Shown here one piece after another: positions 1-64,000 of a DNA stretch of 64,000 nt; within the stretch, counting starts at the first letter, position 1, and every line of letters starts with the position of its first letter. The notes beneath the pieces were generated by a model that did not search any database, was not told where the DNA came from, and saw only the letters and a list, made by a program, of their open reading frames with translations. Source of the DNA: Nonomuraea rubra (lineage in GTDB: Bacteria; Actinomycetota; Actinomycetes; Streptosporangiales; Streptosporangiaceae). The DNA lies in the NCBI RefSeq assembly GCF_014207985.1, contig NZ_JACHMI010000001.1, forward strand, positions 8,973,001 through 9,037,000, read 5' to 3'. The position numbers and the translations under genes were made by a program.

Positions 1-113
1 GGCAGACAGGCGAGGACCTGGACGATGCCGGCGAACTGCACGGCCGCGTCAACCTCCTCAACTGGGACGGCAAAGGCACACCAGACGGATTGTTCCCCAG
101 GAGGAAGAAATGA
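1..113 (+). CDS. narH: Respiratory nitrate reductase beta subunit, C-terminal end (partial)
   Basis: Only the last 36 codons are present, in the frame whose codons begin at base 3; the gene starts outside the window. The tail contains GRVNLLNWDGKG followed by GLFP, which matches the C-terminus of actinobacterial NarH, the iron-sulfur electron-transfer subunit of the NarGHI membrane nitrate reductase. The stop codon overlaps the narJ start (ATGA), so the genes are translationally coupled. The call rests on this short tail plus the narJ-narI genes that follow. Confidence 0.8.
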   Translation, partial: QTGEDLDDAGELHGRVNLLNWDGKGTPDGLFPRRKK

Positions 114-724
114 GCGCCGACGTACGTACCGCCCACATGGTGGCCTCGGTGCTGCTCGGCTATCCCGACGAACGGCTGTACGACGGGCTCGGCGTGCTGG
201 CGAAGGCGGTGGACGGGCTGCAGGCGGGTGAGGCGCGCGAGCGGCTGTCGGCCTTCCTCGCCCATGTGGCCGCCACCTATCCCGCCGAACTGGCCGCGCA
301 CTACGTGGCGACGTTCGATCTCAAGCGGCGCTGCTGCCCGTACCTCACCTACTACGCCTACGGCGACACCCGCAAGCGCGGCGCCGCGCTGCTGCGCTTC
401 AAGCACGCGCTGAACGCGGCGGGCTTCGAGCTCGCCGACGGCGAGCTGCCCGACCACCTGGCCGTGGTGTGCGAGCTGTCGGCGCGCGGCGCCGTCCGCG
501 AGGCCCGGCGGCTGCTGCTGGAGCACCGCGCGGGCGTGGAGGTGCTGCGCGCTGCGCTGCAGGAGGAACGCTCGCCGTACGCGGACGTAGTCGCCGCCGT
601 GATCGCCACGCTGCCCCCGCCGGGCGCACGCGAGCAGGAGGCCGCGCTACGGCTGGCGGCCGAGGGACCGCCGGCCGAAGCCGTCGGCCTGGAACCGTAC
701 GCAGTGATGGAGGCGGGCCGATGA
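110..724 (+). CDS. narJ: Nitrate reductase delta subunit (NarJ chaperone)
   Basis: A 204-residue protein, the normal size for NarJ. It is a cytoplasmic chaperone that helps insert the molybdenum cofactor and assemble the NarGH complex before it docks on NarI. The conserved TorD/NarJ motif CCPYLTYYAYGDTRKRG lies near residues 70-86. It overlaps narH and narI by ATGA at both ends, so narHJI is one tightly coupled operon. The start is well supported by AGGAGGAAGAA directly upstream. Confidence 0.93.
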   Translation: MSADVRTAHMVASVLLGYPDERLYDGLGVLAKAVDGLQAGEARERLSAFLAHVAATYPAELAAHYVATFDLKRRCCPYLTYYAYGDTRKRGAALLRFKHALNAAGFELADGELPDHLAVVCELSARGAVREARRLLLEHRAGVEVLRAALQEERSPYADVVAAVIATLPPPGAREQEAALRLAAEGPPAEAVGLEPYAVMEAGR

Positions 725-1431
725 GCATCCTGCTCTGGGTTGTGCTGCCGTACGTGGCGTTGACCGTGTTCGTGCTCGGTCACCTGTGGCGCTACCGCTA
801 CGACAAGTTCGGCTGGACCACCCGGTCCTCCCAGATGTACGAGTCACGGCTGCTGCGTATCGGCAGCCCGCTGTTCCACTTCGGCATCCTCGTCGTGGCG
901 CTCGGCCACGTCGGCGGCCTGGTGATCCCCAAGAGCTGGACCGAAGCTCTGGGGATGAGCGAGGAGCTCTACCACCTGTTCGCCGTCGTGCTGGGCACCA
1001 TCGCCGGCATCGCCACAGTGGGCGGCCTGGCCATCCTGATCTACCGGCGCCGGACGGTCGGTCCCGTGTTCACCGCCACCACCCGCAACGACAAGCTGAT
1101 GTACGCCGTCCTGGCCCTCACCATCGCCCTCGGCCTGGCCGCCACCGTCCTGGCCAACATCACCGGCGGCGGCTACGACTATCGCACCACCGTCTCACCG
1201 TGGTTCCGGTCGATCTTCTCCTTCCAGCCGGAACCCGCCCCGATGGCAGGCGCGCCGCTGCTGTTCCAGCTGCACGCACTCAGTGCGCTGGTGCTGTTCG
1301 CGATCTGGCCGTTCACCCGGCTGGTGCACATGCTCACCGCCCCCGTCGGGTACCTCACCCGCCCGTACATCGTCTACCGCAGCAGGGACGAGGAACGGGC
1401 CGTCCGACGCGGCTGGGAGCCATCGCGCTGA
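721..1431 (+). CDS. narI: Nitrate reductase gamma subunit (cytochrome b, NarI)
   Basis: A 236-residue membrane protein with about five transmembrane segments. NarI takes electrons from menaquinol, carries two b hemes and anchors NarGH on the inner face of the membrane. Likely heme ligands are His53, His63, His185 and His203, in the segments LFHFGILVVALGHVGG and LHALSALVLF..RLVH. The start at the ATGA overlap with narJ gives the normal NarI length; the longer upstream reading frame is only a narJ shadow. Last gene of the narGHJI operon; no obvious terminator hairpin follows in the 56 bp before the next, convergent gene. Confidence 0.94.
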   Translation: MSILLWVVLPYVALTVFVLGHLWRYRYDKFGWTTRSSQMYESRLLRIGSPLFHFGILVVALGHVGGLVIPKSWTEALGMSEELYHLFAVVLGTIAGIATVGGLAILIYRRRTVGPVFTATTRNDKLMYAVLALTIALGLAATVLANITGGGYDYRTTVSPWFRSIFSFQPEPAPMAGAPLLFQLHALSALVLFAIWPFTRLVHMLTAPVGYLTRPYIVYRSRDEERAVRRGWEPSR

Positions 1432-1487
1432 CGTGGAACCAGGCGTGACGGCCGCCGCACGCTCACCGTGGTAGCAGGTGCGGGGAT

Positions 1488-2099
1488 CTATGTGGCGGCC
1501 AGCAGCGCCACGTGCGCGACGATCTGGAAGCGGTCGCGGGTAACCTGCGTGTAGGCCTGCGCGGCCGCCTGGCGGATCTCTTCTGCGAGCGCTGTGCTGA
1601 TCTCGCTCAGGAACGACAGGTACACGTGCACCGTGCCGTCCACCTCCACGAGTCGTATCTGCGGACGCATGCCCGCGCGGCGCAGCAGGGGCCGGACCGC
1701 GTCAGCGACGGCCCGCAGAGCTGCGGGGCCGGTCGGCGACACCGCTTCCGCGCAAGTCTCGACCAGCTCGACGGGCTCGCATCTGGATACGGTCTCCTCC
1801 AGCCCGGTCCCCGACGGTGTAGGCCCCGCCACCAGCACCGGGACCCCCGCGCGCAGGGCACACATGACCCCGGCCTCTCGCAGCGTGAAGGGGCCCGGCG
1901 CCAGCCTGACGTCGACGAGCAGGTCCACATCCCCGCCCGCCAGCGGGCAGCGACCGCCAGGAGCCATGCCGGCACACGGCGCCGTGGAGGGCGCCGCGCC
2001 TGGAGGGTGGCAGTAGGCCATCTCGTGTCCTTCGAGGGCGAGCAACGCCCCTGCCACCGCACCGCCGGAAGGGTCCGACTCCGTCATCAGGATCCGCAT
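1488..2099 (-). CDS. Conserved hypothetical protein of the dormancy island
   Basis: A 203-residue protein starting MRILMTESDPSGGAV. The N-terminal half looks like a Rossmann-like or receiver-like alpha/beta fold (a DLLVDVRLAP strand, then GVPVLVAGP). Between them sits CAGMAPGGRCPL, a cysteine pair that could bind metal. The C-terminal part (IRLVEVDGTVHVYLSFLS, then an amphipathic helix) resembles a small alpha+beta domain. I do not recognise the family. The start was chosen at MRIL because the residues before it are low-complexity, and a DevR-like box lies 36 bp upstream. It faces away from the hibernation-factor gene and shares its control region. Confidence 0.6.
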   Translation of the reverse strand: MRILMTESDPSGGAVAGALLALEGHEMAYCHPPGAAPSTAPCAGMAPGGRCPLAGGDVDLLVDVRLAPGPFTLREAGVMCALRAGVPVLVAGPTPSGTGLEETVSRCEPVELVETCAEAVSPTGPAALRAVADAVRPLLRRAGMRPQIRLVEVDGTVHVYLSFLSEISTALAEEIRQAAAQAYTQVTRDRFQIVAHVALLAAT

Positions 2100-2134
2100 G
2101 GGACCACCTTGTCGCCTGCCGTCACCTCCGGGCA

Positions 2135-2148
2135 GGGACCAAAGTCCT
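2135..2148. promoter_or_regulatory. DevR-like box upstream of the 2099 minus-strand gene
   Basis: GGGACCAAAGTCCT fits the DosR/DevR palindrome (GGGAC, 4 bp, GTCCC) with one mismatch. It lies 36 bp before the start of the minus-strand hypothetical gene. Confidence 0.6.
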
Positions 2149-2202
2149 CGCAGCGGCGGGCGAGAGACCTCGCTCCGGCCCCAGCGACACCTTCCGCCGC
2201 AG

Positions 2203-2239
2203 GAGCCCAACGTCCTTGCCCGGCGGGGACGAAAGTCCC
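2203..2239. promoter_or_regulatory. Paired DevR-like boxes upstream of the hibernation factor
   Basis: GGGACGAAAGTCCC (2226-2239) is a perfect 5+4+5 palindrome matching the mycobacterial DosR box core. A weaker copy, GAGCCCAACGTCCT, sits 23 bp upstream at 2203-2216. The proximal box ends 68 bp before the ATG at 2308. Confidence 0.7.
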
Positions 2240-2307
2240 TGGCCGCGGCGTCCGGACTGGCCAGAGGGTGGGGTCATCAGCAACGGATGCGAAGAAGGTG
2301 CTCACGC

Positions 2308-3060
2308 ATGAGGCACAGGCCCATCGCTCTTGATCCCGCCGACGTGCAGGTCAAGATCCGTGGCGGGTTCCGGCCCGCCGATGTCCGGCACGCCCAGGAG
2401 ACCGTGGCTCATCTGGCGCGGCTCGCTCACGAGCCGGTGCTCGGCGCGAGGGTCAAGCTCGGCACCGCGCCCGAGTTCGGCGCCGGGCGGCGGACAGCGG
2501 AGGCCGTACTGGATGTCCAGGGGAGACTCGTCAGGGCCCGGGCCAGCGCGGCCTCCGCTCGTGGAGCCGTCCAGCTGCTCGGTGACCGGCTGCGGACGCG
2601 GCTGCTGGAGAGCACCAGGGACTGGGAGAACCGGCGGGGGCGCCACCACGGACAGCGTCCAGCCGGGCAGGCCGGCGGGGAGCGGCAGGTCGTACGGCTT
2701 CCCGCGGCGGCCCGCGCCGTGCCTGACGAGGCTGTGGTGGACATGGAGGAGCTCGACTACGACTTCCTGCTGTTCACCGAGGACGCGACGGGCCAGGACA
2801 GCGTCGTCTACCGCACCGGCGACGGCTACCGCCTCGCTCAGCTCGTGCCGCAGTCGGATCTGCCGGCTCCGACGTGCGCGGCGATCTCGGTCAGCCCGTT
2901 GCCCGCTCCCCGGCTCACCGTGGCGGAGGCCATCGAACGGCTGGAGTTGACCGGGTTCGCGTTCGTCTTCTTCGCCGACACGGACACCGGAGCCGGCCGC
3001 CTCGTCTACCACCGCGCTGACGGGGACTACGGCCTCGTCAGCACCGTTCACGACGGCTGA
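2308..3060 (+). CDS. HPF/S30AE-family ribosome hibernation factor with two tail domains
   Basis: A 250-residue protein. Residues about 10-95 (DVQVKIRGGF...) form an S30AE/HPF-type ribosome-binding domain. Two similar C-terminal dimerisation-type domains follow: one around EELDYDFLLFTEDATGQD and one around ERLELTGFAFVFFADTDTG, each ending in a YRTGDGY/YHRADGDY strand typical of long HPF tails. Family knowledge: HPF proteins inactivate ribosomes as 100S dimers, and mycobacterial Rv0079 is a DosR-controlled relative. The start at 2308 has GAAGGTG seven bases upstream; the longer frame before it is non-protein-like. Controlled, by inference, by the paired DevR-like boxes upstream. Confidence 0.85.
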   Translation: MRHRPIALDPADVQVKIRGGFRPADVRHAQETVAHLARLAHEPVLGARVKLGTAPEFGAGRRTAEAVLDVQGRLVRARASAASARGAVQLLGDRLRTRLLESTRDWENRRGRHHGQRPAGQAGGERQVVRLPAAARAVPDEAVVDMEELDYDFLLFTEDATGQDSVVYRTGDGYRLAQLVPQSDLPAPTCAAISVSPLPAPRLTVAEAIERLELTGFAFVFFADTDTGAGRLVYHRADGDYGLVSTVHDG

Positions 3061-3074
3061 CGTCCCCCGGATCG

Positions 3075-3110
3075 GACCGCGGCCCCCATGGCGTGAGCGG
3101 TGCCGCGGTC
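3075..3110. terminator. Possible bidirectional hairpin terminator
   Basis: GACCGCGGC (3075-3083) pairs perfectly with GCCGCGGTC (3102-3110), with an 18-base loop. It lies between the converging ends of the hibernation factor and the nitrate transporter. There is no T-run, so termination is inferred. Confidence 0.4.
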
Positions 3111-3153
3111 GTCCGGTATGAGCGGCAGGTAGAGGCGGTGCGTCGCCCGCAGA

Positions 3154-4374
3154 TCAGTCAGCGTGTGCTCGCGCGGCGGTCAGGGCACGTACCGCGGTCA
3201 GGGTCAGGAGAACGGCCAGCGCGGCGGTGACGGCCAGCAGGCCCAGGCCGAGCCCGTACGAGCCGAGCCGGCCATAGATGAAGCCCATGACCAGCGGCGG
3301 CACGAAACCGCCCAGCCCTCCGGCCGCGCCCACCAGGCCGGTGACCGAACCGACCTTGTCGGCCGGGGCGACCTGAGCGACCAGCGCGAACGTGGCGCCG
3401 CTGCCCGCGCCCAGCGCCGCCGCCATGGACAGGAACGCGACCGTGCCCACCGGCATCAAGGGAGGTGTCAGCGCCTGGATCGCCGCCATGACGGCGACCA
3501 CGGCGAACACCCCGGCCAGCACTCGTACCGGGCCGATCCGGTCCGACGCCCACCCTCCGAGCGGCCGCATGAGGACTGCGAGCACCACGAATCCGGCCAT
3601 TCGATAGGCCGCGTCCGCCTGTTCCAGCCCGTAACCAGTCTGCAGATAGGCCGGCAGGTAGACGGAGAAGGCGACATAACCGCCGAACGCGACGGCGTAC
3701 AGCAGGCAGGCCTGCCACGTGATCGGCAGCCTGGCCGTGGCCGTGAGCCGCGCGATCAGCGGCTGCCCGGCCACGCTGCGCCCGGGCGCATCCCGAAGAA
3801 TCAGCCATGAGACGGCCGCGTAGACCGCGAGCACGACCGCCGTGATGACGAACGGGGCGGCGGCGCCGCCGGCGCGCACCAGCGGGACGGTGGTCAGCGC
3901 GCTGACGGCGGTGCCTCCCATGCCCGCGCCGAAGATTCCCACTGCGAGCCCGCGCCGCTGCGGCGGGAACCACGCACTGACGAACGGCACCCCGACAGCG
4001 AAGGCAGTACCGGCGACACCCAGGAAGAACCCGCCGATCAGCAGCGCAGCCAGCGAGGTCTGCCCTGCGACGCCGATGAACAGAACGGGCGCGATCGTGA
4101 CGGCAGACACCAGAGGGAACATCACCCGCGCGCCGTACCGGTCAGTCAGCGCGCCCACGGGGATCCGCCCCAGCGAGCCGACGATCACCGGCACCGCCAC
4201 CAGCAACGCCTGCTGCGGCGCCGAGAGGCCGAGCATCTCCTTGAACCGTGGACCCAGCGGGCTGAGCAGGGCCCAGGCCCAGAAGTTCACCGCGAAGCCT
4301 AACGTCGCCATGACCAGCATCAGCACGGCCTGGCCATCCGCCTCGCTCGCCTGTCTCCTACCGGTCTCCGTCAT
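3154..4374 (-). CDS. narK: NarK-type nitrate/nitrite transporter (MFS)
   Basis: A 406-residue major facilitator with about 12 transmembrane helices. It carries NNP-family features: an N-terminal FAVNFWAWALLSPLGP helix, GRIPVGALTDRYGAR after helix 2, and the glycine-rich signatures GVAGTAFAVGVPFVSAWFPP and GAGMGGTAVSALTTVP. Role: nitrate uptake or nitrate/nitrite exchange for the NarGHI reductase encoded just to the left. I chose the second ATG (4374) because AGGCGGAG lies at ribosome-binding distance; an in-frame ATG at 4389 would add five residues. No DevR-like box is close to its start. Confidence 0.85.
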   Translation of the reverse strand: MTETGRRQASEADGQAVLMLVMATLGFAVNFWAWALLSPLGPRFKEMLGLSAPQQALLVAVPVIVGSLGRIPVGALTDRYGARVMFPLVSAVTIAPVLFIGVAGQTSLAALLIGGFFLGVAGTAFAVGVPFVSAWFPPQRRGLAVGIFGAGMGGTAVSALTTVPLVRAGGAAAPFVITAVVLAVYAAVSWLILRDAPGRSVAGQPLIARLTATARLPITWQACLLYAVAFGGYVAFSVYLPAYLQTGYGLEQADAAYRMAGFVVLAVLMRPLGGWASDRIGPVRVLAGVFAVVAVMAAIQALTPPLMPVGTVAFLSMAAALGAGSGATFALVAQVAPADKVGSVTGLVGAAGGLGGFVPPLVMGFIYGRLGSYGLGLGLLAVTAALAVLLTLTAVRALTAARAHAD

Positions 4375-4637
4375 CGAGCTCCGCCTCATCTTGAGGATCT
4401 CGCCGGCCAGGCACCGCCGTGGATCGCCGCGTGATTCTTCCCTGGTACCTGCGCACGATCATCAGTTTCCGGCCTCATACCCGTCCGCAAGCACCCAAAG
4501 CACGCAACTCGCTAGCAGGCTTCCCGGCCACCGCTCCCACGCTGCGCTGGGCGCATGGCCTCCATGTCGCTTCATGTCGCTTCCCGCCTTACCCGCCGCC
4601 CCATGAGGCCGATGGATGACGCAAGGTCCTGCCAGAG
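4375..4637. other. Divergent intergenic region between narK and adhP
   Basis: About 260 bp with no plausible gene on either strand; the short frames here have non-protein-like composition. Together with the paired boxes at 4638-4674 it should hold the promoters of both narK (leftward) and adhP (rightward). I see no other repeat. Confidence 0.4.
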
Positions 4638-4674
4638 GTGACTCGGGACTCCGCGAGTACGGGACCTTCGGCCC
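4638..4674. promoter_or_regulatory. DevR-like box(es) upstream of adhP
   Basis: GGGACCTTCGGCCC (4661-4674) is a strong box. A weaker partner, GTGACTCGGGACTC, lies 23 bp upstream. The proximal box ends 64 bp before the adhP start. Confidence 0.65.
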
Positions 4675-4738
4675 TGATGTGGGCGCCGCTGTGACCGGAA
4701 GGCTGAAGGCGAGACCCGATGGAGAAAGAAGAACAGTC

Positions 4739-5749
4739 ATGCGTGCTGCCGTCGTCACCGCCTTCGACAAGCCCGTCGAACTTCAGGAGGTGCCCGTACC
4801 CGAGCCGGGGCCGTCCCAGGTCCTCGTCCGCATCGAGGCGAGCGGGCTGTGCCACACCGACATCCACGCCGCCCACGGCGACTGGCCGGTCAAACCCGCG
4901 CTGCCGTTCACCCCGGGCCACGAGGGCGTCGGCGTCATCGAGGAGGTCGGCTCCGCCGTGACCGGCCGGGCGGTCGGCGAGCGGGTGGCCATCCCCTGGC
5001 TCGGCTACGCCTGCGGCACCTGCGAATACTGCGTCAGCGGCCGTGAGACCCTGTGCGAGTCCCAGCTGAACAGCGGGTACGCGATCAACGGCGGCCACGC
5101 CGAGTACGCGGTCGCGCACGCCGCCTACGTGGTCCCGGTGCCCGATGGCGTCGCCTCGGCTGAGGCCGCGCCGCTGACCTGCGCGGGGGTGACCACGTAC
5201 AAGGCGGTCAAGGTCTCCGGTCTGCGGCCTTCCGAACGTGCCGCGATCTTCGGCATCGGCGGGCTGGGCCACCTGGCGCAGCAGTACGCGCAGATCTTCG
5301 GCGGCGAGACCATCGCGGTCGACGTCACCGACGAGAAGCTGCGCCTGGCCCGGGAGCTGGGCGCCTCTCACACGGTCAACGCCGCCGTCAGCGACCCGGT
5401 CGCCGAGATCAAAGCCCTGGGCGGGGCGGACGTGGCCATCGTGCTGGCCGCGAGTCCGCGCGTGCTGGAGCAGGCGCACGCCTCACTGCGCCGCGGCGGC
5501 CGCCTGGTGCTGGTCTCTCTGCCCAAGGACAACACCATGAGCCTGCCCGTCTTCCAGACCGTCCTCGGTGGCATCAGCGTCATCGGCTCCATCGTCGGCA
5601 CCCGCGCCGACCTGGCCGAGGTCTTCGAACTGCACGCCGCGGGACGCACCAAGGTCGTCTACGAGACGCGCAAGCTGGAGGAGATCAACCAGTCCTTCGA
5701 CGACGTCCTGGCCGGCACCGTGCCCGCCCGCCTGGTCTTCCAGCTCTGA
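4739..5749 (+). CDS. adhP: Zinc-dependent alcohol dehydrogenase
   Basis: A 336-residue medium-chain dehydrogenase that interconverts alcohols and aldehydes with NAD(H). Catalytic zinc ligands are visible as Cys38 in GLCHTD and His61-Glu62 in PGHEGVG. The structural zinc site is the Cys92/95/98/106 cluster in YACGTCEYCVSGRETLC. The nucleotide-binding GIGGLGHLA loop is near residue 172. The start MRAAVVTAFDKP follows GGAGAAAGAAG, so the upstream extension of the frame is rejected. In an oxygen-limited cell it would re-oxidise NADH by reducing acetaldehyde to ethanol. A perfect hairpin terminator follows. Confidence 0.92.
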   Translation: MRAAVVTAFDKPVELQEVPVPEPGPSQVLVRIEASGLCHTDIHAAHGDWPVKPALPFTPGHEGVGVIEEVGSAVTGRAVGERVAIPWLGYACGTCEYCVSGRETLCESQLNSGYAINGGHAEYAVAHAAYVVPVPDGVASAEAAPLTCAGVTTYKAVKVSGLRPSERAAIFGIGGLGHLAQQYAQIFGGETIAVDVTDEKLRLARELGASHTVNAAVSDPVAEIKALGGADVAIVLAASPRVLEQAHASLRRGGRLVLVSLPKDNTMSLPVFQTVLGGISVIGSIVGTRADLAEVFELHAAGRTKVVYETRKLEEINQSFDDVLAGTVPARLVFQL

Positions 5750-5771
5750 CCACTCCAGAACAAGACGCCGT

Positions 5772-5801
5772 GCCCGGCCCCGATCCTGATCGGGGCCGGG
5801 C
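5772..5801 (+). terminator. Terminator of adhP
   Basis: A perfect 13-bp stem (GCCCGGCCCCGAT with its complement at 5789-5801) and a 4-base loop, 22 bp after the adhP stop. Confidence 0.75.
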
Positions 5802-5984
5802 TTCGGTTGTCCGGACCGGCCATCGGAGGCTTTCGAGCCTCGACCTCTTCCAGCCGGATCGTTCTCATGATGCATCTGCCCAGAGTGAGGGTCAGCCCGC
5901 CACGCCCACAGCTCATGGGGGCGTCCCATGCTGCCCATCCGCGCCGGCGACTCCTGCGCACGCAGTCGTCCAGGTGGTTTCGGG

Positions 5985-6590
5985 TCATGGTGCCGTTCTG
6001 ACCACGGCGAGTGGGCACGGGGCGTGGTGCAGCAGCGCGTGGCTGACGGAGCCCAGCACCATCCCGGCGAACGTGCCGTGCCCGTGCGAGCCGACCACCA
6101 GGAGCTCCGCACCGGCCGCGGCCTCCCTCAGCACCTCGGCCGGATGGCCGTGCACCAACTCCTCTGCGACGGTCACGTCCGGATGCCGTGCTCGAAGGTC
6201 GCCCAGCGCCTCCTTCAGCGCGCCCGGTCCCTCCTGCGCCACGGGGTCGAACCCCTGCTGGGCCCTGGCGTGCACGACTCGCAGCCGCCCACCACGCAGC
6301 TCCGCCTCGGCGAAAGCGAACTCCAGCACCCGTGGCGAAGCCGGGAACCGTCCGCACCGGCGACGACCTCACCAGCCGCCGTCGAGGAAGTCTGGCGAAC
6401 CACGACCACATCGCACGGCGCATGCCCGGCCACCCCGTAGGCGACCGATCCGACGAGCATCCCGCGCACTCCGCCGAGCCCATGGCTGCCCACGACCAGG
6501 AACTCGGCGCCGCGCGCAGGGCCGCCTCCCGGGCTGCCCAGCCGACGGCCTCGAGCCCGGCCGCGAGCCGTCCACTCCCACGAGAATCAT
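5985..6590 (-). pseudogene. Broken tandem universal stress protein
   Basis: The reading frame begins MILVGVDGS with a good start. It then changes frame at least three times: AAGLEAVGWAAREAAL; a jump to FLVVGSHGLGGVRGMLVGS; then VVAGADGS; and finally RVLEFAFAEAELRGG through VVGSHGHGTFAGMVLGS to the stop. Tandem USPs of this island are about 280 residues, while this locus holds only about 200 codons. A central part of the first USP domain (roughly 80-90 residues) is therefore missing, in addition to the frameshifts. Sequencing error alone would not explain the internal deletion. Intact relatives lie at 27266, 28947 and 36855. Confidence 0.8.
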
Positions 6591-6615
6591 GATCTCTCCT
6601 TCAGGTCAACGAAAA

Positions 6616-6645
6616 CCCGCCCGCCCTGGGGGCAGGGCGGGCGGG
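6616..6645 (-). terminator. Terminator of the first DoxX gene
   Basis: A perfect 13-bp GC stem (CCCGCCCGCCCTG and its complement at 6633-6645) with a 4-base loop. Read on the minus strand it is followed by TTTT, a classic intrinsic terminator 12 bp past the DoxX stop. Confidence 0.85.
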
Positions 6646-6657
6646 TGGCCAGGGCGG

Positions 6658-7188
6658 CTACTGGAGCCACGGGGTGCGGCGGACGATGGGCAGGTTGCCG
6701 AGTCCGAGGGTCCTGCCGGCGCCGGCGAGGGCGAGGCCGATGAGGACGATCGCGTAGATGAGGTGGTCGTCCATGAAGGGGTTGGTGGTCAGGGGCAGCT
6801 CGGCGGCCCACATCAGGAGCAGCATCGCGGTGCCGGCGCCGGCGGCGATGCGGGTGCCGATGCCCAGGACGAGCGCCAGGCCGACGCCGGCCAGGCCGGC
6901 CATGAACAGCCAGTCCACCCACGCCTGCCCGGCCAGGCCGGTGAAGAAGCCGCCGAGGGCGTGCTCGCCGGTGCCCTTGAGGAAGCCGGTGGTCGGGCTG
7001 CCGCCGTTGATCCAGGCCTTGGCCGCCGGGGTGGCGAAGCCGAAGCCGAAGGTCTTGTCCAGGAAGGCCCAGAGGAAGACCCAGCCGATCGAGATCCGGG
7101 CGATGGCCCAGACGTAGTCGGCCGGGGTCTTGTGCTCCGCCTTGCCCGCGCTGGTGTGCGTCACAGGCTGGTGGATGGTGGTGGCCAT
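6658..7188 (-). CDS. DoxX-family membrane protein (copy 1)
   Basis: A 176-residue protein with four predicted transmembrane helices (ARISIGWVFLWAFLDKTFG, WVDWLFMAGLAGVGLALVLG, GAGTAMLLLMWAAELPL, HLIYAIVLIGLALAGAG). It belongs to the DoxX/DoxD group, small membrane proteins linked to thiol or quinone redox and stress in actinobacteria; the substrate is unknown. It is closely similar to the copy at 28304, including the IGWVFLWAFLDKTFG and GSPTTGFLKGTGE motifs. The start follows GGGAGG. It precedes a USP remnant on the same strand, and paired DevR-like boxes sit 77 bp upstream. Confidence 0.85.
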   Translation of the reverse strand: MATTIHQPVTHTSAGKAEHKTPADYVWAIARISIGWVFLWAFLDKTFGFGFATPAAKAWINGGSPTTGFLKGTGEHALGGFFTGLAGQAWVDWLFMAGLAGVGLALVLGIGTRIAAGAGTAMLLLMWAAELPLTTNPFMDDHLIYAIVLIGLALAGAGRTLGLGNLPIVRRTPWLQ

Positions 7189-7264
7189 GGCGGGCCTCCC
7201 TTTCCTGTTCTGTCGTGCGTCCTTGTCTCACCTCCATCACACCGGTTGTGGCCGCCGGCGCTCA

Positions 7265-7300
7265 GTGCCGTACGGCCCTCGGCATGAGGACCTTGGTCCT
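7265..7300. promoter_or_regulatory. Paired DevR-like boxes upstream of DoxX copy 1
   Basis: GTGCCGTACGGCCC (7265-7278) and AGGACCTTGGTCCT (7287-7300, inside the perfect 16-bp palindrome GAGGACCTTGGTCCTC) are spaced exactly 22 bp. The first box is 76 bp before the DoxX start, the same geometry as at the second DoxX gene. Confidence 0.75.
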
Positions 7301-7338
7301 CCCCCACGCCAAGTCGTGGCGCTGCCCGCCGCTGCGCG

Positions 7339-7373
7339 GGGACCTTCGGCACCGAGGCGGGGCCGTCAGGCCC
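7339..7373. promoter_or_regulatory. Paired DevR-like boxes upstream of the nitroreductase
   Basis: GGGACCTTCGGCAC (7339-7352) and GGGCCGTCAGGCCC (7360-7373), 21 bp apart, end 49 bp before the ATG at 7423. Confidence 0.65.
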
Positions 7374-7422
7374 TCACCGCAGCCGGACCAGGTGCGGCAG
7401 CGTCGGTGGCAGGAGGTGTGTG

Positions 7423-8376
7423 ATGTCCGTTTCACTCGCTACCGAGCTCGGCGTCCGACGGCTGCTGGTGGCGGCCGGGCAGGCGCCGTCGGTGTTCAAC
7501 ACCCAGCCATGGCGCTTCAACGTGGTCCGCCGGGAGTTCGTCGAGATGTTCGCCGATCCCGACCGGCGGCTGCGGATCAGCGATCCGCGCGGCCGCAATC
7601 AGTACGTGAGCTGCGGCGCGGCGCTGTTCAACCTGCGCCTGGCAGTGCGTACGTCCGGCCGGCGGCCAGTGGTGTGGCTGTTGCCCGCGCCCGAGGCGGA
7701 GCCCGAGCTGCTGGCGGCCGTGCGCATGGGCGGGCCGCTGCCCGTCCCCGAGGAGTATCGCGAGTTGTACGACCTCATCCCCGTGCGCCGCACCAGCCGC
7801 CGGCCCTTCGCCGACCGTGCTCTGCCACGCGCGGTGCGGGCCGAACTCCGGCAGGCCGCCATGCGGGAGGGAGCGGGGCTGGTGTTCCTCGACCGGCATG
7901 CGACGGCCGACACGCTGGACTGTGCCGCCATCGCCGAGGAGGAGCTGGCCCGCGACCACGACTACCGCGCCGAGCTGGCCGCGTGGGCGATGCCGGGCGC
8001 GCGGTACGACGGCCTTCCGGGCTACGTCCACGGGCCACGCCCGCTGCGCGATCCAGCGCCTGTCCGGGACTTCGGGCGGCAGGAAGGCGAGGCACGATTC
8101 GAGGAACACCCGCAGCTCGCCGTGCTGACCACCATGGGCGATCGCCCCGCGGACTGGCTGCGGGCCGGTCAGGCGCTGCAGCGGGTGCTGCTGGTGGCCG
8201 CCGGGCACGGCGTGTCGGCATCGTTCCTGAACCAGCCGCTGGACCTGCGCGACATGCGCAAGCGCCGCGACCCCCACCACCGCCGAGGTCACCCGCAGAT
8301 GATCATCCGGCTCGGTTACGGGCTTCCCGTGGCGCGCAGCCCACGGCGCCCCGCCGCCGAGCTGGAAACCGCTTGA
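7423..8376 (+). CDS. Acg-family putative NAD(P)H nitroreductase
   Basis: A 317-residue protein with the APSVFNTQPWRF motif near its N-terminus, RRTSRRPF mid-protein, and a C-terminal [11 protein letters not shown]...RRGHPQMIIRLGYG segment. These are typical of the Acg (Rv2032) nitroreductase family, DosR-controlled flavoprotein relatives that bind FMN but often lack measurable nitroreductase activity. The ATG at 7423 follows GGAGGT at ideal distance; a GTG one codon upstream is less likely. A second, truncated copy of its C-terminus is at 19752. Confidence 0.88.
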   Translation: MSVSLATELGVRRLLVAAGQAPSVFNTQPWRFNVVRREFVEMFADPDRRLRISDPRGRNQYVSCGAALFNLRLAVRTSGRRPVVWLLPAPEAEPELLAAVRMGGPLPVPEEYRELYDLIPVRRTSRRPFADRALPRAVRAELRQAAMREGAGLVFLDRHATADTLDCAAIAEEELARDHDYRAELAAWAMPGARYDGLPGYVHGPRPLRDPAPVRDFGRQEGEARFEEHPQLAVLTTMGDRPADWLRAGQALQRVLLVAAGHGVSASFLNQPLDLRDMRKRRDPHHRRGHPQMIIRLGYGLPVARSPRRPAAELETA

Positions 8377-8463
8377 GGCCCAGAACGACAGCGCTGGACC
8401 TCGTCGTCATCGGCCTTGGCTGTGACAGCGTCGCGTCCGGGACGACGGGCACGTGAGCCGGCT

Positions 8464-8498
8464 GGGTCCATCAGCGCCAGAGTCGGGACTTTCGCCCG
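8464..8498. promoter_or_regulatory. DevR-like box upstream of the DUF4389 gene
   Basis: GGGACTTTCGCCCG (8485-8498), with a half-site GGGTCC 21 bp upstream (8464). The box ends 36 bp before the ATG at 8535. Confidence 0.55.
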
Positions 8499-8534
8499 CA
8501 GGCAGTCGCGCGTGACCGCTGATGTGCTGGTCGC

Positions 8535-9920
8535 ATGAGTACTTATCCGGTGCGGGTCGAGGCTCGGCTCGAGGAACCGCTCAACCGTGGCCTCTGGATC
8601 GTGAAGTGGTTTCTCGCCATCCCCCACTACGTCGTGCTGAGCCTGCTGTGGATAGCCTTCGGCGTTCTCACCGTCGTCGCGTTCTTCGCGATCCTGTTCA
8701 CCGGCCGATACCCGCGCGCGCTGTTCGACTTCAACCTGGGCGTGCTGCGCTGGACCTGGCGGGTCGCCTACTACACCTACGGCGCCCTGGGCACCGACCG
8801 CTACCCGCCCTTCACGCTCGGCGCGGCCCCGGACTACCCGGCCACCTTGGAGATCGACTACCCGGAACGACTCTCCCGCGGCCTCGTCCTGGTCAAATGG
8901 TGGCTGCTGGCCATCCCCCACTACCTCATCGTGGGCCTGTTCACCAGCGGCAGCATCATCTCCTGGAACAACAGCCTGCCGGACGGCGGCGGCGTCCTCT
9001 ACACCCTCGACTGGGGCGGTCTCATCGGCCTGCTGGTCCTCATCGCCGCGCTGTCGCTGCTGTTCACCGGCCGCTACCCGCACGGCGTGTACGACCTCGT
9101 GCTCGGGATGAACCGGTGGGCGTTCAGAGTCGCGGCGTACGCCACGCTCATGACCGACGCCTACCCGCCGTTCCGTCTCGAACAGGGCGGCCATGAGCTG
9201 CCGCGGCTTGAACCGCCGCCCGCCTCGGCGCACACCCCGGCGCGGCACGGCGCCACCTCCATCGTGGCTCTCGCCACCGGCGCCGTCCTCGCCTTCGCCG
9301 GGCTCGCCACCGCGGCCACCGGCACCGGCGCCGCCCTGCTCGGCCAGGCTCGCGACGCCGACGGTTTCATCAGCACCGGCCCTCAGCGGGTGGCCACCTC
9401 CACCTACGCCCTCACCAGCGAGCAGATCACCATCGCCGGGCAGGGCGTGTCCTTCCTGCGCGACGGCGTGGGCCGCGTCCGCATCAGCGCATCCGGCACC
9501 CGCACCCCGCTCTTCCTCGGCATCGCCCGCCAGGACGACGTCACCGCCTATCTGAGCAACGTCACCCACGAACGGGTCACCCCGGAAGGCATCGGTGGCG
9601 CCTACGACCGGTATCCGGGGGCGGCCACACCGGCTCCGCCCTCGTCCCAGACCTTCTGGGCGGCCACCGGCACCAGTACCTTGACCTGGGACGTCCAGCC
9701 CGGTAAGTGGACCGTCGTCGTCATGAACGCCAACGGCACCCCGGCTGTGGCAGCCGACCTGCGGGTGGCCGCCACCCTTCCCTGGCTGGGAGGGCTGACG
9801 GCCGGGCTCTTCATCGCCACGGCGGTCCTGCTGCTCGCCGGCACAGCGCTCATCCTGGTCGGCATCCGCCTGGCCACCGTCCCGACGTCAGCACCCGCAC
9901 ACGCCACGCCGACGCGTTGA
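8535..9920 (+). CDS. DUF4389 membrane protein with two repeats
   Basis: A 461-residue protein. Residues about 1-110 and 115-215 are two copies of a DUF4389 unit, each with an E.RL.RGL.(L/I)VKW.L.AIPHY block, a transmembrane helix and an (L/I)LFTGRYP(R/H).(L/V)(F/Y)D block. A single helix follows near residue 245 (TSIVALATGAVLAFAGLATAAT), then a probably extracytoplasmic beta-rich domain (residues 265-420) and a last helix near the C-terminus (LTAGLFIATAVLLLAGTALILVG). Function is unknown. No clear ribosome-binding site precedes the ATG, so a leaderless or short-leader transcript is possible. The upstream DevR-like box suggests membership of the same regulon. Confidence 0.8.
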   Translation: MSTYPVRVEARLEEPLNRGLWIVKWFLAIPHYVVLSLLWIAFGVLTVVAFFAILFTGRYPRALFDFNLGVLRWTWRVAYYTYGALGTDRYPPFTLGAAPDYPATLEIDYPERLSRGLVLVKWWLLAIPHYLIVGLFTSGSIISWNNSLPDGGGVLYTLDWGGLIGLLVLIAALSLLFTGRYPHGVYDLVLGMNRWAFRVAAYATLMTDAYPPFRLEQGGHELPRLEPPPASAHTPARHGATSIVALATGAVLAFAGLATAATGTGAALLGQARDADGFISTGPQRVATSTYALTSEQITIAGQGVSFLRDGVGRVRISASGTRTPLFLGIARQDDVTAYLSNVTHERVTPEGIGGAYDRYPGAATPAPPSSQTFWAATGTSTLTWDVQPGKWTVVVMNANGTPAVAADLRVAATLPWLGGLTAGLFIATAVLLLAGTALILVGIRLATVPTSAPAHATPTR

Positions 9921-9975
9921 CGCGACCCCACCATGGCAAGGGCCGACCTCCGCGATCTCTCCAACGAGGTTCCGC

Positions 9976-10131
9976 ATGAAAGCACTGGTCGGGCGCTTGG
10001 GAGGAGACTCCCGAGCCACAGCTCATCGAACCGACGGACGCGATCGACCGCATGGGCGCCGTCACGAACTGCGGCACCGGCCTGCACATCCTCAAGGGCG
10101 GCGTCCCCGCGGTCGAACCCGGCCGGACACC
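9976..10131 (+). pseudogene. Remnant of a zinc alcohol dehydrogenase N-terminus
   Basis: Starts MKALV, then after a frameshift reads WEETPEPQLIEPTDAI, and after a few more codons CGTGLHILKGGVP and AVEPGR. This is recognisable as the N-terminus of a class of zinc dehydrogenases whose normal motif is CGTDLHILKGDVP. The catalytic Asp is replaced by Gly, and the gene stops making sense after about 50 codons. Nothing of the nucleotide-binding domain remains. A decayed second alcohol dehydrogenase is the simplest reading. Confidence 0.7.
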
Positions 10132-10209
10132 TGCACCCACGCGGACCTCCTCGTCAGCGCCGGCGACGACCCGGCCGCCGCTTGCGAGCTGACCGGCGGG
10201 AATGAGGGC

Positions 10210-11388
10210 TCACGCTGGAGGCCGAGATCCGGCACGGCTGGGCGGAGATTTCGCCGTGGGCCGGGCTCCGACGAAGCGGGTGATGAGCGGCCCTGCGATG
10301 GCCAGCACGAGCACATAGGCGGCTACCAGCGGCGCCAGGGTGGGCAGGTGGGGCCCCGCCAGGCCGACGATGACGATGGAGAACTCCCCTCGCGCGATCA
10401 GCGCGGCGCCCGCACGCAGCCGGCCCCGCCGGCCCACCCCGTCGCGGGCGGCGGCGTAGCGCCCGGTGAGCACCTTGGTCAGCCCGGTGACCAAGGCCAG
10501 CGCCAGCGCGGCCGGCAGGACGGGCAACAGGCCGGCGGGAGCCACCGACAGGCCGATGGCCACGAAGAACATCGCGGCGAACAGGTCACGCAACGGTGTG
10601 ATGACGGCTCGTGCCCGCTCGGCCGTCTGCCCGGTCAGCGTCAGTCCGACCAGGAAGGCACCAACCGCCGCCGACGCGTGCACGAACTCGGCCAGCGCAG
10701 CCACCACCATGGTGAGCCCCAGCATGCGCAGCATCAGCTGCTCGTTGTCCGGGTGCGCCACGAGCCGGCCGATATGGTGCCCCCAACGGGAGGAGGCGGC
10801 GAAGGCGGACACCACTGCGCCGACCGCGACCAGCGCGCCCAGCACTGCCTGCCACCAGGTGCCTCCGGAGGCCAGCACCGCCAGCACAGGCAGGTAGGCC
10901 GCCATCGCGAAGTCCTCCAGCACCAGAACCGACAGCACCGACGGCGTCTCCCGGTTGCCCAGCCGCCGCAAATCTCCGAGCAGCCGGGCGATGATGCCCG
11001 AAGAGGAGCTGTAGGTGGCGCCGGCCAGCGCCAGCATGCCCACGCCGTCCAGCCCCAGCATCCAGCCGGCCAGCGCGCCCGGGACGGCGTTGGCCAGCAG
11101 GTCCACCCCCGCCGACGGCAGATGATGGCGCATGCTCGTGGAGAACTCCGCGAGCGAGAACTCCAGTCCCAGCGCCAGCAGCAGCAACACGATCCCGATC
11201 GAGGCCGCGGCCTGGACGAACTCGCCTGCGGCCGGGGCGGGCAGCACGCCACGCTCACCGAGCATCAGGCCGGCCAGCAGGTAGAGCGGGATGGGCGACA
11301 GCGTCATGCCGCGGGCCAGGGCGCCCAGGAGGCCGAGGGCGGCCAGGATGAGGCCGAGCTCCAGCAGCAGCGCGATCGAGACGTGCAC
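10210..11388 (-). CDS. CPA2-family monovalent cation/proton antiporter
   Basis: A 392-residue membrane protein with about 12 helices of the Kef/CPA2 family, exchanging K+ or Na+ for H+. Typical elements: LYLLAGLMLGERG (helix 2-3), LLLLALGLEFS, GATYSSSSGIIARLL, LSVLVLEDFAMAAYLPVLA and FFVAIGLS. It starts at a GTG four bases after the stop of the TrkA-C gene, so the two form an operon like the KhtT-KhtU antiporter. A C-terminal RCK domain is absent, as expected when the regulator is a separate protein. Likely role: pH and K+ homeostasis in the energy-limited state. Confidence 0.85.
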   Translation of the reverse strand: MHVSIALLLELGLILAALGLLGALARGMTLSPIPLYLLAGLMLGERGVLPAPAAGEFVQAAASIGIVLLLLALGLEFSLAEFSTSMRHHLPSAGVDLLANAVPGALAGWMLGLDGVGMLALAGATYSSSSGIIARLLGDLRRLGNRETPSVLSVLVLEDFAMAAYLPVLAVLASGGTWWQAVLGALVAVGAVVSAFAASSRWGHHIGRLVAHPDNEQLMLRMLGLTMVVAALAEFVHASAAVGAFLVGLTLTGQTAERARAVITPLRDLFAAMFFVAIGLSVAPAGLLPVLPAALALALVTGLTKVLTGRYAAARDGVGRRGRLRAGAALIARGEFSIVIVGLAGPHLPTLAPLVAAYVLVLAIAGPLITRFVGARPTAKSPPSRAGSRPPA

Positions 11389-11392
11389 GCGT

Positions 11393-11872
11393 TCAGCCCT
11401 GGATGATCCGCGTCACACCGTCGATGCCCTCCTGGGTGCCTATCACCACGAGCACGTCATCGGCCCGCAACACCTCGTCCGGGCCGGGCGAGGCGATCAC
11501 ATCCGCGCCGCGCACGATCGCCACCACCGACACCCCGGTACGGGTGCGTGCGCGCGTGTGCCCCAGCGGGCGATCCACGTAAGGCGAGGCCGGTGTCACT
11601 GTCACCGGTTCAGAGCTCAGCCCTGGGATCTCCCGGGTCAGGTCGGCGAACCGCTCGGCGATCCGCGGCGCACCCAGGATCTGCGCCAGCGCCTCGGCCT
11701 CCTCCTCGGTCAGCCGGAACAGCGGCCAGCCCTCGTCGCGGTCATCACCTGCGTAGCCGACCACCTCGAACTCACCCGTGCGCCGCGCCACCACGGCGAT
11801 CCGCTCCCCCGCCTGAGTGGTGAACTCATACCGCAGGCCGACGCCTGGCAACAGCACTTCGTTCACGTTCAT
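11393..11872 (-). CDS. TrkA-C (RCK_C) regulatory subunit of the CPA2 antiporter
   Basis: A 159-residue cytoplasmic protein. The N-terminal part (MNVNEVLLPGVGLRYEF...GERIAVVARRTGEFEV) matches KhtT-type subunits. The C-terminal 80 residues are a TrkA-C domain ending LRADDVLVVIGTQEGIDGVTRII. In Bacillus-type KhtTU systems this protein gates the antiporter through nucleotide binding. It is directly followed, four bases later, by the antiporter gene. The ribosome-binding site is weak (GGATGATGG). The larger upstream frame is a shadow of the USP gene on the opposite strand. Confidence 0.82.
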   Translation of the reverse strand: MNVNEVLLPGVGLRYEFTTQAGERIAVVARRTGEFEVVGYAGDDRDEGWPLFRLTEEEAEALAQILGAPRIAERFADLTREIPGLSSEPVTVTPASPYVDRPLGHTRARTRTGVSVVAIVRGADVIASPGPDEVLRADDVLVVIGTQEGIDGVTRIIQG

Positions 11873-12115
11873 GCAGCCATCATCCCGGCAGACCGGCACC
11901 TCCTGCCGGATGTCACACCGCAAACCTCCCGGTCGATCCAGGCGGGCGCATCTCCAGCCGGCCGATCCGGTCGCCGGCCGCGAAGGACCAACGGCAGGCG
12001 AGACAGGTCCAAAGCCTCCCATCGACGGTGTCTGCCACCGTGGATGCTCAGGGTGAAGCCGGTGCAAATGGGGCAAGGCTGTGCCTGGCAGTAGCAGTAC
12101 CCAGGGAGGTACATG

Positions 12116-12988
12116 ATGGCGATCAATGTGATCGTGGGTTTTGACGGGTCTCCAGCGGCCGCCGCGGCGATCGATGTCGGTGCCGCGCTGTTCCCGCAGG
12201 CACGTGTGTGGATCACCCATCTGTGGACCCCGCCGTTCGCCAGCGAGAGCCTGCGGCGGCGGCTGTGGACGGGCGCCGCCGAGCTCAACGCCTTCATCGC
12301 GGCAATCGAGCGCGAGGGGGAAGCCGAGGCACGCAGGCTCGCCGATCGGGGAGTCAGGCTCGCGCGCACCGCCGGCTGGAACGCTGAGCCCCTGGTGCGC
12401 CGCGCCTACGGCGGCGAAGGCCTGTATTTCGCCCAGCTGGCGCAGGAACTGGACGCCGACCTGGTTCTCGTCGGATCGCGTGGCCTCGGTGGCGCCCAAG
12501 CGGTCCTGGGCAGCGTTTCGGACATGGTGGTGCACTACACGCCCCGCCCCGTCCTCGTCGTGCCGCATCCCTTGCTGTCCGCTGAGCAGGCGGCGCTGGA
12601 GAGCGGGCCGGCGCTCATCGGCTGGGACGGATCACCCGGCGCAGAAGCCGCCCTCGCGGCGACGCAGGAGCTGTTCCCGGGACGGGACCTGACGATCGTC
12701 TGCGTGGACGGCGCTGACATCCCCTCGCCCTCGGGCAGCCTGCCGCAGAGCGGCGGCATCACCCTGGACCGGCTGGACGTCGCCGGCGGCTCCGGCACGC
12801 CTGGACGCGCTGTGGCCGAGGCGCTCAGCGCGTGCGGCCGCAGCCGGGACGCGTCCGTCCTGGTCGTCGGGTCACGGGGGCGTTCAGCGGCACGCGAGAT
12901 CCTCATGGGCAGCGTCGCGATGGCCACCTTGCACCACGCCCACCGGCCGGTCATGGTCGTGCCCCGGCCCGACCAAGAACGCGAGTGA
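12116..12988 (+). CDS. Tandem universal stress protein
   Basis: A 290-residue protein of two USP domains. Domain 1 begins INVIVGFDGSPAAAAAID and ends with the ATP-loop motif VGSRGLGGAQAVLGSVS. Domain 2 begins ALIGWDGSPGAEAAL and ends VGSRGRSAAREILMGSVA. The G-2x-G-9x-G-S pattern predicts ATP binding in both. It is more divergent than the other USPs of the island (12% Trp/Phe-rich linker, shorter second domain). The second of two adjacent ATGs is preferred, being 5 bases from GGGAGGT. No convincing DevR-like box was found directly upstream. Confidence 0.88.
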   Translation: MAINVIVGFDGSPAAAAAIDVGAALFPQARVWITHLWTPPFASESLRRRLWTGAAELNAFIAAIEREGEAEARRLADRGVRLARTAGWNAEPLVRRAYGGEGLYFAQLAQELDADLVLVGSRGLGGAQAVLGSVSDMVVHYTPRPVLVVPHPLLSAEQAALESGPALIGWDGSPGAEAALAATQELFPGRDLTIVCVDGADIPSPSGSLPQSGGITLDRLDVAGGSGTPGRAVAEALSACGRSRDASVLVVGSRGRSAAREILMGSVAMATLHHAHRPVMVVPRPDQERE

Positions 12989-13085
12989 GCTTCGGTCCCA
13001 CGTGAGGAGAGGCCGCGGCAGGCTCGGCGTTCCGGGCCGCTGATGCTCCTTCATCACTGCAGAATCGCTCGCCCGCGTCGTGTTC

Positions 13086-13114
13086 AGGGCGCCGGTGGCA
13101 CCGCCAGGCGCCCT
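13086..13114 (-). terminator. Hairpin after the 13120 membrane-protein gene
   Basis: AGGGCGCCGGTGG pairs with CCGCCAGGCGCCCT (one bulged A), a long GC hairpin just past the stop of the minus-strand gene. No T-run is visible. Confidence 0.5.
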
Positions 13115-13119
13115 GTCGC

Positions 13120-13557
13120 CTACGGTCGCTGGGCCGCGTGCCTCAGCAGGGTCACGAGATGCACGGCGGCCGCGATGGCCGTGAGGGCGATGGCCACGAT
13201 CACCACCGTACGGACGATGAGCGCCCAGTCGACGGTGGGGTCGTCGAAGGCGAACGGGAAGATCCGCAGGATCTGGGCCAGAGCCGTGAGGCTGATCAGC
13301 GTGGTCGCCAGGTCCCCTGCCGACCTCATCCAGCGCGGGTCGTGGGCCAGGAAGATCGTGCTGGCGATGAGTGCCGCGATCAGCGAGAGGTTGACCAGCG
13401 GCAGCACCCGCAGGGTATCGGGGGAGAGGAGGGGCACGGCTTGCCAGCCGGGGTGGGCGTTGATGGCGTACAGCAGGGTCCCGTCGATGACAGCGGCGAT
13501 GGTGTAGCCGGTGCGGCGAGCGACGGCCGGACGGCGTGCCGGCGCGTGGATCTCCAT
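13120..13557 (-). CDS. Four-helix membrane protein, unknown function
   Basis: A 145-residue protein with four likely transmembrane helices (TIAAVIDGTLLYAINAH, LVNLSLIAALIASTIFLAH, LATTLISLTALAQILRIFPFAF, VRTVVIVAIALTAIAAAVHLVTLL). I do not recognise a named family. The start follows AGGTTC. Its control region holds a DevR-like palindrome 39 bp upstream, shared back-to-back with the P-type ATPase remnant, so dormancy control is likely. Confidence 0.75.
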   Translation of the reverse strand: MEIHAPARRPAVARRTGYTIAAVIDGTLLYAINAHPGWQAVPLLSPDTLRVLPLVNLSLIAALIASTIFLAHDPRWMRSAGDLATTLISLTALAQILRIFPFAFDDPTVDWALIVRTVVIVAIALTAIAAAVHLVTLLRHAAQRP

Positions 13558-13595
13558 CCTGAACCTCCAATGGCCTTCAGGAGGTCGGTCCTAAG

Positions 13596-13609
13596 GGGCC
13601 GAAAGGCCC
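13596..13609. promoter_or_regulatory. DevR-like box upstream of the membrane-protein gene
   Basis: GGGCCGAAAGGCCC is a perfect 5+4+5 palindrome, identical to the one before the ABC exporter (33268). It lies 39 bp before the minus-strand start. Confidence 0.6.
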
Positions 13610-13631
13610 TTCCACGGATTCTTCCGCGATG

Positions 13632-13667
13632 TGTGCTTCCGGCCCTCCGGAAAAGGACCAACGTCCC
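13632..13667. promoter_or_regulatory. Paired DevR-like boxes upstream of the P-type ATPase remnant
   Basis: AGGACCAACGTCCC (13654-13667), with a weaker TGTGCTTCCGGCCC copy 22 bp upstream (13632). They lie 91 bp before the ATG at 13759. Confidence 0.55.
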
Positions 13668-13758
13668 TGTTGGCTGCACCTGAGTTCGCGAACAGTAGGG
13701 CGCGGACACATTCGAGCGATCATCCGCCTGCCGGAAGACCGCGGCGAGCACGGAGGAC

Positions 13759-14518
13759 ATGACGGTGATGCCTTTGTCTGGGCTGACGTCGGCGGAGGCG
13801 GCCTTGCGGCTCGCACGCGACGGCGCCAGCCTGCTCCCGCAGAAGCCGCCCGTGCCCTTGTGGCGCCGCATGCTTCCTGGTCTACGGCCTGTCCGGCGGC
13901 GCCGCCGAGATCGCCGTGATGCTCCTCGGCCCGTTCGCCGGACTCCCGCTCCCCCTGCTCCCCGCCCAGATCCTGTGGATCAACCTGCTCACCCACGGAC
14001 TGCCCGGCGTAGCCCTCGGCGGCGAGCCCACCGTCCCAGGAGCCATGACCGACCCACCCCGGCCACCCAGCCAGAGCACCCTCGGCGCGGGCCTGTGGCA
14101 ACGCGTCATCCGCATCGCCGTCATCCTCACCACCGTCACCCTCGGCATCGCCATCTGGGCCGCAGCCACCGGACGCCCCTGGCAGAGCATGGCCTTCTTC
14201 GCCCTCGGCGCCACCCAGCTCGGCGTCGCCCTCGGCTCCCGCACCCGCCCAGGAACCCTGGCCAACCCCATGCTGCTGCTCGCCGTCGCCGGCGCGTTCA
14301 TCCTGCAACTAGCAGCCCTGTACCTACCCCCACTGCGCCAACTCCTCAGCACCCAGCCACTGAACGCCGGCGACCTGCTGATCGTCACCGCGCTGTCCGT
14401 ACTCGGCTACGCCGCCGCACGCCTCGACCGGATCCTGCACCCCACCCCCCGCCCACAAGAACCTCAGCCCGCAATCACCGAGGGCGATCAGCAGCCGTCA
14501 CGGGCCTTTCGTCCCTAA
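13759..14518 (+). pseudogene. P-type cation ATPase (CtpF-like) with the whole middle deleted
   Basis: The first ~37 codons (GLTSAEAALRLARDGASLLP...PVPLWRRML) are the N-terminus of a P2-type cation ATPase. At about 13871 the frame changes and the next sequence, FLVYGLSGGAAEIAVMLLG followed by LPAQILWINLLTHGLPGVAL, is already transmembrane helices 5-6. The last four helices then run to the stop at 14518. The actuator, P-domain (DKTGT) and N-domain, about 650 residues, are missing. Mycobacterial ctpF is a DosR gene, which fits the boxes upstream. Middle pieces of similar ATPases occur at 15470 and 18827. Confidence 0.85.
14502..14515. promoter_or_regulatory. DevR-like box upstream of the PNPOx-like gene
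   Basis: GGGCCTTTCGTCCC, overlapping the last codons of the ATPase remnant and ending 36 bp before the ATG at 14552. Confidence 0.6.
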
Positions 14519-14551
14519 CCAGCCGGACACGACCACGGGCACGCTACAGAC

Positions 14552-14962
14552 ATGAAACTCGACTCGGCCGGTCTGCAGGTACTCACCCACGAGGAGTGCA
14601 TGCGCCTGCTGCCATCACGCCCGATCGGGCGCATCGTCTTCACCGACCGCGCACTGCCGGCCGTGCAGCCGGTCAACTTCTGCCTGGACGAGCAGGACAT
14701 CGTCATCCGTACGGCGGCCGGCTCCAAGCTGGCCGCCGCCACCCGCCACGCGGTCGTGGCCTTCGAGGTCGACGACTTCGACCCCGAGGCGCGCAGCGGC
14801 TGGTCGGTCACCGTCGTAGGGTATGCCCGCGTCGCCGACGACCCGGCAGAGCTCGCCCGGCTGGAAAGCCTGCCGCTGACGCCGTGGGCCCGAGGCCGTG
14901 ACCACTTCATCGTCATCACCGCGGTGGAGGCCACCGGCCGGCGCATCCAGCAGCCCACCTGA
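14552..14962 (+). CDS. Pyridoxamine 5'-phosphate oxidase-family protein
   Basis: A 136-residue split-barrel flavin-binding protein of the PNPOx-like (Pyridox_ox_2) group. Key segments: SRPIGRIVFTDRALPAVQPVNF near the N-terminus, AVVAFEVDDFDPEARSGWSVTVVG in the middle and PWARGRDHFIVITAVEATGRRI at the end. Family members bind FMN, F420 or heme; the real substrate cannot be read from sequence. Similar small proteins are part of the mycobacterial DosR regulon. There is no obvious ribosome-binding site. A larger relative fused to a helix-turn-helix is at 43486. Confidence 0.82.
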   Translation: MKLDSAGLQVLTHEECMRLLPSRPIGRIVFTDRALPAVQPVNFCLDEQDIVIRTAAGSKLAAATRHAVVAFEVDDFDPEARSGWSVTVVGYARVADDPAELARLESLPLTPWARGRDHFIVITAVEATGRRIQQPT

Positions 14963-15205
14963 CTCCATGGAGCTGCCAGATCAGCGAAGCTCGGCCTCTG
15001 GACCAGCCGCTCGTACTGGCCTGGGACGGGTCGCCCGGGATGGCGGCCATGTGGGCCAGCACGTCGGCGTGCTCTCCGGGGCCGGACGACAGCGGGCCCT
15101 GGACGTCGTGCCCGGTCATCCGGAGCAGCTTGGCGTCCATTCCGAGGCCCGCCGGATGCCCTACGTACCCGAGCATATGCCCGGCGCCTTCCCCTACCTG
15201 CCCGG
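14963..15205. other. Degenerate region, possible gene remnant
   Basis: About 240 bp with no intact gene. On the minus strand a stretch reads GAGHMLGYVGHPAGLGMDAK and continues with protein-like composition for about 60 codons, but has no proper start, so it may be a fragment of an unrecognised gene. On the plus strand LVLAWDGSP recalls a USP second-domain start. Neither is convincing. Confidence 0.3.
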
Positions 15206-15620
15206 CTACAGCAGGTGCCTGGGCAAGGCAGGCAGTGGAAGGGACACGTCGGCGAGAAGCCACGCGGGGATCCCAGGTCCCTGGTCGCTGACCTCGCAGC
15301 ACAGGACGCCGTTCCCGCACCACAGGCTCAGCCTGCCTGCTCCCCCGCCGTGCACCACGGCGTTGACCACGCCTTCGTCGACCGCCAGGAGGAAGTCGTC
15401 GAGGCGAGCCCCGTCCAGTCCCCGTTCCCGCGCCGCGTGCGCTTCAGGCAGCTCTCCTCGAAGTGCGTCCTGCCCGTCCAGTACCGCACCGGTCACCACC
15501 GGGCCGGCTCGATGCCGACCTTTTCGGCGACGGCGCAGGCGGTGTCCGCGTGGCCGCCGGTCACCATGATCACCTGGATGCCGCCGGCTCGGGCGCGGCA
15601 GTGCCGGAGGTCTACGAAGA
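15206..15620 (-). pseudogene. Chimeric remnant: P-type ATPase P-domain piece joined to an RsbW-like kinase piece
   Basis: Read leftward, it opens with IQVIMVTGGHADTACAVAEKVGI, the P-domain region of a P-type ATPase (the usual TGDH is TGGH here). After a frameshift it reads VVTGAVLDGQDALRGEL, still ATPase, and then runs straight into HAARERGLDGARLDDFLLA and EGVVNAVVHGGGAGRLSLWC. The latter part is nearly identical, at DNA level too, to the intact RsbW-like gene at 37719. It lacks that gene's start and its C-terminal ATP-lid motif. Two unrelated gene fragments have been joined near 15465. Confidence 0.8.
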
Positions 15621-15623
15621 GCG

Positions 15624-15659
15624 AGGACGTTCGTCCCACGCACGGATGCCCTAAGGCCG
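15624..15659. promoter_or_regulatory. Paired DevR-like boxes upstream of pflB
   Basis: AGGACGTTCGTCCC (15624-15637) and ATGCCCTAAGGCCG (15646-15659), 22 bp apart, end 64 bp before the pflB ATG. The first is identical to the box at 46878. Confidence 0.65.
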
Positions 15660-15723
15660 ATGTGATCGAGCAACCGGTGCACGAGGGTGGAAGGAGAGCT
15701 TCGACGAAGACGAAGGGGGAACG

Positions 15724-17958
15724 ATGATCGCGACGGATGCGTGGCGGGGGTTTCGTGGCGTGGACTGGAGATCCGGCGTGGACGTGCGGGCATTCATCCA
15801 GGCGAACTACACCCCGTACCAGGGCGACGACCGGTTCCTGACAGGGCCGACGGAGCGCACCCGCGCGGTGTGGGAGAAGGTCTCGGCGCTGTTCCCCGAG
15901 GAGCGGCGGCGGGGGATCCTCGACGCCGACACCACGACCCCGTCGTCGATCACCGCGCACGCGCCCGGCTACATCGACCGGGACCGTGAGCTGATCGTGG
16001 GCCTGCAGACGGACGCGCCGCTGAAGCGGGCCATCATGCCGGCGGGCGGGCTGCGCATGGTGGAGAACGGCCTGGCCGCCTACGGCCACAAGCTCGACCC
16101 GGCGGTGAAGGACATCTTCACCAAGTACCGCAAGACCCACAACGACGGCGTGTTCGACGCCTATACCCCCGAGATCCTGGCCGCCCGCCGTTCCGGCGTC
16201 ATCACCGGCCTGCCGGACGCCTACGGCCGCGGCCGCATCATCGGCGACTACCGCCGCGTCGCCCTCTACGGCGTCGACCGGCTCATCGAGGCCAAGCAGG
16301 CCGAGCTGCGCTCCCTGGACGACGCCGACGCCACCGACGCCGTGATCCGCGACCGGGAAGAGCTGGCCGAGCAGCTGCGCGCGCTGGAGGAGCTGAAGGT
16401 GATGGCCGCCTCCTACGGCCACGACCTCTCCCGACCGGCCGCGACCGCGCATGAGGCGGTCCAGTGGCTGTACTTCGCCTACCTGGCCGCGATCAAGGAG
16501 CAGAACGGCGCCGCCATGTCCCTGGGCCGCACCTCCACCTTCCTCGACGTCTACCTGCAACGCGATCTCACCGAAGGCCACATCACGGAAGAGCGGGCGC
16601 AGGAGCTCGTCGACGACTTCGTCATCAAGCTGCGCATCGTCCGCTTCCTGCGCACCCCGGAGTACGACCAGCTCTTCTCCGGCGACCCCACCTGGGTGAC
16701 CGAGTCGATCGGCGGCCTCGGGGAGGACGGCCGCCCGCTGGTCACCCGCACCAGCTACCGCTATCTGCAGACGCTGCGCAACCTCGGCCCGGCGCCGGAG
16801 CCGAACCTGACCGTCTTCTGGTCGCCGCGCCTGCCGGAGCCGTTCAAGCGCTTCTGCGCGGCCCTGTCGATCGAGACCAGCGCCATCCAGTACGAGAGCG
16901 ACGAGCTGATGCGCCCGCGCACCGGCGACGACACCGCCATCGCCTGCTGCGTGTCGGCCGCCCCGGTCGGCAGGCAGATGCAGTTCTTCGGCGCCCGCGT
17001 CAACCTGGCCAAGACCCTTCTGTACGCCATCAACGGCGGCCACGACGAGATCACCGGCGCCCAGGTCGGGCCCGCCCACCCACCTCTGACCGGCGACGTG
17101 CTCGACTACGAGCAGGTCGCCAAGGCGCTGGACCGGATGATGGACTGGCTGGCCCGCACCTACGTCAACGCGCTCAACATCATCCACTACATGCACGACA
17201 AGTACGCCTACGAGCGCCTGGAGATGGCCCTGCACGACTACCCCGTCAAACGCACCCTGGCTTGCGGCATCGCAGGTCTGTCCGTCGCCGCCGACAGCCT
17301 CTCGGCCATCAAGCACGCCCGCGTCAAGGTCATCCGCGACGCCACCGGCCTCGCCGTCGACTACCACGTCGAAGGCGACTACCCGGCCTACGGCAACAAC
17401 GACGACCGCGCCGACGCCATCGCCGTCGACCTCGTCCGCTCCTTCATGACCAAGATCCGCGAGCACCGCACCTACCGCGGCGCCGAGCACACCCAGTCCG
17501 TGCTCACCATCACCTCCAACGTCGTCTACGGCAAGCACACCGGCAACACCCCCGACGGCCGCCGTGCCGGCGAGCCGTTCGCCCCCGGCGCCAACCCGAG
17601 CAACGGCCGCGACCGTCACGGCCTGATCGCCTCCGCCCTGTCGGTCGCCAAGCTCCCCTACGAGCAGGCCCTCGACGGCATCAGCCTGACCAGCACCGCC
17701 ACCCCGGACGGGCTCGGCCGAACCCCGGGGGAGCGCGTCGCGAACCTGGTCGGCGTGCTGGACGGCTACTTCGACGCCGGTGGCTTCCACATGAACGTCA
17801 ACGTGCTCACCCGCGCGGTGCTGCTGGACGCCATGGAGCACCCCCACCGTTACCCGCAGCTCACCGTCCGCGTCTCCGGCTACGCGGTCAACTTCGTCCG
17901 TCTCACCCCCGACCAGCAGCGCGACGTCGTCAACCGCACCTTCCACGGCTCGATGTGA
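15724..17958 (+). CDS. pflB: Formate C-acetyltransferase (pyruvate formate-lyase)
   Basis: A 744-residue glycyl-radical enzyme converting pyruvate and CoA to acetyl-CoA and formate without oxygen. The adjacent active-site cysteines are Cys408-Cys409 in [11 protein letters not shown]. The radical glycine is Gly719 in the C-terminal [13 protein letters not shown]. Length and both motifs match true PFL rather than glycerol dehydratase or benzylsuccinate-type relatives. The ATG follows GAAGGGGGA. Its activase is encoded 10 bp downstream. PFL is unusual in aerobic actinomycetes and is destroyed by oxygen, so its placement under a DevR-like box fits hypoxic use. Confidence 0.95.
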
Positions 17959-17968
17959 GCGTACCGAG

Positions 17969-18694
17969 ATGAACGGTTCGGTCAGCTCCTGGGACCTGTC
18001 GGTCGGCGTGGACGGCCCCGGCACCCGCTTCGTCGTCTTCACCGCCGGCTGCCCGTTGCGCTGCCTGTACTGCCAGAACCCCGAGACCTGGCGGATGCGC
18101 GACGGCCGCCAGGTCACCGCCGAGGAAGTCATGGCGGAAATCGGGAAATACCGGCGCTTCATCTCCGTCGCCGGCGGCGGGGTGACCATCAGCGGCGGTG
18201 AACCGCTACTGCAGCCTCGCTTCACCGCCGAGCTGCTGCGCCGCTGCCATGGCAGCGGTCTGCACACCGCCCTGGACACCTCGGGCCTGCTCGGCATCCG
18301 CGCCACCGACGCCATGCTCGCCGACACCGACCTGGTCCTGCTCGACATCAAGTCCTACGACCCGGCCACCTACCGCCGCCTCACCGGCGGACCGGTCGAA
18401 CCCACCCTGCGCTTCGCCCGCCGCCTCGCCGACCTGGGCCGGCCCACCTGGGTGCGGTTCGTGCTGGTACCCGGACTCACCGACGCCCCCGACAACGTGG
18501 ATGCCCTGGCCCGCTTCGTCGCCGGCCTGGGCAATGTCGAACGGGTCGACGTCCTGCCCTTCCACCGCATGGCCACCGCCAAGTACGAGCGCCTCGGCCT
18601 GCGCTTCCCCCTTGGTGACGTCGCACCGCCCGGCCAGGAGCTGCTCGACCGCGTGCACGGCCAGTTCCGAGGCCACGGCGTGACCTCGATCTGA
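17969..18694 (+). CDS. pflA: Pyruvate formate-lyase activating enzyme (radical SAM)
   Basis: A 241-residue radical-SAM enzyme that installs the glycyl radical on PFL. The iron-sulfur cluster motif CxxxCxxC is Cys28, Cys32 and Cys35 (CPLRCLYCQN). The SAM-binding GGE motif is in GGGVTISGGEPLLQP. Downstream LLDIKSYDPATYRRLTGG and VRFVLVPGLTD are typical of PflA. It is co-transcribed with pflB (10-bp gap). There is no extra ferredoxin-like insert, so it is the short, PFL-specific type. Confidence 0.94.
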   Translation: MNGSVSSWDLSVGVDGPGTRFVVFTAGCPLRCLYCQNPETWRMRDGRQVTAEEVMAEIGKYRRFISVAGGGVTISGGEPLLQPRFTAELLRRCHGSGLHTALDTSGLLGIRATDAMLADTDLVLLDIKSYDPATYRRLTGGPVEPTLRFARRLADLGRPTWVRFVLVPGLTDAPDNVDALARFVAGLGNVERVDVLPFHRMATAKYERLGLRFPLGDVAPPGQELLDRVHGQFRGHGVTSI

Positions 18695-18763
18695 GACATC
18701 ACGCTCGAGGAGCCACGAGCTCCAGCTTGCCATCTTGCGGCGGCTTCCTCCTCAAGTCGCCCA

Positions 18764-18826
18764 TCAGGCCTCCACGACGGCGGCCTCGGCTACGACCGCG
18801 TGGTTGCAGAGCATCTCCTCCCCGTC
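18764..18826 (-). pseudogene. Short remnant of an acyl-CoA synthetase
   Basis: Reads EEMLCNHAVVAEAAVVEA then stop. It is clearly related, also in DNA, to the EEILYHHPAVAEAAVVG segment of the fadD gene at 46893. It is joined directly to the P-type ATPase piece on its left-reading side, so it is a leftover of a rearrangement. Confidence 0.65.
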
Positions 18827-19746
18827 ATGGCGACCACGTGGCCTCGTGAGCGCAGCGCGCGGGCGATGCGCAGCTTGTCCTCGGGGGCCACGCGTGCGAC
18901 CACGACGCCGTCGCGGTCCAGGAGCTCGCCCAGGGCCGCGTCGTCCGTCGGCAGGTCGGCGCCGGTGACGACGAGTTCCTCCTCGCCGAGCAGGCCGACC
19001 TCGGCGGCGATGGCGCGGGCCGTGCGCGGGTGGTCGCCGGTGACCATGGCCAGCTTGATGCCGGCGATGCGGCACTTCCAGATCGCCTCGGCGACGTCGT
19101 CGCGGGGCGGGTCGTGCAGGCCGACCAGGCCGAGGAACTCCAGGTCCCGCTCCTCGGCCGTGTCGCCGCGGGCGACCGCCAGCACGCGCAGGCCCCGGTC
19201 GCTCATCCTGGCCAGTGCCTCGTCCACTCCGGGCACGGCGTGGCAGAGCGGCAGCACGGCGTCCGGGGCGCCCTTGAGAGGCAGCCGGCCGCCGGCCACG
19301 ACGGAGGCGCGGCGCCGTACCGGATCGAACGGGAGGCGTGCGGTGACCTATTGGTCGTCCACGGCGGCGTGCAGGCGTAGCGCTTCGACGTGCAGGGCCA
19401 CCTCCATGGGGTCGCCGACCGGTTTGCCGCCGCTCATGCGCCCGGTCGAGCTGAGGACGGCCGAGCGCAGCACCTCGGCGGGCGACGTGGCGGGTGACCA
19501 CAGGTCGGCTATCGTCATCTCGTTGCGGGTGAGCGTGCCGGTCTTGTCGGTGCAGATGAACGTGGCCGAGCCCAGCGTCTCGACCGCTTCCAGGTGGCGT
19601 ACCAGGGCGTTCTGGGCGGCCATCCGCTGGGCGGCCCGCGCCAGCGAGAGCGTGACCGTCGGCAGCAGCCCTTCGGGTACCAGCGCCACGGTGACGCCCA
19701 GCGCGAACAGGAAACTCTCCGCCGGCTCCATGCCCAGCAGCTGGGC
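18827..19746 (-). pseudogene. Central part of a P-type cation ATPase
   Basis: Read leftward it starts inside helix 3 ([19 protein letters not shown]) and continues with [19 protein letters not shown] (helix 4) and [18 protein letters not shown], including the phosphorylated Asp. An in-frame TAG occurs at 19348-19350, then VTARLPFDPVRRRASVV and LPLKGAPDAVLPLC (N-domain) and IKLAMVTGDHPRTARAIA (P-domain). It breaks off in VAMTG, just before the GDGVND hinge. Both ends are joined to foreign fragments. It is the part missing from the gene at 13759, so the two may derive from one ancestor. Confidence 0.85.
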
Positions 19747-19751
19747 CAGCG

Positions 19752-19907
19752 TCGTTCCTCAACCAGCCGCTCGACCTGCGGGACATGTGCCGGCGCCGCG
19801 ACCCGCACCACCGGCGGGGGCACCCACAGATGATCATCAAGTTCGGCTACGGCCCGTACGTGGCCCGCAGCCCGCGCCGCCCGGCGGCCGAGCTGGTGGC
19901 CAGGTGA
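19752..19907 (+). pseudogene. C-terminal fragment of an Acg-type nitroreductase
   Basis: The last ~51 codons ([20 protein letters not shown] ... QMIIKFGYGPYVARSPRRPA) match the end of the intact nitroreductase at 7423. The junction with the ATPase piece is sharp, at about 19750. No start or N-terminal part is present. Confidence 0.8.
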
Positions 19908-19981
19908 CGGCTCAGCCCACCACGGGCTGCGACACCAGGGCGGGCGTGCCCAGCGTCGCCCCTGCGTCGGCACCTCCAGCA

Positions 19982-20017
19982 GGGACTTTCGGCCTTGATG
20001 CCGGGGCCGTCCGGCAC
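19982..20017. promoter_or_regulatory. Paired DevR-like boxes upstream of the acyl-CoA synthetase
   Basis: GGGACTTTCGGCCT (19982-19995) and GGGCCGTCCGGCAC (20004-20017), 22 bp apart, end 68 bp before the ATG at 20086. Confidence 0.65.
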
Positions 20018-20085
20018 TGCCTGCCACACCCGCCTCCCGACAGCCTCAGAGCTGAGAGCACGCCCTTCAGAACGGGAGACGGACC

Positions 20086-22677
20086 ATGTCCGAGGGTTAT
20101 GACGTCCTGCTGCGCGACGGCAGCATCGCCCATGTGCGCCGGCTGCATCCCGGCGACCGGGTGGCCCTGCACGAGCTGGTGGAGCGTTCGTCGGAACGCT
20201 CGGCCTACCTGCGCTTCTTCACCGGCGGCCGGAGCACCGCCCATGCCTACATGGATCGCATCACCTCCGGCGTCTACCGCGGGCACGCCCTGGTGGCGGC
20301 TCTGCGGGGCCGGCTGGTCGCGGTCGCGGAGTACGTCCCCATGGACGACGGCAAGGCCGACCTGGCCATCCTCATCGACGACGCCGTGCACGGCCACGGG
20401 CTGGGCACGCTGCTGCTCGAACACGTCGCGCTGGACGCGGCCGAGCACGAGGTGGACACGCTGGTCGCCGACGTGCTGGCCGAGAACCGGCCGATGATCC
20501 GGGTGCTGCACGACCTCGGTCTGGACGTGGCGCGGCGCTTCGAGGGTGGCATGATGCACCTCGACATCGCCGCTCGCCCCACGGCCCGGCTGCGGCAGGG
20601 CGTCGAGGCGCGCGATCACGAGGCTGCGCGAACGTCCCTGGCCCGGGTGCTCGCCCCTCGTTCGGTGGCCGTGATCGGCGCGAGCCGCAACGAGCGGGCG
20701 GTGGGCCACAAGGTGCTGCGTAATCTGCTCGACGGCGGCTTCGACGGGCCGATCCATCCGGTCAACCCGCACGCCGCCGAGGTGGCCGGGCTGGCCTGCC
20801 ACGCCAAGGTTCCCGACGGCGTGGATCTGGCCGTAGTGGCCGTGCCCGCCCGGCACGTGCTGGAGGTGGCCAGGGATTGCGCGCAGGCCGGAGTCGCCGG
20901 GCTGATCGTGCTGACGTCGGGGTTCGCCGAGGCCGGGCAGCAGAGTGTGGAGGGCGAGCTGCTGCGGATCTGCCGTTCGGCGGGGATGCGGCTGGTCGGC
21001 CCGAACTGCCTGGGGGTGGTCAACACGGCGGCGCGGCTGAACGCCAGCTTCCTGCCGCACCGCCCGGTCCAGGGGAGGGTGGCGCTGTTGTCGCAATCGG
21101 GCGCGGTCGGGGCGGCTCTGCTGGAACGGCTGGACGTGTCGTCGTTCGTGTCCGTCGGCAACAAGGCCGACGTGAGCGGCAACGACCTGCTCGAATACTG
21201 GGAGGACGACCCGGCGACGGATGTGATCGCGCTGTACCTGGAGTCGTTCGGCAACCCGCGCAAGTTCGCCCGCATCGCCCGCCGGGTCGGCAGGAGCAAG
21301 CCGGTGCTGCTGGTCAAGAGCGGCCGCAGCGGCGCGGGCGGGCGGGCGGTGCGCTCGCACACCGCCGCGGCGGCCACCCCCGACGTCGCCGTTGACGCGC
21401 TGACCCGCGCCGCCGGGGCCATCCGGCTCGACAGCGTCAACGAGCTGATCGACACCGCCAAGCTGCTGGCCGGCCAGCCGCTGCCCGAGGGGCGCCGGGT
21501 CGCCATCGTGGGGAACTCGGGCGGCCCCCAGGCGATGGCCGCCGACGCCTGCGAGCGGTCCGGCCTGACCGTCCCCGAGCTGCCGCCCGGCCTGCTGGAC
21601 GCGCGGGCCGCCGCCGCGCTCGGCAACCCGGTCGACCTGACCGCCGACGCCACCGCGGACGAACTCGGCGCCGCCGTCGAGGCGCTCGTCGCCTGTCCCG
21701 AGGTGGACGTGATCCTGGTCGTCTACACGCCGCCGTTCGGCTCCGGTCTGGACCGGACCCGCCAGGCGATCGCGGAGGCGGCCAAGACAGCGGGCAAGAC
21801 CGTGCTGGCCTGCGTCGTCGGTCACGATGGCATGATCGACGGCCGGATCCCGTCGTACGCGTTCCCCGAGCAGGCCGTCGCCGCGCTGGCCCGCGCCGTG
21901 CGCTACGCCGAGTGGCGCAGGGGCCCGGCCGAACCCGCGGGCGCGGACGTCCGCGTCGACGGCCGCGCCGCCCGGGAGATCGTCGAGGCGGAGCTGGCCG
22001 CCTCCCCCGAGGGCTGCTGGCTCTCCCCCGCAGCCACCGCCCGGCTGCTGGCCTGCTACGGCGTGCCGCTGGTCGAGTCGCTGGAGGTGGACGGCCCGGA
22101 CTCCGCGGCCGAGGCGGCCCGGCGTGCCGGTCTGCCGGTCGTGCTCAAGGCCGTCGGGCCGGTGCACAAGAGCGACGTCGGCGGCGTCCGGCTGGATCTG
22201 CGCACCGAGGAGCAGGTGCGGCAGGCGTACGGGGAGATGGCGGCCCGCCTCGGCGCCGAGATGACCGGCGCGATCGTCCAGCCCATGCTGCAGGGCGGCG
22301 TCGAGGTGATCGTCGGCGGCGTGAGCTACCCAGCCTTCGGCCCGCTGGTCATGGTGGGCATGGGCGGGGTGCTGGCCGATCTGCTGGCCGACCGTGCCTT
22401 CCGCGTCCCTCCGGTGACCGACGCGGCCGGCATGATCGAGGAGCTGCGCTGCGCCCCTCTCCTGCACGGCTACCGGGGTTCCCCGCCCGTGGACGCCGAG
22501 GCCCTGGCGGACCGGATCACCCGCATCGGACGCCTGCTGGACGATCTGCCCCACGTGGCGGAGCTGGACCTCAATCCGGTCATCGTCACCGCTGACGATG
22601 CGGTCACGGTGGATGCCCGGATCAGGGTGGCGCCCTGCGAGCCTCCGCCCTCGCCGCTGCTACGGCGGCTGCGCTGA
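20086..22677 (+). CDS. GNAT acetyltransferase fused to ADP-forming acyl-CoA synthetase
   Basis: An 863-residue fusion. Residues about 1-170 are a GNAT domain (acetyl-CoA-binding loop DAVHGHGLGTLLLEHV). Residues about 185-620 are the CoA-binding and ligase-CoA domains (SVAVIGASRN, GPNCLGVVN, LLSQSGAVG), with the phospho-His loop VRSHTAAAAT. The rest is an ATP-grasp domain (YGVPLVESL, LKAVGPVHKSDVGGV, LDLNPVIV). Relatives act either as protein lysine acetyltransferases (Pat type) or as ADP-forming acetate/acyl-CoA synthetases. The intact His and ATP-grasp residues leave ATP formation from acyl-CoA possible. It starts 14 bases after GAGCACGCC, without a strong ribosome-binding site other than AACGGGAGA. 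Confidence 0.9.
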   Translation: MSEGYDVLLRDGSIAHVRRLHPGDRVALHELVERSSERSAYLRFFTGGRSTAHAYMDRITSGVYRGHALVAALRGRLVAVAEYVPMDDGKADLAILIDDAVHGHGLGTLLLEHVALDAAEHEVDTLVADVLAENRPMIRVLHDLGLDVARRFEGGMMHLDIAARPTARLRQGVEARDHEAARTSLARVLAPRSVAVIGASRNERAVGHKVLRNLLDGGFDGPIHPVNPHAAEVAGLACHAKVPDGVDLAVVAVPARHVLEVARDCAQAGVAGLIVLTSGFAEAGQQSVEGELLRICRSAGMRLVGPNCLGVVNTAARLNASFLPHRPVQGRVALLSQSGAVGAALLERLDVSSFVSVGNKADVSGNDLLEYWEDDPATDVIALYLESFGNPRKFARIARRVGRSKPVLLVKSGRSGAGGRAVRSHTAAAATPDVAVDALTRAAGAIRLDSVNELIDTAKLLAGQPLPEGRRVAIVGNSGGPQAMAADACERSGLTVPELPPGLLDARAAAALGNPVDLTADATADELGAAVEALVACPEVDVILVVYTPPFGSGLDRTRQAIAEAAKTAGKTVLACVVGHDGMIDGRIPSYAFPEQAVAALARAVRYAEWRRGPAEPAGADVRVDGRAAREIVEAELAASPEGCWLSPAATARLLACYGVPLVESLEVDGPDSAAEAARRAGLPVVLKAVGPVHKSDVGGVRLDLRTEEQVRQAYGEMAARLGAEMTGAIVQPMLQGGVEVIVGGVSYPAFGPLVMVGMGGVLADLLADRAFRVPPVTDAAGMIEELRCAPLLHGYRGSPPVDAEALADRITRIGRLLDDLPHVAELDLNPVIVTADDAVTVDARIRVAPCEPPPSPLLRRLR

Positions 22678-22709
22678 CCAACGACCGTCCCGTTCGGGAC
22701 CTTCGCCTC
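22674..22709. promoter_or_regulatory. DevR-like boxes upstream of the CBS/BON operon
   Basis: GGGACCTTCGCCTC (22696-22709), with CTGACCAACGACCG 22 bp upstream. Overlapping them is GTCCCGTTCGGGAC, a perfect palindrome in the inverted orientation (22687-22700). They end 54 bp before the ATG at 22764. Confidence 0.6.
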
Positions 22710-22763
22710 TGAGCGCCGCCGCTTTCGCGAGGTGTGATGAAGACAACCGACAAGGAGGCAGTC

Positions 22764-23444
22764 ATGCGCATGACCGTCGCAGACGTGATGACGGACAAGG
22801 TCGTCGCCGTATCCGCCGCCACCCCGTTCAAACAGATCGCCGAGACGCTCATCACCGGCGGCATCAGCGCCGTCCCGGTCACCGACGACGACAACCATGT
22901 GCTCGGCATGGTGTCGGAGGCCGACCTGCTGCGCAAGGAGGAATTCCGGGAGCAGTTCTACCGCGAGGGCTACCGGCCGCCGCTGCGCGCCCGGCTGCGC
23001 CACCCCAAGGGCCGGCGGAAGGCCGAGGGTGACACCGCCGCCGAGCTGATGACCAGCCCCGCCGTGACCATCACGCCCGCCGCGGCCGCGGTGGAGGCCG
23101 CCCGGCTCATGGACGAGCGCGACGTCAAGCGGCTCGCGGTCGTCGACTACGACGGCCGCCTGGTGGGCATCGTCAGCCGCCGCGACCTGGTCAAGCTGTT
23201 CCTGCGCGGCGACGAGGCCATCGCCGCCGAGGTGCGCGACGATGTTCTCGACCGCAGCCTGTGGGTCAACACCGACGGAGTCCGGGTGGACGTGCGCCAG
23301 GGCGTCGTGACGCTGTCCGGCTGGATGGAACGCCGCACCGAAGCAGCGATCGCCGTGCGCATGGCCGGCCGGGTCAACGGTGTGGTCGACGTCGTCGACA
23401 AGCTCACCTGGAAGGCCGACGACTCCAAGTGGGAGGGCAGGTAG
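22764..23444 (+). CDS. CBS-pair and BON domain protein 1
   Basis: A 226-residue protein. Two CBS motifs (VADVMTDKVVAVSAATPF..., then LMTSPAVTITPAAAAVEAAR) form one adenosine-nucleotide-binding Bateman module. A BON domain follows (residues about 155-220, VRVDVRQGVVTLSGWMERR). CBS modules usually sense AMP/ATP or NAD; BON domains often bind membranes or hydrophobic ligands. Mycobacterial Rv2626c (Hrp1), the most strongly hypoxia-induced DosR protein, is a CBS pair. The start was chosen at 22764 because ACAAGGAGG precedes it; an in-frame ATG ten codons upstream has no such site. First gene of a three-gene operon. Confidence 0.85.
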   Translation: MRMTVADVMTDKVVAVSAATPFKQIAETLITGGISAVPVTDDDNHVLGMVSEADLLRKEEFREQFYREGYRPPLRARLRHPKGRRKAEGDTAAELMTSPAVTITPAAAAVEAARLMDERDVKRLAVVDYDGRLVGIVSRRDLVKLFLRGDEAIAAEVRDDVLDRSLWVNTDGVRVDVRQGVVTLSGWMERRTEAAIAVRMAGRVNGVVDVVDKLTWKADDSKWEGR

Positions 23445-23446
23445 CC

Positions 23447-24052
23447 ATGCTCGTGCGCGAGGTCATGACGGGCCCGGCCATCACCGTCCGCCGCACCGAC
23501 CCGGTGCGGCGGGCCATCCGGACCCTCTACGACAACAACATCACCGCCGCTCCCGTCGTGGACGACGCCGGCCACCTGGCCGGCGTGGTCAGCGAACTGG
23601 ACCTGCTGCGCGGCGAGTTCGAGCCCGACCCTCGCGCCACCGTCCTGCCCGCACAAGAGGCGCACGAGCCGCCGCCCCGCCGCGTCATGGAGGTCATGAC
23701 CCGCCAAGCCGTCACCGTCACCGAGACCACCGACGTCACCACCGCCATCGACCTCATGGTGGGCAAACGGATCAAGAGCCTGCCCGTGGTCCGCGGCGAA
23801 CAGATCGTCGGCATGGTCAGCCGCCGCGACCTCATGGCGATGCTGGCCCGCCCCGACCACGAGCTGCGCGAGGCGGTCGCAGCAGCCCTGCGTGAGCAGT
23901 ACCCGTCCGGCCCGAGCTGGGAGGTCACCGTACGTGACGGTGTCGCCGAGCTGAGCGGGCCGCCCCACGAGCATGCCGACCACATCGCCGACGTGCTCGC
24001 CCGTACCGTGCCCGGCATCGTCCGGGTCAAGCACGTCAGGAGATCACCATGA
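23447..24052 (+). CDS. CBS-pair and BON domain protein 2
   Basis: A 201-residue protein with two CBS repeats (VREVMTGPAITVRRTDPVRR..., EVMTRQAVTVTETTDVTTAI...) and a BON domain (WEVTVRDGVAELSGPPHE). It starts two bases after the stop of protein 1 and overlaps protein 3 by ATGA, so all three are translated from one message. Its linker between CBS repeats is shorter than in its two neighbours, and it lacks their conserved YREGYRPPLRARLRH-type segment, so it is the most divergent of the set. Confidence 0.86.
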   Translation: MLVREVMTGPAITVRRTDPVRRAIRTLYDNNITAAPVVDDAGHLAGVVSELDLLRGEFEPDPRATVLPAQEAHEPPPRRVMEVMTRQAVTVTETTDVTTAIDLMVGKRIKSLPVVRGEQIVGMVSRRDLMAMLARPDHELREAVAAALREQYPSGPSWEVTVRDGVAELSGPPHEHADHIADVLARTVPGIVRVKHVRRSP

Positions 24053-24732
24053 GAGCCATCGTCGAGAACGTCATGACCACCGAGGTGGCCGCCGTCAACG
24101 AGAACGCGTCCTTCCACACCGTGGCCGAGCTGCTCATCAGCCGGGGCGTCAGCGGGGTGCCCGTGCTGGACGACGACAACCGCGTGCTGGGCGTCGTGTC
24201 CGAGGCCGACCTGCTGGCCAAGGAGGAGTTCAAGGAGCGCTACTACGGCGACGGCTACCGGCCGCCGCTGCGCGCCCGCATCCGGCACACCGCCGGCAGC
24301 GAGGGCAGCGGCTACCGCAAGTCGCTCGGTGAGACCGCCGGCGCGCTCATGACCAGCCCCGCCCACGTCACCACCCCCGACGCTCCCGTCGTGTCGGCCG
24401 CCCGGCTGATGGACCGCTACGGCGTCAAGCGCCTGCCCGTGGTCGACGCCGACGGCCGCCTGGCCGGCATCGTCAGCCGCCGCGACCTGATCAAGGTCTT
24501 CCTGCGCCTGGACGAGGAGATCGAGCGGGCGGTGCGCGAGGCCCTGCACGGCAAGGCCGACGTCGCCGTGGCCGACGCCGTCGTCACGCTGAGCGGCACG
24601 TACGCCGAGCGCAGCCAGGCCGTCACCGCCGTCCGCCTGGCGGAGAACATCGACGGCGTCGTGGCCGTGCACGACGAACTCGGCTGGAAGCACGACGACA
24701 TCGCCGACCTGCCCGTCTGGGGCGGCGCATGA
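24049..24732 (+). CDS. CBS-pair and BON domain protein 3
   Basis: A 227-residue close paralogue of protein 1. It shares VLGVVSEADLLAKEEFKERY, GYRPPLRARIRH and GIVSRRDLIKVFLRLDEEI almost residue for residue, and ends in a BON domain (VAVADAVVTLSGTYAERSQA). It arose, by inference, by tandem duplication of protein 1 with protein 2 between. It overlaps the preceding gene by ATGA. A strong hairpin terminator follows 47 bp after the stop. Confidence 0.86.
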   Translation: MRAIVENVMTTEVAAVNENASFHTVAELLISRGVSGVPVLDDDNRVLGVVSEADLLAKEEFKERYYGDGYRPPLRARIRHTAGSEGSGYRKSLGETAGALMTSPAHVTTPDAPVVSAARLMDRYGVKRLPVVDADGRLAGIVSRRDLIKVFLRLDEEIERAVREALHGKADVAVADAVVTLSGTYAERSQAVTAVRLAENIDGVVAVHDELGWKHDDIADLPVWGGA

Positions 24733-24778
24733 CCTCGGGCCGGTCGATCCAGTGATCGGCTCACCACGCAAGGACGGA

Positions 24779-24810
24779 CACGCCGTCGCGGACACGCCCG
24801 CGACGGCGTG
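24779..24810 (+). terminator. Terminator of the CBS/BON operon
   Basis: CACGCCGTCGCGG (24779-24791) pairs perfectly with 24798-24810; 6-base loop. No T-run. Confidence 0.65.
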
Positions 24811-24836
24811 ATCAACGTGGTGCACGGTCAAGGACA

Positions 24837-24872
24837 AGGACGAAGTCCGTCGTAAACCAGGACTGACGGCAC
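24837..24872. promoter_or_regulatory. DevR-like boxes before the gpsA-like remnant
   Basis: AGGACGAAGTCCGT (24837) and AGGACTGACGGCAC (24859), 22 bp apart, ending 28 bp before the ATG at 24901. The gene they served is now broken. Confidence 0.5.
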
Positions 24873-24900
24873 CGGGCGGCGGCTGCGGAGCGGGTGGGAA

Positions 24901-25090
24901 TGAGAATCGCCGTTCTCGGCGCCGGTCCATGGCACCACGGTGCCGCCCTGGTCTCCAAGCGGCACGACACGATCGTGTGGTCCCGCGATCGCGGAATCGT
25001 CGAAGAGTTCAGCTTCAGGCACCGATCCAGGTGTACCTTCCCAGGTTCGCCCTGCGCTCGGCCCTCACGCGAAGGCCGCGGCCACCGTCA
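24901..25090 (+). pseudogene. N-terminal remnant of NAD-dependent glycerol-3-phosphate dehydrogenase
   Basis: Starts MRIAVLGAGPW, then RHDTIVWSRDRGIVEEF: the nucleotide-binding N-terminus of GpsA-like dehydrogenases (normal form VLGAGSWGTALA). After a frameshift it reads YLPRFALRSALT, matching the next conserved segment. Beyond that the similarity ends and the sequence merges with the hydrogenase-protease fragment. About 60 of the usual ~330 residues remain. Confidence 0.6.
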
Positions 25091-25110
25091 TCGCCACCGG
25101 GAACGAGGCC

Positions 25111-25420
25111 ACTAGAACGGTCGTCATCGGGCTCGGAAACGACTATCGCGGCGACGACGGCGCCGGGCTCGCGACCGCCCGCCTGCTGCGCGGGCTGGGC
25201 GTGCCGGTGATCGAGAACGGCGGCGATCCGGCGGAGCTCATCGAGGCGTGGACGGGCGCTGACGTGGCCGTCGTGGTCGACGCCGCGTGCTCGGGCGAGC
25301 CGCCGGGTGTGGTGCGCCGGTTCCGCGGCGTTCCGTCCCTGCCGCACGGTGGGGCGAGCAGCCACGTCCTGTCCCTGGCCGATGCCGTGGAGCTGGCGCG
25401 CGCACTCGGCCGGATGCCCG
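25111..25420 (+). pseudogene. Hydrogenase maturation protease, truncated at both ends
   Basis: TVVIGLGNDYRGDDGAGLA with the nickel-binding Asp, then VVVDAACSGEPPGVVRRF and SSHVLSLADAVELARALGRM, are characteristic of the HyaD/HupD/HycI proteases that clip the large subunit of [NiFe]-hydrogenases. There is no start codon of its own (the frame runs in from the gpsA remnant). Near 25415 the gene is cut off and continues as the antisense of hypE. About 100 of the usual 150-170 residues remain. Confidence 0.75.
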
Positions 25421-26337
25421 GCGAGCTGCTCTCCCACCAGCATGTCGATGACCCGGTGCGAGCCCACCAGCGTGCGCATGGTGACCCGCCCGGGATGGCC
25501 GGCGACCACGGTGCCGATGCGGGTCGCGCACGCACCCTCAGGCCGTGCGCGCATGGCGGCGAGCACCGCCTCGGCCCTGGCCGGGTCGACGAACGCCACC
25601 AGGCAGCCCTCGTTGGCCACGTGCAGCGGGTCCAGGCCCAGCAGGTCGCAGGCGGCGGCGACCTGGGCCGGGATGGGGACGGCCGGCTCGTCCAGCTCCA
25701 CGCCCACGCCGGAGGCGGCGGCCAGCTCGTTCAGCGCGCTGGCGAGCCCGCCCCTGGTCGGATCGCGCAATGTGTGCACCCCGCAGGCGCCTGCCGTGAT
25801 CATCGCGGCGGCCAGGCGGTGCAGCGGCCTGCTGTCGGAGGCCAGTGAGCTCTCGAATCCGAGCCCTTCCCTGGTGCTCAGGATGGTGATCCCGTGCAGG
25901 CCGATCGGGCCGGACAGCAGCACGGCGTCGCCGGGGCGGCCGTTCGCGGCGGCGACGTGCGCGCCAGGCAGCCGCACGCCGATCCCGGTGGTGGTGACGA
26001 ACAGCCCGTCGGCCGCGCCCTTGCCGACGACCTTGGTGTCGCCGGTCACGACGCGGACGTCACAGGCTCGCGCGGCCTCGGCCACGGAGGTGGTGACGCG
26101 GCGCAGCTCGTCCAGCGGCAGCCCCTCCTCCACGATGTAGGCCAGACTCAGCGCCACGGGTACGGCGCCCATCATGGCCAGGTCGTTGACCGTGCCGTGC
26201 ACGGCCAGCGACCCGATGTCGCCTCCGGGGAAGAAGCGGGGCGTGACCACGAACCCGTCGGTGGACAGCACGATCTCCGGCGCGCCGGTGGTGACGATCG
26301 CGGCGTCCTCCAGCGTGCCGGCGCCGAGGCGGGGGCG
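25421..26337 (-). pseudogene. hypE: HypE, missing its N-terminus and final residues
   Basis: HypE makes the thiocyanate precursor of the hydrogenase CN ligand from the carbamoyl group supplied by HypF. Core motifs are present: [39 protein letters not shown] and VVTGDTKVVGKG. The end should read GEQLPRIC, where the C-terminal Cys carries the cyanate. Here it reads GEQL and then runs into antisense protease sequence, so the essential Cys is lost. About 60 N-terminal residues are also gone; the frame begins directly after the hypD fragment. The protein cannot be functional as written. Confidence 0.82.
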
Positions 26338-26931
<594 letters not shown>

Positions 26932-26948
<17 letters not shown>

Positions 26949-27165
26949 CCAGCCCTCCCGGGATCGCCCGGAGCACCGCGAGCGTACGCAGCGCCTCGTC
27001 CTCGTCCAGCAGGGAGATGGCGAAGCCGACGTGCACGATCACGTAGTCGCCCGGCCCCGCCCCGGGGGTGTAGGACAGGCATGCCTCCCGGCGCAGCCCG
27101 TCGAAGTCCACGGTGCCCATCTCGCCGTCGCGGGCCACGATCCTTCCCGGTACGCCCAGGCACAT
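26932..27165 (-). CDS. hypC: Hydrogenase maturation chaperone HypC
   Basis: A 77-residue protein, full length for HypC. It starts MCLGVPGRI, whose Cys2 binds the Fe(CN)2CO unit and the hydrogenase large subunit. The core [17 protein letters not shown] fits the family. The start follows GGAGG. It is the first gene of a hypCDE operon whose other members are broken. Paired DevR-like boxes lie 60 bp upstream. Confidence 0.92.
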
Positions 27166-27224
27166 CCTGACCAGCCTCCTCCGCCTTGTTCTGTCAGCGT
27201 GCGCCTCATCCTCGAGCGGGGGCA

Positions 27225-27260
27225 GCGGCGAACGTCCCGCGTGCCGGGGCCGAAGGTCCC
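27225..27260. promoter_or_regulatory. Paired DevR-like boxes upstream of hypC
   Basis: GCGGCGAACGTCCC (27225-27238) and GGGCCGAAGGTCCC (27247-27260), 22 bp apart. The first box is identical to the distal box at 36813. Confidence 0.65.
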
Positions 27261-27265
27261 GGGCC

Positions 27266-28111
27266 TCAGCCCGTCCGGACCACGGCGACCGTGCAGCGCG
27301 CGTGGTGCAGAACGCCCCTGCTGACCGAGCCCAGCAGCGCCGAGCTCAGGGCCCCGCGCCCATGGGAGCCGACCACCAGCAGGTCTGTTTCCTCCGACGC
27401 CTGGGTGAGCGCCTCGACAGCGTCGGCGTACCGGATGTCCTCGATCACGGTGACGTCCAGGTACTGCCGCTTGAACGGCTCCAGGCACGCCCTCACCATG
27501 TCCTCGCGGGCAAGACGATCCTCGCCCGCCTCGTGCGGCAGCTCGGTCCCGAACGCCTGGACGGGCCGCCGCCAGGCGTGCACGGCCCGCAGCGTGCTGC
27601 CGCGCAGGGCGGCCTGCTGGAAGGCGTAGACCAGCGCCGGCGTGCAGTCGGGCGAGTCGTCCACGCCCACCACGATCTGCCCGTAGGCCGACCGCTGCCC
27701 ACCGTGGACCACCACGACGGGCGCCTCGGCCTGACCGGCGACGTGGTCACTGACCGACCCCAGGAGTGCGCCGGTGACCGCGCCGAGCCCCCTGCTGCCG
27801 ATCACCACCTCGACGGCCGCCTTGCCCTGCTCGCGCAGGATCCGCGCGGGCGGCCCCTCCTCCAGCACGGTCGTCACCTCGACGCTGGGCTGGCGCTCGT
27901 GCACCAGCGCCATCGCCTCGTTCAGCGCCTTCTGACCGGCACGGCGCAGCTGGTCGGGCCGATCGGCGTCCGGGTACTTCGCGATCTGGTACGGCTGCCG
28001 GTCCACCGCGTAGACGAGCCTCAGCGGCTGGTGCATGCGGAAGGCGTCATTGGCGGCCCACGCCACGGCGGCACGCGCCGGCACGGAGCCGTCGACCCCC
28101 ACAACAATCAT
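27266..28111 (-). CDS. Tandem universal stress protein
   Basis: A 281-residue two-domain USP. Domain 1 begins MIVVGVDGSVPARAAVAWAA and ends with the ATP loop IGSRGLGAVTGALLGSVSD. Domain 2 begins IVVGVDDSPDCTPALVYAF and ends VGSHGRGALSSALLGSVSRG. Both G-2x-G-9x-G(S) loops are complete, so ATP binding is expected. The start has GGAGG six bases upstream. Closely related in layout to the USP at 36855, with the same order of boxes; DosR-induced USPs in mycobacteria slow growth and tune metabolism. Confidence 0.93.
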   Translation of the reverse strand: MIVVGVDGSVPARAAVAWAANDAFRMHQPLRLVYAVDRQPYQIAKYPDADRPDQLRRAGQKALNEAMALVHERQPSVEVTTVLEEGPPARILREQGKAAVEVVIGSRGLGAVTGALLGSVSDHVAGQAEAPVVVVHGGQRSAYGQIVVGVDDSPDCTPALVYAFQQAALRGSTLRAVHAWRRPVQAFGTELPHEAGEDRLAREDMVRACLEPFKRQYLDVTVIEDIRYADAVEALTQASEETDLLVVGSHGRGALSSALLGSVSRGVLHHARCTVAVVRTG

Positions 28112-28162
28112 GATGTCCTCCTTCGTTACCACCATCTGACCGGAGTCGCCAGGCGACGTGCA

Positions 28163-28199
28163 GGGCCGGAAGTCCCGGAAGCAGGGAGCCGAAGGACCG
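28163..28199. promoter_or_regulatory. Paired DevR-like boxes upstream of the 28111 USP
   Basis: GGGCCGGAAGTCCC (28163-28176) and GAGCCGAAGGACCG (28186-28199), 23 bp apart, beginning 52 bp before the start. Confidence 0.65.
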
Positions 28200-28260
28200 C
28201 GGGACGAAGCCGGAACGGCTCGGTGGGCCAGGCGCCGGGCCGATCCCCGCACATGCCGGC

Positions 28261-28288
28261 GCCCACCTCCGGTGTGCCGGAGGTGGGC
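28261..28288 (-). terminator. Terminator of DoxX copy 2
   Basis: GCCCACCTCCGG pairs perfectly with CCGGAGGTGGGC around a TGTG loop, 15 bp after the DoxX stop on the minus strand. Confidence 0.65.
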
Positions 28289-28303
28289 GTCTGGTCGTTC
28301 GCA

Positions 28304-28828
28304 CTACTTCAGCCAGGCGTTGCGCTGGACGATCGGCAGGTTGCCGAGCCCGAACGTGGTGCCCGCGCCGGTGAGGGCGAGGCCGATGAGGACGATCGAG
28401 TAGATGATGTGGTCGTCCATGAACGGGTTGTTGGCCAGGGGCAGCTCGGCCGCCCACATCAGGACCAGCATCGCGGTGCCGGCACCGGCGGCGATGCGGG
28501 TGCCGATGCCGAGGATCAGGGCCAGGCCGATGCCAAGCAGACCGGCCATGAACAGCCAGTCGACCCACGCCTGCCCGGCGAGGCCCGAGAAGAAGCCGCC
28601 GAGCGCGTTCTCGCCGGTGCCCTTGAGGAACCCGGTCGTGGGGCTGCCGCCCTCGATCCAGGCGCGGTTGGCAGGGGTCGCGAAACCCCAGCCGAAGGTC
28701 TTGTCCAGGAACGCCCACAGGAAGATCCAGCCGATCGAGATCCGGGCGGCGGCCCAGACGTAATCGACGGGACGGCGGGCGTGAGCGGCGCCGGTCTCCA
28801 TGACGGGCCTGCTGAGGGTGGCGGCCAT
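28304..28828 (-). CDS. DoxX-family membrane protein (copy 2)
   Basis: A 174-residue four-helix membrane protein, a near duplicate of the one at 6658; both share IGW(V/I)FLWAFLDKTFG, GSPTTGFLKGTGE and NPFMDDH. The N-terminal 25 residues differ most. The start was chosen at MAATLSRPV, which follows GGGGG; the frame upstream is non-coding in character. The paired DevR-like boxes are 76 bp upstream, as for copy 1, so gene and promoter were probably duplicated together. USP genes flank it on both sides. Confidence 0.87.
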   Translation of the reverse strand: MAATLSRPVMETGAAHARRPVDYVWAAARISIGWIFLWAFLDKTFGWGFATPANRAWIEGGSPTTGFLKGTGENALGGFFSGLAGQAWVDWLFMAGLLGIGLALILGIGTRIAAGAGTAMLVLMWAAELPLANNPFMDDHIIYSIVLIGLALTGAGTTFGLGNLPIVQRNAWLK

Positions 28829-28903
28829 GATGGCCCCCTTTCGAGGGGTGATTCGCCGTTTCTGTGTCATCTCAAGCACACCGCTAGCGCGGCTCGCGCA
28901 GCA

Positions 28904-28939
28904 GTGCCGTAGGGCCCGCGGCACCGGGACCTTCGTCCC
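28904..28939. promoter_or_regulatory. Paired DevR-like boxes upstream of DoxX copy 2
   Basis: GTGCCGTAGGGCCC (28904-28917) and GGGACCTTCGTCCC (28926-28939), 22 bp apart. The arrangement and distance match the DoxX copy 1 promoter. Confidence 0.75.
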
Positions 28940-28946
28940 CTGCCGC

Positions 28947-29783
28947 TCAGGATTCCTCCTTGCGGGGCCGCACCACCGCGACCGGGCAGGTCACGTGATG
29001 CAGGACGCCGTGGCCGACCGAGCCCAGCACCGCCGAGGTGAAGCCGCCTCGCCCGCGCGAGCCCACGACCACGAGGTCGGCCATCGCGCCGGCCCTGGCC
29101 AGGACGCCCACCGGGTGTCCGGACAGCGTCTCGTGGGTGATGTCGAGGTCGGGGTTCTTCTCGCACCACCGCGTCAGGTTCTCTGTCACCGCCCTGGACT
29201 CCTCCTGGTAGACCTCCACCATGAGGCTGTTCCAGGCGGTCAGGTACGGCGAGAAGATCGGTGTCTGCCAGGCGTGGAGCACGTGCAGGCGCGCACCGTG
29301 GGCTCGGGCGTGTTCGACGGCGTACTGCATGGCAGCCTCGGCGTGCTCGGAGTTGTCGTAGCCGACGACCACGCGGCCGTGCTTGGTGTTGTCAGGGCCT
29401 CGCACGATCACGACCGGGCCTGTGGCGTGCCCGGCCACGGCGAGGCTCACGGAGCCGGCCAGCATCCCGGCGAGCTCGCCGAGGCCTCGGCTGCCCAGGA
29501 CCACGCTGTCGGCGGTCTCGGACTCGGCGAGCAGCCGGTCGACCACGGTGCCTGCCACCAGTTCCGTGGTCACCTGGATGCCGCCCGCCGTTGCGCGGGC
29601 CAGGTCGGCGGCGGAGGTCAGCGTGTTCGCGCAGCATCCCCTCGCGTGTTCCCCTGGCCGTTGCTCACGCACGTGCACGATGCGCAGGCCCAGGTGCCTG
29701 CGCTCGGCGTCGGCCGCCGCCCATTGCACGGCGGCCTTCGCCGCTGCGGATCTCTCCACTCCCACAACGATGTGTCCTGCCAT
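28947..29783 (-). CDS. Tandem universal stress protein
   Basis: A 278-residue two-domain USP. Domain 1 begins MAGHIVVGVERSAAAKAAVQ (Glu-Arg in place of the usual Asp-Gly) and ends LGSRGLGELAGMLAGSVS. Domain 2 begins VVVGYDNSEHAEAAMQYAV and ends VGSRGRGGFTSAVLGSVGHG. The D-to-E change at the first adenine-contacting Asp may weaken ATP binding in domain 1. The start follows an AAGGGGTGCGAG stretch. It lies just upstream of DoxX copy 2 but has its own paired boxes. Confidence 0.92.
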   Translation of the reverse strand: MAGHIVVGVERSAAAKAAVQWAAADAERRHLGLRIVHVREQRPGEHARGCCANTLTSAADLARATAGGIQVTTELVAGTVVDRLLAESETADSVVLGSRGLGELAGMLAGSVSLAVAGHATGPVVIVRGPDNTKHGRVVVGYDNSEHAEAAMQYAVEHARAHGARLHVLHAWQTPIFSPYLTAWNSLMVEVYQEESRAVTENLTRWCEKNPDLDITHETLSGHPVGVLARAGAMADLVVVGSRGRGGFTSAVLGSVGHGVLHHVTCPVAVVRPRKEES

Positions 29784-29844
29784 CTCGCACCCCTTCGCTC
29801 CGATTTGTCACCTCCAACGTCGTCCCGGAGGGAGCTCAGCGCCC

Positions 29845-29880
29845 GGGGAGGAAGTCCCGATCAGGAGCGCCGTTGGTCCT
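29845..29880. promoter_or_regulatory. Paired DevR-like boxes upstream of the 29783 USP
   Basis: GGGGAGGAAGTCCC (29845) and GCGCCGTTGGTCCT (29867), 22 bp apart. The second is identical to the one at 40421. Confidence 0.65.
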
Positions 29881-29938
29881 TACCGGCGTCGCGTGCGGGA
29901 CGAGAACGAGGTGACGGCTGTGCGCATGCCTCGCGCCG

Positions 29939-30371
29939 TCAGGCTGCGCGGCGGTGGACGATGAGGGCGAGCAGCGAGGCCAGCAGCAGGGCAGGAATCA
30001 GCAGGTCGAGCGGTTCGGCGTACGCCACTCCTGGGACACCCGCCTGCGCGACGAAGTACCGCGCCGTCAGGTAGTTGAGCTGGTACGCCCCGACGTAGAC
30101 GCACGTCGCGACGCCCAGCGCGTACCCCCAGGCGGTGCGCAGCCACAGCAGCACGCCCGCCAGCACCAGGGTGGGCACGACCATGGTCAGGTCGAGGCCA
30201 TGCCCAGGTGGATCTGGGCCTGGGGCAGCGGCCGCGCGTCCACCGGCAGCTCGCTGTGAGGGCCTGGCGGACGAGCGACACGCCGTACATGCCGGCCAGC
30301 GTGGCGGCTAGCAGGAGCAGCAGGCCGCCGGCCCAGCGCATCGCCGTCCGCGCCAAGTCGCCGGTGGGCAC
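29939..30371 (-). pseudogene. Frameshifted membrane protein, unknown
   Basis: Three segments in different frames read as one protein. First MRWAGGLLLLLAATLAGMYG with a helix; then SELPVDARPLPQAQIHLGMA; then MVVPTLVLAGVLLWLRTAWG, ALGVATCVYVGAYQLNYLTA and a final helix LLIPALLLASLLALIVH to the stop at 29939. Two single-base shifts separate them. Together they would give about 140 residues with four helices. The family is not recognised. It could be a real gene with sequencing errors or a decayed one. Confidence 0.55.
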
Positions 30372-30383
30372 TGGCCGGGCTGA

Positions 30384-30750
30384 AACGACGTCTGGCGATG
30401 TCCTTCGGCGGCCGGACGCGGGACTTGCGGACACTGCGGGATGCGCTCGCCTCCTGTCCGAACGGTCTGTCGCAGGTGGCGATCGTCGGGCTCGGCAGGG
30501 TCGCCACGAGCGAACTGGCGCTGCTTCGCGACGTAGTCGACCATCTCGTCAGAGGACTCCACCCGGCAGCATGGGAGGGCCCGTGCTGCGTGAAGTACTT
30601 CGGCACCAGTGCGAAGGCCAGACGAGTGCCAAGCGGCGGACGTTCAATGCCCATAGATTCGCGCCGGGCCCTTCGGCATGACAGAAGGTCGGGCTAGGTG
30701 TTCTGCGGGGCTTGGCGGCCTATGACGTGTTGGTTGACGGCACCCCGAAA
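30384..30750. other. Region without a recognisable intact gene
   Basis: About 370 bp. A plus-strand frame from 30398 begins MSFGGRTRDLRTLRDALASC and continues IVGLGRVATSELALLRDVVD, which has protein-like composition. It has no ribosome-binding site and degenerates after about 60 codons. I cannot assign it. Confidence 0.3.
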
Positions 30751-32316
30751 TCAGCCGGCCCTTCGCCGGGTGCCCACGACGGAGAGGACCGCAAGCCCGC
30801 CGAGTGTCCAGGCCGTCACCACGGCGAGGTCGGTCCACGGCCACGGCCGTCCCGCCGGATCCAGCACGGCGAGGACCGTGTGGGAGACGTGCCTGAGCGG
30901 GAAGACATCACCGATGATGCGGAGCGCGGCGGGCAGTTCGCCCCCGATGACGAAGACGTCGGAGACGAAGGCCAGGGGCAGGAAGGTGCCGAGGGTGATC
31001 GCGTTGATCGTCTGCTGCTTGCTCGCGAAGGCCACCACGAGCGCTGCGAGGACGGTGAAACACGACGCTCCGGCGACGATCGCGGCGAGCATCCAGGGGA
31101 TCATGCCGGGCTCGATCCTGACGCCGTAGCCGAGCGCCGCCACCAGCGCCAGCACCAGGGCGGTGGCGATGGTGACGAGCAGCGCGGTGGTGAGGTGGCC
31201 CGCATGGTATGCCCAGCGCGGCAGCGGAGTGCCGGCGAGCCGTTTGAGCACGCCGCGCTCGCGGTCACCGGCAGTGGCTTCGGCGATGTTCACGTAGGAC
31301 GCCACGCCCACCGTGTATGTGATCATCGCGGCGAGCATGAAGACCGGCAGCCGCACCCCTGAGACCCGGGCGTCGGTGAAGATGAGTGAGATCAGCGCCA
31401 GGAGCAGCACCGGCAGGATGACGGTGAAGAACGCGGTGGACAGGTCCCGGCGCAGCCGGGAGAGCGCGTGCGCGACCTGACCGGCCAGCAGCGACACCGG
31501 TGAAGGACGGCCCTGCCGACGTGGCCGCCGCGTGATCGGCGCGGGAGCCTTCGCCGTCCGCGCCGGGGCGGGTTCCCAGCGGAAGCGCCACACCGCCAGC
31601 GCCGCGCCGCCGATCCCCCAGGCCGCCAGCACCGCCAGGTGGTCGGCGTGGAAGCCGGCTCCGGTGAGGAACGGGTTCATCGCGTCGCGCACGGCATGGG
31701 CCAGATGCCGCAGCGGGAAGACCCAGCCCACGGCGTCCAGCCAGGCGGGCAGCCGGGCGCCGATGAGGATGACGTCGGAGATGAACGCCAGCGCCAGCAG
31801 CAGGCCGGTGCCGAGCAGTTGCACCGCCGCGGCGTTGCGCACCAGCGCGACCGCCGCGAAGCCGAGCGCGGTGAAGCATGCCGCCCCGATCAGCAGGGTG
31901 AGCAGCAGCGCGGGCAGCGTACGCCAGACCATCTGCGTGTCGTAGAAGACGACGCCCACCGCCAGCAGCGCGGCCACCGTCACCGTTGCGATGACCAGCG
32001 ACGCCCCGGCCAGCCCTGCGAGCACCGCCGAGGCGGGCACCGGCGTGCCACGCAGCCGTTTGAGCCAGCCGCGGTCGCGCAGGTCGGCCAGGCGGATGGC
32101 CAGCGCGCCGAAGCAGCCCTGGGCGACGCCGAACACTGCCATGACCGGGATGACGAACTGCATCACCCGCACGTCCGAGCCGGGCTGGACGGCCTGGTTG
32201 CCCACCGCGGCACCGACGATCACCGTCATCAGCAGGGGCATCGCGACGGTGAAGACGGCCGCCATGGGGTTGCGGGCGAAGGAGAGGGTCTCGTGCCAGG
32301 CCAGCCGCGCGATCAT
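30751..32316 (-). CDS. ABC-2 type exporter permease, two permease units in one chain
   Basis: A 521-residue membrane protein. Residues about 1-245 and 270-515 are each a complete six-helix ABC-2 permease; both carry the D.R(D/E)RG.LKRL.GTP.P loop and the late L.FISDVI/LAFVSDVF...PL(R/R)H(L/V) segment. The half-repeats are separated by a basic linker (RRPRRQGRPSP). Normally two identical permeases dimerise; here the dimer is made as one polypeptide. It overlaps the ATPase gene by ATGA. The substrate (drug, lipid or antibiotic) cannot be read from sequence. Confidence 0.88.
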   Translation of the reverse strand: MIARLAWHETLSFARNPMAAVFTVAMPLLMTVIVGAAVGNQAVQPGSDVRVMQFVIPVMAVFGVAQGCFGALAIRLADLRDRGWLKRLRGTPVPASAVLAGLAGASLVIATVTVAALLAVGVVFYDTQMVWRTLPALLLTLLIGAACFTALGFAAVALVRNAAAVQLLGTGLLLALAFISDVILIGARLPAWLDAVGWVFPLRHLAHAVRDAMNPFLTGAGFHADHLAVLAAWGIGGAALAVWRFRWEPAPARTAKAPAPITRRPRRQGRPSPVSLLAGQVAHALSRLRRDLSTAFFTVILPVLLLALISLIFTDARVSGVRLPVFMLAAMITYTVGVASYVNIAEATAGDRERGVLKRLAGTPLPRWAYHAGHLTTALLVTIATALVLALVAALGYGVRIEPGMIPWMLAAIVAGASCFTVLAALVVAFASKQQTINAITLGTFLPLAFVSDVFVIGGELPAALRIIGDVFPLRHVSHTVLAVLDPAGRPWPWTDLAVVTAWTLGGLAVLSVVGTRRRAG

Positions 32317-33215
32317 GATGTCTCCTCGCTCACCAGGTCGAGGTAGACGTCCTCGAGCGACGGCCGGGCCAAGGTGAGGGAGGTCAAGTCGGTGCCGCGT
32401 TCCAGTGCCCAGCCGGTCAGCTCGTGCATGTCGCGGGCGGGCTGCTTGGTCTCGACCGTTACCGCCGGGCCGCGCGCCTCGATGTGGCCGGTGAGGGGCG
32501 GCAGGTCGGCGGCGGCCGTACCCTCGGGCAGGCGGAAGGTCAGCACGCTGGTGTGCTCGGCCGCGATGAGCGTGTCCGGCGCGCCGGAGGCGATCACGCG
32601 GCCCGCGCGCAGCACCGCGACCCGGTCAGCCAGATGCTGGGCCTCGTCCATGTAGTGGGTGGTGAGCAGGATGGTCGTGCCGGACGAGCGCAGCCCGTCG
32701 ATCAGCTCCCAGGCGTGATGCCGGGCCGAGGGGTCGAAGCCGGTGGTGGGCTCGTCCAGGAACAGCACCTCAGGACGCCCGACGAGGCCGAGCGCCAGGT
32801 CCAGGCGGCGCCGCTGCCCGCCGGAGAGCGTCCGCACGCGGGTGTCGCGCTTGTCCTTCAGGCCTGTCTGCTCGATGACCTCGCCCGGGTCGCGGGGGTG
32901 CGGGTAGAAGCCGGCGTACAGGCTGACCAGTTCGAAGACGGAGAACTCCTCCTCGAACCCGGCCTCCTGCAGCACGATCCCGATGTGCTCACGGTAGGCC
33001 CGCCCGCCGGTGGCCGGGTCGAAGCCGAGCACCGACACGTGGCCGGCATCGCGCTTCCGATGCCCTTCCAGGATCTCCACGGTGGTGGTCTTGCCCGCGC
33101 CGTTCGGCCCGAGCAGTGCGAACACCTCTCCGCGTTCGACGACGAAGCTCACCTCGTCGACGGCTTTCACCGTCCCATACTCTTTGCGTAGTCCTTTTAC
33201 GATCACCGCTGACAT
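32313..33215 (-). CDS. ABC exporter ATP-binding protein
   Basis: A 300-residue ATPase of the drug/ABC-2 class. Walker A is LLGPNGAGKTTT, the Q-loop is in GIVLQEAGF, the signature is LSGGQRRRLDLALG, Walker B is VLFLDEPTTGFDP and the switch His is in TTHYMDEA. The C-terminal ~80 residues are the usual DrrA-type extension. It pairs with the fused permease through an ATGA overlap. A perfect GGGCCGAAAGGCCC palindrome stands 53 bp upstream, placing the exporter, by inference, in the dormancy regulon. Confidence 0.93.
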   Translation of the reverse strand: MSAVIVKGLRKEYGTVKAVDEVSFVVERGEVFALLGPNGAGKTTTVEILEGHRKRDAGHVSVLGFDPATGGRAYREHIGIVLQEAGFEEEFSVFELVSLYAGFYPHPRDPGEVIEQTGLKDKRDTRVRTLSGGQRRRLDLALGLVGRPEVLFLDEPTTGFDPSARHHAWELIDGLRSSGTTILLTTHYMDEAQHLADRVAVLRAGRVIASGAPDTLIAAEHTSVLTFRLPEGTAAADLPPLTGHIEARGPAVTVETKQPARDMHELTGWALERGTDLTSLTLARPSLEDVYLDLVSEETS

Positions 33216-33267
33216 GTCGGTCCTTCCGTCCGGTTTCCAGACTGATCCGCTTCAGCCAGGCCGGGCA

Positions 33268-33281
33268 GGGCCGAAAGGCCC
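33268..33281. promoter_or_regulatory. DevR-like box upstream of the ABC exporter
   Basis: GGGCCGAAAGGCCC, a perfect palindrome. It sits immediately after the stop of the upstream deazaflavin-type gene; a GGGCC half-site follows 21 bp further. Confidence 0.6.
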
Positions 33282-33283
33282 TT

Positions 33284-33760
33284 CTACGGGGCCGTGATGC
33301 GGAATATGGGGACCTGGGCCGCGATCGGCTGGAATTCCTCCAGTGGGGCGTGCCGGTTCACCGGAATGTGCGGGCGCGCGCCTGGCGCGAGGGCCAGGTA
33401 ACGGCGCAGGATGGGAGCACGCTCGGCGGGGTCGACCTCGACGAGCCGGACGCTCCTGCGCCGACCGTGCCGCAGCACCGCCCCGCCACCGTTCGCGCGC
33501 AGGTTGAGCACCCAGTTGGTGTGCGGTCCCAGCATCGCCACCAGGTACCGCTCTCCTCGGTGGTCGGCCATCACCATGGGGAAGGAGATGATCCGTCCCG
33601 TCCGACGTCCGGGCACTTCCAAGGTCACCAGGTGGGGCACCAGGCCGCTGGAGTGCACCACCGTCCAGGACCGGTTCATGGCGCGTGCCAGGCGATTGGG
33701 GCGGCCACCGCGGTACATCCACCGGAGCCAGCGCCCGGAGCGGCGCGTGTCGGATTTCAT
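33284..33760 (-). CDS. Deazaflavin (F420)-dependent nitroreductase-family protein
   Basis: A 158-residue split-barrel protein of the DDN/DUF385 family. Typical elements are GLVPHLVTLEVPGRRTGRII followed by SFPMVMADHRGERYLVAM, the LGPHTNWVLNLRA motif, and RAPILRRYL near the end. Family members use reduced F420 to reduce quinones, nitro-compounds or fatty acids, usually at the membrane. The start at MKSDTRR follows GAGGAGCAG; the earlier in-frame ATG has no site. It is followed by the ABC exporter but with a separate box in between. Confidence 0.8.
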   Translation of the reverse strand: MKSDTRRSGRWLRWMYRGGRPNRLARAMNRSWTVVHSSGLVPHLVTLEVPGRRTGRIISFPMVMADHRGERYLVAMLGPHTNWVLNLRANGGGAVLRHGRRRSVRLVEVDPAERAPILRRYLALAPGARPHIPVNRHAPLEEFQPIAAQVPIFRITAP

Positions 33761-33869
33761 GATCTGCTCCTCAGCTCGCCCAGGCCCGCAGGCCATAGGA
33801 TCTTCCGTGGCCGCACCCAGGCCGCCGCCCTGGCCGCCCGGTTGCGGGCCGAACGCAAGGAATGACGGG
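33761..33869. other. Short spacer with a C-terminal remnant
   Basis: On the plus strand the frame IFRGRTQAAALAARLRAERKE ends in a stop at 33863-33865; it looks like the tail of a lost gene. Too short to assign. Confidence 0.25.
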
Positions 33870-36092
33870 TCACCCGTGTGACAACCGCGCCGCCGCCACT
33901 GCCGCCTGGCCGTAGCTGATGCCGGCGTCGTTGACCGGCACCCGCTCGCCGATGTACGGCTCGAAGCCCGCCGCCGACAGCCGGGCCAGCACGTCGGTGG
34001 CCAGCAGCCGGTTCTGGAACACCCCGCCCGCCAGGCACACCTGGGTGACGTCGTGCTCGGCGGCGGCCCGCTCGCACAGCAGCACCGTCACAGCCGCGAT
34101 CGTGGCGTGAAAGGCGGCGGCGATCCGGCCGACCGGCTCGCCATCCGCCTCAGCCTCCAGCAGGTGCCGCAGGGTGGCCACGCAGTCGTATACCCACAGC
34201 CCGTCGTGGCGCTCCAGCCGCCAGGCCAGCGGCTCGGCCCCAGGAAAGCCCGCCGCGGCCTGTTCCAGCCGGGTGGCGGCTTCACCCTCGAAACCGTTCA
34301 CCTCGCACAGGCCCAGCAGCGCCGCGGCGGCGTCGAACAGGCGGCCGGCGCTGGAGGCGTCCGGACAGTTCACGCTTCGCGCGATCATGCGGGCGATGAC
34401 CTCTTGTCCGGGCAGGTGCCCGGGGACGGACCCGGTACTGAGTTCACCGCCGAGCAGGTAACCGAGAGCCATGCGGGCGGGCCTGCGCACGGCCGCCTCG
34501 CCGCCGGGCATGGGCGCGCGGGAGAAGCGGCCCAGCCGCCGGTAGCCGCCGTAGGAGGCCAGCAGCAGCTCGCCGCCCCAGAACGTGCCGTCGTCGCCCA
34601 GGCCGAGCCCGTCGTAGGCCACGCCGAGGAACGGCGGCTGCAACCGGTGCTCGGCGGCGACGGCGGCGACGTGGGCGTGGTGGTGCTGGACGGCGATGCG
34701 GCTCGGCCAGCGTCGCGCCAGGCGGGTCGACAGGTAGCCGGGATGCAAGTCGTGCGCGGCGTGCAGCGGCTCGATGCCTTGCAGGTGGCTCAGGTGATCG
34801 AGGGCTTGGTCGTAGGCCTGCAGTGTTTCGGCGTCGGACAGGTCGCCGATGTGCGGCCCGAGCACCGCCCGGTCGCCGTCGGCGAGAGTGAAGGTGCTCT
34901 TCAGCTGAGCTCCCACGGCCACCAGGGGCGGCGCCGCGGCGGGCAGGCGCAGCAGCGCGGGGGCGAGCCCGCGCCCACGCCGGATCGTGATCGAGTCTCG
35001 CCCGAACGAGCGGATCACCGAGTCGTCGTAGCGGGCCACGATGGGCCGGTCGTGGGTGAGGACGCCGTCCACGGCCAGGCCGGAGATCTCGATGGTCGGC
35101 ATGGGGCTGTCGGCGTGGTTGGCGCTGGTCACCACGAGGGGACGGCGCAGCGCGTCCAGGAGGAGGTGGTGCAGCGGCGTGTACGGCAGGAACAGTCCGA
35201 TGTCCGGCATGCCGTGGCAGACGCCGGGCGAGAGCACGCCGTGCCGTCGCGGCGCCAGCACGATGGGCGCGGACGGTGCGGTGAGCAGGGCGCGGTCGGC
35301 GTCCGACAGGCCGGCCAGCGCGCCTGCCGTGATCGTGTCGCGCACCATGACCGCCAGGGGCTTGCCGGCGCGGGCCTTGAGCTCGCGTACCCGGGACACG
35401 GCTTCGTCGTTGATGGCGTCGCAGACCAGGTGGAAGCCGCCCAGGCCCTTGACGGCCACGACGGCGCCGGCCGCGATGGCGTCCGAGGCGGCCCGCAGCG
35501 CGGTCTCGCCCGTCATGGCCTGCCAGCGTAGGCGGGGGCCGCAGGACGCGCATGCGATCGGCTCGGCGTGGAAGCGCCGGTTCGACGGGTCGCGGTACTC
35601 GGTGGCGCAGGCCGGGCACATCGCGAAGCCTCGCATCGACGTTCGTGTCCGGTCGTAGGGCAGGCTGCCGATGATGGTCGCCCTGGGGCCGCACGCCGTG
35701 CAGTTGATGAACGGGTAGCGGTGGCGCCGGTTGGCCCGGTCGAACAGCTCGCGCAGGCAGTCGGCGCAGGTGGCCAGGTCGGGCGGGATCTCGCTGCCGG
35801 TCGCGGGCGTGACGTCGCTCGCCACGATCTCGAAGCCTGATGTCTGCTGCTCCGCCGGCACCGGCGTGACGAGCACGTCCCGGACGCGGGCGGCGCTGGG
35901 CGGCTGGGTGCGCAGGCCGGAGACGAACGCCTCCAGCGACGCCGGCGGGCCGGTGGCGGAGATGACCACGTGCCCGCCGGCGTTCCTGACCTGTCCCCGG
36001 ATCCCGATGGCCGTTGCCAGCCGGTGCACGAACGGCCGGAAGCCGACGCCCTGCACGATGCCGTGCACCTCGATGTGCCATGCCGTGTCCAC
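33870..36092 (-). CDS. hypF: Carbamoyltransferase HypF
   Basis: A 740-residue protein with every HypF part in order. An acylphosphatase domain (VQGVGFRPFVHRLA) comes first, then two zinc-finger blocks (CADCLRELFD...NCTACGPR and CPACATEYRD...CASCGPRL). A YrdC-like domain (AVVAVKGLGGFHLVCDA) and a Kae1-like domain (HHHAHVAAVAAEH, CLAGGVFQNRLL) follow. HypF converts carbamoyl phosphate to the CN precursor passed to HypE. It is intact although hypD and hypE in this window are broken, and no hydrogenase or hypAB genes are present. It follows a CBS/BON gene by 10 bp on the same strand. Confidence 0.94.
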   Translation of the reverse strand: MDTAWHIEVHGIVQGVGFRPFVHRLATAIGIRGQVRNAGGHVVISATGPPASLEAFVSGLRTQPPSAARVRDVLVTPVPAEQQTSGFEIVASDVTPATGSEIPPDLATCADCLRELFDRANRRHRYPFINCTACGPRATIIGSLPYDRTRTSMRGFAMCPACATEYRDPSNRRFHAEPIACASCGPRLRWQAMTGETALRAASDAIAAGAVVAVKGLGGFHLVCDAINDEAVSRVRELKARAGKPLAVMVRDTITAGALAGLSDADRALLTAPSAPIVLAPRRHGVLSPGVCHGMPDIGLFLPYTPLHHLLLDALRRPLVVTSANHADSPMPTIEISGLAVDGVLTHDRPIVARYDDSVIRSFGRDSITIRRGRGLAPALLRLPAAAPPLVAVGAQLKSTFTLADGDRAVLGPHIGDLSDAETLQAYDQALDHLSHLQGIEPLHAAHDLHPGYLSTRLARRWPSRIAVQHHHAHVAAVAAEHRLQPPFLGVAYDGLGLGDDGTFWGGELLLASYGGYRRLGRFSRAPMPGGEAAVRRPARMALGYLLGGELSTGSVPGHLPGQEVIARMIARSVNCPDASSAGRLFDAAAALLGLCEVNGFEGEAATRLEQAAAGFPGAEPLAWRLERHDGLWVYDCVATLRHLLEAEADGEPVGRIAAAFHATIAAVTVLLCERAAAEHDVTQVCLAGGVFQNRLLATDVLARLSAAGFEPYIGERVPVNDAGISYGQAAVAAARLSHG

Positions 36093-36102
36093 GACGGCGG
36101 CC

Positions 36103-36759
36103 CTACATCAGCGGCGGGACGACGATGAGGTCGTCGTCCTCGGCGGCCAGGTCGCCCACGACGTCCACCACGCCTTCGACGTTGCGGACGGCTTCGACGA
36201 GGGCGATCGCCTGCGACCGCCAGCGCACCTGCCCGCCGATCTTCACCATGCCGGCGTCGATCTCGACCGTGAACGGGCCGGGCTCCGGCAGCAGGGCACG
36301 GATGTCGGCCTCCAGCTCGCCGGAGGGGCGGGTGAAGACGCGAAGCACGTCCCGCTGGTGCAGGGTGCCGATGACCCTCCCGGTGACGACGTCGATCACG
36401 GGCAGCTGCTTGATGCGCTTGGTGTGCATCAGCCGGGCGGCGTCGCGCACGCTGGTGCCCGGGGTGACGGTGATCGCGGGGGAGGTCATCAGCTGGGATG
36501 CCGTGACCGCGGCGGCCTTCTGGTGGTCGCGCCGCTGCTTGCGGGTCTCGAACAGTGACACGCTGTGCCGTACGGTGTCGATCTCCTTGAGCAGGAGATC
36601 GTCCTCGGAGACCACGCCCATCGGGCGGCGGTCTGCGTCGATGACGGTGACCGCGCCGACCGCGAACCGCTTCATCGCGGCCACGATCTCGGCGAACGAG
36701 GCGTCCGCCTGCACGGCGATGGCCACGCGTCCCATGACGTCCTTGACTTCGATCGACAT
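36103..36759 (-). CDS. CBS-pair and BON domain protein 4
   Basis: A 218-residue protein with two CBS repeats (VKDVMGRVAIAVQADASFAE... and LMTSPAITVTPGTSVRDAAR...) and a BON domain (FTVEIDAGMVKIGGQVRWRS). It is the fourth such protein in the window and is closest in layout to protein 1 at 22764. The start is at 36759, after GAGAGGTGG. The gene probably heads an operon with hypF (10-bp gap), linking an energy sensor with hydrogenase maturation. Paired DevR-like boxes lie 54 bp upstream. Confidence 0.87.
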   Translation of the reverse strand: MSIEVKDVMGRVAIAVQADASFAEIVAAMKRFAVGAVTVIDADRRPMGVVSEDDLLLKEIDTVRHSVSLFETRKQRRDHQKAAAVTASQLMTSPAITVTPGTSVRDAARLMHTKRIKQLPVIDVVTGRVIGTLHQRDVLRVFTRPSGELEADIRALLPEPGPFTVEIDAGMVKIGGQVRWRSQAIALVEAVRNVEGVVDVVGDLAAEDDDLIVVPPLM

Positions 36760-36812
36760 GATGTCCACCTCTCTTTCACCTCCAGGCTCGCGTACGGCGG
36801 CTTGGGCGGTCA

Positions 36813-36848
36813 GCGGCGAACGTCCCCGATGACCATGACGAAGGTCCC
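36813..36848. promoter_or_regulatory. Paired DevR-like boxes upstream of the CBS/BON-hypF unit
   Basis: GCGGCGAACGTCCC (36813) and ATGACGAAGGTCCC (36835), 22 bp apart, in the gap after the USP gene. Confidence 0.6.
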
Positions 36849-36854
36849 GCGTCG

Positions 36855-37697
36855 TCAGGCGCGGACCACGGCGACCGGGCAGCGGGCGTGGTGCAGGACG
36901 CCGCGGCTGACCGAGCCGAGCAGCGCCGCTCCCAGGGTTCCTCGCCCGTGCGAGCCCACCACGAGCAGATCCGCCTGTTCGGTCGCCGCGGTGAGGGCGT
37001 CCGCCGGTTGCGCACAGGGCACGTCCTCGACGACCGTCACCTGCGGGTGGTCCTGGCCTGCGGCCTTGACCCGGTCGTGGACGGCCTGGTGCTGTGTGGC
37101 GCGGACTTCGTCCAGGTCGTAGGGGGCCTCGGGAGCGTAGGCGTGCACCGGCAGCTGCCAGGCGTGCACGGCCCTGAGCGTCGCGCCGCGCAGCTGTGCC
37201 TGTTCGAAGGCGTAGGCCAGGGCGGGCTCGCACTCCGGCGAGTCGTCCAGCCCCACGACGACCTCGCCGTGCACGGGCCGGTGCTGGGCCCGCACCACCA
37301 CGACGGGACAGCGGACGTGCCCGGCCACGTGGGCGCTCACCGAACCCAGCAGCGCGCCGGAGAGCCCGCCGAGACCGCGGCAGCCGACCACCAGCTCTGT
37401 CGCGTCCCCGGCCAGCTCGCGCAGCACTTCGGCTGGCGTGCCCTCCATCTCACGCGTGGTGACCTCAGCGGACGGCTGCCGCTCGCGGACGAGAGCCTCC
37501 GCCTCCCGCAGCACCCGCCGCCCCTCCTTGTGGAGGGAGTCCGGCAGCACCGCGTCGGGGCGCTTGCCGACCAGGTACCACGACGTATCGGTCACGTGCA
37601 CGATGTGCAGCGGCACGTGCCTGCGGGCGGCGTCGCCGGCCGCCCACTCCACAGCGGCCCGTGCGGCCACGGATCCGTCAACTCCTACGATGATCAT
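36855..37697 (-). CDS. Tandem universal stress protein
   Basis: A 280-residue two-domain USP. It begins MIIVGVDGSVAARAAVEWAA, with ATP loops VGCRGLGGLSGALLGSVSA (domain 1) and VGSHGRGTLGAALLGSVSRG (domain 2). It is the closest relative of the USP at 27266. The start at 37697 has GGAGGA five bases upstream; an in-frame ATG six codons earlier is less likely. Paired DevR-like boxes lie 54 bp upstream, inside the 3' end of the RsbW-like gene. Confidence 0.93.
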   Translation of the reverse strand: MIIVGVDGSVAARAAVEWAAGDAARRHVPLHIVHVTDTSWYLVGKRPDAVLPDSLHKEGRRVLREAEALVRERQPSAEVTTREMEGTPAEVLRELAGDATELVVGCRGLGGLSGALLGSVSAHVAGHVRCPVVVVRAQHRPVHGEVVVGLDDSPECEPALAYAFEQAQLRGATLRAVHAWQLPVHAYAPEAPYDLDEVRATQHQAVHDRVKAAGQDHPQVTVVEDVPCAQPADALTAATEQADLLVVGSHGRGTLGAALLGSVSRGVLHHARCPVAVVRA

Positions 37698-37718
37698 GAT
37701 TTCCTCCTTCGTCACCTC

Positions 37719-38246
37719 TCATCGGACCTCATACGTGTCCGCGTGGCGCAGGGCCGGAGGTCGCCGGTGCAAGGGACGAAGGGCCTCTGCCTGCGGCGGT
37801 CCCGGCGACGCACCGGACAGGGCCTGGGGACATCGCCGATCCGCTTCCGCCGGCGGGGGCAGCCGCATGCTCAGCCGCACGGCGGTGCCCTCGGGTCCGG
37901 TGGTGAAGGCGACCTCGTCGGCCAGGCGGCGCATCAACCAGATCCCCCGCCCGCCGGGCGCGGTGGGCGGCGGAAGGGAGGCGCCGGCGAGAATCCGCGC
38001 GGGAATACCGGGTCCTCGGTCGCTGATCTCGCAGCGAAGAACGCCGTCCCCGCACCACAGGCTCAGCCTGCCTGCTCCGCCGCCGTGCGCCACGGCGTTG
38101 ACCACGCCCTCGTCGACCGCCAGGAGGAAGTCGTCGAGGCGAGCCCCGTCCAGTCCCCGTTCCCGCGCCGCGTGCAGGAGCACGCGGCGCGTGTGCTTCA
38201 GGCAGATCTCGTCGAAGCGCAGGGTGATCACCGGAAGGGTTCTCAT
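37719..38246 (-). CDS. RsbW-like anti-sigma factor / serine kinase (HATPase)
   Basis: A 175-residue GHKL ATPase. The N-box is DEGVVNAVAHGGG, the G1 box is ISDRGPGIP and the G2 box is GGRGIWLMRRLADEV. Such small histidine-kinase-like ATPases usually phosphorylate anti-anti-sigma factors or bind sigma factors. It begins 8 bp after the gap stop, so it is probably co-transcribed with gap. The C-terminal ~40 residues after SMRLPPPAEAD are low-complexity and overlap the USP boxes. A partial duplicate lies at 15206-15465. No anti-anti-sigma partner is nearby. Confidence 0.85.
   Translation of the reverse strand: MRTLPVITLRFDEICLKHTRRVLLHAARERGLDGARLDDFLLAVDEGVVNAVAHGGGAGRLSLWCGDGVLRCEISDRGPGIPARILAGASLPPPTAPGGRGIWLMRRLADEVAFTTGPEGTAVRLSMRLPPPAEADRRCPQALSGASPGPPQAEALRPLHRRPPALRHADTYEVR
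37751..37786. promoter_or_regulatory. Paired DevR-like boxes upstream of the 37697 USP
   Basis: GGGCCGGAGGTCGC (37751) and GGGACGAAGGGCCT (37773), 22 bp apart, within the 3' coding end of the RsbW-like gene. Confidence 0.55.
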
Positions 38247-38253
38247 GCGAGCG

Positions 38254-39237
38254 TCAGGCCATCCGCTGGGCCATCTCGACGAGCCGGTTGGCGTAGCCCC
38301 ATTCGTTGTCGTACCAGCCGAAGACCTTGACCAGGTCGCCGCTCGCCTGGGTGAGGGCGGAGTCGAACACGCAGGAGGCGGCGTCGCCGATGATGTCGCG
38401 GGAGACGAGCGGGTCGGTGCTGTAGCGCAGGATGCCGTGCAGGTCGTCCCGGGCGGCACCGGCGAAGACGTCGTTGATCTCCTGGGCGGTGACCGGGCGG
38501 CTGAGCTGGGCGGACAGGTCGGTGATGGAGCCGTCCTCGACGGGCACCCGGATGGCGACGCCGTCCAGGCGGCCCTCCAGCTCAGGCAGGACCTGGCCGA
38601 CCATGCGGGCGGCGCCGGTCGTGGTGGGCACGATGTTGACGGCGGCCGAGCGGGCCCGGCGCGGGTCCTTGTGCGGGGCGTCCAGCAGCATCTGGTCGCC
38701 GGTGTAGGCGTGGATGGTGGTCATGAAGCCGCGCACCAGGCCGAACCGCTCGTGCAGCACCTTCACCATCGGGGCCACGCAGTTGGTGGTGCAGGAGGCG
38801 AGCGAGACGATCTCGTGCCGGACCGGGTCGTAGGCGGCGTCGTTGACTCCGGGCACGATGGTGGCGTCCAGGCCCTTGCCGGGGGCCGACAGCAGCACCT
38901 TGCGGGCGCCGGCCTTCAGGTGGCTCGCCAGGGCGTCCCTGGTGCGGAAGCGGCCGGTGGCGTCGATGACCAGCTCCACGTCGTGAGCCCGCCAGTCGAT
39001 CTGGGCGGGGTCGGCGCAGCCGCTCACGGCGAGCTTCCGGCCGTCGACCTCCAGTAGGCCGGGGGCGGCGGTGACGGGCAGGTCCAGCGGCCCGTACGTG
39101 GAGTCGTGCCTGAACAGGTGAGCCAGCGTGGCCGGGTCGGCGATGTCGTTGACGGCGACGATCTCCAGGTCGGTGCGGAGCGCGCGGCGCAGGACGGCTC
39201 TGCCGATCCTGCCGAATCCGTTGATTCCGAGTCTCAT
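38254..39237 (-). CDS. gap: Glyceraldehyde-3-phosphate dehydrogenase
   Basis: A 327-residue NAD-type GAPDH of glycolysis. The N-terminal dinucleotide motif is INGFGRIGRAVLRRAL, the active-site Cys is in SLASCTTNCVAPM, the catalytic His is in TTIHAYTGDQ, and the C-terminal GWYDNEWGYANRL is intact. The start follows a weak GATGAAGG. It is probably a second, dormancy-specific copy, because it sits away from pgk/tpi and has paired DevR-like boxes 36 bp upstream. It may share a message with the RsbW-like kinase downstream. Confidence 0.94.
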   Translation of the reverse strand: MRLGINGFGRIGRAVLRRALRTDLEIVAVNDIADPATLAHLFRHDSTYGPLDLPVTAAPGLLEVDGRKLAVSGCADPAQIDWRAHDVELVIDATGRFRTRDALASHLKAGARKVLLSAPGKGLDATIVPGVNDAAYDPVRHEIVSLASCTTNCVAPMVKVLHERFGLVRGFMTTIHAYTGDQMLLDAPHKDPRRARSAAVNIVPTTTGAARMVGQVLPELEGRLDGVAIRVPVEDGSITDLSAQLSRPVTAQEINDVFAGAARDDLHGILRYSTDPLVSRDIIGDAASCVFDSALTQASGDLVKVFGWYDNEWGYANRLVEMAQRMA

Positions 39238-39272
39238 GCCTTCATCGTCCGGCGCTCGGGGCTCGCGGGTCA

Positions 39273-39308
39273 GAGACCACGGTCCCGCGTGCGTGGGACC
39301 TTCGGCCC
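39273..39308. promoter_or_regulatory. Paired DevR-like boxes upstream of gap
   Basis: GAGACCACGGTCCC (39273) and GGGACCTTCGGCCC (39295), 22 bp apart. The second is identical to the adhP box. Confidence 0.68.
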
Positions 39309-39395
39309 CTTGCCGGAGTCCGGCACGCGAAGGCGCCCGCCGGACGGGGAGGCGGCAGAGCCGTGGGTCCCCGTCCATCGGGCCTGCGCGCCGTG

Positions 39396-39914
39396 TCAGG
39401 CTGTCGTGACGGGGAACGACGCCACCAGGCTCTGTCCCCACTGCCTGGCCCGCTCCAACTCCCCCGCCGCCAGCGGTCCTTCCGTGCCGGTGACGTAGAA
39501 GCTCTGCGCCGGCGCCACGGCCCGGACGCCGATGCGGCGCAGGCGCCTGGCGATGCCACGGGCGGCGGAGCCGGGCACGCGCGGCTTGGCGACGCGCGTG
39601 TCGAAGGCGGCCGAGCGGACCGCGGACGAGGCCGTGGCGAGCGCCGACAGCCACTCGCGCACGCCATCACCTCGGGAGACCAGCGGGTGCGTGGTTTGCT
39701 GGGCGGCGGAGCGGCGGGTGGAGGCCCTGCTCATGGCGAAGGCGTGCGTCGGCCCGCCCACCACGAGCAGCCCGACCTCCGGCCCCACTTTCGCGGGCGC
39801 GGAGCCGACCTCGACCACCTCTGCTCGCAGGCGGGTGGCCAGCCCTTCGGCGACGGCCTCGGCGATCTGCTTGGTGTTGCCGAACATGGATTCGTACACG
39901 ACCAGCGCGTCCAT
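39396..39914 (-). CDS. Flavodoxin-domain protein
   Basis: A 172-residue flavodoxin-like protein. The FMN phosphate loop is ESMFGNTKQIAEAVA and the next loop is VVGGPTHAFAMSR. Length and C-terminal VAPAQSFYVTG suit a single-domain flavodoxin, an electron carrier or FMN reductase; PFL activation by PflA is one process that uses such reductants. The start at 39914 follows GGGAGG and overlaps the stop of the CBS gene (TGATG), so both are on one message. Confidence 0.85.
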   Translation of the reverse strand: MDALVVYESMFGNTKQIAEAVAEGLATRLRAEVVEVGSAPAKVGPEVGLLVVGGPTHAFAMSRASTRRSAAQQTTHPLVSRGDGVREWLSALATASSAVRSAAFDTRVAKPRVPGSAARGIARRLRRIGVRAVAPAQSFYVTGTEGPLAAGELERARQWGQSLVASFPVTTA

Positions 39915-40335
39915 CACGCGCCTCCCATCGGGTTCTCGTGGGGCAGGACAGGTTCGAGGTGGAACATCCCGGTCACGACCTCGCCGGGTTCTGCGGCGGG
40001 CCTGGCCCGCCCGGCGACGGCCGACAGCACGTCCCGGGCCGTGACCAGCCCGAACAGCCCGTCGCCGGACACCACGGGCACGGCGTCGCAGCCGGCGTCG
40101 AGCATCAGGACGGCGACCCTGGTCAGCGGCGTGTCCTGCCGTACCCGCGGCACCTGTTCGCAGCCGAGCAGCGCCCGTACAGGACGGCTGGACTGCTCCT
40201 GCGGCCCGCCCGACCAGGACGCGGCGATCCGCTCGCGGGTCAGGATGCCGAGCACGTGCCGCCCGTCCACGACCGGTTGCCTACGGTCAGCGTCTCCACG
40301 GTCATGATCTCTCCTGCCACGAGGTGACCGGCCAT
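39914..40335 (-). pseudogene. CBS-pair protein with a deleted first repeat
   Basis: It starts MAGHLVAGEIMTVETLTVG with a good GAAGGAG site. After ~20 codons the sequence shifts frame into QPVVDGRHVLGILTRERIAA, skipping the ~40 residues that normally complete the first CBS repeat. The second repeat (DTPLTRVAVLMLDAG...GLVTARDVL) is whole. It overlaps the flavodoxin start. The true protein would be about 170-180 residues. Confidence 0.7.
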
Positions 40336-40399
40336 GATGCCGCTCCTTCGGACGTCGGTCTGTCATCTCCACCGTCCCGGCAACCGGGTCCCGGCGCCC

Positions 40400-40434
40400 G
40401 GGGACGAAGTCCCGAGATCGGCGCCGTTGGTCCT
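40400..40434. promoter_or_regulatory. Paired DevR-like boxes upstream of the CBS-flavodoxin unit
   Basis: GGGGACGAAGTCCC (40400) and GCGCCGTTGGTCCT (40421), 21 bp apart; nearly the same pair as at 29845. Confidence 0.65.
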
Positions 40435-40480
40435 CGGCAAGTTGTGTTCACCAGGAGGTGTGCAGGGTCGCCGGCGCCCA

Positions 40481-40516
40481 GTGCCGTACCACCCGAGGCC
40501 AGAGGAGCTTGGTCCT
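40481..40516. promoter_or_regulatory. Orphan pair of DevR-like boxes
   Basis: GTGCCGTACCACCC (40481) and AGGAGCTTGGTCCT (40503), 22 bp apart, resemble the DoxX promoter pair. No intact gene starts within 140 bp on either side; the ~170 bp up to the phosphoketolase end hold only a possible CBS-like scrap (AITVTPRRTAR, minus strand). Confidence 0.5.
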
Positions 40517-40685
40517 CACCAAGCACATCCGCATCCAGCGGCGGCACGCCGAGGGAACGCCCCTGCCATCGCGCGGTCCGCCGCGGAGTGACGGTGATCG
40601 CGGACCAGGTCATGAGGTGGGGCTACGGGCAACGCCGCAGGTCCCCACTGGTGGTCACCAGCGGGGGCGGCGGTGCTCGGTCTGG

Positions 40686-43118
40686 TCAGCCCTTCTTCGC
40701 CCAGTCGCCCAGCGACCACTCACGCACCTCGGGCATGTCTTCGAGGTGTTCGACGACGTACGCCTGGTGCTCGGCGAGTTTCCGCTCGCACCAGGCCATC
40801 AGGTCGCTGGCGCCGCGCGGCAGCCGCCTGGCGTTGTTGATGGCGTCCATGACCAGGTGGTAGCGGGAGGCGCGGTTGCGGACCGTCATGTCGAAGGGCG
40901 TGGTGGTGGTGCCCTCCTCGATGAAGCCGCGCACCCGGAACCGGTCGGCGTCCGGGCGGCCGTGCACGAGCTGGTGGATGGCGCCCGGGTAGCCGTGGAA
41001 GGCGAACACCACATCGACGGTGTCGGTGAACAGCTCGGTGAACAGGGTGCCGCTCATGCCGTGCGGGTGGTCCTTCGGGCGCGGCAGCGTCATCAGGTCG
41101 ACCACGTTGACCACGCGGACCTTGAAGCCGGGCAGCCGTTCCTTGAGGATCTGCGCCGCCGCGACCGTCTCCATCGTCACCACGTCGCCGGCGCAGGCGA
41201 GCACGATGTCGGGGTCGCTGGTGCCGTCGTCGGTGCCGGCCCAGTCCCAGATCCCGGCCCCGCGGGCGCAGTGCTCGATGGCCTGGTCGATGTTCAGCCA
41301 CTGCAGCTGCGGCTGCTTGTCGATGACGATGAGGTTGATGTACGACCGCGACCTCAGGCAGTGGTCGGCCACCGACAGCAGGCAGTTGGCGTCCGGCGGC
41401 AGGTAGACGCGGGCGACGTCGCCGCGCTGGGTCAGCACGACCTGGATCAGGCCGGGCCCTTGGTGGGAGAAGCCGTTGTGGTCGTTGCGCCAGGCGGTCG
41501 AGGTCAGCAGCACGTTGAGGCTGGGCACCTTGGCCCGCCACGGCAGCCGGCTCGCCTCCTGCAGCCACTTGCCGTGCTGCACCGTCTGGGAGGCGCTGAC
41601 CATCGCGAACGCCTCGTAGGTGGCGAACATGCCGTGCCGTCCGGTCAGCGTGTAGCCCTCCAGCCAGCCGTGGCAGTTGTGCTCCGACAGCACCTCCATG
41701 ACCCGCCCGTTCCGGCTGATCGCCACGTCCTCGGCCGTCACGCGTTCGGCGAAGGCGCGGTCGGACACCTCGAACACGGCGCCGAGCCGGTTGCTGTTGG
41801 TCTCGTCCGGGCAGAACAGGCGGAAGGTGTCGGGGTTGTCGCGGTACACGTCGCGCAGTAGCTCGCCGAGCCGGCGGGTCGACTCCGCGCGCAGTTGCGC
41901 CGGACGCGGCACCTCGACGGCGTAACCGCGGAAGTCGGGCAGGGCAAGATCCCGCGTCAGCAGGCCGCCGTTGGCGTGCGGGCTGGCGCTCATCCGCAGC
42001 TCCCCCTCCGGCGCCAGGCCGCGCACCAGCTCGGTCGGCGCACCGGTGGCGTCGAACAACTCCTCCGGCCGGTACGAGCGCAGCCAGCTCTCCAGGATCG
42101 CCAGGTGCTCCGGATTGTCGCGCACCCCGGACAGCGGCACCTGGTGCGAGCGCCACGTACCCTCCATCTGCACGCCGTCCACCTTGTCCGGGCCGGTCCA
42201 CCCCTTGGGCGAGCGCAGCACGATCAGCGGCCACCGCGGCCGGGTCCCGTCCCACCCGCCGGTACGGGCCAGATGCTGGATGGTGCGGATCTTGCTCCAG
42301 GCCTCGGCCAGCGTCGCCGCGAAGCGGTGATGCATGCCCGGCAGGTCCGAGCCCTCCACCTCCAGCACCTCGTAGCCGTGGCCCTCCAGCAGCCGGCGCA
42401 CCTCGTCAGGATCCTTGCGGGACAACACCGTGGGGCCGGCGATCTTCGCGCCGTTGAGGTGCAGGATCGGCAGCACGGCGCCGTCACGCTCGGGGTTGAG
42501 GAACGACAGGCCCTTCCACGACCCTTCCAGCGGCCCCGTCTCGGCCTCGCCGTCGCCCACCACCGCCACCGCCAGCAGGTCGGGGTTGTCCATGACGGCG
42601 CCGAAGGCGTGCACCAGCACGTACCCCAGCTCGCCGCCCTCGTGGATCGAGCCCGGCGTGGTCACCGAGACGTGGCTGGGAATGCCGCCCGGGCTGGAGA
42701 ACTGCCGGAACAGCCGCAACATCCCGGCCTCGTCCTGGCTGACGTTCGGGTAGATCTCGCTGTAGGTGCCCTCCAGGTATCCGGCAGCCACCAGCGCCGG
42801 CCCGCCGTGCCCCGGCCCGGCGAGGTAGATCGCCTGCTGCGCGGTGTGCCGGATGAGCCGGGAGACGTGCGCGTAGATCAACGACAGGCCGGGGCTGGTT
42901 CCCCAGTGGCCCAGCAGCCGCGGCTTGATGTGCCGTGGCGCCAGCGGCTCGCGCAGCAGCGGATTGCCCTGCAGGTAAATCTGCCCGATCGTGAGGTAAT
43001 TGTTGGCCCGCCACCAGGCGTCCAGTTGTTCGACCTCCCCGGCCTTCGGGGAGGCCAGTCTCTCCAGCATGTCTTCATCGACGGCCTTGCGGACCTGCTC
43101 ATCCGAAACTGCGGTCAT
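40686..43118 (-). CDS. xfp: Phosphoketolase (xylulose-5-phosphate/fructose-6-phosphate)
   Basis: An 810-residue thiamine-diphosphate enzyme splitting xylulose-5-P or fructose-6-P with phosphate to acetyl phosphate and a sugar phosphate. Signatures visible: LGHWGTSPGLSLIYAHV, YLAGPGHGGPALVAAGYLEG, the ThDP motif VVGDGEAETGPL...SFLNP, and HNCHGWLEGYTLTGRHG in the middle domain. Length is normal. The start is preceded by GAAGGGA. With PFL and the ADP-forming synthetase it offers ATP from sugar without respiration. Its nearest box pair is ~200 bp upstream, further than usual. Confidence 0.94.
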   Translation of the reverse strand: MTAVSDEQVRKAVDEDMLERLASPKAGEVEQLDAWWRANNYLTIGQIYLQGNPLLREPLAPRHIKPRLLGHWGTSPGLSLIYAHVSRLIRHTAQQAIYLAGPGHGGPALVAAGYLEGTYSEIYPNVSQDEAGMLRLFRQFSSPGGIPSHVSVTTPGSIHEGGELGYVLVHAFGAVMDNPDLLAVAVVGDGEAETGPLEGSWKGLSFLNPERDGAVLPILHLNGAKIAGPTVLSRKDPDEVRRLLEGHGYEVLEVEGSDLPGMHHRFAATLAEAWSKIRTIQHLARTGGWDGTRPRWPLIVLRSPKGWTGPDKVDGVQMEGTWRSHQVPLSGVRDNPEHLAILESWLRSYRPEELFDATGAPTELVRGLAPEGELRMSASPHANGGLLTRDLALPDFRGYAVEVPRPAQLRAESTRRLGELLRDVYRDNPDTFRLFCPDETNSNRLGAVFEVSDRAFAERVTAEDVAISRNGRVMEVLSEHNCHGWLEGYTLTGRHGMFATYEAFAMVSASQTVQHGKWLQEASRLPWRAKVPSLNVLLTSTAWRNDHNGFSHQGPGLIQVVLTQRGDVARVYLPPDANCLLSVADHCLRSRSYINLIVIDKQPQLQWLNIDQAIEHCARGAGIWDWAGTDDGTSDPDIVLACAGDVVTMETVAAAQILKERLPGFKVRVVNVVDLMTLPRPKDHPHGMSGTLFTELFTDTVDVVFAFHGYPGAIHQLVHGRPDADRFRVRGFIEEGTTTTPFDMTVRNRASRYHLVMDAINNARRLPRGASDLMAWCERKLAEHQAYVVEHLEDMPEVREWSLGDWAKKG

Positions 43119-43314
43119 GAGGACGTTCCCTTCTCAGTGTGGGTTGCTGTAGTGCCCAAGGTGCGGCTGTTCAGTCCAGTCCCGCGGGCGGTGGGCTGAC
43201 GGCACGGAGGATCGGTGGCGGCCGCACGCGAGGGGCCGGGCCCGCCGACGCCCGCAAGGATCATGGCCTCCTCTGTCACCACACCATCCGACCTCAGCCG
43301 AGGCCCCGGGAACA

Positions 43315-43352
43315 GGGCCAGAAGTCCCCACGACCGCAGGTCCAAGGGCCAC
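43315..43352. promoter_or_regulatory. DevR-like boxes between xfp and the HTH/PNPOx gene
   Basis: GGGCCAGAAGTCCC (43315-43328) and AGGTCCAAGGGCCA (43339-43352), 24 bp apart, 197 bp upstream of xfp. Confidence 0.55.
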
Positions 43353-43384
43353 CCGCTTGAGGGGAGCGTGTCGTCGATGGCGAA

Positions 43385-43397
43385 GGGACAAAGGCCC
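43385..43397. promoter_or_regulatory. DevR-like box upstream of the HTH/PNPOx gene
   Basis: GGGACAAAGGCCC, one base shorter in the spacer, ending 88 bp before the ATG at 43486. Confidence 0.5.
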
Positions 43398-43485
43398 TGT
43401 CTGATATGGCGGGCGGCTGGGTAGCGTCACCCGAGGCGGCTCACACCTGGCTGCCGGCAATGTCATCACCGTGGAGGAGACGATC

Positions 43486-44142
43486 ATGACCCACCCGGGC
43501 GATTTCGGGCGTCGCATCACCCATCACCGCACGAGGTTGAACCTGACGCTGGAAGAGGTGGCCGACCGCGCGGACATGTCGGCCGGATACGTGCAGTACC
43601 TGGAAGACCATCTGGGCACCCCCGACAGGGGCACGGTGACCCGGCTGGCCAAGGCGCTGGAGACCACGGTGGAGGATCTGCTGGGCGGAGGGTACGAGCG
43701 TCCGCCCGGCCCGGGAACCGCCGCGGAGAGCCCCGTGCTGGAGGTGCTGGAGCCCGCGGAGTGCCTGCGCCTGATCGCGCCGGGCGGCATCGGCCGGGTG
43801 GCGTTCAACGGCTCACACGGCCCGACGGTACTGCCCGTCAACTACAGGGTGCACGACGGTGCGATCGTCTTCCGCACCACCCACGGCGGCCCCATGGACC
43901 AGGACCTGCGAACAGGCGTGGAAGGCGTGGAGATCAAGATCGGCTTCCAGGTGGACCGGATCGACGAGCCGCGGCGCGAAGGCTGGAGCGTGCTCGTCCA
44001 GGGTCCCGCCCACCATGTGCCCGATGACGAAGTGGCCACGGTGAGCGGCGCCGGCGTCACCCCATGGGCGGGCGGCCAGCGGCACCTGTACATCCGCATC
44101 GTGCCCCACCAGATCACCGGCCGCCGCATCCACGGCCTCTGA
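43486..44142 (+). CDS. XRE helix-turn-helix fused to a PNPOx-like domain
   Basis: A 218-residue protein. Residues about 1-65 are an XRE-type DNA-binding domain (LNLTLEEVADRADMSAGYVQ, then GTVTRLAKALETTVEDLLGG). Residues about 85-215 are a flavin/F420-binding split barrel (GRVAFNGSHGPTVLPVNYRV, WSVLVQGPAHHV, HLYIRIVPHQITGRRI) related to the small protein at 14552. A regulator that senses a flavin-type cofactor is a reasonable inference. The start follows GGAGGA; the GTG five codons upstream is less likely. Confidence 0.85.
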   Translation: MTHPGDFGRRITHHRTRLNLTLEEVADRADMSAGYVQYLEDHLGTPDRGTVTRLAKALETTVEDLLGGGYERPPGPGTAAESPVLEVLEPAECLRLIAPGGIGRVAFNGSHGPTVLPVNYRVHDGAIVFRTTHGGPMDQDLRTGVEGVEIKIGFQVDRIDEPRREGWSVLVQGPAHHVPDDEVATVSGAGVTPWAGGQRHLYIRIVPHQITGRRIHGL

Positions 44143-44149
44143 CCGCGCG

Positions 44150-44632
44150 ACGTTGCGGTCCCCGGCCGCGAGCTCACCCGGCCGTACGACGGCGACCTTG
44201 GCCCCGAACGCGCCCCCTCCCCCGGCCACACGCCGGTACGTGGCGAGCGTCCGCAGCGCCTCCGGCCCGGCTTTGCCGCCGGTGACCGGGTCGACCATCG
44301 TGACGGCATAGCGGATCGCCTGCTTGGCGTAGCCGAGATCGCCGGTGCCGATGGCGATGCGCTGGGCGCGGTCCTCCAGATACAACTCGTTCCAGCCGTC
44401 GATCACGATGTTCGGGCGGAAGCGCTCCACGGGCAACGCCACGTCCAGGCGCCGGTTCAGCTCGTCAAGAAGGTCTGGGAGACGGCGAGGACCGCACTGC
44501 TGTGGGCGTACGCGGAGGTACCCGGCAGCAGGCCTTCGGTCACCCGATCATGTTCCAGCGGCACCCGGACCAACCGGCACGGGCCGCCCAGCAGCGCCAA
44601 GAGCCACCTCGCAGCCTCCTCACCCCTGGTCG
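44150..44632 (-). pseudogene. MOSC-domain protein remnant
   Basis: Minus-strand segments ARWLLALLGGPCRLVRVP and TEGLLPGTSAYAHSSAVLAV, then after a frameshift LDELNRRLDVALPVERFRPN, TVMVDP-type AVTMVDPVTGGKAGPEALRT and FGAKVAVVRPGELAAGD. These match the MOSC domain of molybdenum-cofactor sulfurase-like or YiiM-type proteins. The cofactor-sulfur Cys expected in the IRCAVT segment is Tyr here (IRYAVT). The N-terminal beta-barrel half and the last residues are missing. It ends tail-to-tail against the HTH/PNPOx gene. Confidence 0.7.
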
Positions 44633-44718
44633 ATGCCGTGGTACGGCTCCTCGAACAGCCGCGCAGGACCGGTCGCCGCCAGCTTCGCGCGGAGCCGTCG
44701 AGAGCTCCGGCCCGTTCC

Positions 44719-45090
44719 TCACTTGAGCGCCTCCGTCTTCGCCGGGGCGAGCGCGTGCCGCACGGTGGCCATCAGCCACAGCGCCATGGTGGCGTAGAAC
44801 AGCACCGCCAGCGCGAGCTCCGCCGCCATGATCAGCCCGATCACGCCCGCCAGGAGCGCGATGCCGCCCAGCGTGCTGGCCACGACTGTGTACGGGCCTT
44901 TGCGCTCGTACGCCTCGGGCGCCGCGCTGAGCATGCAGCCGCCCACCAGGCCCAGCAGCAGGATCGTCCCGGTGGCGCCGCGCACGTCGCCGACGATCGG
45001 GAGGTCCGCGCCCTGGGTGAAGGCGACGTAGACGGCGACGTTGACGCCGGCGGCCACTGTCGCGAGAGCGTCCTTCCAGGTCAGCCTCAT
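44719..45090 (-). CDS. Four-helix membrane protein, unknown function
   Basis: A 123-residue protein with four likely helices (DALATVAAGVNVAVYVAFTQ, GTILLLGLVGGCMLSAAP, VVASTLGGIALLAGVIGLIM, LALAVLFYATMALWLMATV). No family is recognised. The start MRLTWKD follows AGGAGGT at good distance; an ATG seven codons earlier overlaps the site and is rejected. DevR-like boxes 52 bp upstream are shared with the small plus-strand gene. Confidence 0.75.
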   Translation of the reverse strand: MRLTWKDALATVAAGVNVAVYVAFTQGADLPIVGDVRGATGTILLLGLVGGCMLSAAPEAYERKGPYTVVASTLGGIALLAGVIGLIMAAELALAVLFYATMALWLMATVRHALAPAKTEALK

Positions 45091-45141
45091 CGTGCCACCT
45101 CCTTTCACCACGAGCGTCCGCGCGGGCGGCGCGGGCGGCCA

Positions 45142-45177
45142 GTGCCATTGGTCCCTCGGGGTGAGGGCATTCGCCGG
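45142..45177. promoter_or_regulatory. DevR-like boxes between two divergent small genes
   Basis: GTGCCATTGGTCCC (45142) and the weaker AGGGCATTCGCCGG (45164), 22 bp apart, lie 52-55 bp from both start codons. Confidence 0.5.
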
Positions 45178-45231
45178 TGTTCCGAGCCCGGTGGAGGGGT
45201 CACCATGGGCTCATCAGGAGGTGAACCCATC

Positions 45232-45405
45232 ATGATCGGTGGACGCGTGATCATGGAAGCGCCGCTCGTCGACGCGGAGCTGCTGACGCTGAAGAAGCGG
45301 GTCGACAGTCTCGAGGAGCAGGTACGCACGCTGACGGCCGCGAACCTGGCTCTGGTGCGCAGCATCGAGAACCTGCAGCGGACCGCGCCGGCCCCGGCCG
45401 ATTGA
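45232..45405 (+). CDS. Small coiled-coil protein
   Basis: A 57-residue protein dominated by one amphipathic helix (LLTLKKRVDSLEEQVRTLTA) with heptad leucines/valines, followed by a PAPAD tail. No family assigned; it could be an oligomerisation peptide. AGGAGGTG precedes the ATG at 45232. An in-frame ATG nine codons earlier (45205) also has a site, GGAGGGG, so the start is uncertain. Confidence 0.55.
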   Translation: MIGGRVIMEAPLVDAELLTLKKRVDSLEEQVRTLTAANLALVRSIENLQRTAPAPAD

Positions 45406-45409
45406 GGAT

Positions 45410-46588
45410 CTACGTGATGCCGGCGAGCTCGTCGTGCAGGTACGCGATGAGCTCGTCGAGATCGGGGATGCTGTCAGGGCCGCGTACGTTGCTGACCAGG
45501 GTGTGGATGCGGCGCTGCCGGCGAAGGTAGCGGCGGTAGAGCCCGAGCGCGGCCAGCAGCCGGAACAGCGGGCCGAACAGATCGGCGGCGGAGGCGATCG
45601 CAGCCTGTTTCTTGCGCCCGGCGAGCAGGGCGGTGATCCGCGCCATGCGGTGCGCGGGATCGCCGGTGGTGGGGAGGGCGGCGATCAGCACGCCGAAGCG
45701 GTTGCCGAGTTCGCTGGAGGTGGTGCTGCGCCGGGCCGACACCGGCACCGAGACCGACAGGGCGCCGACGTGCTCGCCCCGCCGTTCCAGGAGCCTGCTC
45801 AGCGCGCCCGTGATGACCGTCAGGAGCGCGTCGTTGACGGTGCAGCCGTGGCGGTGGGCCACGGCCCGCAGAGGCGCCAGGCCGGTTCGCACGACGGCGA
45901 AGGTGCGGCGCTGGCCGGTCGGCCGCAGCAGCGAGCACCGCGCGATGGGCTCCGGGCGCAGCCCGCCGGTGGCCGCGAGGGCTGTCTTGGCGTCCCGCCA
46001 GAAGGTTCGTACGCGGCCGATCGATCGCAGGCGTTCGGTGAAGGCGTCGGCCGCCAGGCGCGGCAGGGACGGCGGAGGCTGCGGGAACCCGGTGGGCGCC
46101 GGCCGTTGCGCGGGGTCGGCCAGCGCCGCGAGCAGGGCGAGCCCGCCGATCCCGTCGGCCAGCACGTGGTCGAGCACGACGATCAGCGCCACCGCGCCGT
46201 CGCTCAGCCCGGTGACGAAGAGCGCCGTCCACCGCGATGGCGGCAGCGGGCCGGTCAGCACGGCGGCGGCCACGTCCAGCAGCGCCGGCTCGTCCCCCGG
46301 GGCCGGGCACTTGACCTCGCGCACGTGCAGCCGGAGGTCGAACCGCGGATCGTCCACCCACACCGGGCGGCCACCGCCGAACGGCACCCGTACCAGCCGC
46401 CGCCTCAGCCTCGGCACGGACCTGATCCACTCGGCCAGCAGCGCCGATATCCGCGTCACCTCGAATTCCGGCCCCGGCTCTAGCAGCAGGACGGCGCCGG
46501 CCCGCTGTGACAGCGAGCCGGCCGCTCCCATGGCCAGCATGGCGACGTCCGAGGGGCTGGCACGATCGATGCGCCCCGTCACGTTCAT
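45410..46588 (-). CDS. WS/DGAT-family acyltransferase with altered active site
   Basis: A 392-residue protein of the wax ester synthase/diacylglycerol acyltransferase family, shorter than usual (about 450-490). The catalytic HHxxxDG motif is LDHVLADG: the first His is Asp, while the second, catalytic His and the Asp-Gly remain. Other family blocks are present (FRPVVDDPRFDL-type VWVDDPRFDLRLHV, TVNDALLTVITGAL, NVRGPDS). It overlaps the DUF1918 gene by ATGA. By context it serves storage-lipid formation, with activity less certain than for the copy at 48415. Confidence 0.8.
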   Translation of the reverse strand: MNVTGRIDRASPSDVAMLAMGAAGSLSQRAGAVLLLEPGPEFEVTRISALLAEWIRSVPRLRRRLVRVPFGGGRPVWVDDPRFDLRLHVREVKCPAPGDEPALLDVAAAVLTGPLPPSRWTALFVTGLSDGAVALIVVLDHVLADGIGGLALLAALADPAQRPAPTGFPQPPPSLPRLAADAFTERLRSIGRVRTFWRDAKTALAATGGLRPEPIARCSLLRPTGQRRTFAVVRTGLAPLRAVAHRHGCTVNDALLTVITGALSRLLERRGEHVGALSVSVPVSARRSTTSSELGNRFGVLIAALPTTGDPAHRMARITALLAGRKKQAAIASAADLFGPLFRLLAALGLYRRYLRRQRRIHTLVSNVRGPDSIPDLDELIAYLHDELAGIT

Positions 46589-46776
46589 CGGTGGCCGGGG
46601 ACGACGCGCGCGTCCGGCCCGGGGTAGACGAGGGACTCGCGCCCGTTGTCCAGCCAGCGCACCTGGTAGGGCGGCGAGCCGTCGGCATGCTCCACGCCCA
46701 CGACGAAGCCCTCCCGGCGGGCGTTGGCGCCGTACGTCCCCTCCACGATCAGCCGGTCACCCACGGTCGCTTTCAT
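46585..46776 (-). CDS. DUF1918 protein
   Basis: A 63-residue protein, MKATVGDRLIVEGTYGANAR, PPYQVRWLDNGRESLVYPGP: a small SH3-like barrel typical of DUF1918, common in actinobacterial stress loci and of unknown function. The start follows GAGGAG. It is the first gene of an operon with the WS/DGAT gene (ATGA overlap). Confidence 0.88.
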   Translation of the reverse strand: MKATVGDRLIVEGTYGANARREGFVVGVEHADGSPPYQVRWLDNGRESLVYPGPDARVVPGHR

Positions 46777-46855
46777 GGTGAGCTCCTCTTCTCGCTGTGA
46801 GCAGGATGGTTGTCATCCCGGCTCCAGCCTCCGGCCTCCGGCCCGCGCGTGGCAG

Positions 46856-46891
46856 GGCCGGAGGTCGTGGAAGGGGCAGGACGTTCGTCCC
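46856..46891. promoter_or_regulatory. Paired DevR-like boxes upstream of the DUF1918-WS/DGAT operon
   Basis: GGGCCGGAGGTCGT (46856) and AGGACGTTCGTCCC (46878), 22 bp apart; they touch the end of the fadD gene. Confidence 0.65.
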
Positions 46892-46892
46892 A

Positions 46893-48399
46893 TCACGCCC
46901 GGACCAGATCCAGCTTGGCGATCTTGCCGTTGGCCGTCTTGGGCAGCGCGTCGCGGATCTCGACGTAGCGCGGGTACTTGTAGGCGGCCAGGCGATCCCT
47001 GCAGTAGGCGATCAGCTCCGCTCGCGTGGCGGGCTCGCCGGGCTTGAGCGACACGTACGCGGCGACCTCCTCCCCCAGCCGCGCGTCCGGGACACCCACC
47101 ACGGCGGCCTCGGCGACGGCCGGGTGGTGGTAGAGGATCTCCTCCACCTCGCGCGGGTAGACGTTGTAACCGCCGCGGATGATCAGCTCCTTCTTGCGGT
47201 CGATGATGAAGAAGAAGCCGTCCTCGTCGACGTAGCCGAGGTCGCCGGTGTGCAGCCAGCCGCCCGCCATGGCCTCGGCGGTCGCCTCCGGCTGGCCGTG
47301 GTAGCCCTTCATGACGTGGAAGCCGCGGGTGACGAGCTCGCCGACGTGTTCGCGGCCGGGCGGCAGCCGATTTCCTCGCTCGTCCCAGATCTGCGTCTCG
47401 GTGCCCCAGATGGGCTTGCCGACGCTGTACGCGCGCCGCTCGCCGGCGCTGATGTTAAACGTGGTCGTCGAGGCGGTCTCGGTCAGGCCGTAGCCCTCCA
47501 GAATGATGACGCCGAAGCGCTGCTCGAAGGCGTCCAGGACGTGGGCGGGGATGGCGGCGCCGCCGGAGATCGCGACGCGCAGCGAGGAGGTGTCGTACCG
47601 GTCGAGCTCGGGATGCTCCAGCACGGCCACGAACATGGTGGGCACGCCCTCGAAGATGGTGACGTGGTCGCGCTGGATCGCCTCCAGGGCGGCCCTGGCG
47701 TCGAAGCGCGGGACGAGGGAGAGCGTGCAGCCGAAGCGCGCCGCCACGTTCAGGATGCTCGACATGCCGAACACGTGGAACATCGGCAGGATGGTCAGCA
47801 CGACGTCGTCGGCGCGCACGTCGAACAGCCGGCCGGGGATGTCGGCGTTCATGTAGAGCTGGATGTGCGTCAGCTCGGCGCCCTTCGGCACGCCGGTGGT
47901 GCCCGAGGTGAACACGATCGCGGCGGTGTCGGAGCCCTCTCGGGGCGATCGGCCGGCGCTCCGGCGCCGGCCTGACGAGTTCGGTGAACGGGGCGGCGGG
48001 CGGGCAGTCCGGGCCGACGGTGAACACATCGATGACGCCCTCTTCCGCGGCGGCCTTGACAGCCTCCTGCGCGACCGGCGCCCAGGTGATGAGTGCACGG
48101 GCCCGCGAGTTGCGCAGGCAGTAGGCGACCTCCCGGGCCTTCAGCAGCGGGTTCAGCGGCACGACCACCGCCCCGGCCTTGAGGGTGCCGAAGTAGGCCA
48201 CCACGAACTCGGGGAGGTTGGGCAGTTGCAACCCGACGGCGTCGCCGGGGCGGACGCCCTGGGCGGCCAGGCCCCCGGCGACCGAGTCGGACAGCAGGTC
48301 CAGCTCGGCGTAGGTCATGACGCCGCCGTCGTGGCGGATGGCCGCCTTGCCGGGCGCGGCCTGCGCCGATTCGCGCAGGATGACGGCGAGGTTGAACAT
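46893..48399 (-). pseudogene. Long-chain acyl-CoA synthetase with one frameshift
   Basis: The N-terminal ~150 residues (MFNLAVILRESAQAAPGKAA, LGTLKAGAVVVPLNPLLKAREV-type) and the remaining ~350 (IVFTSGTTGVPKGAELTH, ILEGYGLTETAS, GWLHTGDLGYVDEDGF, IRGGYNVYPREVE, LPKTANGKIAKL) are all well conserved, but in different frames. One extra base near 47945 separates them (total 1507 bases, not a multiple of three). Because the rest is intact, a sequencing error is quite possible. It lies 15 bp after the WS/DGAT gene on the same strand and would activate fatty acids for it. Confidence 0.8.
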
Positions 48400-48414
48400 G
48401 GCTCTCTCCTTCGA

Positions 48415-49890
48415 TCAGGCTGGGTGCGGCTCCGCGACCCTGGGCCGCGCGGCCTGCGGGGCACGCCGCTTCGCGGCACGCGGCCGGGGAGCCGCCGGGG
48501 CGGGCCGGAAGGCGAGGCGCAGCCTCTCGACCTCCCGCTCGATGCCGCGGGCGAGCCCCTCGACCTCGGGCGCACTGTCGTAGTCGCCGGTGACGCCGAA
48601 GGTGACCTGGTCGCAGTAGGTGAAGATGGACACTCCGGTGCGCAGCCGGTTGGCGATGGGGACGTACGGGAGGATCTCCAGGGTTCGCCGGCCGAGCAGG
48701 TAGAGGGGCCGGCGTGGCCCGGGGACGTTCGTGGTGACGGTGACGATCTGACGCTGCGGCAGGTGCGCGGCCAGGCGCATGACGCCGGACACGGGAGGGA
48801 ACGGCTCGTGTCCCGCCAACCGGGTGATGGCCTCCCCGGCCTGCGCCTCACCGCTCGCCTTCAGCTCGGCCAGGTGTTCGTGGACGGCGCGCAGCCGGGC
48901 CACCGGGTCGTCCAGATGGACCGGCAGGTAGGGCAGCAGGAGCGAGATGCGGTTCTCGCACACGCCTTCCTCGCCGGGCGCGCGGACGGAGACGGGGACG
49001 GGCGAGCGTACCGCGTGAGGGAGAGGTTCCTCGCCGCGTTCGCGCAGCAGTTTCCGGTACGCCCCGCTGATCGCGGACAGGACCACGTCGTTGAAGGTCA
49101 CTCCGGCCCGGTGCGCGACGTCCTTGACGTCGTTCAGCGGCGCGCGGGCGACGGCGTAGCGGCGGTGCTCGCCGATCGTTCCGGTGAGGGTGGAGGCGGT
49201 CGCCGGCCACAGCGCGCCCGCCAGCGGCACGAGCCCGCGGGCCGCTTCGGCGACGCGCTGGGCGAGGACGCGCGGCGAGGCCAGTGCCCGGCCGATCAGG
49301 TGCGCCTGCTCGACGGGGTTGAGCAGGAGGTCGCGCAGCGCGTCGGTGGTGAGCCGCAGGGCCGTCGGCTCGCCGTCGGGGTTCCACTCGTCCGCGGGCG
49401 GCCCCGGGGTGCCCTCGGGCGACTCGTCGAAGATCACGTAGTAGAGGTGGGTGCCGGACACCCCGTCCACCATGCAGTGGTGCACCTTCGACACCAGCGC
49501 CCAGCGGCCCTCGGCCAGCCCTTCGATCACCCAGTACTCCCAGAGCGGGTGGGCTCGGTCGAGCCGCTGGGACATGATGTCGCCGATCAGCTCGCTCAGC
49601 TGCACGTCACCGCCCGGCGGGGCCAGAGCGACGCGCCGCACGTGGTAGCCGAGGTCGAAGGCGGGGTCATCGACCCAGGCGGGCGGCCCCAGATCGAGCG
49701 GCACCTGCCGCGCCTTCTGCCGGTAGCGCCGCACCAGCGGCAGCCGGGCGCGGATGGTGTCGAGGAGCTCCTGCCGGCCCGGCGGCGGGCCCTCCAGGAC
49801 GGCGACCGACGAGATCGCCATCGACACCTCGGGCTGCTCATCCTCCAGGGTCAGGAACGCCGCGTCGAGCGGACTCATGTGGTCGGCCAT
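48415..49890 (-). CDS. Wax ester synthase/diacylglycerol acyltransferase (Tgs1-like)
   Basis: A 491-residue WS/DGAT. The catalytic motif is complete: SKVHHCMVDGVSG (HHxxxDG). Other family blocks: MSPLDAAFLTLED at the start, PAWVDDPAFDLGYHVRRVAL, GVTFNDVVLSAISGAYR and VTTNVPGPRRPLYLLG. It esterifies fatty acyl-CoA to diacylglycerol or alcohols, storing carbon as lipid bodies. The mycobacterial counterpart tgs1 (Rv3130c) is a DosR gene and the main hypoxic triacylglycerol synthase. An Ala/Pro/Arg-rich tail of ~45 residues follows the core. The start has GAAGGGG upstream and a DevR-like box at 67 bp. Confidence 0.92.
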   Translation of the reverse strand: MADHMSPLDAAFLTLEDEQPEVSMAISSVAVLEGPPPGRQELLDTIRARLPLVRRYRQKARQVPLDLGPPAWVDDPAFDLGYHVRRVALAPPGGDVQLSELIGDIMSQRLDRAHPLWEYWVIEGLAEGRWALVSKVHHCMVDGVSGTHLYYVIFDESPEGTPGPPADEWNPDGEPTALRLTTDALRDLLLNPVEQAHLIGRALASPRVLAQRVAEAARGLVPLAGALWPATASTLTGTIGEHRRYAVARAPLNDVKDVAHRAGVTFNDVVLSAISGAYRKLLRERGEEPLPHAVRSPVPVSVRAPGEEGVCENRISLLLPYLPVHLDDPVARLRAVHEHLAELKASGEAQAGEAITRLAGHEPFPPVSGVMRLAAHLPQRQIVTVTTNVPGPRRPLYLLGRRTLEILPYVPIANRLRTGVSIFTYCDQVTFGVTGDYDSAPEVEGLARGIEREVERLRLAFRPAPAAPRPRAAKRRAPQAARPRVAEPHPA

Positions 49891-49956
49891 GCCCCTTCGC
49901 CACCTTTCGCACGTGCCGGTTGGCGTCAGCGTCGTCCGAGGCCGGTAAGGCTCGTA

Positions 49957-49970
49957 GAGCCGAAGGTCCC
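49957..49970. promoter_or_regulatory. DevR-like box upstream of the Tgs1-like gene
   Basis: GAGCCGAAGGTCCC, 67 bp before the minus-strand start. It is the right-most box I found. Confidence 0.55.
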
Positions 49971-49983
49971 GCTCTGGGCGCTG

Positions 49984-50512
49984 TTATGCCTGCCGTGCCG
50001 GCGGATGGCGGGCGGCGTGGAGCGCGGGTCCCGCGCGGTCGAGCCAGCGCAGCACGGCGTCCGCCGTCTCCTGGGGCGCCTCCAGCTGGGGAGTGTGACC
50101 CACCCCGTCCAGAACGACGAGCTGCCAGGACGGATGTGCCCTGGCCAGCGCGCGGGAGGCGGCGACCGGCACCAGCCGATCACGTTCGCCGTGCACGAGC
50201 AGGTGAACCCTGTCAGGCCGCGCGAGCCCACGACCACCAGCCCGGCGGTACGCGAGGGCTCGGCCAGGGCGGGCACCGGGTGCCGGTGCACCTGCGACTC
50301 GACGATCTCGACCTCGGGGTACTTCTCCCGCCAGAGTGCCAAGCGCCTGCCTGCGCCATCGGCGTTCGTGGCGGGCAGGGGGCCGTATCCCGCCGGGTGC
50401 GGGGCGAGGGCGGGGAACGGAACGGCATGGATCACGCGGACCCGCGTCCCGCGGGCCGACGCCTGTTCCAGCGCGTACTCCAGCGCCGCCTCCGCATGTG
50501 GAGAGCCCGCTC
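49984..50512 (-). pseudogene. Chimera of a USP fragment and an alpha/beta-hydrolase tail
   Basis: Read leftward, EAALEYALEQASARGTRVRV, then VIHAVPFPALAPHPAGYG and AGLVVVGSRGLTGF are the second half of a USP. Near 50210 this changes abruptly to VHLLVHGERDRLVPVAASRA and LVVLDGVGHTPQLEAPQETA, the C-terminus of an alpha/beta hydrolase with its catalytic His in GVGHTPQ. The hydrolase has no N-terminus (no nucleophile Ser). The frame also changes between the parts. A deletion joining two genes explains this best. Confidence 0.75.
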
Positions 50513-50513
50513 T

Positions 50514-51012
50514 TCACCCCTCCCGAACGTCAGAAACCTGATCTACCAGGGCGAATATCCCCGGCGAGTCCTGCGTCAGCCACCCGCGAGCCACCAGACG
50601 CCGCAGCTTTTCCCGCAGCCCCTCCACCGTCGAGGCGCTATCGCCCAGCCCCAGCGCCAGCGCGATCTGCTTGGACCGCAGCCCGTGCCCCGCATCCGTG
50701 ATCACTTCCATCACGTCCCGATACGCCTGAGGCAACACCGCAGGCGTCATCCCCGGCTCCCACTGCCCCACCGTGATCACCCCGATCGGCGACCCATCCG
50801 GCCGCACCCTGGCCGGCTCCAGCTCCGCCCCCGCCAGCCGAGCCGTCTCGCCCAGGATCTCCTCTGCCACCTCCCGAGCGACCACCACCCGTGAAAGCTG
50901 CTCCTCGGCCCCCAACCGCTCGGTCAGCACAGCGATCTCCTCCCGAGTCGCCTCCACCCGACGGCGAGCCGCGGTTCTCACGCCGCGCCAACTCCTCCAG
51001 GAACGAGCTCAT
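50514..51012 (-). pseudogene. Winged-helix-like hypothetical protein, frameshifted
   Basis: It starts MSSFLEELARRE; one base later in frame it continues RRRVEATREEIAVLTERLGA (coiled coil). The C-terminal part, YRDVMEVITDAGHGLRSKQI and VEGLREKLRRLVARGWLTQD, looks like a winged helix. About 165 residues in total. Such proteins are often found next to transposase genes in Streptomyces relatives; the function is unknown. A single indel near 50985 separates the two frames. Confidence 0.55.
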
Positions 51013-51404
51013 CACGGCCATCTCTCGCATTCCCTACCGAAACGGTAGAAGACACGAGACAACCCCACCAGCCCTCGGACCACCAGCTCAGAGGCTCCCT
51101 GGAAAGGGTCCACACCCTTCTCGTTTCAGTGGGCGCGCAGCACCAACTGGAACGAGGCTCACCCCGACGACCTGGACGACTACGAGGCTTGGCGGCGCCG
51201 CTCGGAGGACGCGAAACCACCCTTGCCCCTCGAAGTCGATCACAGTGCCGTCCCTGGCAGGTGCCGGCCCTGTCGGATACTCGTCTGCATCTTCGTGTGC
51301 CTCTTGAGGTCGCGGTGCCGCCTTCGCCTCGGGGCGGTTGCCATGAGTCCCGAGGAGAGCGTTGCCGCAGGCCACAGCGGGTGATGGCGACGGGGAGAGG
51401 GCCG
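51013..51404. other. Intergenic region with a possible gene scrap
   Basis: About 390 bp. A plus-strand frame at 51130-51230 reads STNWNEAHPDDLDDYEAWRR and KPPLPLEVDHS, protein-like but without a start and quickly lost. Nothing else is recognisable. Confidence 0.3.
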
Positions 51405-52352
51405 TCAGGGGTGGAGGACGACCTTGATGGCTCCGGAGGCCCGGTCACCGGCCACGCGGAAGGCCTCTGCGGCATCGTCGAGGGGGAAGCGGTGGGTGAT
51501 CACCGTCTGCGCGATCGCAGGGTTGCCGGCGAGCAACGCTGCGGCCTGTTCGGTGTCGCGGATGCCGTCGTGCCGGCTGTAGGAGATGGAGTTGACGTAG
51601 GTGAGTTCCTTGACCAGGCTGGCGACGCCCGGGATGGGAACGGTGTGCACGTAGACGCCCAGCAGCACGATGCGACCGCCGGGGCGGGCCAGCTCGGCGC
51701 ACCGGGCGAGACCGGACTCGCTGCCGGCGGCGTCGATCACGACGTCGTAGAGGCCTTCGGCTGGGCCGGCTTCGAGACGTTCCGCAGCCATCCTCTGGTG
51801 CTTGTGGCGCACCTCGATATCAACGTCGTGGCCGCGCTGCCGGGCCGCGGCCACGGCCAGCAGCCCAATGCTGCCGCCGCCGACGACCGCCACCCGCTCG
51901 CCCGGCGTGAGCGCCGCCCTGCGGACGCCGTGCCAGGCCACTGACGCCGGCTCCACGAGGCAGGCGTCGCGTACGTCCAGGCCGGCCGGAAGCGGGACGA
52001 GCATGTTCTCCGAGACCGTCACGGCATCGCACATGCCGCCGTTCCGGAAGATGCCGAGCGTTCCGTGCTCCGGGGCAGTGCACCGCTGGACATGGCCGGT
52101 GCGGCATTGGTCGCACTGTCCGCAGTAAACCAAGGGTTCGACGGCATAGCTCCGGCCGTCGGCGGCGGTGCCGGCGAACTCGTGGCCGTAGGTGTAGCCC
52201 TGAACGGTGTAGCCCTGAACGCCGCCGGCCGCGAAAATCACGTCGGTCCCGCAGATGCCCGTCGAGGCGATGGTGAGGCGTACGCCGGGCGCTACCGGTT
52301 CGTCGATCTCGGTCACGAGGATGCCCTGGTCGGTGTTACGCACTGCGCGCAT
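51405..52352 (-). CDS. Zinc-binding medium-chain dehydrogenase
   Basis: A 315-residue dehydrogenase of the sorbitol/threonine-dehydrogenase type. The catalytic Cys is in TGICGTDV and the His-Glu in YGHEFAG. A structural zinc cluster CGQCDQCRTGHVQRC is present, and the NAD loop is VVGGGSIGLLAVAAA. Between ICGTDVIFAAGG and YGHEF there is a repeated five-residue unit (VQGYTVQGYT) encoded by a perfect 15-bp tandem duplication. The start follows GAAGGGG. Divergent from a TetR regulator, which probably controls it. It has no DevR-like box, so it is outside the dormancy set. Confidence 0.88.
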   Translation of the reverse strand: MRAVRNTDQGILVTEIDEPVAPGVRLTIASTGICGTDVIFAAGGVQGYTVQGYTYGHEFAGTAADGRSYAVEPLVYCGQCDQCRTGHVQRCTAPEHGTLGIFRNGGMCDAVTVSENMLVPLPAGLDVRDACLVEPASVAWHGVRRAALTPGERVAVVGGGSIGLLAVAAARQRGHDVDIEVRHKHQRMAAERLEAGPAEGLYDVVIDAAGSESGLARCAELARPGGRIVLLGVYVHTVPIPGVASLVKELTYVNSISYSRHDGIRDTEQAAALLAGNPAIAQTVITHRFPLDDAAEAFRVAGDRASGAIKVVLHP

Positions 52353-52380
52353 GATGATCCCCTTCAACGCGCCACTATGT

Positions 52381-52415
52381 GAACGCTGTTAGCTTATGGT
52401 AAGTGATCGGTGTTC
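52381..52415. promoter_or_regulatory. Putative TetR operator
   Basis: TTAGCTTATGGTAA (52389-52402) is an imperfect inverted repeat centred in the short divergent gap, flanked by an outer GAAC...GTTC pair. This is a typical place for a TetR autoregulatory site. Confidence 0.4.
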
Positions 52416-52461
52416 GCCTAGGCCTTATCGTGGTCCCGTGCGCGAACCCACAACGACAGGC

Positions 52462-53223
52462 ATGGCCGGCGAGCTGCCGCCGCATGACCCGCGGAAGAAC
52501 CAGCGGGCGGAACCGAGGCCGGGCACGGCGGCCTGGTGGCTTGCCCAGGAGAACGAACCGGCGCGGCGGCGGCGGCGCAGATCACTGACCCTCGATGCCG
52601 TCCTCGACACGGCCATGGACCTGCTCGACACGCGCGGGGTGGCCGCGCTGACGATGCGCAACATCGCCGAGGGACTCGGCTGCACGCAGGCGTCCCTCTA
52701 CCGCCACGTGCGCAACCGCGAGGAACTGGTGACCCTGCTGGTCGACCGGGCACTCAGCGTGGCGAGCTCGGTTCCGCCCGGCGACACGGACTGGGCCGAG
52801 AAGGCGGCGTGGTCCGCACGCCTGTTCCGCGAGCACCTGCTCCGGCACCCCGGCGTGGCCTCGCTCCTTCGCGGGACCGAGCGGCTCGGCCCCAACTCGC
52901 TGGCCGGGGTGCAATACTCCCTCGAACTGTTCATCGGCGCCGGCTTCAGCCCCCGGCTCGCGTACGCCGCCGCATCGTCGCTGGCCACCTTCATCATCGG
53001 CTCGGTGAACTTCAACCTCGGCCTGGACTCGTCAGATCCCGAAGAGAGCCGTCACCGGCGCCTGCTGTACCGCTCCCGAGACGCCGCGGCCTTGCCCCTG
53101 ATCGTGCAGCACGCCGACGCCCTCGCGGAGGTCAGCAGCGACGACGAGTTCGAAGTAGGCCTCAAGGCATTGTTGACCGGGTTCCGCGCCCTGATCCAGA
53201 ACCCGGACATCACACACGATTAG
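52462..53223 (+). CDS. TetR-family transcriptional regulator
   Basis: About 253 residues. The helix-turn-helix is LTMRNIAEGLGCTQASLYRH near residue 70, followed by the usual VRNREELVTLLVDRAL helix. The C-terminal domain (WSARLFREHLLRHPGVASLL...) resembles the TetR_C tetracycline-type group. The start is uncertain: ATG 52462 (MAGELPPHD) or an in-frame GTG at 52438 that would give a short or leaderless leader; neither has a strong ribosome-binding site. Divergent from the zinc dehydrogenase, its likely target. Confidence 0.85.
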   Translation: MAGELPPHDPRKNQRAEPRPGTAAWWLAQENEPARRRRRRSLTLDAVLDTAMDLLDTRGVAALTMRNIAEGLGCTQASLYRHVRNREELVTLLVDRALSVASSVPPGDTDWAEKAAWSARLFREHLLRHPGVASLLRGTERLGPNSLAGVQYSLELFIGAGFSPRLAYAAASSLATFIIGSVNFNLGLDSSDPEESRHRRLLYRSRDAAALPLIVQHADALAEVSSDDEFEVGLKALLTGFRALIQNPDITHD

Positions 53224-53433
53224 CGCACCTGGCCGCCCTTCAAGCTGCTGACCGGCTTCAATGACGGTCGCCCGGGAGCGGCCCCTGGGTCGGCCGCGCG
53301 GAGAGCGCCGGCGGTGCGGCGGGGGTCGAGTGAGCCCCCCTCGAACTGGAGTTGAGGGGGACCGGGGCTCGCTTCGTGACGTGATGGTGGATGCTGGGCG
53401 CGTCCGGGCCGGTTGAGTCGGTCCCGGACGCCC

Positions 53434-53775
53434 CTACTTCAGCACGCGCGGCAGGTGAGCGTGGCGGTGCTCGACGTTGACGGCGCGGCCGCGCTCGCGT
53501 ACGCGGTGGGCCAGGATCTCCACCAAACCGCATGCTCGGTGCTTGCCGCCGGCGCACCCGACGGCGATAGTGCGCGGGCCGGCCGGGAGCATTGCGTACT
53601 CCACGAGGTTGTCGATGAGCTCGCGGGCGGCCGCGGGGTCGCGCAGCCGGTCGCGGACGTCAGCGGCGTCGGTCTACCACCGGGGCACCCCCATTCCTGG
53701 AGGGATGCGGTTATCGTCAGCGAGCTTGTGCAGCGCGGTGTCGAGGTCGTCGAACACGTGCAGTTCCGGCGGAAG
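53434..53775 (-). pseudogene. RapZ C-terminal-domain-like protein with a nonsense codon
   Basis: Minus-strand frame HVFDDLDTALHKLADDNRIP, PGMGVPRW, a TAG stop, then TDAADVRDRLRDPAAAREL and IAVGCAGGKHRACGLVEILA, ending VEHRHAHLPRVLK. The GCxGGxHRA loop and final HR(H/D)xHL are typical of the RNA-binding C-terminal domain of RapZ, which occurs alone in some actinobacterial accessory regions. One substitution (TGG TAG) interrupts it, and no start codon is evident. Confidence 0.6.
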
Positions 53776-54150
53776 TCGTTGAAGTAGTTCCAGTGGTGCA
53801 GGTAGACCGCGATGCGACCGCGACCGGTCTCGGCGATGCCAGTCTGCCACTCCGCGCTTGCTTCCTTATGACCGAAGCGGCCGGTGAAGGCTTCGAGCCG
53901 CTCCGCGCCGTTGCTGTTGTACCTGCGCACGGTAATGGTCTCGGTGGGCCCCCATAGAGTGCGCGAGCGCGGACAGCAAGGTCGAGGGAACTTGTACCGC
54001 AGGGGTAATTCCATGCTTTGGGAGGGGGAGGAGGGCTCCGCGCGATGGTCTTCGCAGACCACCGGCGCGAGCGGGGCCTACGCTTGGGGTTCATGGGCGT
54101 GACCCTGTGCAATCCTGATGGGGACTGCAAAACACCGGTCCGTAAACACA
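53776..54150. other. Gene scrap and spacer
   Basis: On the minus strand ERLEAFTGRFGHKEASAEWQ followed by RGRIAVYLHHWNYFNDFRRN reads like the middle of an unknown protein, about 50 codons; it merges out of frame with the RapZ-like scrap. The rest (53980-54150) is lower in GC and shows nothing I can name. Confidence 0.35.
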
Positions 54151-54184
54151 TATGAGCTTCTCGAAGCGGTGGAAAGGCGTAGAC

Positions 54185-54913
54185 GTGCTGCTGACGCGGC
54201 TTGACGTTTCCCGCCCTCCGGCCGGCTGGTCTGCCGCACTGCCCCTGGTCCGTCATCTGGAGGCGTACGGGCTGACCTTCACCGACCGGGTGACGTTCGT
54301 GGTGGGGGACAACGGCTCAGGGAAATCCACCTTGATCGAGGCCATCGCCGACGTGTGCGGCATCAACTCCGAGGGCGGCAAAGCCGGTACGAGGTACGCA
54401 TCGACAGGGATACCCTCTCCGCTGGGAGAGGCGCTCGACGCCGAACTCACCGCGACAGGGCTCAAACTCCTGCGCGGTCCTCGACGTAAGCGACGAGGTT
54501 TCTTCTTCCGCGCCGAGACACTCTTCAACCTGGGTCAGAACGTGTCCGGCATGCCTGGATTCTGGGAGGACGACCTTACGGAGCAGTCCCACGGCGAGGG
54601 GTTCTTCACGGTTCTCGACCGCATGGTGTCCGGGCCGGGACTCTATTTGCTGGACGAACCCGAAGCGGCCCTGTCGTTCCGATCCTGCCTTCGCCTGCTC
54701 GGTCTCATGCACCGCGTCTCGCTCGAAGGCGGCCAGATCATCTGCGCGACGCACTCGCCGATCCTGGCCGGCCTTCCTGGCGCGCAGATCATCGAATTGG
54801 GAGAGCACGGCATTCAGGCCACGAGGTGGGAGGAGCTTCAGTTGGTCGACGACTGGCGGCGCTTTCTCGCCAAGCCGGACTTCTACCTGCGGTACGTGAC
54901 GGAAGACGGCTGA
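54185..54913 (+). CDS. Stand-alone ABC-type ATPase (COG3910-like)
   Basis: A 242-residue predicted ATPase. Walker A is VVGDNGSGKSTLIEAIA, Walker B with the following signature is LYLLDEPEAALSFRSCL, and the switch His is in ICATHSPILAG. It has no membrane domain and resembles small AAA-type ATPases found alone in mobile or defence-like regions; the role is unknown. I chose GTG 54185 (LLTRLDVSRPPAGW) because relatives begin here and AAAGG precedes it; an ATG at 54152 would add 11 residues. GC content is lower than in the dormancy island, suggesting transfer. Confidence 0.75.
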   Translation: MLLTRLDVSRPPAGWSAALPLVRHLEAYGLTFTDRVTFVVGDNGSGKSTLIEAIADVCGINSEGGKAGTRYASTGIPSPLGEALDAELTATGLKLLRGPRRKRRGFFFRAETLFNLGQNVSGMPGFWEDDLTEQSHGEGFFTVLDRMVSGPGLYLLDEPEAALSFRSCLRLLGLMHRVSLEGGQIICATHSPILAGLPGAQIIELGEHGIQATRWEELQLVDDWRRFLAKPDFYLRYVTEDG

Positions 54914-55037
54914 CTCCTTCAGAGGTCCTGCCCGAGAGCCGTACCTCCCTAATCGGAGATCTGGATGCGCAGGCGGCGGAAGCTGTACCGCTTCAAAAAT
55001 CGTGCACGTGGCCTGAGCTGGTGTTTCTTCGGGGTGG

Positions 55038-56245
<1,208 letters not shown>

Positions 56246-56390
56246 TCAGATGCCGTGGACGAGTCATGTCACCGCACAGGTTCCCACGCGGCACACACGC
56301 GGCACATCCCTCATTTGTGGGATGGGGCCCGCTCACGTACCCCGGCACCCTCGATCGGGACAACGAACCCGATCGGAGGGTCCGAATACC

Positions 56391-57773
56391 GTGACTGACA
56401 CTTCCCCTCATGAGTTGGTACAGCTCGCCCGGCATCTCGACGGTGTGCTGGTCCTGCCTGGCGATCAGGGCTGGGACGCCGGGCGGTCCGCGTGGCAACT
56501 GGCCGTGGACCAGCGCCCGGCCGCGGTGGTGCTGGCCCGGTCCGCCGCCGACGTGACCGTCACGCTGGACACGGCCAGGACCTTGGGGCTGCGGGTGGCG
56601 CCGCAAAGCAGCGGGCACAATGCCGCACCGCTCGGCCCGCTTGACGACACGATTCTGCTGCGTACGTCCGAGATGGCACAGGTGCACATCGACGCCGGCC
56701 GACGGCGGGCCCGCGTGGGCGCCGGCGTGGTGTGGGCGGAGGTCACCGAAGCCGCCGCCGGGCACGGGCTGGCCGGCCTGGGCGGCACCGCGGCCGACGT
56801 CGGCGTGGTCGGCTACACCCTCGGCGGCGGCCTGTCCTGGTTCGCCCGCTCCCACGGCCTGGCCGCCAACCACGTCACCGCCGCCACGGTGGTGATCGGC
56901 GACGGCCGCGTCCTGCGCGTGGACGCCGAACACGAGCCGGAGCTGTTCTGGGCCATCCGCGGGGGCGGCGGCAGCTTCGGGGTGATCACCGAGCTGGAGT
57001 TCGGCCTGTTCCCTGTCTCTCAGGTGTACGCGGGCGCGATGTATTGGCCGCTGGAGCGGGCCGAGGCCGTGCTGACCCGCTGGCGCGACTGGACCGCGAC
57101 CGTCCCGGACACGGTCACCTCGCTCGGGCGGCTGCTCCGCTTCCCGCCGGTGGAGGAGATCCCCGAGCCGTTCCGCGGCCGCGGCCTGGTCGCGGTGGAG
57201 GCGGTCGCGCAACTCGGCCCGAGCCAGGCCGACGATCTGCTGGCCCCCTTGCGGGAACTCGCCCCCGAGATGGACACCTTCGCCCCCACCCCCGTCACCG
57301 ACCTGCACCTGCTCCACCTTGACCCGCCCGGTCCCACCCCGGCGGCCGGGGACGGGTTCCAGCTCACCGGACTGCCCGATGGGGCCCTGGCCGCGCTGCT
57401 GGAGGTGGCCGGTCCCGGTCGCGACGCCCCGCTGCTGACCCTTGAGGCGCGGCATCTCGGCGGCGCCCTCGCTCCGGGAGCGAGCGAGGGCGGCGCGGTG
57501 TCCTCGCTGGACGCCGCCTTCGCCGTGTTCTCGGCCGGGATTACGCCTGACGCCGGCGCCTTCGGCGCGGTGAACGCCACCCTTGACGCCCTTGCCGCGG
57601 CCATGACGCCCTGGCGGGCGGCCACCTCGTACCGCAACTTCACCGAACGGCGTGCCGAGGGGCTCGCCTTCGAGCCCGCGCACGTGCTCGGCAGGCTGCA
57701 GGAGGTCAAGAAGACCTACGACCCGCTGGACATCATCAGGGCCAATCACCCGGTCCGGCCGATCGGCTCATGA
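56391..57773 (+). CDS. FAD-binding oxidoreductase (BBE/PCMH type)
   Basis: A 460-residue flavoenzyme. The PCMH FAD-binding fold carries VDQRPAAVVLARSAADVTVT and the flavin-attachment region VAPQSSGHNAAPLG, whose His could form the covalent FAD bond. GLGGTAADVGVVGYTLGGGL and IRGGGGSFGVITELEF follow. The C-terminal YDPLDIIRANHPV is typical of the berberine-bridge group. The GTG start at 56391 follows GGAGGG. The substrate is unknown. It stands alone between the insertion sequence and an AT-rich patch. Confidence 0.87.
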   Translation: MTDTSPHELVQLARHLDGVLVLPGDQGWDAGRSAWQLAVDQRPAAVVLARSAADVTVTLDTARTLGLRVAPQSSGHNAAPLGPLDDTILLRTSEMAQVHIDAGRRRARVGAGVVWAEVTEAAAGHGLAGLGGTAADVGVVGYTLGGGLSWFARSHGLAANHVTAATVVIGDGRVLRVDAEHEPELFWAIRGGGGSFGVITELEFGLFPVSQVYAGAMYWPLERAEAVLTRWRDWTATVPDTVTSLGRLLRFPPVEEIPEPFRGRGLVAVEAVAQLGPSQADDLLAPLRELAPEMDTFAPTPVTDLHLLHLDPPGPTPAAGDGFQLTGLPDGALAALLEVAGPGRDAPLLTLEARHLGGALAPGASEGGAVSSLDAAFAVFSAGITPDAGAFGAVNATLDALAAAMTPWRAATSYRNFTERRAEGLAFEPAHVLGRLQEVKKTYDPLDIIRANHPVRPIGS

Positions 57774-57937
57774 CGACGCTTGGACGGAAATCTCCGGATA
57801 TACGGACGCGAGGAGGCGGCACGCTGGTTCGAGCCGATCGACGGCGTTATGCGGGTCTAAAACCAACAGGTGCGTTCAGGGCTACAATACTTAACACAAC
57901 AAATCATTGCATTAAGGGCCGTTCCGAGGGAACCGGC

Positions 57938-58273
57938 ATGATCTGCCACCAGGTCCGCATCGCCCTGAAGCCCGACACCCCGCAGGACCAGGTCCAGCAC
58001 GCGCTCGACCTGATGCGCACGCTCGGCGAGCAACTACCGCACCTACATGTACGACCCGCTGCACCGCCAGATCGACGCGATCGGCCTGCCACTGGCGGCC
58101 GACACGATCTCCCACGACCTCACCGACGACCCCGGCCCCGAGATCGGCGCCAAGATCGCCCAGGTCCATCGCGACCGCTCCGCCGACCAACCCCGAGCTC
58201 CTCGGCCTGATCGAGGGCCTCGGATCCCTACGAGGGCAGCGGCGTCACCGCCGACGACTCCAAGCCCACCTGA
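57938..58273 (+). pseudogene. Dabb (stress-responsive alpha/beta barrel) protein, broken
   Basis: It starts MICHQVRIALKPDTPQDQVQ, the first strand and helix of a Dabb-type ferredoxin-like barrel, with GAGGG upstream. After LMRTLGEQ the frame changes to YRTYMYDPLHRQIDAIGLPL and DTISHDLTDDPGPEIGAKIA, then again near the end (NPELLGLIEGLGS, SGVTADDSKPT). About 30 residues of the barrel appear missing at the first shift. The gene is bracketed by two AT-rich patches that share TTGCATTAA. Confidence 0.55.
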
Positions 58274-58579
58274 AAGTCCAGAATTCATCAGATGAATGAT
58301 CTTTGCATTAAATGAGGTGATTTCTCATTTCATGACACTTAAAAGCGGCAAAGGCACAGCCTGCTGTACCGGGGGTGGGCAGCGAGCTGTATGGCCGCGA
58401 CTCGCGGCCCTTTCATAGGGTGGGAAGGGCATCGTGGTGAAATGCCATGGTGCGTCCTGTTGATTTCTTGGCCGGCCGAACCTGTCGATGGTTCGCCGAG
58501 AATCCGGCCGCCGTGTCCGAGAAGTCGGACCCGCGCCCAGGAGCAGTCCGCGCCGGGTGTTCGGAGAGGGATCAGGGAT
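58274..58579. promoter_or_regulatory. AT-rich, palindrome-bearing region upstream of the STAND ATPase
   Basis: It contains the perfect 7+1+7 palindrome ATTCATCAGATGAAT (58283-58297), TTGCATTAA (58303-58311, also at 57907-57915), and AATGAG...CTCATT (58311-58329). Base composition between 58274 and 58345 is strikingly AT-rich for this genome. It looks like a regulatory region or a transferred segment boundary. Confidence 0.45.
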
Positions 58580-60628
58580 ATGTCATCGGAGAGTAGCAAG
58601 ACGACCGGATTGCTGGGATCGCGCCTGGAGGCGGCGCGCGAGCTGGCGTTCGTGGGGCGGGAGGAAGAGGTCGCCGTCTTCAAGGCGGCGCTGTACGGCG
58701 GCGGCTGCAGCGTCCTGTACATGCACGGCCCCGGCGGCATCGGCAAGTCGGCCCTGCTGCGGCGGCTCGCGCACGAGGCCGCGATGGCGGGCAGGCAGGT
58801 GTCCGCGGTGGACGGGCGCACGCTGGAGCCGTCGCCGGCGGCGTTCGAGGCGGAGGCCGGGCTGGTGCTGGAGGACGCCGGCGCGGTGCTGCTGATCGAC
58901 AGCTTCGAACGTATTCAGGGCCTGGAGGGGTGGCTGCGCGAGCGGTTCCTGCCGCGGGTGCCCGTGGGAGCTCTGGTGGTGATCGCCGGACGGTACCCGC
59001 CGGACATGCGCTGGCAGGCCGATCCGGGATGGGCCGGGGCGCTGGAGGTGCTGGCGCTGCGGGACCTGCCGGCGGTGGACGCGCAGGCCCTGCTGGACTC
59101 CCGCGGGGTGCCGGCCGAGCTGCGCGACCCGCTGCTGTCCTTCGCCGGCGGCCATCCGCTTGCGCTGCTGCTGGGGGCGGCGGTGGCGGTCAAGGACGGC
59201 GGGGCGAGCAGGCGGTGGATGCCGGACCAGGACGTGGTGGCCACGCTGCTGGACCAGCTGGTGGGCGAGCTGCCGTCGGCGGCGCACCAGCACGCGCTGG
59301 AGATCTGCGCGCACGCCCACATGACGACGGAGGCCCTGCTGCGGGCGGCGTTGCCGCAGGACGCCGGGAGGCTGTTCCGGTGGCTGCGGCGGCTGCCGTT
59401 CGTGGAGTCGAGCAGTCTCGGGCTGTTCCCGCACGACGTGGTGCGCGAGCTGCTGGAGGCGGACCTGCGGTGGCGCGACCCCGAGGGGTATGCGGTGATG
59501 CACGACCGCATCTACGCGCACCTGGCGGAGAGGGTCCGCACGGCGGGCGACGCGGACGTGCTCGGCGCGGTGGCCGCGCTGCTCTACCTGCATCGGGACA
59601 ACGGGGCGCTGACCGACTTCGACCGCTGCCGCGACGAGGGCGAGTTCCAGGAGGAGGTGCTGCGCCCGGAGGACGTCCCCGCGCTGCTGCGCGTGGCCAC
59701 GGCGGCGGAGGGCCCGGCGTCCGCGGCCGGCGCCGCCTTCTGGGCCGGACGGCAGCCGGAGGCGTTCCGCCTGTATCGGCGGACCGAGACCGGCGAGCTC
59801 GTGGCCTTCTCCGCCTGGCTGCGCCTGGCGGAGCTCGACGAGCGGGAGCTGGCGGCCGACCCCGTGGTGGCCGCGGCGTGGGCGCACGCCCGCGCCACCA
59901 CGCCGGTGCGCGCCGGCGAGCATCTGGCGGTCAGCCGGCTGTGGGTGCTGCCGCAGCATAGCGCCAACTCGCCGGTGCTGGACCTGATCCAGTGGCGGAT
60001 GATCGGCAACTGCCTGCGCGCCGAGCGCATGGCCTGGTCGTACATCGCCGTGCGGCGGCCGGACCGCACGTGGGTGCGGCATCTCGGGCACTACGGGATG
60101 CGCATCATCCCCGAGCAGCCGCAGCTGGACGACGACGCCCACACCCTGTTCGCGCACGACTGGCGCGCGGTGCCGGCGCAGGCGTGGCTGGAGCGGATGA
60201 ACCGTCTGCTCCTCGGCGGCTCCGCCGACGGCCCGAACACCGCCACCGCGGAGCTGGCGGTGCTGTCCCAGACGGAGTTCTCGGAGGCGGTGCGCGTGGC
60301 GTTGCGCCAGCTGTCCCGGCCGAGCGCGCTGGCCGCCTCCCCGCTGACGCGCACCAGGCTGATCGCCGACCGGGCCGGGGAGGATCCGGCCACCGCGCTC
60401 GGCGGCCTGCTCCGCCAGGCGGTCGACGACCTGCGGGAGGATCCGCGCTCGGTCAAGTTCCACCGGGCGCTGTCCGTCACGTTCCTGCACGGCACGCCCA
60501 CCCAGGAGCTGGCCGCGGAGCAGCTCGGCCTGCCGTTCACCACCTACCGCCGCCACCTGACGGCCGGCGTCGAACGCGTCTGCGCCGACCTGTGGCACCG
60601 GGAGCTCTACGGCGCCGCCGCATCGTAG
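58580..60628 (+). CDS. STAND/AAA-type regulatory ATPase
   Basis: A 682-residue protein. The N-terminal ATPase has GPGGIGKSALLRRLAHEA (Walker A) and GAVLLIDSFERIQ (Walker B), with a sensor region RYPPDMRWQADPGW and GHPLALLLGAAVAV, as in NB-ARC/ATP-binding LuxR-type regulators. The middle is helical. The C-terminal end, TPTQELAAEQLGLPFTTYRR, looks like a short DNA-binding helix-turn-helix rather than a LuxR domain. The start MSSESSKTT follows GGAGAGGG. It may sense a ligand and activate the downstream membrane gene; it could also be a defence-type ATPase. Confidence 0.75.
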   Translation: MSSESSKTTGLLGSRLEAARELAFVGREEEVAVFKAALYGGGCSVLYMHGPGGIGKSALLRRLAHEAAMAGRQVSAVDGRTLEPSPAAFEAEAGLVLEDAGAVLLIDSFERIQGLEGWLRERFLPRVPVGALVVIAGRYPPDMRWQADPGWAGALEVLALRDLPAVDAQALLDSRGVPAELRDPLLSFAGGHPLALLLGAAVAVKDGGASRRWMPDQDVVATLLDQLVGELPSAAHQHALEICAHAHMTTEALLRAALPQDAGRLFRWLRRLPFVESSSLGLFPHDVVRELLEADLRWRDPEGYAVMHDRIYAHLAERVRTAGDADVLGAVAALLYLHRDNGALTDFDRCRDEGEFQEEVLRPEDVPALLRVATAAEGPASAAGAAFWAGRQPEAFRLYRRTETGELVAFSAWLRLAELDERELAADPVVAAAWAHARATTPVRAGEHLAVSRLWVLPQHSANSPVLDLIQWRMIGNCLRAERMAWSYIAVRRPDRTWVRHLGHYGMRIIPEQPQLDDDAHTLFAHDWRAVPAQAWLERMNRLLLGGSADGPNTATAELAVLSQTEFSEAVRVALRQLSRPSALAASPLTRTRLIADRAGEDPATALGGLLRQAVDDLREDPRSVKFHRALSVTFLHGTPTQELAAEQLGLPFTTYRRHLTAGVERVCADLWHRELYGAAAS

Positions 60629-60731
60629 CCGCTTCCCGGGCCGGAAATGGGCAGCGAATGGCCTGTCGGACGGTCACCGGCGCCGGGCAGGCTGCGGCTC
60701 TCCGGAATCCCGCGAAGAGGAGCTGCCCGTC

Positions 60732-61829
60732 TTGGCGCATGACATGGTGGAAAGCCCGGCGCCGACGGGCGGCGCCGTTCCCGGCTTCGCCGATCGCCTC
60801 GCCGGGACGCTGGAGCAGGGCCACCGCCGGGCCGTGATCGTGGCACTCGCCCGGCTGGTGGCGGTGCTCCTGCCCGGCGCCCGGGTCACCTGGCTCACCG
60901 CCGGCGTGTCCGTGACGGCCATGGCGGCCTGGCCGTACCTGGCCGATCTGGCGCTCGCGTTCATGGCACCCGGCCAGGTCTTCGGCAACGCGCGCAGCGC
61001 CCTGTACGCCCTGTCGACGACGGTCGTCTGCGTGGCCATGCTCGGCCTGGCCTGGGGCGCCTGGGGGCATGCGGGCAAACTCGTCGTCCCGCTCGCCGAC
61101 CTGGTCGCGGACTCGCCCGAGCGGGACCGGCTCGACGGCTGGCTCCGCCGCCGGATGAGGCTGCCCGGCCAGCTCCTGTCGGCGTTCGCCGGGGCCGCCG
61201 TCTCGGCGGGCATGCTGGCGCTCGTCGCGGTGCAGCGCGGCGACGTCGTAGAGCCGACCGCGGCCCTCTACCTGCACAACTGCTGGATGGGCTTCCTCGG
61301 CGGCAACACGCTCTACTGGCTCGTCACCGTGGCCGACCTGCCGCTGCGCCTGCGCGGGCACACCCGGCTCCGCCTGGCGTGGATCGACCCCGCCGGCACG
61401 TTCGCGATCGTGCGGCTGTGCCACTGCTACGCGCTGGTCTCCGCGGCCATGGCGCTGGGCGTCGTCACCATCGAGATCGCCGCGATGGTCCTGGCCGCCC
61501 GCAACCCCGGGCCCGCCGCCGGGGCCTTCCTGCTCGGCTTCCCGGTGGCGGCCGCCGCGATCGCCCTGTACGTGGGCGTCCAGCCGTACGTGACGTTGTC
61601 GCGGATCGTGCGCCGCCACCTGGACGAGGTGATCGCGCCGCTGATGGCGCCGGCCGCCGGCCCGTCCGACGCGCTGAACCGCGTGGGCCGGTCCGAGGAC
61701 GACCTCCAGGCGTACGCCTACTTCGGCACGCTGCGCACGCTGCCGATCAGGACGGCGGCGATCCTGCAGTACGTGCTGGGCATCGTGGCCTCAGTGATCG
61801 TCTACATCCTGCAGCAGATCCTGTCCTGA
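60732..61829 (+). CDS. Multi-helix membrane protein, unknown function
   Basis: 365 residues with about eight likely helices (LVAVLLPGARVTWLTAGVSV, LSTTVVCVAMLGLAWGAWG, LLSAFAGAAVSAGMLALVA, MALGVVTIEIAAMVLAA, GAFLLGFPVAAAAIALYVG and a final ILQYVLGIVASVIVYILQQI). I do not recognise the family. A TTG start at 60732 fits the GAGGAG site ten bases upstream; the first ATG (60744) would be four codons later. It follows the STAND ATPase by about 100 bp and may be controlled by it. Confidence 0.7.
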   Translation: MAHDMVESPAPTGGAVPGFADRLAGTLEQGHRRAVIVALARLVAVLLPGARVTWLTAGVSVTAMAAWPYLADLALAFMAPGQVFGNARSALYALSTTVVCVAMLGLAWGAWGHAGKLVVPLADLVADSPERDRLDGWLRRRMRLPGQLLSAFAGAAVSAGMLALVAVQRGDVVEPTAALYLHNCWMGFLGGNTLYWLVTVADLPLRLRGHTRLRLAWIDPAGTFAIVRLCHCYALVSAAMALGVVTIEIAAMVLAARNPGPAAGAFLLGFPVAAAAIALYVGVQPYVTLSRIVRRHLDEVIAPLMAPAAGPSDALNRVGRSEDDLQAYAYFGTLRTLPIRTAAILQYVLGIVASVIVYILQQILS

Positions 61830-61846
61830 ACGCGCGGGCCGCCGCA

Positions 61847-62473
61847 TCACCGCCCCCGCGTGCTTCTGCGGCCACCGTCGTCCGCGGCGTCGCCGGAGTC
61901 CGGGGCGAGTCTCGACCAGATGCGCGCCAGGTCGCGCAGGTCCTGCTCGTCCAGCCGGTCGAGGAAGAGGCGGCGCAGGTCGGCGTGCTGCTGCCGCCAG
62001 GCCTTGCGCAGGAGGGTGCGCCCCTCGGCGGTCAGGACGGCGACGTACCCGCGCCCGTCCTCGGCCGCCCGCCGGCGCTCGATGAGCCCCCGGTTCTCCG
62101 GCCGGTCGGCCAGCCGGGTGAAGCCGCCGGTGGACATCACGCGGCGCTTGGCCAGCTCGGACATGCGCATGCCGGCGCCACCGGCCCGGGCGAGCAGGGA
62201 CAGGACGCTGTATTCCGCCATGCTCACGTTCAGCGGGGGCGAGACCGGCCTCGATCTTCCGCCCGATGTGGTCGTGTGCGTGCAGGAGGACCTGCCAGGC
62301 CTCGTCCCGCGAGAACGGTCAGCCGCGTGCCCGGCCCAGAAGATGCCGCTGCCGGACAGGAGCACGACGATCTCGTCCTCGTCCTCGTCCTCGTGGACGT
62401 GGACCGGTGAGGCCGTACCCGCCGAGGCCGTCGAGCGGAACATCGTGGACGGCCGTCGATCGACAGACACCAT
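61847..62473 (-). pseudogene. Cupin fragment joined to a MarR-family regulator
   Basis: Read leftward, MVSVDRRPSTMFRSTASAGT then SPVHVHEDEDEDEIVVLLSG and GSGIFWAGHA is the first half of a cupin with its metal-binding HxH. It then jumps to EAWQVLLHAHDHIGRKIEAG (out of frame), the first helix of a MarR protein. After a second shift, NVSMAEYSVLSLLARAGGAG and GFTRLADRPENRGLIERRRA give the winged helix to the stop. Without the frameshift the MarR part alone could start at 62221 (124 residues). It lies divergent from the LuxR gene. Confidence 0.65.
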
Positions 62474-62497
62474 GCGGGTGCGGTCTCGTACAGGCGT

Positions 62498-62515
62498 ATC
62501 CCAGAAATATGGGAT
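62498..62515. promoter_or_regulatory. Palindromic operator-like site
   Basis: ATCCCA, six bases, TGGGAT in the 75-bp gap between the cupin/MarR remnant and the LuxR gene. It is the only clear inverted repeat there and would suit a MarR or autoregulatory site. Confidence 0.45.
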
Positions 62516-62548
62516 TGTCCGGATTCTGGACCGATAGGCTGCCCGCCC

Positions 62549-63604
62549 ATGACGAGGCTCTCTGTCACACAGCGCGAAGCCGTTCTCGACATCACGGCGA
62601 TCTGCCGGCTCGACCTGGACTCGCGAACCCTGCGCGGCAGGCTCGCCGAGCGGCTGCGCCGCGCCGTTCCCATGGACGCGTACTGCTTCAGCACGATCGA
62701 TCCGTGGACGCTGCTGCGCATCGACGTGGTATCCGACGCGATACCCGCGACCGGTGTCGCCCCAGCCGTGTTCAACGAGTACCTGGTCGAGGACTTCGGC
62801 AAGTTCGCCGACCTGGCCAGGTCCCGTCGTACGGTGGCGATCCTCAGTCAGAGCACCGGCGGCGACCTGGCCGCCAGCCACCGGTTCCGCTCGGTGCTGT
62901 CCCTCATCGAGGCGCGGCACGAGATGCGGGCCGTCTTCGTGGCCGACGGCAGGTGCTGGGGCAGCGTGTCCATGTTCCGCGGCGGCGGACGGGCCGACTT
63001 CACCGACAGTGAGGCCGACCTGCTTCAGGCCATCTCCACCCCCGTCGCAGTGGCGCTCAGGACCGCCGCGTGCCGCAGGGACGCGGCGGTGGGGGTGAGC
63101 GGCGATACCGGCGGTCCCGGGGTCCTGATTCTGGACGGAGGCGGGGGCACGCTGGCCGCCAACGAGACCGCCCGCCGCAATCTGGAGGAACTGCCGCCGT
63201 TCCGGATCGCCGTGCACGAGGTGGCGGCGGCGGCCCGCGCCGGCGACGGCTCCCGTGCCCACGCCAGGGTCCGTACGCGAACCGGCCGCTGGTTGTCGCT
63301 CTGGGGCTCCCCGCTCGACGGGGGTGACGCGGCGGATGTCTCGGTCGTCATCCAGGCGGCCCCTGCCTCGGAGATCTCCCAACTGCTGATGCTCGCCTAC
63401 GCCCTCACTCCCCGTGAGCGGGACGTGTTGCAGCGGGTCATCGCCGGTATGCCGTCCGCCGGAATCGCCACCGAGCTGAGCATCTCCACCAGCACGGTGC
63501 GGGACCACCTCAAGTCCATTTTCGCCAAGGTCGGCGTGCGCAGCCGAGGGCAGCTCGTGTCCCATATTCTCGATGAGCACTACCTGCCGAGCATCGTCCC
63601 GTGA
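62549..63604 (+). CDS. LuxR-family transcriptional regulator with a GAF-like sensor
   Basis: A 351-residue protein. The C-terminal LuxR helix-turn-helix is clear (YALTPRERDVLQRVIAGMPS, ISTSTVRDHLKSIFAKVGVR). Residues about 25-180 form a GAF-like sensor (AVPMDAYCFSTIDPWTLLRI, FRGGGRADFTDSEADLLQAI), followed by a PAS-like middle. There is no receiver domain, so it is not DevR. The ligand is unknown. Divergent from the cupin/MarR remnant, with a shared palindrome between. Confidence 0.85.
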   Translation: MTRLSVTQREAVLDITAICRLDLDSRTLRGRLAERLRRAVPMDAYCFSTIDPWTLLRIDVVSDAIPATGVAPAVFNEYLVEDFGKFADLARSRRTVAILSQSTGGDLAASHRFRSVLSLIEARHEMRAVFVADGRCWGSVSMFRGGGRADFTDSEADLLQAISTPVAVALRTAACRRDAAVGVSGDTGGPGVLILDGGGGTLAANETARRNLEELPPFRIAVHEVAAAARAGDGSRAHARVRTRTGRWLSLWGSPLDGGDAADVSVVIQAAPASEISQLLMLAYALTPRERDVLQRVIAGMPSAGIATELSISTSTVRDHLKSIFAKVGVRSRGQLVSHILDEHYLPSIVP

Positions 63605-63715
63605 CGCCTGTACGGGCGGGTGAAGAAAGTCTTACGGAGATGGATATGAATGCAATGGCCATGTACCCAACTGCACTAAGCTGACCCCTCAGTTGATCAG
63701 CGGCAGGGAATGCAG

Positions 63716-63829
63716 ATGAAGCGCGCACGCGAGCTGCCCCTGGATGGGGTTCTGGTCCAGCGGCTGCGTGACGGTGACGAGCAGACGTTCGCTCTGGTGC
63801 TGGACAGCTGGGCAGTGGGCATGCTGTAG
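63716..63829 (+). pseudogene. ECF sigma factor remnant
   Basis: It starts MKRARELPLDGVLVQRLRDG, then DEQTFALVLDSWAVGML, the region-2 start of an ECF sigma factor. A TAG follows where Arg is expected; the next codons read LAMSFVSTPDVA, still sigma-like, before similarity ends. Only about 50 of the usual ~190 codons remain before the sequence loses meaning toward the window's edge. Confidence 0.65.
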
Positions 63830-64000
63830 CTCGCCATGTCGTTCGTGTCGACACCCGACGTCGCGCTTCCTGCGGCGCTCCCCCTCCCCGGCCCATCACC
63901 GTGCCGGTCGCCGTCGGGCGGCCCGGAGTGAGGATCGCCGTGCCCCGGTCGGCCCGCAGAGACCCGATACGGGGGCCGCAGCGGGGACGCTCCGAGGCCA
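63830..64000. other. Right-edge region without a recognisable gene
   Basis: After the sigma remnant the last 170 bp are GC-rich and hold no frame with protein-like composition. Confidence 0.35.

Follow-up and report, generated by a model that had tools for sequence, protein, structure and literature searches.

In the soil bacterium Nonomuraea rubra, a palindromic box recurs throughout an island of about 70 kb, which spans about -19.5 to +50 kb in the coordinates of the window (the whole 64,000-nt stretch of DNA analysed here), and the boxes are very probably operators of DevR, a NarL-family response regulator known to govern dormancy at low oxygen and encoded inside the island, together with a DevS-like kinase, 11-16 kb upstream of the window (Table 1). 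The preliminary description had read them as DevR/DosR-like operators, and this reading is strengthened by the two regulator genes in the island, by a matrix of known OsdR sites that finds the same boxes, and by a box excess that tracks devR across genomes. It had also placed the end of the boxes at 50 kb, which holds on the downstream side; upstream, they run beyond the window to -18.5 kb.

Table 1. Genes and predicted DevR boxes of the island, in window coordinates (negative positions lie upstream of the window)
Feature	Position	Strand	Basis or remark
Nitroreductase; box -18459	-19499 to -18516		outside window
cydA-cydB; exact box -16007	-18482 to -16067		outside window
devS-like kinase	-15592 to -13922 (L005:4408-6078)	-	outside window
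devR	-12244 to -11603 (L005:7756-8397)	+	outside window
End of nitrate reductase operon narGHJI (operon start -5186, outside window)	1..1431	+	Pfam matches for the delta and gamma subunits; narG/narH assigned from position and size alone
Boxes 2135, 2203, 2226, before hibernation-factor gene	2134..2240	.	2203/2226 23 bp apart
Ribosome hibernation factor type, S30AE C-terminal domain	2308..3060	+	PF16321 (scanned as 2098-3060)
Box 4661; zinc alcohol dehydrogenase 4739-5749	4660..5749	+	
Pairs 7265/7287 and 7339/7360, between divergent genes	7264..7374	.	
Acg (Rv3131) family FMN oxidoreductase	7420..8376	+	NF047509 above cut-off
Boxes 13596, 13654, before gene 13120-13557	13595..13668	.	no Pfam family matched by the gene
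Box 15624 (weak partners 15601, 15646), before pyruvate formate-lyase	15600..15660	.	15646 at -0.9 bits
Pyruvate formate-lyase and activating enzyme	15724..18694	+	TIGR01255, TIGR02493 above cut-off; both full length by model coverage
Strong pair 19982/20004	19981..20018	.	14.3 and 14.2 bits, 22 bp apart
GNAT domain fused to ADP-forming-type acyl-CoA synthetase	20086..22677	+	domain make-up; all subfamily models below cut-off
hypC, partial hypD, hypE; pair 27225/27247 upstream	25015..27260	-	hypD matched at 26319-26912, over positions 3-206 of a 351-position profile; pair 6.8 and 11.9 bits
Two universal stress proteins, DoxX-like gene; boxes 28163, 28904/28926, 29867	27266..29880	-	
ABC transporter genes; box 33268	30751..33281	-	18.0 bits
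CBS-BON protein, hypF; pair 36813/36835 upstream	33870..36848	-	
Universal stress protein, HATPase protein, GAPDH; pairs 37751/37773, 39273/39295	36855..39308	-	
Phosphoketolase; box 43315	40686..43328	-	box 203 bp 5' of start
WS/DGAT-like gene, DUF1918 gene; boxes 46727, 46878	45410..46891	-	46855 best-scoring partner position of 46878
Wax ester/triacylglycerol synthase family gene; last box 49957	48415..49970	-	

Allowing up to two mismatches, GGGACNWWNGTCCC was found 29 times in the window, always within 2135-49970, against 10.15 ± 3.26 matches in 100 dinucleotide shuffles, none of which reached 29. A scoring matrix independent of the window's boxes was built from the 26 OsdR sites of another genus, Streptomyces (Table 1 of PMC5069765), and it recognised the palindrome as expected for a DevR/DosR/OsdR regulon: at a score of at least 10 bits it gave 24 matches in positions 1-50000 and one in 50001-64000, compared with 3.33 per 50 kb across 27 control regions from this genome (a roughly sevenfold density), and at a score of at least 8 bits it gave 37 and one, compared with 9.5 per 50 kb. 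The control regions exclude L010, L011 and L013-L016, which had been picked at or beside known box sites. The reported repetition of the palindrome from 2.1 to 50 kb, for which matrix and shuffle comparisons had been proposed as a check, thus exceeds what shuffled sequence and the control regions hold. Twenty-five of the 37 matches of at least 8 bits lie outside genes and 12 inside, three of the latter (37751, 37773 and 46727) immediately 5' of the next gene, which together accounts for the approximately 28 copies in promoter position counted earlier. Of all 82 places in the genome with at most one mismatch, 14 fall inside the 70-kb island, which makes up 0.5% of the genome, and one falls in the other 134 kb around it. 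The claim that nearly every transcription unit is preceded by a box was overstated: 23 of the 33 called units carry a box of at least 8 bits within 330 bp, and the other 10 carry none of that strength there. Among the core targets compared, universal stress and Acg genes are boxed, and the nar genes are present without a strong box, the best match upstream of narG scoring just 3.0 bits.

The product of the island devR is, judged by its sequence, an orthologue of M. tuberculosis DevR. Its best solved relative is 3C3W (E=1.6e-79, residues 1-211), and in the gap-free alignment D54, T82, K104, K179, K182 and N183 are identical, so that phosphorylation and DNA-contact residues are conserved. We take K104, K179, K182 and N183 to be key residues; the roles of D54 and T82 in DevR are known from the literature. 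The kinase resembles a GAF-domain sensor kinase of the DevS type with a HisKA_3 domain, its best solved relatives being DevS GAF-domain structures, 2Y8H among them (E=1e-52). Heme binding by it is a prediction; the HPPM stretch is conserved, and its histidine is presumably the heme ligand.

Both regulator genes are duplicated in this genome. A second devR (C1:6478534) encodes a protein 97% identical to the island DevR and is preceded by two boxes at no more than about 100 bp, and 56 of the 66 nucleotide differences between the two copies fall in third codon positions, suggesting that both are under purifying selection. It is conceivable, though we consider it unlikely, that the boxes are served mainly by this unlinked copy, or by both, and that the island devR is redundant; the sequence does not tell the copies apart, and the island devR is itself preceded by weak boxes 22 bp apart (L005:7685/7707).

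Regulation of the boxes by DevR is further supported by comparison of 54 Nonomuraea genomes, in which the 41 with DevR have an excess of boxes and the 13 without DevR do not. Exact boxes average 5.8 per genome in the former, against 2.2 for the reversed pattern, and 1.1 in the latter, against 2.3 (Mann-Whitney p=3.5e-6 between the two groups, p-values here being optimistic because the genomes are related). This distribution bears on the far less probable idea that another NarL-family response regulator of the genome binds the palindromes. NarL-family regulators have related half-sites, and among 150 of 266 candidates scored a further 50 match DevR at E≤1e-30; however, the best of these 50 is only 41% identical, the matrix was built from OsdR sites, and the 13 DevR-less genomes show no box excess despite 121-247 first-look candidates each.

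Clusters of DevR boxes also show a preferred internal spacing. With offsets of 16-60 bp allowed, the best partner lies at 21-23 bp in 12 of the 26 non-coding island clusters (6.7% expected; p=3e-8), compared with one of five coding island clusters and three of 38 control clusters. When offsets are limited to 16-27 bp, 23 of the 26 island sites peak at 21-23 bp (25% expected), many of the partners being weak. For the pairing and narG-box analyses 26 control regions were used, L017 being left out because it starts about 21 kb from the second devR. The preference is replicated in 79 other DevR loci (46/153 clusters, p=2e-18) and in N. parvosata (19/53, p=6e-10), and is not seen in the coding clusters of 80 DevR loci (7/95, p=0.45), so closely packed paired sites, as in known DevR/DosR/OsdR regulons, occur in the island and its relatives. 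Absence of an excess near 22 bp had been set beforehand as a possible refutation, and the excess is there. All eight pairs of the preliminary description are present with partners of varying strength, from 19982/20004 and 28904/28926, strong on both sides, through the moderate 27225/27247 to 15624 with its weak partner; its statement that most boxes are paired should be lowered to about half with offsets of 16-60 bp.

The centre of a box lies a median of 75 bp from the nearest start codon (range 25-149, 25 of 26 clusters), and a -10-like hexamer tends to lie 22-23 bp 3' of the proximal box, which would centre the boxes near -42.5. At 21-23 bp on the downstream side of the proximal box, NANNNT occurs in 12 of the 28 island promoters (against 2.0 expected over three offsets), in 23 of 54 in N. 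parvosata (4.2 expected) and in 70 of 134 in the 79 DevR loci (9.5 expected), suggesting that the proximal box overlaps the -35 region; the strict TANNNT, which marks the -10 in relatives, was found at this spacing in none of the 28 island promoters. That the boxes are chance GC-rich palindromes or transcript hairpins, a reading to which the 12 intragenic matches among 37 lend the look of background, is ruled out for practical purposes by shuffles, control regions and phasing, together with the preferred -10 distance and the co-occurrence with devR.

By analogy with M. tuberculosis and S. coelicolor, falling oxygen (or rising NO/CO) would cause DevS to phosphorylate DevR, and phosphorylated DevR would occupy the stronger box and draw another dimer to its weaker partner at a distance of two helical turns. 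The promoter-proximal box would be centred close to -42.5 and would touch the -35 region, from where DevR may act as a class II activator and position RNA polymerase. The genes switched on would be those for cytochrome bd oxidase, universal stress proteins, Acg-type oxidoreductases, ribosome hibernation, pyruvate formate-lyase, acyl-CoA synthetase, phosphoketolase and storage-lipid synthesis.

Of the 54 genomes, 21 encode pyruvate formate-lyase and 29 the acyl-CoA synthetase, and all of these have DevR. A box of at least 8 bits lies upstream of 13 of 19 pyruvate formate-lyase loci and 19 of 28 synthetase loci, which rules out a box before every orthologue; in G018 neither gene has one. The former set comprises 19 of 22 matches (L161 lies near a contig end and has no box of at least 6 bits in 348 bp; L166 and L167 are one split match), and the latter 28 of 34 (30 fetched; L184 and L194 left out). 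Clustering around devR is not universal either. Among five other 80-kb devR neighbourhoods from four genomes, that of G018 (L126-L129) is dense, with 18 matches of at least 10 bits, and the remaining four hold 7, 4, 6 and 3, the expected number being about 5. A sixth, from N. parvosata (G010), was not random, having been picked since exact boxes and marker genes shared one contig; it forms an apparent island of about 200 kb, spanning the 105-306 kb region, in which there are some 60 boxes of at least 10 bits and two devR genes. In G012, a sister species, megabases separate the boxed orthologues. We tentatively suggest that the DevR regulon of some Nonomuraea has drawn together into a compartment of the chromosome centred on its regulator (about 70 kb in N. 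rubra, about 200 kb in N. parvosata), maintained by selection for cooperative binding that is co-regulated and perhaps co-folded, and that it is scattered in G012. With devR naturally missing from some genomes and one regulon present in clustered as well as scattered form, Nonomuraea makes testable why co-regulated genes cluster beyond operons.

The island shares an orthologous regulator and sensor with the M. tuberculosis DevR/DosR-DevS/DosT system, whose regulon genes lie at several loci rather than in one island. That regulon comprises about 48 genes, as given in the abstract of PMC4973870. Paired sites with cooperative binding, the proximal one overlapping -35, are likewise described in M. 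tuberculosis (PMC3029386), such binding being predicted from sequence in Nonomuraea. M. smegmatis also has two devR copies, in the hypoxia-induced clusters MSMEG_3932-3955 and 5241-5246, and the hydrogenase genes MSMEG_3927-3931 adjoin one of them (PMC2799521), whereas no hydrogenase large subunit to match hypCEF was detected in the Nonomuraea genome and hypD is partial; the island's hydrogenase-maturation genes are apparently relics. In S. lividans, genes adjoining osdR (SLIV_36805-37130) are co-expressed with it, and the osdR-correlated genes include a putative pyruvate formate-lyase, CBS, universal stress and alcohol dehydrogenase genes, with GAPDH elsewhere (PMC6302529). A DevR-linked pyruvate formate-lyase is therefore not new; the S. 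lividans activating protein is a putative pseudogene fragment, unlike that of Nonomuraea, and a full-length system behind predicted DevR boxes is relevant to the 'anaerobic paradox' of filamentous actinomycetes (PMC5069765).

The closest parallel is the S. coelicolor OsdR/OsdK island (SCO0167-SCO0219), with an orthologous regulator pair, the same box type, a dense arrangement around the regulator, and universal stress, nitroreductase, PNPOx-family, alcohol dehydrogenase and nitrate reductase genes in common; PMC5069765 cites its induction by low oxygen and NO. There, SCO0167-0181 and SCO0198-0219 hold a possible 27 OsdR elements at the lower cut-off of 6.0, and eight predicted sites lie around osdR at 8.0, so neither the earlier view that so many boxes in one island are exceptional nor uniqueness of the island can be upheld. 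By comparison, the Nonomuraea island also boxes acyl-CoA synthetase, phosphoketolase, cytochrome bd, wax/TAG synthase and hyp genes (the main text of PMC5069765 contains none of the words formate, phosphoketolase, cytochrome and hydrogenase), phasing and -10 distance were measured, and devR and devS are each duplicated. A literature search, with most subscription papers beyond its reach, found no paper on DevR in Nonomuraea. The DevR promoter grammar that emerges at the sequence level, a strong box, a partner at 21-23 bp and a -10-like hexamer 22-23 bp past the proximal box, recurs in pooled DevR loci of several actinomycete genera, some of them harmless and so convenient for testing it. With the Nonomuraea island, an arrangement known from Streptomyces gains a large new case, to which the approximately 200-kb N. 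parvosata DevR-box island, the phasing and promoter statistics, the duplicated devR and devS, and the relic hydrogenase-maturation genes are apparently new additions.

The window covers bases 8,973,001-9,037,000 of the N. rubra main contig (12.78 Mb, in a genome of 12.88 Mb), and the palindrome previously noted in it as a DevR/DosR-like operator gave 29 matches at two mismatches or fewer, against 10.15 ± 3.26 in 100 shuffles. Since that consensus had been drawn from the same window, an independent matrix was built on 26 Streptomyces coelicolor OsdR sites (PMC5069765, Table 1). Scanning at 10 bits or more revealed 24 matches in window positions 1-50000 and one in 50001-64000, compared with a mean of 3.33 per 50 kb in 27 control regions, confirming that the repeated palindrome is real. 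The richest control (C1:9550001-9570000 on the main contig) held six such matches in 20 kb.

Genes were called by a codon-usage script, whose start calls are used here, and named with Pfam and NCBIfam. The first promoter boxes, at -18.5 kb, precede a nitroreductase gene and cydAB, and the last is at 49,957, so the right-hand limit near 50 kb given in the preliminary description stands and the left-hand limit at 2.1 kb does not. Its statement that nearly every transcription unit from 2.1 to 50 kb is preceded by a box applies to 23 of the 33 called units (at least 8 bits within 330 bp), the rest having none. Across this island of about 70 kb, 23 of 30 matches of at least 10 bits were non-coding, though non-coding sequence, with gene starts counted in it, makes up 20%. 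Genome-wide, the consensus with at most one mismatch occurs at 82 places (reversed pattern, 62), and the island holds 14 of these and three of the nine exact ones. A satellite group at about 5.33 Mb (L014:8229-16026, a separate region of the same contig) contains five non-coding boxes of at least 9 bits, one of 20.2 bits, and two lie 22 bp apart (12296/12318).

For phasing, the best partner at offsets of 16-60 bp on both sides was recorded for each non-coding box cluster of at least 9.5 bits. It lay at 21-23 bp for 12 of 26 island clusters (6.7% expected, p=3e-8); the excess of helically phased pairs is thus upheld, for about half of the clusters and not for most as described earlier. Because the offset window was chosen after reading the finding, the replicas in relatives weigh more: 46 of 153 clusters in 79 DevR loci (p=2e-18; an 80th, lying within the N. 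parvosata genome, was dropped) and 19 of 53 in N. parvosata itself (p=6e-10). Inside genes of the 80 DevR loci no such preference was seen (7/95 clusters, p=0.45), and control regions showed little pairing (coding, 2/26; non-coding, 1/12). A smaller excess at 44-45 bp in the 80 loci would fit a third site.

In pooled promoters TANNNT peaked 22 bp after the box, where the signal first appeared. The looser NANNNT lay 21-23 bp downstream of the proximal 16-mer in 12/28 promoters of the island (2.0 expected per three offsets), in 23/54 from N. parvosata (4.2 expected) and in 70/134 from the 79 loci (9.5 expected). Strict TANNNT peaked at the same distance in the relatives (79 loci, 18/134; N. parvosata, 6/54) and was absent there from all 28 island promoters. 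Were this hexamer the -10 element, the proximal 16-mer would span about -50 to -35, centred near -42.5 in a class II position, in agreement with the proximal DevR sites of M. tuberculosis, which overlap -35 (PMC3029386).

Judged by sequence, the island itself encodes a DevR regulator and a DevS-like kinase. Residues 1-211 of this DevR align without gaps to 1-211 of 3C3W. K104, K179, K182 and N183 (numbering counted from the alignment) are identical in both, and we take them also to be key DevR residues. Identity extends to D54 and T82, for which roles in DevR have been reported. A second DevR at C1:6478534 (6.48 Mb), 97% identical in protein, has two boxes upstream and no island around it; at the DNA level the two copies are 89% identical, differing mostly at third positions. 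A second DevS at C1:4426804 (4.43 Mb; 81-83%) has boxes on both sides, two of them 23 bp apart.

Locations of island genes and related features (window coordinates unless stated; negative values lie upstream)
Feature	Location	Remark
DevS-like kinase	L005:4408-6078 (upstream island part)	two GAF stretches, HisKA_3, HATPase; top matches DevS GAF structures
devR	L005:7756-8397 (-12244 to -11603)	closest solved structure M. tuberculosis DevR 3C3W
P-type ATPase pieces	13916-14518, 18790-19731	
hyp genes	25015-27165, 33870-36092	
CoA (acyl-CoA) ligase	46893-47915	without N-terminal part
Content beyond island	50514-60628	weak AbiEi-like match, AAA protein, rve-type integrase (55 kb), weak STAND-like NTPase match
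N. parvosata devR copies	contig C4, 105 and 285 kb	
N. parvosata pyruvate formate-lyase	contig C4, 114 kb	
N. parvosata synthetase	contig C4, 190 kb	
N. parvosata hydrogenase	contig C4, 271 kb	

The closest DevR with a species name is that of [Actinomadura] parvosata (96%), and Nonomuraea species rank high among the 80 loci listed. N. rubra was compared with 53 further genomes of its genus (54 total), DevR being scored present at E<=1e-75 (all at least 88% identical). The 41 genomes with DevR carry a mean of 5.8 exact boxes (reversed pattern, 2.2) and the 13 without it 1.1 (reversed, 2.3), a difference of p=3.5e-6, or of p=9e-6 when one 63%-complete genome is left out, among genomes that are not independent. 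Pyruvate formate-lyase (PFL) occurs in 21 of the 54 and a synthetase, a GNAT domain fused to an ADP-forming-type acyl-CoA synthetase, in 29, neither in any of the 13 (hypergeometric 5e-4 and 5e-6, respectively, again for non-independent genomes). Among the loci examined, 13/19 for PFL and 19/28 for the synthetase have a box of at least 8 bits in the upstream 400 bp, compared with 14/152 and 37/247 downstream 400-bp windows; the 21-23 bp pair marks 15/28 synthetase promoters and only 2/19 PFL promoters. In one species (G012) PFL (3.52 Mb) and synthetase (4.56 Mb) are both boxed though distant from each other and from devR (8.63 Mb); in another (G018) neither is, by the same measure.

A longer stretch in N. 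parvosata (G010:C4:100001-320000) yielded 61 matches of at least 10 bits, 52 of them non-coding, against four across 80 kb of control sequence from that contig, which points to a predicted DevR-box island of about 200 kb. Its PFL has no box of at least 8 bits within 400 bp.

Part of the N. rubra island may be decaying. HypC, hypE and hypF are covered nearly completely by their family models, hypD only at model positions 3-206 of 351, and a search of the genome revealed no [NiFe]-hydrogenase large subunit; the box pair upstream of hypC is still present. These hydrogenase-maturation genes, with boxes ahead of hypC, hypE and hypF, would be either a relic or a set whose HypE and HypF are used otherwise. 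Large-subunit family matches, some weak, occur in 37/54 genomes; a second, shorter hydrogenase type occurs in ten, within about 25 kb of synthetase or devR in nine and on a different contig in the tenth. The P-type ATPase pieces and shortened CoA ligase look like further gene remnants. Compared with 26 controls, the island has lower GC3 (0.919 vs 0.950 ± 0.014) and more non-coding sequence (16% vs 10%). Past its edge the first gene with a family match has the AbiEi-like one, below cut-off, and the content there is possibly mobile or defence-related.

OsdR/OsdK and the box are known from S. coelicolor, where osdR is surrounded by eight sites at cut-off 8.0 and lowering the cut-off to 6.0 yields 27 possible elements, spread over two stretches close by (PMC5069765); the earlier view that so many sites in one island are exceptional thus does not hold up. 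In S. lividans, a putative PFL and its activating-protein fragment are co-expressed with osdR, as are CBS, universal stress, alcohol dehydrogenase and a GAPDH gene (PMC6302529). Phasing statistics and 200-kb islands are not described in the portions of these two papers considered here. Because the same portions report OsdR counterparts, the predicted DevR-box island of N. rubra, PFL included, is an already known type of arrangement.
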